A stretch of DNA of 22,363 nucleotides, from assembly GCA_025603075.1 (NCBI GenBank), contig MU626534.1:1-22363 (forward strand), written 5' to 3'. Below the pieces are notes generated by a model that was not told the origin of the DNA, made no database searches, and saw only the letters and a list, made by a program, of their open reading frames with translations. This document shows, piece by piece, positions 1-22,363 of the stretch. Each line of letters starts with the position of its first letter. The stretch's first letter is position 1. Made by a program: the position numbers and the translations under genes. This DNA comes from Neoconidiobolus thromboides FSU 785. Lineage: Eukaryota > Entomophthoromycota > Entomophthoromycetes > Entomophthorales > Neoconidiobolaceae.

Positions 1-158
1 AACAAACCGGTCCATTAACCTTAAAATAATACATCCGTGTTATCAACTCATTTAACGTTTATAATATCATTACATACTATTAACAAGAAGTATAAATAGT
101 GGTGGTTTTATCATACTATATAATTATATTACATTAGATACAAATTACTATATACAAA
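1..158 (+). promoter_or_regulatory. TATA promoter of peptide gene A
   Basis: A TATAAATA box lies at 91-98, with its last base about 60 nt before the ATG at 159. The region is homologous to the upstream side of peptide gene C (minus strand, 17104-17254). Shared blocks in order are TCCATTAA (near 11), AACTC (near 46), TTTATAATA (near 58), then ATTAACAAGAAGTATAAATAGT-like sequence around the TATA box, and ATTAGATACAAATTAC just before the leader. The upstream side of the decayed copy B (about 3110-3249) also aligns, with the same TATA-to-ATG spacing. Conservation of box, order and distance supports a real core promoter. No upstream activator can be named. Confidence 0.75.
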
Positions 159-284
159 ATGCAACTTACTTTCCTTATCGCTTACACTGTTTACATTATG
201 TCTGTAATCACTTCAGTTCCTACTAATAACCAACCAGCTGCTGATAAACCCAAAGCAATTGAAATCCGTCGTCACTGGCCTTAA
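159..284 (+). CDS. Small secreted peptide precursor ending in HWP (copy A)
   Basis: This 41-residue protein begins MQLTFLIAYTVYIMSVITSV, a typical short hydrophobic signal peptide, continues with a small Pro/Ala/Asn-rich stretch (PTNNQPAAD), and ends KPKAIEIRRHWP then TAA. I do not recognise the family. The evidence that it is a gene is comparative: copy C at 16978-17103 (minus) has the same length, an almost identical leader, the same promoter and the same HWP terminus, while copy B at 3250 is a mutated relic. Differences from C in the leader are mostly synonymous, but codons 30 to 36 are all replaced. By inference it is a secreted signal, such as a pheromone-like peptide, with the active part at the C-terminus. 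An RR pair precedes HWP in A, but C lacks a dibasic site, so a Kex2-type cut is not supported for the family. A small effector or defence peptide is the alternative. Confidence 0.75.
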   Translation: MQLTFLIAYTVYIMSVITSVPTNNQPAADKPKAIEIRRHWP

Positions 285-620
285 ACATGAAGTCAGATCT
301 TGACTACTATTACCTGGATATTCATTTATAAATAAATAGGATATTTGAAAAAATAATATTTTTTGTCTTTTTATATCAAAATTTGTGTTTTTTATTGCTT
401 ATAATAGATAAATATTACTATTTAATAACAATAGATCATTTAAATAAGCGAGCTTCTATGCTTTATAGTCTTCATTATAATATCTAAACCAGAAACTTTA
501 CTATTTAACTAAAAAAACACCTACTTAATTTGTAGCTAGTTTCTAAAAAATTGTAATTTACCACCATGAATAAATCCAACTTAACATTGTCATTGAGCAT
601 TGTAATATCTAGAAGCACCG
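285..620. other. Non-coding AT-rich stretch
   Basis: This is the 3' flank of peptide gene A. A short poly-T and AT-rich run at 345-400 could serve in 3' end formation. I see no open frame, repeat copy or RNA gene here. Confidence 0.5.
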
Positions 621-795
621 ATGTCAAAAACTGCTTTAGTATTTGTGTTCCTTCTATTATCTAATAAGCTAGAAACTATAACCATTTATTCGCCTAAACC
701 TAATCAATGGAGTAGTGTAAGATTATTAATATATATGTCTTCTCCAAAAAAAGGTCTGGGGTTATAGAGATCCGTTTGGTAGGGGGTACTGACTA
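621..795 (+). pseudogene. Possible relic of a secreted cell-surface protein
   Basis: From the ATG at 621 the frame reads MSKTALVFVFLLLSNKLET, a good signal peptide, then ITIYSPKPNQW, and runs to an in-frame TAG after about 50 codons. In another frame the following bases (about 755-790) read SGVIEIRLVGG. The order signal peptide, I-x-I-x-SP-x-x-x-x-W, then I-x-I-x-L-x-x-G resembles the N-terminal domain of Ser/Thr-rich GPI-anchored and KRE9/KNH1-like fungal wall proteins. That resemblance is from memory and weak. The rest of the protein is missing, so this would be a truncated, frameshifted relic. A chance open frame is possible. Confidence 0.3.
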
Positions 796-1986
796 AGTAA
801 GTAGTTTTTTTTTACTGCAAAGAATTCCTATTTTGGGCAGAATTTTATTCTAAATAAAAAAACTAATATCTAGAATAGAAACATAGCTGTTGTATACTTT
901 TAATAAGGTTAAACTAGGGAGTTTAGGGTTAGGGGTAGTATTTATATTCAATTAAATTTAACCTAAAATTTGTCTGATAAAAAGCAATACTTTACCAAAA
1001 AAAGTACTATCTACCCACTTATTGCCATCTGTTATACGTTCAACAGCTTTAGTATGTTTTTTGACTGCAGTGATTCCCTTTACACGCGATTTAGGTATAA
1101 AAGATAACATGATACATGCAATTTAGAAGTCAAAGTTATATAAGTCAGTGCTAATTACAGCACTTGTGAATTATTTTTCTGATAACGAAGTTTTGAATTA
1201 GATACTATTAAATTGATTCCTTTACTTTATGAAGTTTTTGTAGTTTGTTATTTTAAATTAGCATTTAATCTTATTTTATATAGTATTTAGTGAGATGATT
1301 CTATTGATTAAATTTAGTTATCAACCTTTTCTTAGATTACTCCTCCCTATTGAAGATTTAGTTTATTCAAAAAAACCAAAGATGGGAACAAAATAACCAC
1401 ATAAAAGAAAAATCAATCAGGAGCCCTATACCTATTGGAAGCTGGTAAAGTAACTGTTTTTTCCCAGTTAAGCGGCTAAAACGAAGAGAATTGACTATTA
1501 AAGGAATTAATTTGGTTACGAATGAAAAAAGTTTTTCCTATAGTAGCTTTTTCCATCCAAAGACTAGAACTTACTTAGATGGTGATAAAGAGATAAAGTA
1601 ACAAAAGAGCTTATTGAAGATCCTTTGAATAATTTACACAGTATATAAAGCTATAAAAAGTTTATTAAAGTTGTCTAACTCAATAATTAAAATAAGAGTA
1701 AAATCAAAAGACAATGACCATGATAGAGGACAATCAAATTTAATGTTAAAAGCAAAACTACAGGCATAGTAGGAATCTTGGATGAAATAATATGGTATAA
1801 AGTTATTTTATATATATTATTTAAAAGCAGAATAAAATATTAAGCTATTATTAGTTTTAAAAAAATCTCAAAATAGGGCAAGTCTTAAATGGTTCATCAT
1901 TTTAGTTTTGAAGGTAAATACAAAGAGTAAATAAAAGAGATAATAAGATATATACAGAGAACGAAATAAATCTAGTGCTATTAATT
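796..1986. other. Decayed AT-rich stretch, nothing assigned
   Basis: No frame longer than a few dozen codons is open. Scattered less AT-rich patches (about 1420-1530 and 1580-1760) look like worn coding sequence, but no frame gives a recognisable protein. No copy of the 102-bp repeat was seen. Confidence 0.4.
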
Positions 1987-3065
1987 TTAGTTTGGTAACT
2001 CTCTATTACCTTCGATTACAATCTTCATATCAGTTATTTTTTTAGAATATATCTTTTCAAATGATTGAATCAAATCTTCATTAAAATCATGAGAATATCG
2101 GAATGCAACTGATTTTTCGTTATTATATGGATTAAACATATCAGTAGATTTAGTTATAATTGGATACATTACTCATTCAAATGGTCGATTCCTCTTTGTT
2201 CTTTGTTTATAATAGATTGATAAGATCAAAAGTATTAGAAAAGCTACACCTGTAGAGCCGCCTAGACTAAATTCCATTGATTTATTAGCATTGCTACTAT
2301 CCTTAGTATTATTTCTTATTATTGTAATATAGTACATACTTTACCAGTTCTACAATAACAAAAAATAATAAATTAACGACAATACACCAAGTATTAGTAT
2401 CAATTGATTAAATTCTATCACTGTCAACAAATCCGAGCAATTGAGTAAAAAAGTTAAGCTATTAATTATAATACGCCATACAACCAAAATCTAAACTGAA
2501 AGTAAAGTTTGCTTCTTCGAGATTAAGGGAACTGGTATTTAATTTATAAGGGCCTAAATTTACAGCAACTGTAGATTGAAATAAATAGAATTTTCCACTT
2601 TTACTATTTTAATTGTTTCATTCTTTCTTGAATTGTTAAATTTATTAATAGTTAATATACCATTTAATAAATTATATCCATATGGCTGGTGAAATTTTAT
2701 TCGTGATTGATAACTAAACTCACTCTTTGATTCAAAATAATTAATCTTATCATTTAATGTGGACATTTCGCCCCTAGTAACTACTCAAGTATTAAATAAT
2801 GTCTTTAATTCGTTTGTTTCAATCTTATATGATGTTAAAAGTGATGTTTTAAAGTCTCTCTCATTATCATATATACCACCAATATAAAATTGGTTTAAAT
2901 TCAAACCATTTTGTATATTGAAAGTATACTAATATATAGCATCTGCTATCATACTATGATCATTATTTAATTTACTAATATTATAATAACTAACGAATGA
3001 TCCTTTATTTTTAGGCTAATGAAAGTTAATAATTGTATCACTTTTTTTACCAAGATAATAAGAAT
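1987..3065 (-). pseudogene. Relic of a kelch-type single-pass membrane protein
   Basis: Read on the minus strand from 3065, pieces of a kelch protein appear in order: YYLGKKSDTIINFH, then FYIGGIYDNERDFKTSLL (two kelch-like strands with LGG/IGG positions), a blade-like piece between 2766 and 2560, an Asn/Ser-rich stalk (NTKDSSNANKSMEF), one membrane helix (TGVAFLILLILSIYY) followed by the basic stop-transfer KQRTKRNRP, and a cytoplasmic tail ending at 1987. Several stops interrupt it (TAG, TGA and TAA), and the N-terminal half is missing: a fragment of the 102-bp repeat abuts the first kelch strand at 3066. The layout matches the broken kelch gene at 19347-20685, so both probably belong to one family of receptor-like surface proteins. 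The function is unknown. Confidence 0.65.
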
Positions 3066-3100
3066 ATGAGGATGTGCTTTTGTGTTTAAGTTTTAAACAA
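3066..3100 (+). mobile_element. Truncated end of the 102-bp inverted-repeat element
   Basis: The sequence ATGAGGATGTGCTTTTGTGT matches the left end of the element, and the match fades after about 35 bases. It separates the kelch relic (below 3066) from the decayed peptide-gene copy B (above 3110). Confidence 0.6.
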
Positions 3101-3249
3101 ACTACTTTATTAATATTAAATTAATACATTTATACTATCAACTTTAATTAAAGTTTTATTATAAATTATAATATCATTAAAATATAAATATTAAAGATTT
3201 TATTATCTTGTAAAATTATATTATATTATATACGTTACTTACAAATCCA

Positions 3250-3379
3250 ATGTGACTTACTTTCTTTATTGCTTATATTGTTTATATTCTATCTATAATC
3301 ATTTAATTTTTATTAATAACTAGCTAGCTATTAATATAGCTAATGCAATGTAATTAAAATTTGCTATCACTGACTTTAA
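3250..3379 (+). pseudogene. Mutated copy of the HWP peptide gene (copy B)
   Basis: This aligns with peptide gene A from its promoter through its stop codon. A TATAAATA box sits at 3183-3190, again about 60 nt before the ATG at 3250. The second codon is now TGA, and several further stops follow. The segment equivalent to the HWP end is still visible at about 3367-3379 (CACTGACTTTAA against CACTGGCCTTAA in A). Where A and C agree, most changes in B are C to T or G to A, with few small indels. This pattern fits cytosine deamination or RIP-like mutation of a duplicated sequence, or simple AT drift. It is not translatable. Confidence 0.75.
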
Positions 3380-3610
3380 ACATTAAATTAAACCTTATAT
3401 TGTTATTAATTAAAAATTAGAGTGAATTTTCTGATTTTTATTATTAATAAATATAATGTAATATCTATAAAATCAAGAAAAAAGGTTATATATTGAAATA
3501 TTGAAGATGCTAAAAATAAATATTTTAATTAACTATAAATATTTGAATATTTAAAATAGTTTATTAACTTTATTAAAGAAAATAAAAATTAATAATAAAA
3601 ATTAATAAAT

Positions 3611-5017
3611 TTATTTTAAAATTTGATTAATAAATTGTAATATTTTTTGTTTGGCATCTACTACTTCTAATTGATCATTACTATCTGGTTTATAGATATC
3701 CATTGAATGTGAGCCATTAATAACATTAATAATTTTCATTGAATCATATGTTGAATTAATAATAGATAATGAAGACCAAGGATCTAATTGACCATTAACT
3801 AATAATAAATTATTAACTTTAATATTTTTACTGTTATAATTTAAATTTGTTTTTGTTACATTTAATATTAAATTATTATTAATTCCAAATGTATTTTTAC
3901 AATAGAATTCCATATTAAAATTAATAGTTAATAATTTCGATCTTACTGGTAATTGATTTAATGGGGCTGTTTGCCAATATCCAAATTCAGTACAACATTG
4001 ATACATCCATTGTCTAAAAGCATCTCCACGATTCGGTTTTTCAATTGAATTGTATTTTAAATAATTGAAATCCTCTCCGCATTTCTTGTTATTTAAACGG
4101 AGTTTAAAATCTCTAATAAAATCTTCAAACTTTTCTTTTGATGTCCCATTTAACATTAATGAATTACAATAATTTTTTAAATTATTTTTTTCATTATATT
4201 GAACTAAAGCAGATAAATATAAAAAAGCTAAACCAAACTCATCATCTTTAACAGTTTCACATGTGAATCTCTTTTTCAATTCATACTTCTCTTCTATACT
4301 TCCATTCAATAATATATTATTAATAAATTCAAAGTTTTCTAAATGATAATTTAAACATGATTGTCCTCCGTGAGTTAATAATGCTTTTTGAACCATTAAA
4401 TCATATTCAAAGAAATCTATTTTAGCTTCTAATGCAGCTGATGAAGCAATAGCCCCATGAAATGTATCTGGATACTTGTATTTTGCCCAAGCAGCTAAAT
4501 TCCCTGCATAACTAGCGCCATGTAAAATCCATTGAGTATTCTTATTTTTCTCACTTATATTTTTAACAAAATTAACAATATCTAAAATAGCTAATTCAGA
4601 TGTTAGATATTTTAAACTATTTAAAGATAAATCTTGTTTTGGATAAGATTCACCATAGAATCGATGTTCTAATGCATAGATAATACCTCCTTGTTGTTCT
4701 GCTGCCGTTGTTAAGATTGAATTAGTCGTCCAATAATCCCCATATAATTCTCCTTCCGCACCAATAAATAAGAAAGCTGGACCTCCAGGACGATAATATT
4801 GATCATTTATAAAATAACGTTGGGACCAATAACCAGATTCTAATTCAGAATTATTATGGGATAAAGATTGATTAAACCATAATTGTTGTACTGAATTAAG
4901 TAATCGACTATTATGAGCTAATTGAGTAGGTGATGGATCTCTGTATTTAAAATATAAGAAATTGCTATGAATGAACAGTGGAAATAAGAAGAAAAGGAGA
5001 TTATAAATTGGATTCAT
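3611..5017 (-). CDS. Secreted serine carboxypeptidase, family S28
   Basis: This 468-residue protein is in the usual size range for S28 (prolyl carboxypeptidase, dipeptidyl peptidase II, thymus-specific serine protease). An N-terminal hydrophobic segment (about 1-18, NLLFFLFPLFIHS) is a signal peptide. Family landmarks appear in order: PGGPAFLFIGAEGE (77-90), EHRFYGES (117-124), the nucleophile motif HGASYAG with Ser169, the acid NGQLDPW with Asp412, and NGSHSMD with His437. The triad is complete. Several N-x-S/T sites and Cys residues fit a secreted, glycosylated enzyme. The gene is one uninterrupted frame from an ATG next to its signal peptide. A TATAAATT box (5081-5088, minus strand) lies about 64 nt upstream. 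Family members remove residues next to proline from peptide ends; whether this one is an exopeptidase at the N- or C-terminus cannot be read from sequence. Confidence 0.95.
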   Translation of the reverse strand: MNPIYNLLFFLFPLFIHSNFLYFKYRDPSPTQLAHNSRLLNSVQQLWFNQSLSHNNSELESGYWSQRYFINDQYYRPGGPAFLFIGAEGELYGDYWTTNSILTTAAEQQGGIIYALEHRFYGESYPKQDLSLNSLKYLTSELAILDIVNFVKNISEKNKNTQWILHGASYAGNLAAWAKYKYPDTFHGAIASSAALEAKIDFFEYDLMVQKALLTHGGQSCLNYHLENFEFINNILLNGSIEEKYELKKRFTCETVKDDEFGLAFLYLSALVQYNEKNNLKNYCNSLMLNGTSKEKFEDFIRDFKLRLNNKKCGEDFNYLKYNSIEKPNRGDAFRQWMYQCCTEFGYWQTAPLNQLPVRSKLLTINFNMEFYCKNTFGINNNLILNVTKTNLNYNSKNIKVNNLLLVNGQLDPWSSLSIINSTYDSMKIINVINGSHSMDIYKPDSNDQLEVVDAKQKILQFINQILK

Positions 5018-5080
5018 TTTTCTTTAATTTTGATTTTAATTAAAATAGAAATCAATGCAATTTGAATTCATTTTTATATT

Positions 5081-5088
5081 AATTTATA
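5081..5088 (-). promoter_or_regulatory. TATA box of the S28 peptidase gene
   Basis: Minus-strand TATAAATT lies about 64 nt before the ATG at 5017. The spacing is close to that of the peptide genes. The surroundings are very AT-rich, so a chance match is possible. Confidence 0.45.
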
Positions 5089-5553
5089 CTAATTTATTGA
5101 AACTTATTGAAATTTAGATTCCTATTTATGTTATTCTTTAGATGAGAAAATGATATATTTTATAATTAGATTACTTGTTTATTCTATAAAACACAACAAG
5201 TTATTAAGCTTGTGCTTGCATCTTCAGTCTATATTAAAAGCGATAATTAGTTATTACAGATAAATAGTAATATTTACTAGTATATTGAATTATCAATTGG
5301 ATAATAAGCCTATGATTTATGTAATGAAAATAGTTCGTATTTTATTTATCTTAGGTTTGGCAAGGGATTGATTACTATTTTTATTCAATTTATAATTAAC
5401 CGTTTTTATAAAATTTTTTAATATTCTTAGGTCTAAAACAATTAAATCGCTTTTTTTATTTATCTTATCAAAGTATAAATGATTAGAAATTACAAAACTA
5501 ATCCTTCAAAAAGGACTTTTATTATTTGATTTAATATTAAATAGTTTAATAAC

Positions 5554-5655
5554 ATGGGGTTTGTTTTTTTAGTTTCATTACTTTTTCCATTTTTAAGCGC
5601 TATTTGAGTGGAAGGATTCCCAATAAAATTCTTAAATATAAAAATAAATCCTCAT
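5554..5655 (-). mobile_element. 102-bp inverted-repeat element, copy 1
   Basis: This is the first full copy of the main repeat of the window. I call plus the orientation that starts ATGGGGATGTATTTTT and ends AAAAAAACACCCCCAT; this copy is in the reverse orientation. Both ends read inward as ATGGGG(A/G)TGT(A/T)TTTTT, and the middle carries TTTTTCC and GGAAAAA around an AGCGCT core, so one strand can fold on itself. No coding capacity for a transposase fits in 102 bp, hence a non-autonomous MITE-like element. The right part of this copy is diverged (CCCAATAAAATTC in place of TTGTTAGTAAAATTC). Confidence 0.9.
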
Positions 5656-5887
5656 ATATTATTTCTTTTATTTTACCTTATCAAACACTAATTAAAATGT
5701 CATTTGTTATCTATTTATCAGCAGGAAATACTTTATAAAAATGTAGTATTATTTTATTTAAATATTTAAATGATAATATGATATAAAGCTAATAATAATA
5801 AAGCAAAATTAGTTGATATTTACTTTTATTAAAAAAGATTTAATTAAATAACTTAATTACTTAATTATCTTTCTTTAAAATTAGAAA

Positions 5888-5989
5888 ATGGGGATGTTTT
5901 TTTTGGTTTCATTATTTTTTCCATCTTTTAAGCGCTATTTGAGTAAAAAAATTGTTAGTAAAATTCTTAAATACAAAAATACATCCCTA
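5888..5989 (-). mobile_element. 102-bp element, copy 2
   Basis: Reverse orientation and full length. The left end ATGGGGATGTTTTTTTT is intact, and the right end reads ACATCCCTAA. The AGCGCT core is intact. Confidence 0.9.
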
Positions 5990-7177
5990 AATATTATAAG
6001 TTCACTATAAATTTTTGTAATTTTTATTAAAAAAATAATTTAAGAGTATAATCTAATGCCTTTTTGACTGCTTAACAAGGTAATAGTTTTAATACTAAAT
6101 TATTATACTTTTAAGTTTTATAAACTTTTAATAAATTTTACATTAATGATCAAAAACTAAGTTATAAAGCAAATTAAAAGTAATACAAAAATAAGTTAAA
6201 TATGAAATTCAGAGTATAATGTAGCTTTTTAGTTGCTTATGTTAATAGGAGCTTAAATCCAAGTTATTCTTTTGTTGATGATTTTATAGTGATAAGTACT
6301 ATCTAACCTGTTCTCACTTCTGAAGCATTTCAACTTAGCTCTATTCTAATTTTAATAAAAAAACAAAATGTCATCTTGAAATTAGTTTATTGAACTTTTT
6401 AAGCTCATATTTCAAGAAAAAGTTAACTCAAAATGAATAGAGAAACTGGTTGAAGTAGAGTAGAGTAGAGTTGAATTATTACACTCATAAGATCTATTTC
6501 AATAATCAGTTTATCTTCAATTAAAGCAATAGCTTTAAGACCAAAAAACAAGTAACTGATGATACATCAATAATATTCTTTAAAAAATATTATTTTTTTA
6601 AGTAATTAGAAAACTTCAACTACATTAATAATATTCAACATCTTACTACAGCTCTATATTGTAATATCAACATTCTAAACAAAGTAAATATACATCGAAT
6701 TATTTTAAAGTAACGTGGTATTGAAGAATTTAATTCAACAAACCAATGAAATGAAAGATTTAAAATTAAGGTTTTTATTTTATAAAATAGTATTAAATAT
6801 TAATAATAAACTATTTCAATTTGAATCCCTCTTTTTATAAATAAAAGTTGATCTATTAGATGACACTCTTTGTATTAGTAAAAGGAGTTAGTTAGCTTGT
6901 ATATTACTTCTTTTTTTGTATTTATAGGTTTAAAATACATTGAGTTGGTATTATTTTAATAATAAAATATAAGTTATAGATGATAAGAGTGAATAAATTA
7001 AGTTCTTAATTTAAAATCAAGCAATGTTATAATATCATTAAGAACTAACAAATAACAGCCTTAATACTATAAGCTTAACATTTAACTTAATAACTTTAAT
7101 AACACTAATAATATTAAATAATTAAAATTACCTTATATAGTAATAATGATGGGATGTATCAATGTTTGATAATACAA
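5990..7177. other. Non-coding stretch upstream of the receptor gene
   Basis: AT-rich with no open frame of note. A GTAGAGTAGAGTAGAG microsatellite-like run lies near 6455. A short frame near 6265-6370 was considered and rejected as a reverse-transcriptase piece. The rest shows nothing. Confidence 0.45.
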
Positions 7178-7275
7178 ATGGGGGTGTTTTTTTATTTCAT
7201 CACTTTTTCCATCTTTTAAGCACTATTTGAGTAGAAAGCTATTAGTAAAATTCTTCAACAAAAAACACATCTCAA
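7178..7275 (-). mobile_element. 102-bp element, copy 3
   Basis: Reverse orientation, with left end ATGGGGGTGTTTTTTT and a diverged right end (ACATCTCAAAT). It ends about 170 bp before the ATG of the receptor gene and so may lie in its upstream region. Confidence 0.85.
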
Positions 7276-7399
7276 ATGTTATTTCTAAATATAATTTAAA
7301 TGTTCGCGAAACAACGATAATAATGAATTCAATTAATTAGTTAAATTCAATTACTAAATTAAGCTTTTATAGAATTTCAATTTATTAATTGAACTATAC

Positions 7400-7407
7400 T
7401 ATAAATA
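7400..7407 (+). promoter_or_regulatory. Possible TATA box of the receptor gene
   Basis: TATAAATA lies 36 nt before the ATG at 7443. Use of this box would give a very short 5' leader, and the tract around it is A/T only, so support is modest. Confidence 0.35.
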
Positions 7408-7442
7408 AAAAATAAATAAAAACTGAGAATCCATTTTCACTA

Positions 7443-8351
7443 ATGTTTAGATCACAATTTACAGAGTATATGTTACAATACTATGCTAACTCACTATCCA
7501 TAATAGTAACATTATATTCATTACTTTTATTTATTACTGTATCTTTTATCAACAATCGAGTCAACAATAATATACCTTATTTAATTTCCGTATTCATATT
7601 AATAAGTGATTTATTATATTCAATATGTCAAATAGGGTTTATATTTATTGATTTGCCACCAATAGCGTGTAAAATCTATCAATGGATGGAAATTTTATCC
7701 ATATCCTTATCAATGTTTTATGCAGCTACTATATCAATTATATTCTTATTAGCAATCAAATATGAACTAAGATTAACTTTAACAATGAGGGTATTAACGT
7801 ACAGTATAGCACCAATACTATCTATAATATTAAGTACATTGCCACTAGCTTTTGATAGGATAAGGACAGCAGATGGATGTGGCTTTAATATGAAAAACAA
7901 TGGAGTTGTTTGGATTTTAGCTACTAAGTTTGGAGCTACTTTTATTACCGTGTTTATATGTCCCATTATTTATATTGTAATCATCTACTATTTAGCATTA
8001 AAGAAGCGCATGTTAAGTCGATCAGGAATCGGTAGTGGAAGTAATGGCTCTTCAATACAATATAGAGCCTTTATACGACTATTCATTTATCCATTAATAC
8101 CTTTAATTAGCTATGTGTTTTATATGGTTGTGTTTATATTTGCTATCTTTAAAATTGAATTGAATAAGATGACCGTTTCTACTATTGGTGATATTGGCGC
8201 CTTTTTTTCTGGTTTACAAGGTTTTTTTAATTCACTACTATTTTTAACTAATAGTATCTTTTTAAAAGAAATTAATCAAGTGGGAGAATGGTATAGCGAT
8301 TCTTCCTTCTTTGATAAAACTTACTTTATTAAATTGAAACAATCTAATTGA
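7443..8351 (+). CDS. Seven-helix G-protein-coupled receptor, cAMP-receptor-like
   Basis: The 302-residue product is almost entirely membrane helices, roughly at 14-36, 45-68, 78-105, 118-137, 159-185, 209-236 and 247-273. There is a short outside N-terminus and a short tail. Cys76 (PPIACK, start of helix 3) and Cys146 (DGCGF, second outer loop) fit the usual disulfide. Ser/Gly-rich loop 3 (SRSGIGSGSNGSS) is cytoplasmic. The helix 2 motif SDLLYSI and helix 7 GFFNSLLFL are typical of the Dictyostelium cAMP-receptor-like and fungal Git3-like group rather than of rhodopsins. It is one exon, ATG to TGA, with no breaks. The ligand is unknown. It lies between secreted-peptide loci (relic B below, D above), which makes those peptides candidates, but non-peptide ligands are just as possible. 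Confidence 0.9.
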   Translation: MFRSQFTEYMLQYYANSLSIIVTLYSLLLFITVSFINNRVNNNIPYLISVFILISDLLYSICQIGFIFIDLPPIACKIYQWMEILSISLSMFYAATISIIFLLAIKYELRLTLTMRVLTYSIAPILSIILSTLPLAFDRIRTADGCGFNMKNNGVVWILATKFGATFITVFICPIIYIVIIYYLALKKRMLSRSGIGSGSNGSSIQYRAFIRLFIYPLIPLISYVFYMVVFIFAIFKIELNKMTVSTIGDIGAFFSGLQGFFNSLLFLTNSIFLKEINQVGEWYSDSSFFDKTYFIKLKQSN

Positions 8352-8550
8352 TTAATGTCAATAATAATTTAAAAGCTGGTCTTTAAATTACTATTGTTAT
8401 TGTTATTTAGGTTTAAATGATAAAATTTTCCACAACATTTAGTTAAAGTAAAGGAGAATTGAAAATTCAAATATCTCAATATCATTATTTTGACTCCAAG
8501 TTGCATTGTAAAGCATGATTATAACATCACAACCTCATTTTAAATAATAT

Positions 8551-8654
8551 ACAAGGATGTACTTTTTTGTAACAATTTTACTAATAATCTTTGTGTTCAA
8601 ACAACCTTTAAAAAAATGAAAAAAGTGATAAAACCAAAAAAAGACATCTCTGTA
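8551..8654 (+). mobile_element. 102-bp element, copy 4 (diverged)
   Basis: Forward orientation. The ends read TACAAGGATGTAC and GACATCTCTGTAC. The inner part keeps TTTTACTAATAATCTTTG and GAAAAAAGTGATAAA but has lost the AGCGCT core (CAACCTTTAAA). It is one of the older copies. Confidence 0.8.
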
Positions 8655-8775
8655 CATTTCTTTTTCATCTAAGTTTATTAATAAATATTGAATATTTATA
8701 CTAATTTATTTATTTTGCTTATTTTATAAAACAAATTTTCTATTTAAATCTTACATATTGTTTCAAGTTAATTAT

Positions 8776-8877
8776 ATGGGGATGTATTTTTGTGTCTAAG
8801 AATTTTACTAACACATTTTCTGCTTAAATAGCGCTTGAAAAATGGAAAAAATAATGAAGTCAAAAAAACACTCCCAT
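8776..8877 (+). mobile_element. 102-bp element, copy 5
   Basis: Forward orientation, near-consensus, with flanks TA on both sides (TA then TGGGG at the left, CCCA then TA at the right). It lies 121 bp beyond copy 4 in the same orientation. Confidence 0.92.
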
Positions 8878-8984
8878 ATTCTTCATTAAATGTCAAAAAC
8901 AAAAACATCAATGAGACCAGTATAAACCCGTTATTTAGATTATATAAGAATGGACCTAAGGAAATTAAGCATTGATTTAATCTA

Positions 8985-9420
8985 ATTTTAAATTAGAATC
9001 ATAGTTCAGATATTAATGTGTTTTAGCAACAAAAGCATTTTATGGATAACTAGTTTTGTAAACTGGATATTCATTATAAATAAAAGTAGCTTATTGAGAT
9101 AATGAGTTACTAAATGTTATTGCCACCTCAAATTTATAAAGAATTGGAAGCAGACCCAATTTCTTTATAATATAACTAATTTCATTGTTCTAACTATCAA
9201 TGATTTCGACAATTTTATTAATAATCTTCCATAACAGTATTAGTAATACTAGAACAAAATGACTTGCTTCAGAGAAAAAGTATCCTTCAAATCTTGCTCT
9301 ATGGAAACGTAAAAGTATCCAACTGTCTTTATGAAGTGATTGCACTGATTACTCCAGTTGATTATTGAACTGGAAATATCAAATATATATGTATCCTACT
9401 TTGCCCTTTAGGGGGAATAA
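8985..9420 (-). pseudogene. Possible worn coding relic, unidentified
   Basis: On the minus strand, broken frames give protein-like pieces such as KKLGLLPILYKFEVAITFS, FIYNEYPVYKTSYP and INWSNQCNHFIKTVGYFYV, separated by TAA/TAG stops and frame changes. I do not recognise a family. The evidence is only that the composition is less biased than the neighbouring sequence. Confidence 0.22.
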
Positions 9421-10232
9421 AACCTTATCAAGTTGAGGTATTTTACTTGGGACAGTATTTCAAGCCCCACTTTTATTAATAGTTTAACAGATATATGATC
9501 AGCTCTTCAAACCCAAGGTAGAAAACAAAAATTAATATAAAATAAATACTTTAGAAGTTTCCATTTAAAAGGTAATTTACAAATCAAACATATATAGCAG
9601 ATCAAGATTTTATAGCTTTAAAACCCATTAAAAATTGTGGTCCAGAAATTTAAACCTTGAATGGATGTATTGATTTTGTACTGAGTTTGGTTAACGGCAG
9701 ATCACTTCATCATAAAAATAAAATTCTATTAGATTATGTTGATTAATTAGTTCATTTCATAAAGTTAATATAGACAAAGATGTATTTAATTCAAAGATAA
9801 AAAATTTACCAAATAGTACTAAATCAATGAATGATTAATGCCAAAAGAAACTTTTTATTAACTATTTGATGTTTATGAATCAAGAACTAAATCCTTTGAT
9901 GTTACTTTTTATTCTTAACTTCACTAGTGAATCAGTGTCATTAATAGTGATTAAAGTCAAATCCTACTGCTCATATATTACATTGTTTCTTTCCAATGAT
10001 TGAAAGGAAATGCTTTAAGCCGAGGAAAAATTTGCTACATTTATTAATTTTATTTTGGTATAATCTGAACTTAAATATTCAAGAGTATCTAAAGTATATG
10101 TAGCTAAAAAATAAAGTTTTAAAATAATCAAAGTTATACTATACTCGTTTTTACTAATATATAAGCCAACCGGTTATGGAATAAGGTAAATGGATTATAC
10201 ATACATATAAATAAATATGCATATGGGTAAAT
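9421..10232. other. Non-coding stretch, nothing assigned
   Basis: Mixed composition with a GC-richer patch at 9400-9480. No convincing frame, RNA gene or copy of the 102-bp element was found. Confidence 0.4.
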
Positions 10233-10370
10233 TTAAGGCCAATGTCCAGGAGGACCTTCGTCGTTACCAACAACTGTAGTTTTTGGAATAACGGGATTAT
10301 CATGAGCAACAAGATAAGAATTAATTGATAAAACAGATAGGGCAAATGCGAAGATTAAATTGAAGTTCAT
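10233..10370 (-). CDS. Small secreted peptide precursor ending in GHWP (copy D)
   Basis: This 45-residue protein begins MNFNLIFAFALSVLSINSYL, a clear signal peptide, then VAHDNPVIPKTTVVGNDE, and ends GPPGHWP before TAA. The leader is unrelated to that of A and C apart from length and hydrophobicity, yet the last four residues match C (GHWP) and the last three match A. The same short size, a secretion signal, and a TATA element (10441-10450) about 72 nt upstream support a real gene. Codon use is less AT-biased than the surroundings. There is no dibasic site before the terminus. By inference it is a divergent member of the same peptide family. It could instead be an unrelated secreted peptide with a chance HWP end; three terminal residues alone are weak evidence, but the combination with size and signal peptide is stronger. 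Confidence 0.7.
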   Translation of the reverse strand: MNFNLIFAFALSVLSINSYLVAHDNPVIPKTTVVGNDEGPPGHWP

Positions 10371-10829
10371 CTTTTAATTATTATTTTTAAATGAAAAAGT
10401 TTGTTTTCAAAATAACTCAAAAACCATTTGACCTTTTGGGTTTATATATTTGTTCCAGACTAGGACTGTAGATGTTACAATATAGCATAAACAGGTTTAA
10501 TGCAAGAATATTAATGTCTTTGTTTTTTATACTGGTTAAAATGGAGCTTATTGAGCCCATGTGTAATAAATTCATCTACCTATTTAAAAATCTTTAGTCC
10601 AATTTAATTAAACTATTATCAAAAATAGAACTGTTTTTCCGTATATTCCATTCTAGAACCATGTAATTCCGATTTTTATATATTTTATAGCGTTGACTAT
10701 ACAAACAAATCACTTATATAATGTGATATTAATGAACAATTGCGTTTTCGACTAAAATTTATCCATAATTTGGATATTATATAAATTTATCATCCTAATA
10801 ATTATAATAATTGAAAGAAAAAACTGATT
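10371..10829. other. Promoter and upstream flank of peptide gene D
   Basis: A minus-strand AATATATAAA element lies at 10441-10450. It does not align with the A/C promoter beyond the TATA box. Nothing else is visible up to 10829. Confidence 0.4.
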
Positions 10830-11042
10830 TTAATGTATGTTGGAATATAAATTATCGCCAAATCCACTTTGAGCTTTATAGATACTATAAACTTTAAAAA
10901 GTAAATCAGGACCACTGTAATAATAGGATGTTACATTCCTACCTACAATTAGAAATTGAATTCTGTGATATACCTCATGATCAAAGTAAGACTTAATCCA
11001 AGAGAGTGGTATTAATTTAAGCTTTTTATTTGTATCAAACAT
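10830..11042 (-). pseudogene. Open coding-like fragment fused to a repeat end
   Basis: Minus-strand frame open for about 70 codons, with pieces such as LIPLSWIKSYFDHEVYHR, IQFLIVGRNVTSYYYSG and DLLFKVYSIYKAQSGFG. I do not recognise it. The only in-frame ATG comes from the adjoining copy of the 102-bp element (11043-11143), so the open frame is the 3' part of something cut by the insertion, not a complete gene. GC content and residue use look coding. Confidence 0.3.
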
Positions 11043-11143
11043 ATGAGGATGTAATTTTGTGTTTAAGAGTTTCACTAACAATTTTTCCACTCAAATAGCA
11101 GTTAAAAGATAGAAAAGGTGATGAAGCTAAAAAACACCCCTAT
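11043..11143 (+). mobile_element. 102-bp element, copy 6
   Basis: Forward orientation. Left end ATGAGGATGTAATTTTGTG, right end AACACCCCTAT, flanked by TA. The core is changed to AGCAGT. Confidence 0.88.
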
Positions 11144-12063
11144 ATTTTGTCTATTTAGTAAACAAATGCTTATAGACTTTAATAAATAAGCGCCTGCTAG
11201 TATTTCCAATTTGCTGTATATTAATTAACAGTGTGGAATAGTTATAGAATTAATATAGTGGCATCTTATTAATTATTAAATAACACATGTTTTGTAGATA
11301 TTATAAATAGCCTACACAATCTTAATTAAATGCATCAAAACTAGTATTATGCTATTACATTTAGTTTTATCTTACAAAAAAGAGCTAAAGAATATTTTAT
11401 GTTACTAAGCTGATGTATGTTCTATATAAAAATTCGAACAAATAAATTAATTTTAATATATTAAAAAAACGACATGTAGAAGCAATAGTATAAAATCAAA
11501 TTACTAAAATTACTAAACATTAAAAAGACTTATTTTTATTATTATCATGAGATTTTAATAGTATTCCATTAATAAAATAGTTTACAATTAATCTCATATT
11601 TAAAACTGAAAACAAAATTTGTATAGTTTTTATTCAAAAAAGCATATGGATGTGTGTTCTGCCGTTATGATCTGTTTCATTTATTATACAATATAAAGAT
11701 AGGCAACTAACAGATATTAAAAAAAAGCTAATAACGCTCCTATATCACTTCACACTTGGATCCAATATATAAAGTCAGATAAAAATCAACTAAAATACAT
11801 TTTGATCTGGTTAAGACCAGTAACCCTTAAATTATGCTACCTTCGATTAATTGCCTGATTCATATCTCACTTGTGTCCACAGTACTTTCATGCTTAACTC
11901 ATCTTTAACTCACCTTTTCTCTATTTCCCTTTTTGATAAACCTTGTACTTATAAAACAGATGATTGAGAACCTCCAGTTCTTTCAAGATATCAAAAGAAA
12001 AATATTCTTTTATTTTTTCATTAAAAAAATAAAGATATTATAAATAAACATTTTTGTAACCAT
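11144..12063. other. Non-coding stretch
   Basis: AT-rich, with a slightly GC-richer part at 11820-11950 that yields no recognisable protein on either strand. It contains the doubtful repeat unit listed at 11644-11745. Confidence 0.4.
11644..11745 (+). repeat. Doubtful element with similar ends and the same length
   Basis: The unit opens ATATGGATGTGTGTT and closes ACGCTCCTATAT, 102 bp apart, the size of the main element. The interior does not resemble the consensus. It may be a very old copy, a related family, or chance. Confidence 0.25.
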
Positions 12064-12162
12064 ATGAAGATGTTTTTTTAGTTTCATTGCTTTTTCCATC
12101 TTTTAAGCATTATTTTAGTGGAAAAATCGTTAGTAAAATACTTTAAAAAAATACATCCCCAT
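12064..12162 (-). mobile_element. 102-bp element, copy 7
   Basis: Reverse orientation. Left end ATGAAGATGTTTTTTT, right end ATACATCCCCAT, with TA on both flanks. It is slightly shortened and its core reads AGCATT. Confidence 0.9.
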
Positions 12163-13113
12163 ATATAATATACCTTTTTTTAATAAATTAAACAAATACT
12201 ACAAAACCTTACTACAAAAATTACTAACTGTTTTATAAAGTTATTTCTTACTTGTCTTGTTCATAAAGTTTCTAACAAACCTTAATCCTTAATTTCGGAT
12301 TGATAATAATTATATTAACCAGTAATTATTTTTTGGCTCTTAAATGCCATTCAAGATAACTTCGTAAATAAGCTCAAATTAAAACACTTACAAATGCTAG
12401 TTTTATGGATGTACAATTAAGATAGTTTGAAGACATTAAATCTTAGGGACTTATATACTTGATTGAAACTAAGTTACAAGCATCAATATATATATACTGG
12501 TTTATATATCAGAGTCTTTTTCTGCCAGTTATCTTTAAATTTGCTTGATTCCTATATGTAAAAAAAAATTGATTTTTATAAATGATACCCCAATTTGTAC
12601 CTTACAATCATTGAGGTTTCAAAAATAAAATACCAATAAAAATGATTAAATATGAAATCGCTTTTCATATTCCAAAATAGATATAATACAATAAGAGTCT
12701 TTGTTCTAATTATAAAGCCCATTTCCTTCAGCTTTACCGTAGTTTGAAACCTTCAAAACTTTATACAAAAAATATCAATTCATCTTATATATAGTAAATG
12801 CTTGTTTAAGGTAGCATATTCTAGAGTTTCATGAAATTTGTTCTATTTATTTAGAAGTATGTTTATAATATAACCTTATAATTTTTTATATCATTGATAG
12901 TCATTATGTCTTTATACAAGTTTATCTACTGATCACTAGTATATAAGGAAGATATGCTATTAATTTAACTAAATTTGTTCATTCACGGAACCTGAGATCC
13001 GAAACTTTAGAAAATACATGAAATAAAAATGCATTGGTTTTTTTACCTTTCAAAAAATTATCACTATTGATATAAGTATAGTAAAATGTATTGAATAAAT
13101 TAGTTTAATACTA
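12163..13113. other. Non-coding stretch
   Basis: Strongly AT-rich with TATATA runs near 12487 and 12788. No coding frame, tRNA or repeat copy was recognised. Confidence 0.45.
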
Positions 13114-13210
13114 AAGAGGATGTTTTTTTTATTCCATTACTTTTTCCATTTTTAAGCGCTATTTAAGCGGAAAGATTGTAGAAAAATTCTTAAACAAGGT
13201 ACATCCCCAA
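13114..13210 (-). mobile_element. 102-bp element, copy 8
   Basis: Reverse orientation. Left end AGAGGATGTTTTTTTT, AGCGCT core intact, right end TACATCCCCAAT. A few bases are missing near ATTGTAGAAAAATTC. It ends 67 bp before tRNA-Pro. Confidence 0.88.
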
Positions 13211-13277
13211 TGTTAAATATCGAATTATTTTTAAGCCCTCAAAATGGTATATATATTTTTAAAAACCTAACTTATAA

Positions 13278-13349
13278 GGCTTAGTGGTCTAGTGGTATGA
13301 TTCTCGCTTTGGGTGCGAGAGGCCCTGGGTTCAATTCCCAGCTGAGCCC
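13278..13349 (+). tRNA. tRNA-Pro (anticodon TGG)
   Basis: This 72-nt cloverleaf has acceptor stem GGCTTAG with CTGAGCC (one T-G wobble), D arm with TGGTCTAGTGG as A box, anticodon stem CTCGC/GCGAG around the loop TTTGGGT, so the anticodon is TGG, and T arm CTGGGTTCAATTCCCAG as B box. No intron and no encoded CCA. It decodes CCN proline codons with preference for CCA. All stems pair, so the gene looks functional. A poly-T Pol III terminator follows directly. Confidence 0.97.
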
Positions 13350-13351
13350 TA

Positions 13352-13358
13352 TTTTTTT
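13352..13358 (+). terminator. Pol III terminator of tRNA-Pro
   Basis: A run of seven T begins three bases after the mature 3' end. Confidence 0.9.
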
Positions 13359-13404
13359 GATTTAACCCTTTTGCTATAAATCTGACTTTGAATTTTAGAA
13401 ACAA

Positions 13405-13438
13405 ATAGAGACCGTTTTTAATTTTATTGCTTTTTCCT
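13405..13438 (-). mobile_element. Probable fragment of the 102-bp element
   Basis: ATAGAGACCGTTTTTAATTT followed by ATTGCTTTTTCC resembles the first third of the element in reverse orientation; the rest is not recognisable. Confidence 0.45.
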
Positions 13439-13822
13439 GAGATAAAAATATTTTATAAAAAGACAACACTCCAGTGACATAATTAAGAAAAACCTATACA
13501 ACTAAAGTAATAACTTTAGTTAATGTATTCTTATAAAGCTTTATCTATTTGATAGTGAATCTGCAATGTTGGTTATAAAGTAGTCAATAATAAATATTTC
13601 TCAATAAACTACTTTAATGCTATAAATGCATCATTGGTATATTACTAAGTTAATAAATAACTGCATGGAAGGGAGTGGTTGGCCCCAAAGCTATAATTAA
13701 CCATCGATTTATAGTACAAGTAATATAATAATAGTTTTTATTACTACAACTACTCGCTCTTTGACTATTTATTAACTTAAGTAATATTAACATTTAACAA
13801 TTGATTTCTATCATTTAACAAA
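13439..13822. other. Non-coding stretch
   Basis: AT-rich except for a short patch near 13668-13690. Nothing assigned. Confidence 0.4.
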
Positions 13823-15050
13823 CTACTTAGTAAACATCGAAATTTTTAAATTCTCTGTTATTTTAGTAAGATAAGCTGAGATTGATCTTTTAATTTTTCT
13901 ATTTTCTATAGACTCTATAACTTTAATTGGAACTATATCGCTTTTTTTTGATGTATCAGATACTGAATAACAGTGTAGCTTATTGTTATGTTTAATAAAG
14001 TGTAGATGCTTCTTAATACCTTGCATTTCTATTGTTCTTTTTGTATTTTTGTTTCTTTTATATTTTTAAAAAATTATATCTGTTTTCCCATTATTAACAG
14101 TCAAGTTATTAATCCTATTATGTTCGCAAATAAAAGTCTCAAATCTTGAAATTAATTGATTAATATCTTCTATTTTATCTAATGCTTTAAAACCACTTTT
14201 CCATTGTGAAAGATTTCCAAAATGTCTATCAACTATACTTTTTACATGATGCTCAGTAAAGAAATTAAGATCAATATTTAAACTGCTATTTATTTTAGGA
14301 ATTTGTTTAAATATATAGGGATGTATTTTTATGTTCAAGAATTTTATTAACAATTTTTCTGCTCAAATAGTGTTTAAAAGATGAAAAAAGTAACGAAGCC
14401 AAAAAAACATTCCCATATAATGTAGGAACTCTTGAGATTTAAAATGATTTCCTGTATCTGCCCATATATTAATTTTGTAAACTTTAAATAAAAGCTTTGT
14501 GGAAATCAAATCAATTAAACATTCTACATATACCGGAATCATGATTTAATGTTTCAGATAAATAGCCAAAATAAACTTTCGTTGTTATTTTAACATCTTT
14601 TAAATACGAAACATCAAACCATAATACTAACATAGCTTGTTTCTTATAATGATCTGAATATATTGTGTTCGGTCTTGTTCCTATTTCCATATTCTGTTTA
14701 AAATTTAAAACTATTATACGACTTTTATTGTTTAATTTTTTGATAGTTTCATTAAATATGTTTTTTGAGTATCAACGCAAAATTGCGATATCGTTTTGTC
14801 AGCTCTATGATTGATTATGACATAATAATCACTTAAGTCGCTATGTCCTCGAGTTCAGACACAATCAATCCCATGTTCTTATTTTGATTTACTATTAGAA
14901 TTTCTAACTTTATCCTAAAAAATACCATCCTTTCATTTTGATATCTATATTTATCGGAGTATAGAAGAAATTTCAGAATATACCAATTCAGAACTTTTTT
15001 AACTGGATTATTCCCTCATATCTTGTACCTTTAATAAAGCCAGTAAATTC
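13823..15050 (-). pseudogene. Broken DDE-type transposase, interrupted by a MITE
   Basis: Read on the minus strand, fragments occur in the order expected of one protein: GEFTGFIKGTRYEG, ELVYSEISSILR, TRGHSDLSDYYVIINHRADK then TISQFCVDTQKTYLM, IIVLNFKQNMEIGTRP, YSDHYKKQAMLVLWFDVSY, WADTGNHFKSQEFLHY, and after the inserted element FFTEHHVKSIVDRHFGNLS and a C-terminal part to 13823. The V-L-N/D-F-K-Q-N, W-x-D-x-G-x-H-F and F-F-x-E-H-H-x-K-S-x-x-D patterns look like the three acidic catalytic sites of a DDE transposase; the first acid reads Asn here. I cannot name the superfamily. Many stops and at least two frameshifts make it dead. Terminal repeats of the parent element were not found. Confidence 0.68.
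14315..14416 (+). mobile_element. 102-bp element, copy 9, inserted in the transposase relic
   Basis: Forward orientation, left end ATAGGGATGTATTTTTATG, right end AACATTCCCAT. On the minus strand it splits the transposase between the codons for FLHY and IFKQ. Removing it with one copy of a TA-rich duplication restores an unbroken frame. The exact duplication length (TA, TATA or TATAT) is ambiguous because the site is alternating TA. Confidence 0.92.
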
Positions 15051-15155
15051 CCCTAATAATGTTTTATGTAGATTTTACAGTAGTATTGTCTATTCTATCT
15101 GTCTTGCATAGTCTGTAACATATTACATGCTACTTTCATAATTCGAGTAGAGTAT

Positions 15156-15258
15156 ATGAGGATGGTTTTTTTTGTTTTGTTACTTTTTCCATGTTTCAAG
15201 CGCTATCCGAGCGGAAAAATTGTTAGTAAAATTGTTAAATAAAAAAACACATCCCGGT
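15156..15258 (-). mobile_element. 102-bp element, copy 10
   Basis: Reverse orientation. Left end ATGAGGATGGTTTTTTTTG, core AGCGCT intact, right end ACATCCCGGT with two changes. It lies just beyond the upstream limit of the transposase relic. Confidence 0.88.
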
Positions 15259-15378
15259 ATCTTAGTCACATAAACTAAGACCTTTCGGCTTATAGCTAGC
15301 CAATTAAGCAATGACTATTTTTGATTTCAACTACTGGGTAACCAGATTTCACATTTATTAAATAATAGCTATTATTAT

Positions 15379-15480
15379 ATAGAGGTATTTTTTGACTTCA
15401 TCACTTTTTTCATCCTTTTAAGCGCTATTTGAGTGGAAAAATTGTTAATAAAATTCTTGAACATAAAAATACATCCCTAT
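15379..15480 (-). mobile_element. 102-bp element, copy 11
   Basis: Reverse orientation. Left end ATAGAGGTATTTTTTGAC, core AGCGCT intact, right end ATACATCCCTAT, in a TATA-rich target. Confidence 0.9.
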
Positions 15481-15568
15481 ATATTAGTTTGATTCTAACA
15501 AAAACTTTAATAAGATTTTGAATTTTATTGTAAATTATAAAGCTTTTTTTAATTTTACTAATTTTAAT

Positions 15569-15643
15569 ATAAGGATGTTTTTTTATTCTATTACTTTTCT
15601 TATCCTTTAGATACTATTTAAAAAGATTAGTAGTAAAATTTTA
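15569..15643 (-). mobile_element. 102-bp element, copy 12 (truncated)
   Basis: Reverse orientation. The left part ATAAGGATGTTTTTTTATTC through TTAGTAGTAAAATTTT is visible; the last 25 or so bases including the right end are gone. Confidence 0.75.
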
Positions 15644-15932
15644 AATGATAATAAACTAAAATTTAAGCATTTATTTAAAAAATGATTTATTAGTAACATT
15701 TCTTATTTCTAACTTTGAAGTTAAAAATTAAGCAAGTACCTTTGAAAATTTATCATATAATTAAATGATTCAAATTTACAACATAATTACATGCTAAACA
15801 ATTAAATGACCCCTACAATAATTCTAAAATTGTTATCTAAATGAAGCTGTAATTGATTAATTTTAGAAGAGACCCCTTAAAGTCTGTCAAAGAATAATAT
15901 GTACCTATTATTAGCTACAATGATGTATCTTA
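15644..15932. other. Spacer before tRNA-Ala
   Basis: AT-rich, nothing assigned. Confidence 0.4.
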
Positions 15933-16005
15933 GGGGTAGTAGCTCAATCGGTAGAGTACTCGCTTTGCATGCGAGGGGCACGGGGATCGAAACCCTGCTA
16001 CTCCA
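15933..16005 (+). tRNA. tRNA-Ala (anticodon TGC)
   Basis: This 73-nt cloverleaf has acceptor GGGGTAG with CTACTCC, including the G3-T70 pair that marks alanine tRNAs, and discriminator A73. The D arm is GCTCAATCGGTAGAGT, the anticodon stem is CTCGC/GCGAG around TTTGCAT (anticodon TGC), and the T stem is CGGGG/CCCTG. The T loop reads ATCGAAA, with A at positions 54 and 60, where elongator tRNAs usually have T54; this weakens the B box by one base but leaves it recognisable. No intron. The gene looks functional and reads GCN codons. Confidence 0.96.
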
Positions 16006-16009
16006 GCTA

Positions 16010-16014
16010 TTTTT
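16010..16014 (+). terminator. Pol III terminator of tRNA-Ala
   Basis: Five T start five bases after the mature 3' end, the minimum usual length. Confidence 0.75.
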
Positions 16015-16041
16015 ATAGCCTTGTTTCTTTGGGTACAAAAT

Positions 16042-16143
16042 ATGGGGATGTATTTTTTTGTCTAGGAATTTACTAACAATCTTTCTGTTCAAATAGCGTT
16101 TAAAAGATGAAAAAAATAATGAAATCAAAAAAACACCCCCCAT
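16042..16143 (+). mobile_element. 102-bp element, copy 13
   Basis: Forward orientation, ends ATGGGGATGTATTTTTTTG and AACACCCCCCAT, flanked by TA. It begins 36 bp after tRNA-Ala. Its reverse strand happens to hold an open frame starting ATGGGGGG. Confidence 0.93.
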
Positions 16144-16238
16144 ATGGTATACTAAGAATCTATCTATAATTTCAAATAAAATTGTTTAATTAGAATTTTG
16201 CCTTTATTAAGTATCAATCTATTAAGCTTATTATATAC

Positions 16239-16342
16239 ATGAGAATGTATTTTTGTGTTTAAGAATTTTACTAATAATTTTTCCACTCAAATAGCGCTTG
16301 AAAGGTAAAAAAAGTGATAAAGTCAAAAAAAAGCATCCTCAT
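16239..16342 (+). mobile_element. 102-bp element, copy 14
   Basis: Forward orientation, ends ATGAGAATGTATTTTTGTG and AGCATCCTCATG. The flanks extend the inverted repeat to TACATGAG and CTCATGTA. The TACTAAT motif and AGCGCT core are present. Confidence 0.92.
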
Positions 16343-16344
16343 GT

Positions 16345-16650
16345 ATTTTTTATTTTCCATCTCCTCATATCTTTGATATTAGTCTCATACACTCTTTGTC
16401 AAAATCTACCTTTTTTCTCTTGGTCTTTGGTAAATGTCAAGAGTTTTATAGCCTTTCTGTTGAAAACGAAGACTAGGCACTTCTGGTATCCATTGTATCT
16501 CTTATCTGATTGGAAAAATATTCAAAGACTTGAGGTTAAGCGGGATATCTTTGCCTGATCAAGTTCCAAAAAAGTAGAAGCATACTGGGAGAAGTTCTCA
16601 CCCTTTATAATAACTCCCTCACTAAAGCTTATATGTAGTGACAGCGCTTT
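16345..16650 (-). pseudogene. Coding-like fragment, unidentified
   Basis: This patch is clearly less AT-rich than its surroundings. The minus strand gives an almost continuous frame with pieces EGVIIKGENFSQYASTF, ELDQAKISRLTSS, FFQSDKRYNGYQKCLVFVF and NRKAIKLLTFTKDQEKKG, broken by two TGA codons, each one C-to-T step from CGA. The plus strand is also open for 86 codons starting inside the neighbouring repeat, which I regard as the shadow frame. I do not recognise the protein. Confidence 0.3.
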
Positions 16651-16738
16651 ATACAATTCTTTATCTTAATAAATTAAGCACTTGAGACTTCACCCTTTCA
16701 AAAAAATTACTGGCTTGCTAAATTATTAATATAAGCAT

Positions 16739-16840
16739 ATGGGGATGTATTTTTGTGTCTAAGAATTTTACTAACAATTTTTCCGCTTAAATAGCACTTA
16801 AAAAATGGAAAAAATAATGAAGTCAAAAAAACACTCCCAT
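16739..16840 (+). mobile_element. 102-bp element, copy 15
   Basis: Forward orientation, near-consensus, ends ATGGGGATGTATTTTTGTG and AACACTCCCAT with TA on both flanks. It lies about 140 bp from the 3' end of peptide gene C. Confidence 0.93.
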
Positions 16841-16977
16841 ATTTTGTTTCTAAGCCCTTGAGGCTAAATCAAGAGTCAAATAAAATTTAAATTTTTTAAA
16901 TACATATATTCATATATAGCTATGTTTATTTGGTAAAAAACAACTTCTTGATAGTCATCTAAAGTTGAGTGCAGTGT

Positions 16978-17103
16978 CTAGGGCCAATGACCGCGAGTTT
17001 TAAAGCCATAGGTTTGATCAGCAGCAGGTTGGTTGTTAATAGGGACTGAAGTGATTACAGACATAGTGTAAACGGTGTAAGCGATAAGAAAAGTAAGTTG
17101 CAT
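16978..17103 (-). CDS. Small secreted peptide precursor ending in GHWP (copy C)
   Basis: This 41-residue paralog of the peptide at 159-284 has leader MQLTFLIAYTVYTMSVITSV, linker PINNQPAAD, then QTYGFKTRGHWP and TAG. Against A, the first 29 codons have two replacements and five silent changes. Codons 30-36 are all replaced (K/Q, P/T, K/Y, A/G, I/F, E/K, I/T), then Arg37, His39, Trp40 and Pro41 are kept with silent changes in three of them. That distribution shows selection on protein sequence at both ends and change in between. Reading frame, length and stop position are conserved, so the gene is very probably live. The role is inferred to be a secreted signal with sequence-specific recognition; the maturation site is not evident. 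Confidence 0.77.
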   Translation of the reverse strand: MQLTFLIAYTVYTMSVITSVPINNQPAADQTYGFKTRGHWP

Positions 17104-17254
17104 TGTATTTATAAGTAATTTGTATCTAATTTAATATAATATTATAGGATAGTAAAGCGACTACTATTTATACTTCTTAATCCCACTGTATACCTGTATT
17201 ATAAATGTAAAAGGAGTTCATACTATGGACATATCAAATTGAGCTTAATGGATC
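17104..17254 (-). promoter_or_regulatory. TATA promoter of peptide gene C
   Basis: Minus-strand TATAAATA occupies 17165-17172, about 61 nt from the ATG, as in gene A. Alignment with the A promoter continues upstream through TTTATAATA and AACTC to TCCATTAA. The outer block (17211-17254) recurs at 20991-21031. Confidence 0.72.
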
Positions 17255-18253
17255 GCTTTGTTTATAACTTAAATTATATTGATAACACATGGTATGTTAT
17301 AACGCATTGTTGTTGACTGAGTACCGTACCGAATTATTTTTATAATATTAAACTTTTATTACCTATCCTTTATATGAACTTTTTACGTTTGTGTTTATTA
17401 ATTATCTAAATAAAAGTAAGCTAACTTTTATGCACCCTGTAATAGATTATTTAAATCTAGAGTTTATTTGATTTTATAATATTATCCCGACTTTGTTAAC
17501 TAATAGAGAGTAAATAATAACTAGCTCAATTTTCCTTTTATTCATTATTCATCTACATATCAATGTTATGAATAAAACAATATAAACAGTTAAATAAAGT
17601 TATAGAATGTTGCTTTGGCTTATAAGGGACATAAAATATAATTTTTTATTAGGATTATTATTTAGATTTGTTTCATTTTAGTCTTACAAAAATTTTGATA
17701 TCAATTGAATAAATAAATATAAAAAACTTGAGTTTTTTAACAAAAATTAAGTCATCTTAAAATTTTAAATTTAAAAAATTCTTTGTAAACTAATAAATTC
17801 AAAAGGGGGTTACCCACAAAAAAACTAGTATAATATATTTGAGATTTTTATTTAAAAAGTATTCAATACAAAACAATAAAAAGCTTACGGCTTACATCTT
17901 TAAAACTAAAATCGTAGAGTATATATAATTATTTAATGACTTACTAATGGTGTCTCGGCAACATGGTTTCAATAATAGATGTTTATAAATATCTATAAAT
18001 AAATCATAAAAAAAGTTATTGCTAAGATAATAATTAATTAAACAGGTTATTTAATTAAGTCTAGTTTCATACTGATAAAGATCAGAGATGATCGCTATAG
18101 AATAAAATAAGTTTAAATCTTCTTTATTGTAAAATACCTTATATATTTAGCCCCTTATGAATAATTTTCACTTGTATTTGAAAACGTACTCGATTTAGTC
18201 CTATTCAAGTTAGTTATATGGGTATTGTTTATTAGTTTACTTTCTTAATATAA
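17255..18253. other. Non-coding stretch
   Basis: Very AT-rich, many short stops on both strands, no repeat copy. Nothing assigned. Confidence 0.45.
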
Positions 18254-18492
18254 TTAATGAGCCACGGGTTGAATTACAAGCCTAATGATAATTTAGATGT
18301 AGAATCAGTATTGTTCAAATTTAAGTTTATAACACAAAGTATTAATAACTTGAATAAAGCGTGTTTTTTTCTCAATACTGTAAAAGTTAAAATTTGAATT
18401 GGAGGTAGTAACCAGCTAAGTATGAAACATTTCAAACAAAAAAGGCCATTTTTAGAGTTTAATTCCAATCGAAAAAACCAAATGTTGAATTA
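18254..18492 (+). pseudogene. Coding-like fragment, unidentified
   Basis: Plus-strand pieces INEPRVELQ, then after a frame change NLDVESVLFKFKFITQSINN, LNKACFFLNTVKVKI, a TGA, and IGGSNQLSMKHFKQKRPFLE to a TAA. It looks like worn coding sequence. No family is recognised. The minus strand is also open for 64 codons here but gives a less protein-like product. Confidence 0.28.
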
Positions 18493-18587
18493 AATAGTTA
18501 CTACTAACTTTTAATAAAGTTAGATTAGGCTCAAGTTAGAGATAGGATGTAAGTTTAAAATTCATTAGTAATTTATTTCATATAAAC

Positions 18588-18812
18588 CTATACTTTATTA
18601 AAAAAATTGTACCTATTTGACCATTGTACCCTACCGTTGACATTAAAGTTATGTCTGAGGCCCTTTACAGTATCCATTGTGTTTTGCAGACCGTAGCCGC
18701 GTTTTAGGAAAAACATTTCAATTGAAAAAAAACTGAGGCAATTTTTGTTGAAAGCTGTAATGAAAATAGGTTCAGTTTCAATTTGACTAATAGAACAAGT
18801 TATACCTAGATG
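18588..18812 (-). pseudogene. Fragment of an enzyme gene, possibly carotenoid-oxygenase-like
   Basis: The minus-strand frame is open for 74 codons without a start of its own. It contains QIETEPIFITAF, FFLKRGYGLQNTMDTVKGL and RHNFNVNGRVQWSNRYN. The last two pieces resemble the N-terminal part of carotenoid cleavage oxygenases, where a Gly-rich segment is followed by H/T-x-x-D-x-x-x-x-x-H-x-F-x-x-x-G-x-V-x-x-x-x-R. The family His ligands lie outside this piece and cannot be checked. The region is GC-richer than its neighbours, and both flanks are non-coding, so this is a relic fragment. Confidence 0.32.
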
Positions 18813-18885
18813 TCATTTGCTAACTGTAATTTATAACTAGTTTTTTTCAGCATGAAATAAGAGTTAAAGTTTTAATATCATTGGA

Positions 18886-19083
18886 TTACACTATAGGTTT
18901 TTTTAACCATAAATTAAAATATTTAATTATAGCCACTCCAAGATCATTAAATTTTAATTTTTTGACTGGGATTTTGCTAATAGGGCGTTTATATAGTGTT
19001 ATAAAAGGTAGAAATAATAATTCATAAAATAAAGTAACTTTAGTATCAATTTTTTGTGTCACAAAAATTGATTCTTTATCCAA
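18886..19083 (-). other. Short open frame, uncertain
   Basis: A 65-codon ATG frame with segments TLFYELLFLPFITLYKRP and FNDLGVAIIKYFNLWLKK. It has no signal peptide and no recognised domain. It lies 5' of the fragment at 18588-18812 on the same strand and might be another piece of the same decayed locus. It may equally be chance. Confidence 0.2.
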
Positions 19084-19346
19084 AACTTAATAAAGAATAC
19101 TACCCTGTTCAATAGAGTACCATTGTCTATTTATTAGAAAGGTTACAAAGGTTAATAAAGAGACTAAATTCTTATAAACAGCAAAGCGAATTAGATTTAT
19201 TTTTATAGTATTCTACTTTATTCTTAAAAATCAATAAAGCTTACTGATCAAATATTTGTGTACAATACCTTATAATTCGTTTATATAATATTAATTACAG
19301 CAATTATTATTAAAATGTTTTTTTTGCTCTATTAGTTTATCTTTTA

Positions 19347-20685
19347 ATGTTCAGTTCGCTATTCGTTGTTTTTTTCTTTTCATAGAGTTATTGCATATTT
19401 GCCAAGGTTACAAGACGGAGGATGCATTGTAGTTCAAGACAAAGTGTATTATTTAGGTGGGTATACATATACACCTAATATGAAAGAAGCAGGAGACCAA
19501 AACCATAATGTATTTACGTTAAATCTAAGAAGTGGGCTTAAAGGGATCGATAATTCGATGGAATGGGAAATAAATGAAGTAGCTAATCATCCAAGAATAG
19601 GCACAATCTTACTTTTTTATTCTACAACTGAGAATGGAATAAGAACTATTGGAAGCATTTACCAGAGTAGATTTAAAAAATGGCTATTATTTAACTCCCT
19701 TAGTATTGAAAAAAATGAATGGTATGGTGAAGATGGTATTGAAAGTATGTATCTGGAGTCTATTACAGATAGTAAGGGAAATATAGCATGTTATTAGAGA
19801 TATTTTATCTTGCAAGATGAGAATAGGGATAAATTGTTTTATGTTTCTGGCTATTGTTTCAATATAGAAACTAAGGAAATCAAACCTATATTTGAGCCGC
19901 CCCATAATATGATCATCCATCAATTATTTATTTTAAATAATAAACTGTATTATTTTTTAGATTTAGGGTTGGAAGATCGTAAGAAAAGTGGTCAAAATAA
20001 GCTATATGAATTGGATTTGAAGTCAAAGGATGTAAAAGAATATGATATAAAAATCAAACACAATGATCATTTTGAGCCCATAAAATATAATCAATCAATT
20101 TATTTTATTGGGTATGAAAAAGGTGAAGATGCTAATTTTTTAGGTGACGTGTATGAGTTAAAGTTGGGTCCGTTTTCATTTAAAAAGATAAAACAAATTA
20201 GAATAAGTAACAATGAGTGTTTTTCTGTTTATAAGGATTATCTAATAAACTCATTTGGTTTATATTTTATTAGTAAAGAAAGGAAAAAATCAGTAGAAAG
20301 CTCAAATAAAATATTACTAACAAATATGTCTAATTGGGGATAAATTGATTATCTACCTTCATCATTAAGTAATAGTAATTATGATAAACAAGCAAATCAT
20401 AATGATTACAGCAATATAGAAATAGGATACACTGTTAGTTTTTAAATATAAGCTATAATAATAACTTCAATCGTCTTATTGATGTTTTATAAGTATAGAA
20501 AGAAGAAAGGAAGACCGCCGAGTATAATAACCGATAGTATTGTCATTGAATCTATTAGCCCTTTAAATTATAAATATGACCATCACAGTATAGATCTTTT
20601 TAGTTATTCTCAACAGATTGATAACCATAGTACTATATTACCTGTTAAAATAGAACTTAAAGTAAATAGAGTTGTCTATGACTAA
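19347..20685 (+). pseudogene. Broken kelch receptor-like membrane protein gene
   Basis: One frame carries the parts of a surface receptor. MFSSLFVV starts a signal peptide at 19347, joined to FHRVIAYLPRLQDGG only by a one-base shift in the seven-T run at 19369-19375. The first kelch strand is CIVVQDKVYYLGGYTY; later strands are KLFYVSGYCFNIETKE, NKLYYFLDLG and QSIYFIGYEKGEDAN. After a TAA at 20341 the same frame continues as an Asn-rich stalk, a membrane helix with two more TAA (AIIITSIVLLMFYKY), a basic stop-transfer RKKKGRPP and a tail to 20683. A TAG at 19795 lies inside a probable 45-nt intron. The gene is likely inactivated, though a secreted product ending at 20341 cannot be excluded. 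The role is inferred as extracellular binding; the ligand is unknown. Confidence 0.72.
19772..19816 (+). other. Probable 45-nt intron in the kelch gene
   Basis: It begins GTAAGG and ends TTGCAAG. Its removal keeps the frame, deletes the TAG at 19795 and joins ITD to NENRDKLFYVSG. No strong CTAAC branch motif is visible, which lowers confidence. Confidence 0.5.
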
Positions 20686-20689
20686 AAGT

Positions 20690-20960
20690 ATAAACTTTCC
20701 TTTGGTCAAATACTTAATGATAGGTCTGAGTCCAAAACGTATCTAATATGAACTCAATACCTTCTGCTGTACTCAAAAAGTCTAAAGATCAATTTACATA
20801 TTGGTCTTCCAAAGAAATATGGTTTTGTCTGAGAACCCTCCTAGATACCAGGGCATAAATTTCATTTTCTATTTTAAATATAACGCTTGCCTCCATTAAG
20901 AACTTCTTTAATGCACACTGATTTTGTATTAAATCTATGATTTTGACCTAGTAAAACAAT
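20690..20960 (-). pseudogene. Coding-like fragment, unidentified
   Basis: The minus-strand frame reads KIIDLIQNQCALKKFLMEAS, ENEIYALVSRRVLRQNHISL, EDQYVN, a TGA, SLDFLSTAEGIEFILDTFWT, QTYH, a TAA, VFDQRKVYTF. One frame holds throughout with only two stops, and composition is less AT-rich. I do not recognise the protein. Confidence 0.35.
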
Positions 20961-20990
20961 AAAATGCTTATAGACAAAATATACATACTC

Positions 20991-21031
20991 AGAAGGAGTT
21001 CATGGATTATCAAATATTAATTTAATGGATC
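20991..21031 (-). repeat. Copy of the outer promoter block of peptide gene C
   Basis: AAGGAGTTCAT, ATCAAAT and TTAATGGATC occur in the same order and near the same spacing as at 17211-17254. No peptide gene with an HWP end follows on the minus strand. Confidence 0.55.
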
Positions 21032-21082
21032 AATAATGTTTTTTAAGTGATTTAAAGTATTTCATACTTAGCTTACAAATAT

Positions 21083-21240
21083 TTAATAATATTGTGTCAA
21101 AAGGACCTTTTTACAACATTGTGCCTCTGTTATCATATTATCTAAAGATTTTGTATTAGCAGTCCCCATAGTTTTCACTTTAATAAAACCTCTTTCCGTA
21201 TAACCATTACCCCCACTGCTTTTACTTGGGATTTTATTAT
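21083..21240 (-). pseudogene. Coding-like fragment cut by the repeat
   Basis: Minus-strand frame with KIPSKSSGGNGYTERGFIKV and TMGTANTKSLDNMITEAQ, ending at 21083. Its upstream side is the 102-bp element at 21241, which supplies the only ATG. Unrecognised; GC content is higher than around it. Confidence 0.25.
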
Positions 21241-21343
21241 ATGTGGATATATTTTTACGTTTAAGAATTTTACTGACAAATTTCCCTCTCAAATGATGCT
21301 TAAAAAATGGGAAAAATAGCGAAGTCAAAAAAACACCCCTCTA
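21241..21343 (+). mobile_element. 102-bp element, copy 16
   Basis: Forward orientation, ends ATGTGGATATATTTTTACG and AACACCCCTCTAT. The core is changed (ATGATGCTT), so this is a moderately diverged copy. Confidence 0.85.
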
Positions 21344-21694
21344 TATACTAAACCAAATCAACCGTAAAACTTTAACTTATTCATAGCCCAGGTTGAAATA
21401 TCTATTTTCTCAGAAGTCAAACTTCCCATCCACAGCTTAGTCAATCAATAAGGAGGGCTTTTTAAGATCTTGTTTATTTCAATGAAAATAGTTATTTGGT
21501 TATAAATATAGTTATAATTGAGTATTGTTTTTTATTAAATTAATTCAAATTTTCAAAGTTTCGAGTAATCTAACAAAGCAATATAAATTATAGGAACTAC
21601 TTTTATAGCCTGTACTTCAAATATTTAAATATTCATTATATTTTACTTTTATTACATTTATATTTGTTATTTTGTTTGATTTATCAGTGAGTAT
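21344..21694. other. Non-coding stretch
   Basis: AT-rich spacer between repeat copies 16 and 17. No coding frame or RNA gene was recognised. Confidence 0.45.
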
Positions 21695-21796
21695 TTGGGG
21701 CTGTTTTTTTTGATTTCATTATTTTTCCGTTTTTTAAGCACTATTTGAGTGGAAAATTTGTTAGTAAAATTCTTAAACACAAAAATACATCCTCAT
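21695..21796 (-). mobile_element. 102-bp element, copy 17
   Basis: Reverse orientation, left end TTGGGGCTGTTTTTTTTG, right end AAAAATACATCCTCAT. Core reads AGCACT. Confidence 0.9.
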
Positions 21797-22030
21797 TTTA
21801 TGCTTATAAATTATAGTTTATTTTAACTATATAATTTAAAACATGGTTGTTAGCTTTATTTAAGATTATAATGCTATATAAACAGTTATCTTTCTTGAAA
21901 TATAATGTTTTACTATATAGCTAAATCCTAAACTTTATTTACGTCCTCAGCTTTTTACTATAAAATATTTTTTGTTTTTTAGTTATATTAAATGATTTCT
22001 CAATATAAATTTTGATATCTAATTAAATAT

Positions 22031-22133
22031 ATGGGGATGTATTTTTACGTTTAAGAATTTTACTAATAAATTTTCCGCTCAAATAGCGCTTAAAAGGTGG
22101 AAAAAGTAATGAAATGAAAAAAATCATCCCCAT
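22031..22133 (+). mobile_element. 102-bp element, copy 18
   Basis: Forward orientation, ends ATGGGGATGTATTTTTACG and AATCATCCCCAT, core AGCGCT intact, flanked by TA. Copy 19 follows without a gap. Confidence 0.93.
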
Positions 22134-22238
22134 ATAGTGATGTGTTTTTTGTTTAGTAATTTTACTATTAATCTTTCATCCCAAATTGTACTTAAAAAAC
22201 GGAAAAAATAAAGAAACCAAAAAAAACACCTTCTTCAT
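22134..22238 (+). mobile_element. 102-bp element, copy 19, in tandem with copy 18
   Basis: Forward orientation, starting ATAGTGATGTGTTTTTTG directly after copy 18 and ending AAACACCTTCTTCAT. More diverged inside (TTGTACTTAAAAAACGG). The two copies share the TA junction. Confidence 0.82.
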
Positions 22239-22363
22239 ATGTAAGGTTGTACTTACTAAACAAAAAATAAGAGATAAAAAACAACTCATAATAATAACAA
22301 AATCATTTATTCACATAGAAAACTAACAAGAGCCATAACGATTTAATTTGATAAAAACAGAGC

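Follow-up and report, generated by a model that had tools for sequence, protein, structure and literature searches.

The a-factor-type pheromones of fungi are farnesylated at a CaaX motif, and they derive from very short, single-product precursors that occur in several copies and have a fixed C-terminus. The pheromone/receptor mating loci of basidiomycetes contain several short precursor genes beside GPCR genes. The KEX2-processed repeat proteins (KEPs) of fungi include the precursors of alpha-type pheromones (PMC6339444), and a second study reports a large number of rhodopsin-like GPCR homologues in the Entomophthoromycotina (PMC12842992). No described peptide pheromone of this subphylum was found among the literature matches listed.

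The window, that is the whole stretch of 22,363 nucleotides of Neoconidiobolus thromboides FSU 785 that was analysed, bears three short ORFs that end in HWP, as well as a decayed copy and two larger neighbouring ORFs (Table 1). The three ORFs were intact at the positions given in a preliminary description of this DNA and had translations in agreement with it, each with HWP immediately before the stop. The decayed copy proposed there was real: in an alignment of 312 columns its sequence shared ~70% identity with the A1 unit, and of the 55 changes counted 35 were C>T or G>A.

Table 1. Features of the window (position 1 is its first nucleotide)
Feature	Position	Strand	Basis or remark
Core promoter of A1, with a TATA-like box AGTATAAATAG and the element GATACAAATT	89..146	+	alignment and pattern search
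A1, subfamily A, intact 41-aa precursor	159..284	+	ends RRHWP
Decayed unit of subfamily A (CDS with its promoter)	3085..3386	+	in-frame stops
Peptidase S28 ORF (prolyl peptidase family), intact, neighbour	3611..5017	-	Pfam PF05577, E 1.4e-86
Seven-helix GPCR-like ORF, intact, 302 aa, candidate receptor	7443..8351	+	model and structure match
B1, subfamily B, intact 45-aa precursor	10233..10370	-	ends PGHWP
A2, subfamily A, intact 41-aa precursor	16978..17103	-	ends RGHWP
A2 core promoter, elements as in A1	17117..17174	-	alignment and pattern search

The HWP precursors would resemble KEPs in being short fungal precursors of signalling-type peptides, with secretion predicted, but they have one copy of the constant end, at the very C-terminus; membership was rejected on the lack of a repeated core motif and of conserved dibasic sites. 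They also share with a-factor-type precursors the very short, single-product form, the several copies and the fixed C-terminus. However, all six intact precursors of the genome end in HWP and none contains a cysteine or a CaaX motif, so that they were rejected as a-factors, and their N-terminal hydrophobic leader would direct them to the classical secretion route.

The preliminary description had called for a search for further genomic copies, and these were found: the genome has six distinct intact HWP loci and two decayed copies, located on contigs C249, C277, C347 and C355 only. Four intact loci belong to subfamily A (MQLTF...) and two to subfamily B (MNFNL...), the only intact B found besides B1 being at C249:1529-1660. 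Subfamily B was 17-20% identical to A1, and little beyond the layout and HWP was common to A and B. Four protein searches (E <= 10) in which HWP was not required returned no intact family copy with another end. The terminus is kept in every intact paralogue found; the conservation foreseen in the preliminary description stood to this extent, the comparison being among paralogues and not orthologues. The pattern CAYTGGCCNTRR occurred at 33 places genome-wide and at 2 when read backwards, a control that contains CCGG and is thus imperfectly matched in composition. Eight of these 33 places continue into TGG and 25 carry a stop; seven of the latter are family ORFs, representing the six loci (one lies in two overlapping contig ends), and none of the remaining 18 ends an ATG ORF of at least 20 codons.

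Five of the six intact loci lie within one inferred cluster of ~50 kb formed by the overlapping contigs C355-C347-C277, with copies of the family in both orientations. The contigs join by exact overlaps of 134 and 294 bp, the A1 locus being also the end of C347 through the 294-bp overlap, and unit homology runs on past both joins with the expected spacing. Further multicopy families and decayed genes (S28, kelch) are found in this region as well, so that co-occurrence of the peptide genes with their neighbours may reflect a region rich in gene turnover. The best-scoring solved structure for the S28 ORF was the A. niger prolyl endoprotease; this ORF is linked to the peptides by its position alone.

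Analysis of the substitutions among the four A copies gave pooled pN/pS values of 0.097/0.336 for residues 1-28, 0.425/0.316 for residues 29-38 and 0/0.897 for the HWP codons, estimates from few sequences (four A, and two B in the family) with non-independent pairs, in which gene conversion could blur the rates. All ten columns of residues 29-38 were variable and none of the three HWP columns was (Fisher p 0.0035). Codons 39-42 had three variable sites, all third positions, the HWP codons differed only synonymously, and the stop was TAA or TAG throughout. This pattern points to selection on the HWP terminus, at least as read from these sequences; as in secreted single-copy signalling peptides, the end is conserved among paralogues under purifying selection, in the four A copies. 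The extra copies, the kept terminus and the substitution pattern together give good support to the family of tiny, secreted-type precursors with a constant HWP end that was first proposed from the window.

When the six loci were passed through a crude hydropathy screen for signal peptides, five were above the threshold and A2 was below it (best 11-residue mean 1.48 vs 1.6). We infer from the sequences an N-terminal signal peptide in the HWP precursors. Each precursor, on reading, has a single HWP end and no internal repeat, and the only dibasic site is the RR of A1, with KR, RR, KK and RK absent from the other five. Because a dibasic site precedes HWP in only one of the six copies, the mature peptide probably comprises ~20 residues and not just the tripeptide, and KEX2 release of a bare tripeptide was rejected on the same count.

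The best reading of the HWP peptides is that they are secreted signalling ligands, which may serve as peptide pheromones or hormones. A signal peptide of ~19-22 residues would be cut off after ...ITS in A and after ...LVA or ...LIA in B, freeing one peptide of ~21-23 residues with a free -HWP end and a predicted start of VP[TIV]NNQ... in A and of HDNP... or RDNV... in B. The HWP end would be a constant recognition (or stability) element, and the ten residues before it either a spacer or the seat of paralogue-specific specificity. Such a peptide would most likely act as an extracellular signal between fungal cells, and its receptors may be GPCR-like proteins, two of which are encoded in the HWP cluster; of these steps, the one concerning the receptors is the weakest. 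We propose tentatively, as a possibility somewhat short of an even chance, the full scheme, receptors included, in which the HWP genes encode small secreted signalling peptides of this entomophthoralean fungus.

The peptides could instead be secreted effectors, antimicrobials or competitor-directed microproteins acting on another organism or strain, with a middle part shaped by an arms race and HWP as the fixed functional tip. We consider this unlikely, though it deserves serious attention given the strong variation of residues 29-38, the clustered duplications with decayed copies, and the protein database search for homologues elsewhere. With P0003 and the six-sequence alignment as queries, that search recovered no homologue from other species, in a database that includes other proteins of FSU 785 and a search in which a match needs shared 5-residue words; zero candidates had three such words in common. 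None of the six precursors was itself present in that database, and GHWP, RHWP and HWP retrieved only unrelated abbreviations among the literature matches listed. Many stable secreted effectors carry cysteine, unlike these precursors, and a strictly fixed C-terminal tripeptide in two unlike subfamilies better suits an end read by a receptor.

A membrane-anchored microprotein, in which the hydrophobic segment stays uncleaved while the HWP tail either regulates a membrane protein or binds a domain that reads C-termini, seems rather improbable. In its favour, the leader of A is of no more than moderate hydrophobicity and A2 falls below the threshold of the crude screen, residues 1-28 of the four A copies are conserved as a whole block and not just in the hydrophobic core, and C-terminal tripeptides are classic targeting tags. 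However, subfamily B is signal-peptide-like in shape by eye, and variation past position 28 is free, as in a released peptide.

The copies lie in a region of duplicated and decayed genes, where spurious short ORFs might be carried along in duplicated DNA, a very improbable explanation that was largely refuted by the coding-type substitutions, with HWP changes synonymous only and the stop kept, and by simulation. In 100 Markov-simulated windows (2.24 Mb) none of 3,931 ATG ORFs of 30-60 aa ended in HWP, compared with 3 of 40 in the real window. Identity among the A copies was 60-77% in the 300 bp upstream and 71-83% in the CDS, and homology fades soon after the stop (49-75% in the first 60 bp, 41-46% at 61-300 bp). 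The exact TATA-like plus GATACAAATT pattern was found genome-wide at A loci only (five places, four loci; control 0). Because of the synonymous-only HWP changes, the A-only promoter and the absence of simulated HWP ORFs, the HWP ORFs appear to be genuine genes under selection, in which a leader is followed by a variable middle and then by the fixed tripeptide at the C-terminus. The least probable explanation makes the ORF a single exon within a longer spliced gene, or else a piece of a mobile element: it could draw on the two orientations and on the inverted pair that straddles A2 (16876-16894 / 17453-17471, 19 nt, 84%, in a comparison confined to A2), but those arms are short and A+T-rich, the genome yielded no more than four intact copies of A and two of B, and conservation is absent at 61-300 bp beyond the stop, so there is no shared downstream exon and the longer spliced gene was rejected.

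Returning to the signalling reading, the model of the GPCR-like protein of the window (pLDDT 80.4, pTM 0.77) shows a seven-helix fold with rhodopsin-class structural matches: among the 50 Foldseek matches listed nearly all were class A and one was an adhesion GPCR (query TM 0.53-0.68), a result that does not fix the class, since solved GPCRs are mostly class A. This protein and six paralogues, four of them strong, gave no STE2 or STE3 Pfam match at E <= 1, and neither it nor the scanned paralogues matched 7tm_1 or another Pfam 7tm family. One paralogue (L049) had a sub-threshold match to GPR_Gpa2_C (13.1 bits vs a cut-off of 21), given which the class could be glucose/cAMP-receptor-like. The model resembles the rhodopsin-like GPCRs of the Entomophthoromycotina (PMC12842992) in its mostly rhodopsin-class matches and its host of the same subphylum, but differs in the lack of a Pfam 7tm match and in a structure that leaves the class unfixed.

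Twelve strong GPCR loci were found genome-wide, two of them in the HWP cluster. The contigs of the other ten (C9, C8, C16, C6 and C262) carry no HWP gene, the HWP-bearing contigs C249 and C355 had no GPCR match, and no HWP relative was found in the flanks (~1.5 kb and 11.4 kb) of the GPCR pair on C9. A general pairing of peptide and receptor was thus not seen, given the ten GPCR loci without an HWP gene, and C249 and C355. In the tree of the 12 GPCR-like proteins the two cluster members were not sisters, the C347 member grouping with C9_51k (96/97) and the long-branched C277 member with C6 (80/81). Because HWP genes are absent from the contigs of all receptor loci outside the cluster, the pairing of the cluster GPCR-like ORFs with the HWP peptides is only suggestive, the link of the ORF in the window being positional only. 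The cluster resembles basidiomycete mating loci in combining several genes for short precursors with a pair of GPCR-like ORFs, but it differs in having no STE3/STE2 Pfam match, no CaaX and a functional link that is only suggestive here. It would be a long shot, and we regard it as quite improbable, that the 50-kb cluster serves a fungus outside the Dikarya as its peptide-pheromone locus, in which several HWP peptides from single-copy precursors of the classical secretory route are recognised at their C-terminal HWP by the GPCR-like proteins encoded among them, a counterpart to the mating systems of ascomycetes and basidiomycetes that evolved independently.

This small, closed precursor family with an apparently selected C-terminal tripeptide offers concrete and cheap candidate ligands. 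If our reading is true, constrained genes near 40 codons would escape annotation in such genomes.

The HWP genes, so called because their products end in His-Trp-Pro, make up a genuine and closed family; they encode minimal precursors whose HWP end is under selection, and this genome is so far the only one in which they have been found. The three intact ORFs of the window gave the translations proposed in the preliminary description, and further copies, whose absence would by that description have spoken against the family, were found when searches of the genome (23.1 Mb, 392 contigs) raised the number of intact loci from three to six. Protein searches with A2, B2, B1 and A4 (the last without its first Met), an HWP-stop pattern and a pattern of the subfamily A promoter recovered the same single gene set over the whole genome, with six distinct intact loci; two decayed copies were also seen (Table). 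A match at C347:14291 was the A1 locus itself, because the last 294 bases of contig C347 are the first 294 of C277, the contig of the window. The HWP pattern occurred at 33 places genome-wide: 8 continued into TGG, 7 were the family genes, and the remaining 18 were HWP-stop places, all of them without an ATG ORF of 20 codons in frame. The end was present in 3 of 40 ATG ORFs of 30-60 aa in the window and in 0 of 3,931 ORFs of 30-60 aa from simulated sequence. Neither single-sequence nor alignment queries found a homologue in the protein database, in a search that required three common 5-residue words and that diverged relatives can escape; as named proteins of strain FSU 785 are present there, the HWP ORFs appear to be unannotated in it. 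No family of HWP-ending precursors was found in the literature searched, which mostly excluded subscription papers.

Identity among the A copies was 71-83% in the CDS, 60-77% in the 300 bp upstream, and 49-75% over the 60 bp that follow the stop, with 41-46% further on. Pooled pN/pS for the four A copies, whose sequence pairs are non-independent, was 0.097/0.336 for residues 1-28, 0.425/0.316 for residues 29-38 and 0/0.897 for HWP, the last with ~1.3 synonymous sites per pair. All columns of residues 29-38 were variable and those of HWP all invariant. Codons 39-42 differed at three nucleotide sites, TAA/TAG included, each of them a third position. Judged from the sequences, the substitutions fall as in a coding gene in which the leader is constrained, the middle free and the end fixed. 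The B precursors showed 17-20% identity to A1, M1 and HWP being the invariant columns across the six precursors. An AGTATAWATAG box 25-50 bases ahead of GATACAAATT had exact genome matches only at A loci (5 places, 4 loci), and the control for this pattern search gave 0 places. The A promoter elements were not found upstream of B1, and upstream of B2 there was only TATAAATA, at -339.

The decayed fourth copy announced in the preliminary description was located with stops in frame and ~70% identity to the A1 unit across promoter and CDS. Among positions with the same base in three or more intact A copies, the bases changed were C 27/44, G 12/20, A 11/92 and T 5/87, with C>T (25) and G>A (10) making up 35 of the 55 changes; a longer alignment including the flanks gave 43/145, a count diluted because the flanks are unalignable. 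In this one copy, the highly selective loss of C and G resembles what repeat-induced point mutation or cytosine deamination would leave. The decayed B copy lies ~1.3 kb ahead of B2, with a legible leader, the frame gone and the DNA of its PGH-W end partly retained.

Table. Coordinates of the HWP genes and of other features in the window and elsewhere in the genome
Feature	Location	Strand	Remarks
A1	window 159-284	+	MQLTFLIAYTVYIMSVITSVPTNNQPAADKPKAIEIRRHWP
A2	window 16978-17103	-	MQLTFLIAYTVYTMSVITSVPINNQPAADQTYGFKTRGHWP
A3	C355:13468		
A4	C347:4597		
B1	window 10233-10370	-	MNFNLIFAFALSVLSINSYLVAHDNPVIPKTTVVGNDEGPPGHWP
B2	C249:1529		
Decayed A copy	window 3085-3386	+	
Decayed B copy	C249 from ~198 (stretch L041, 198-350)		
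GPCR-like ORF	window 7443-8351	+	302 aa
Second GPCR-like ORF	C347:7174		
S28 fragment	window 9629-10060	+	decayed, nine stops
S28 ORF	C318 (stretch L066), 1903-3384	+	
GPCR relative	C318:3667-4233	-	decayed
Apparent kelch-type gene	window 19366-20343, 20479-20685	+	
Kelch-type relatives	C355 (stretches L040:2690-4090, L067:4012-5388)		
Short ORF	window 958-1110	-	MLSFIPKSRVKG...
ORF resembling it in part	C347 (stretch L039:1227-1949)		...MLSFIPKSRIKT...
~112-nt repeat	window 8769-8880, 14308-14419, 16732-16843, 22024-22135, others	both	
Second precursor family	C370:1897-2130 (stretch L042)	-	
Second precursor family	C376:6759-6989, 2947-3174, 1357-1533		
Second precursor family	C154:42-215, C370:11454-11687		

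The last 134 bases of C355 are likewise the first 134 of C347. The A2 promoter matches that of A3 on C355 and then, at the corresponding distance, the start of C347 (256-68 of its stretch L038 vs A2 281-473), and the match of the A1 unit to A3 extends beyond the end of C347 into C277. The exact end overlaps and the unit homology across the joins therefore indicate that C355, C347 and C277 are one stretch, with the caution that repeats can also yield common contig ends. The joined stretch measures 50,145 bp (hand arithmetic), and 5 of the 6 intact HWP genes lie inside ~31 kb of it. The other end of C277 has 359 bp in common with an end of C250; the two run in the same orientation, and this gives no join.

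A structure model of the protein encoded by the GPCR-like ORF of the window (pLDDT 80.4, pTM 0.77) shows a helix bundle and matches solved GPCRs; of the 50 matches listed nearly all are rhodopsin-class receptors, the class to which most solved GPCRs belong. Pfam gave no GPCR match for the protein, and PDB sequences gave only a match of E 0.83. Sixteen genome matches were found at E <= 0.001, of which 12 were strong (E <= 4.5e-23, each an ORF of 287-319 aa) and occupied six places. The second ORF of the joined cluster lies ~13.5 kb from that of the window, and the two proteins were non-sisters in the tree, so that local tandem duplication is no simple explanation; contig C9 likewise bears a non-sister pair, and an old pair may therefore have been copied around. 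Overlap of these places with a 50-kb stretch by chance was estimated by hand at ~1-2% under uniform placement, an assumption violated in regions rich in gene turnover. Against a pairing with the HWP genes, none of the other ten strong loci had an HWP gene on its contig, and the HWP-bearing contigs C249 and C355 gave no GPCR match. Rhodopsin homologues are numerous in Entomophthoromycotina, according to a recent survey (PMC12842992).

The S28 peptidase of the window (3611-5017, minus strand) had its best named relatives in the entomophthoralean fungus Neoconidiobolus thromboides FSU 785 (47-52% identity), and one named S28 relative from this strain, P0005, had a 100% match in the genome over 476 residues; the window is accordingly taken to come, in all likelihood, from this strain. 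A decayed S28 fragment lies near B1. On C318, as in the window, S28 and GPCR sequences are neighbours: an S28 ORF adjoins a decayed relative of the window GPCR. A reading of C318:1-9000 turned up no remnant of an HWP gene. An apparent kelch-repeat, single-TM gene of the window is, by eye, split among several frames, its Pfam kelch matches being weak, and relatives that look intact by eye are on C355. By eye, the short ORF at 958-1110 is similar to a portion of an ORF of C347, of which it is perhaps a decayed duplicate across A1. The interspersed repeat of ~112 nt gave at least 63 genome matches with a one-copy query (40 of 2771 candidates scored) and yields recurring short ORFs (FFLVSLFFPFFKRYLSGKIVSKIL...), a pitfall in short-ORF searches.

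CaaX pheromones were rejected as a model for the HWP precursors, in which the CaaX feature was not found. KEX2-processed repeat proteins require repeats and dibasic sites (PMC6339444); the HWP precursors differ from them in showing neither repeats nor conserved dibasic sites. Six matches of 66-87 aa make up another family of secreted-type precursors, unrelated to the HWP genes. Those at C370:1897 and C376:6759 have clear dibasic-flanked repeats (e.g. RRGSGRPYGRR, RRGAYRPYGRR), arranged as in KEX2-processed repeat proteins, and the remaining four are weaker; the stretches at C376:1357 and C154:42 match at 259 of 286 bases.

In a crude hydropathy screen the hydrophobic leader was above threshold at 5 of the 6 HWP loci, A2 being below it (1.48 vs 1.6). 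Removal of the putative signal peptide would release one peptide of ~21-23 residues with a free -HWP end, and carboxypeptidases are expected to be impeded by proline at the C-terminus. The HWP end, common to both subfamilies, would most simply be read by a receptor or binding partner, and signalling is the leading, as yet unproven, putative role of the HWP peptides.
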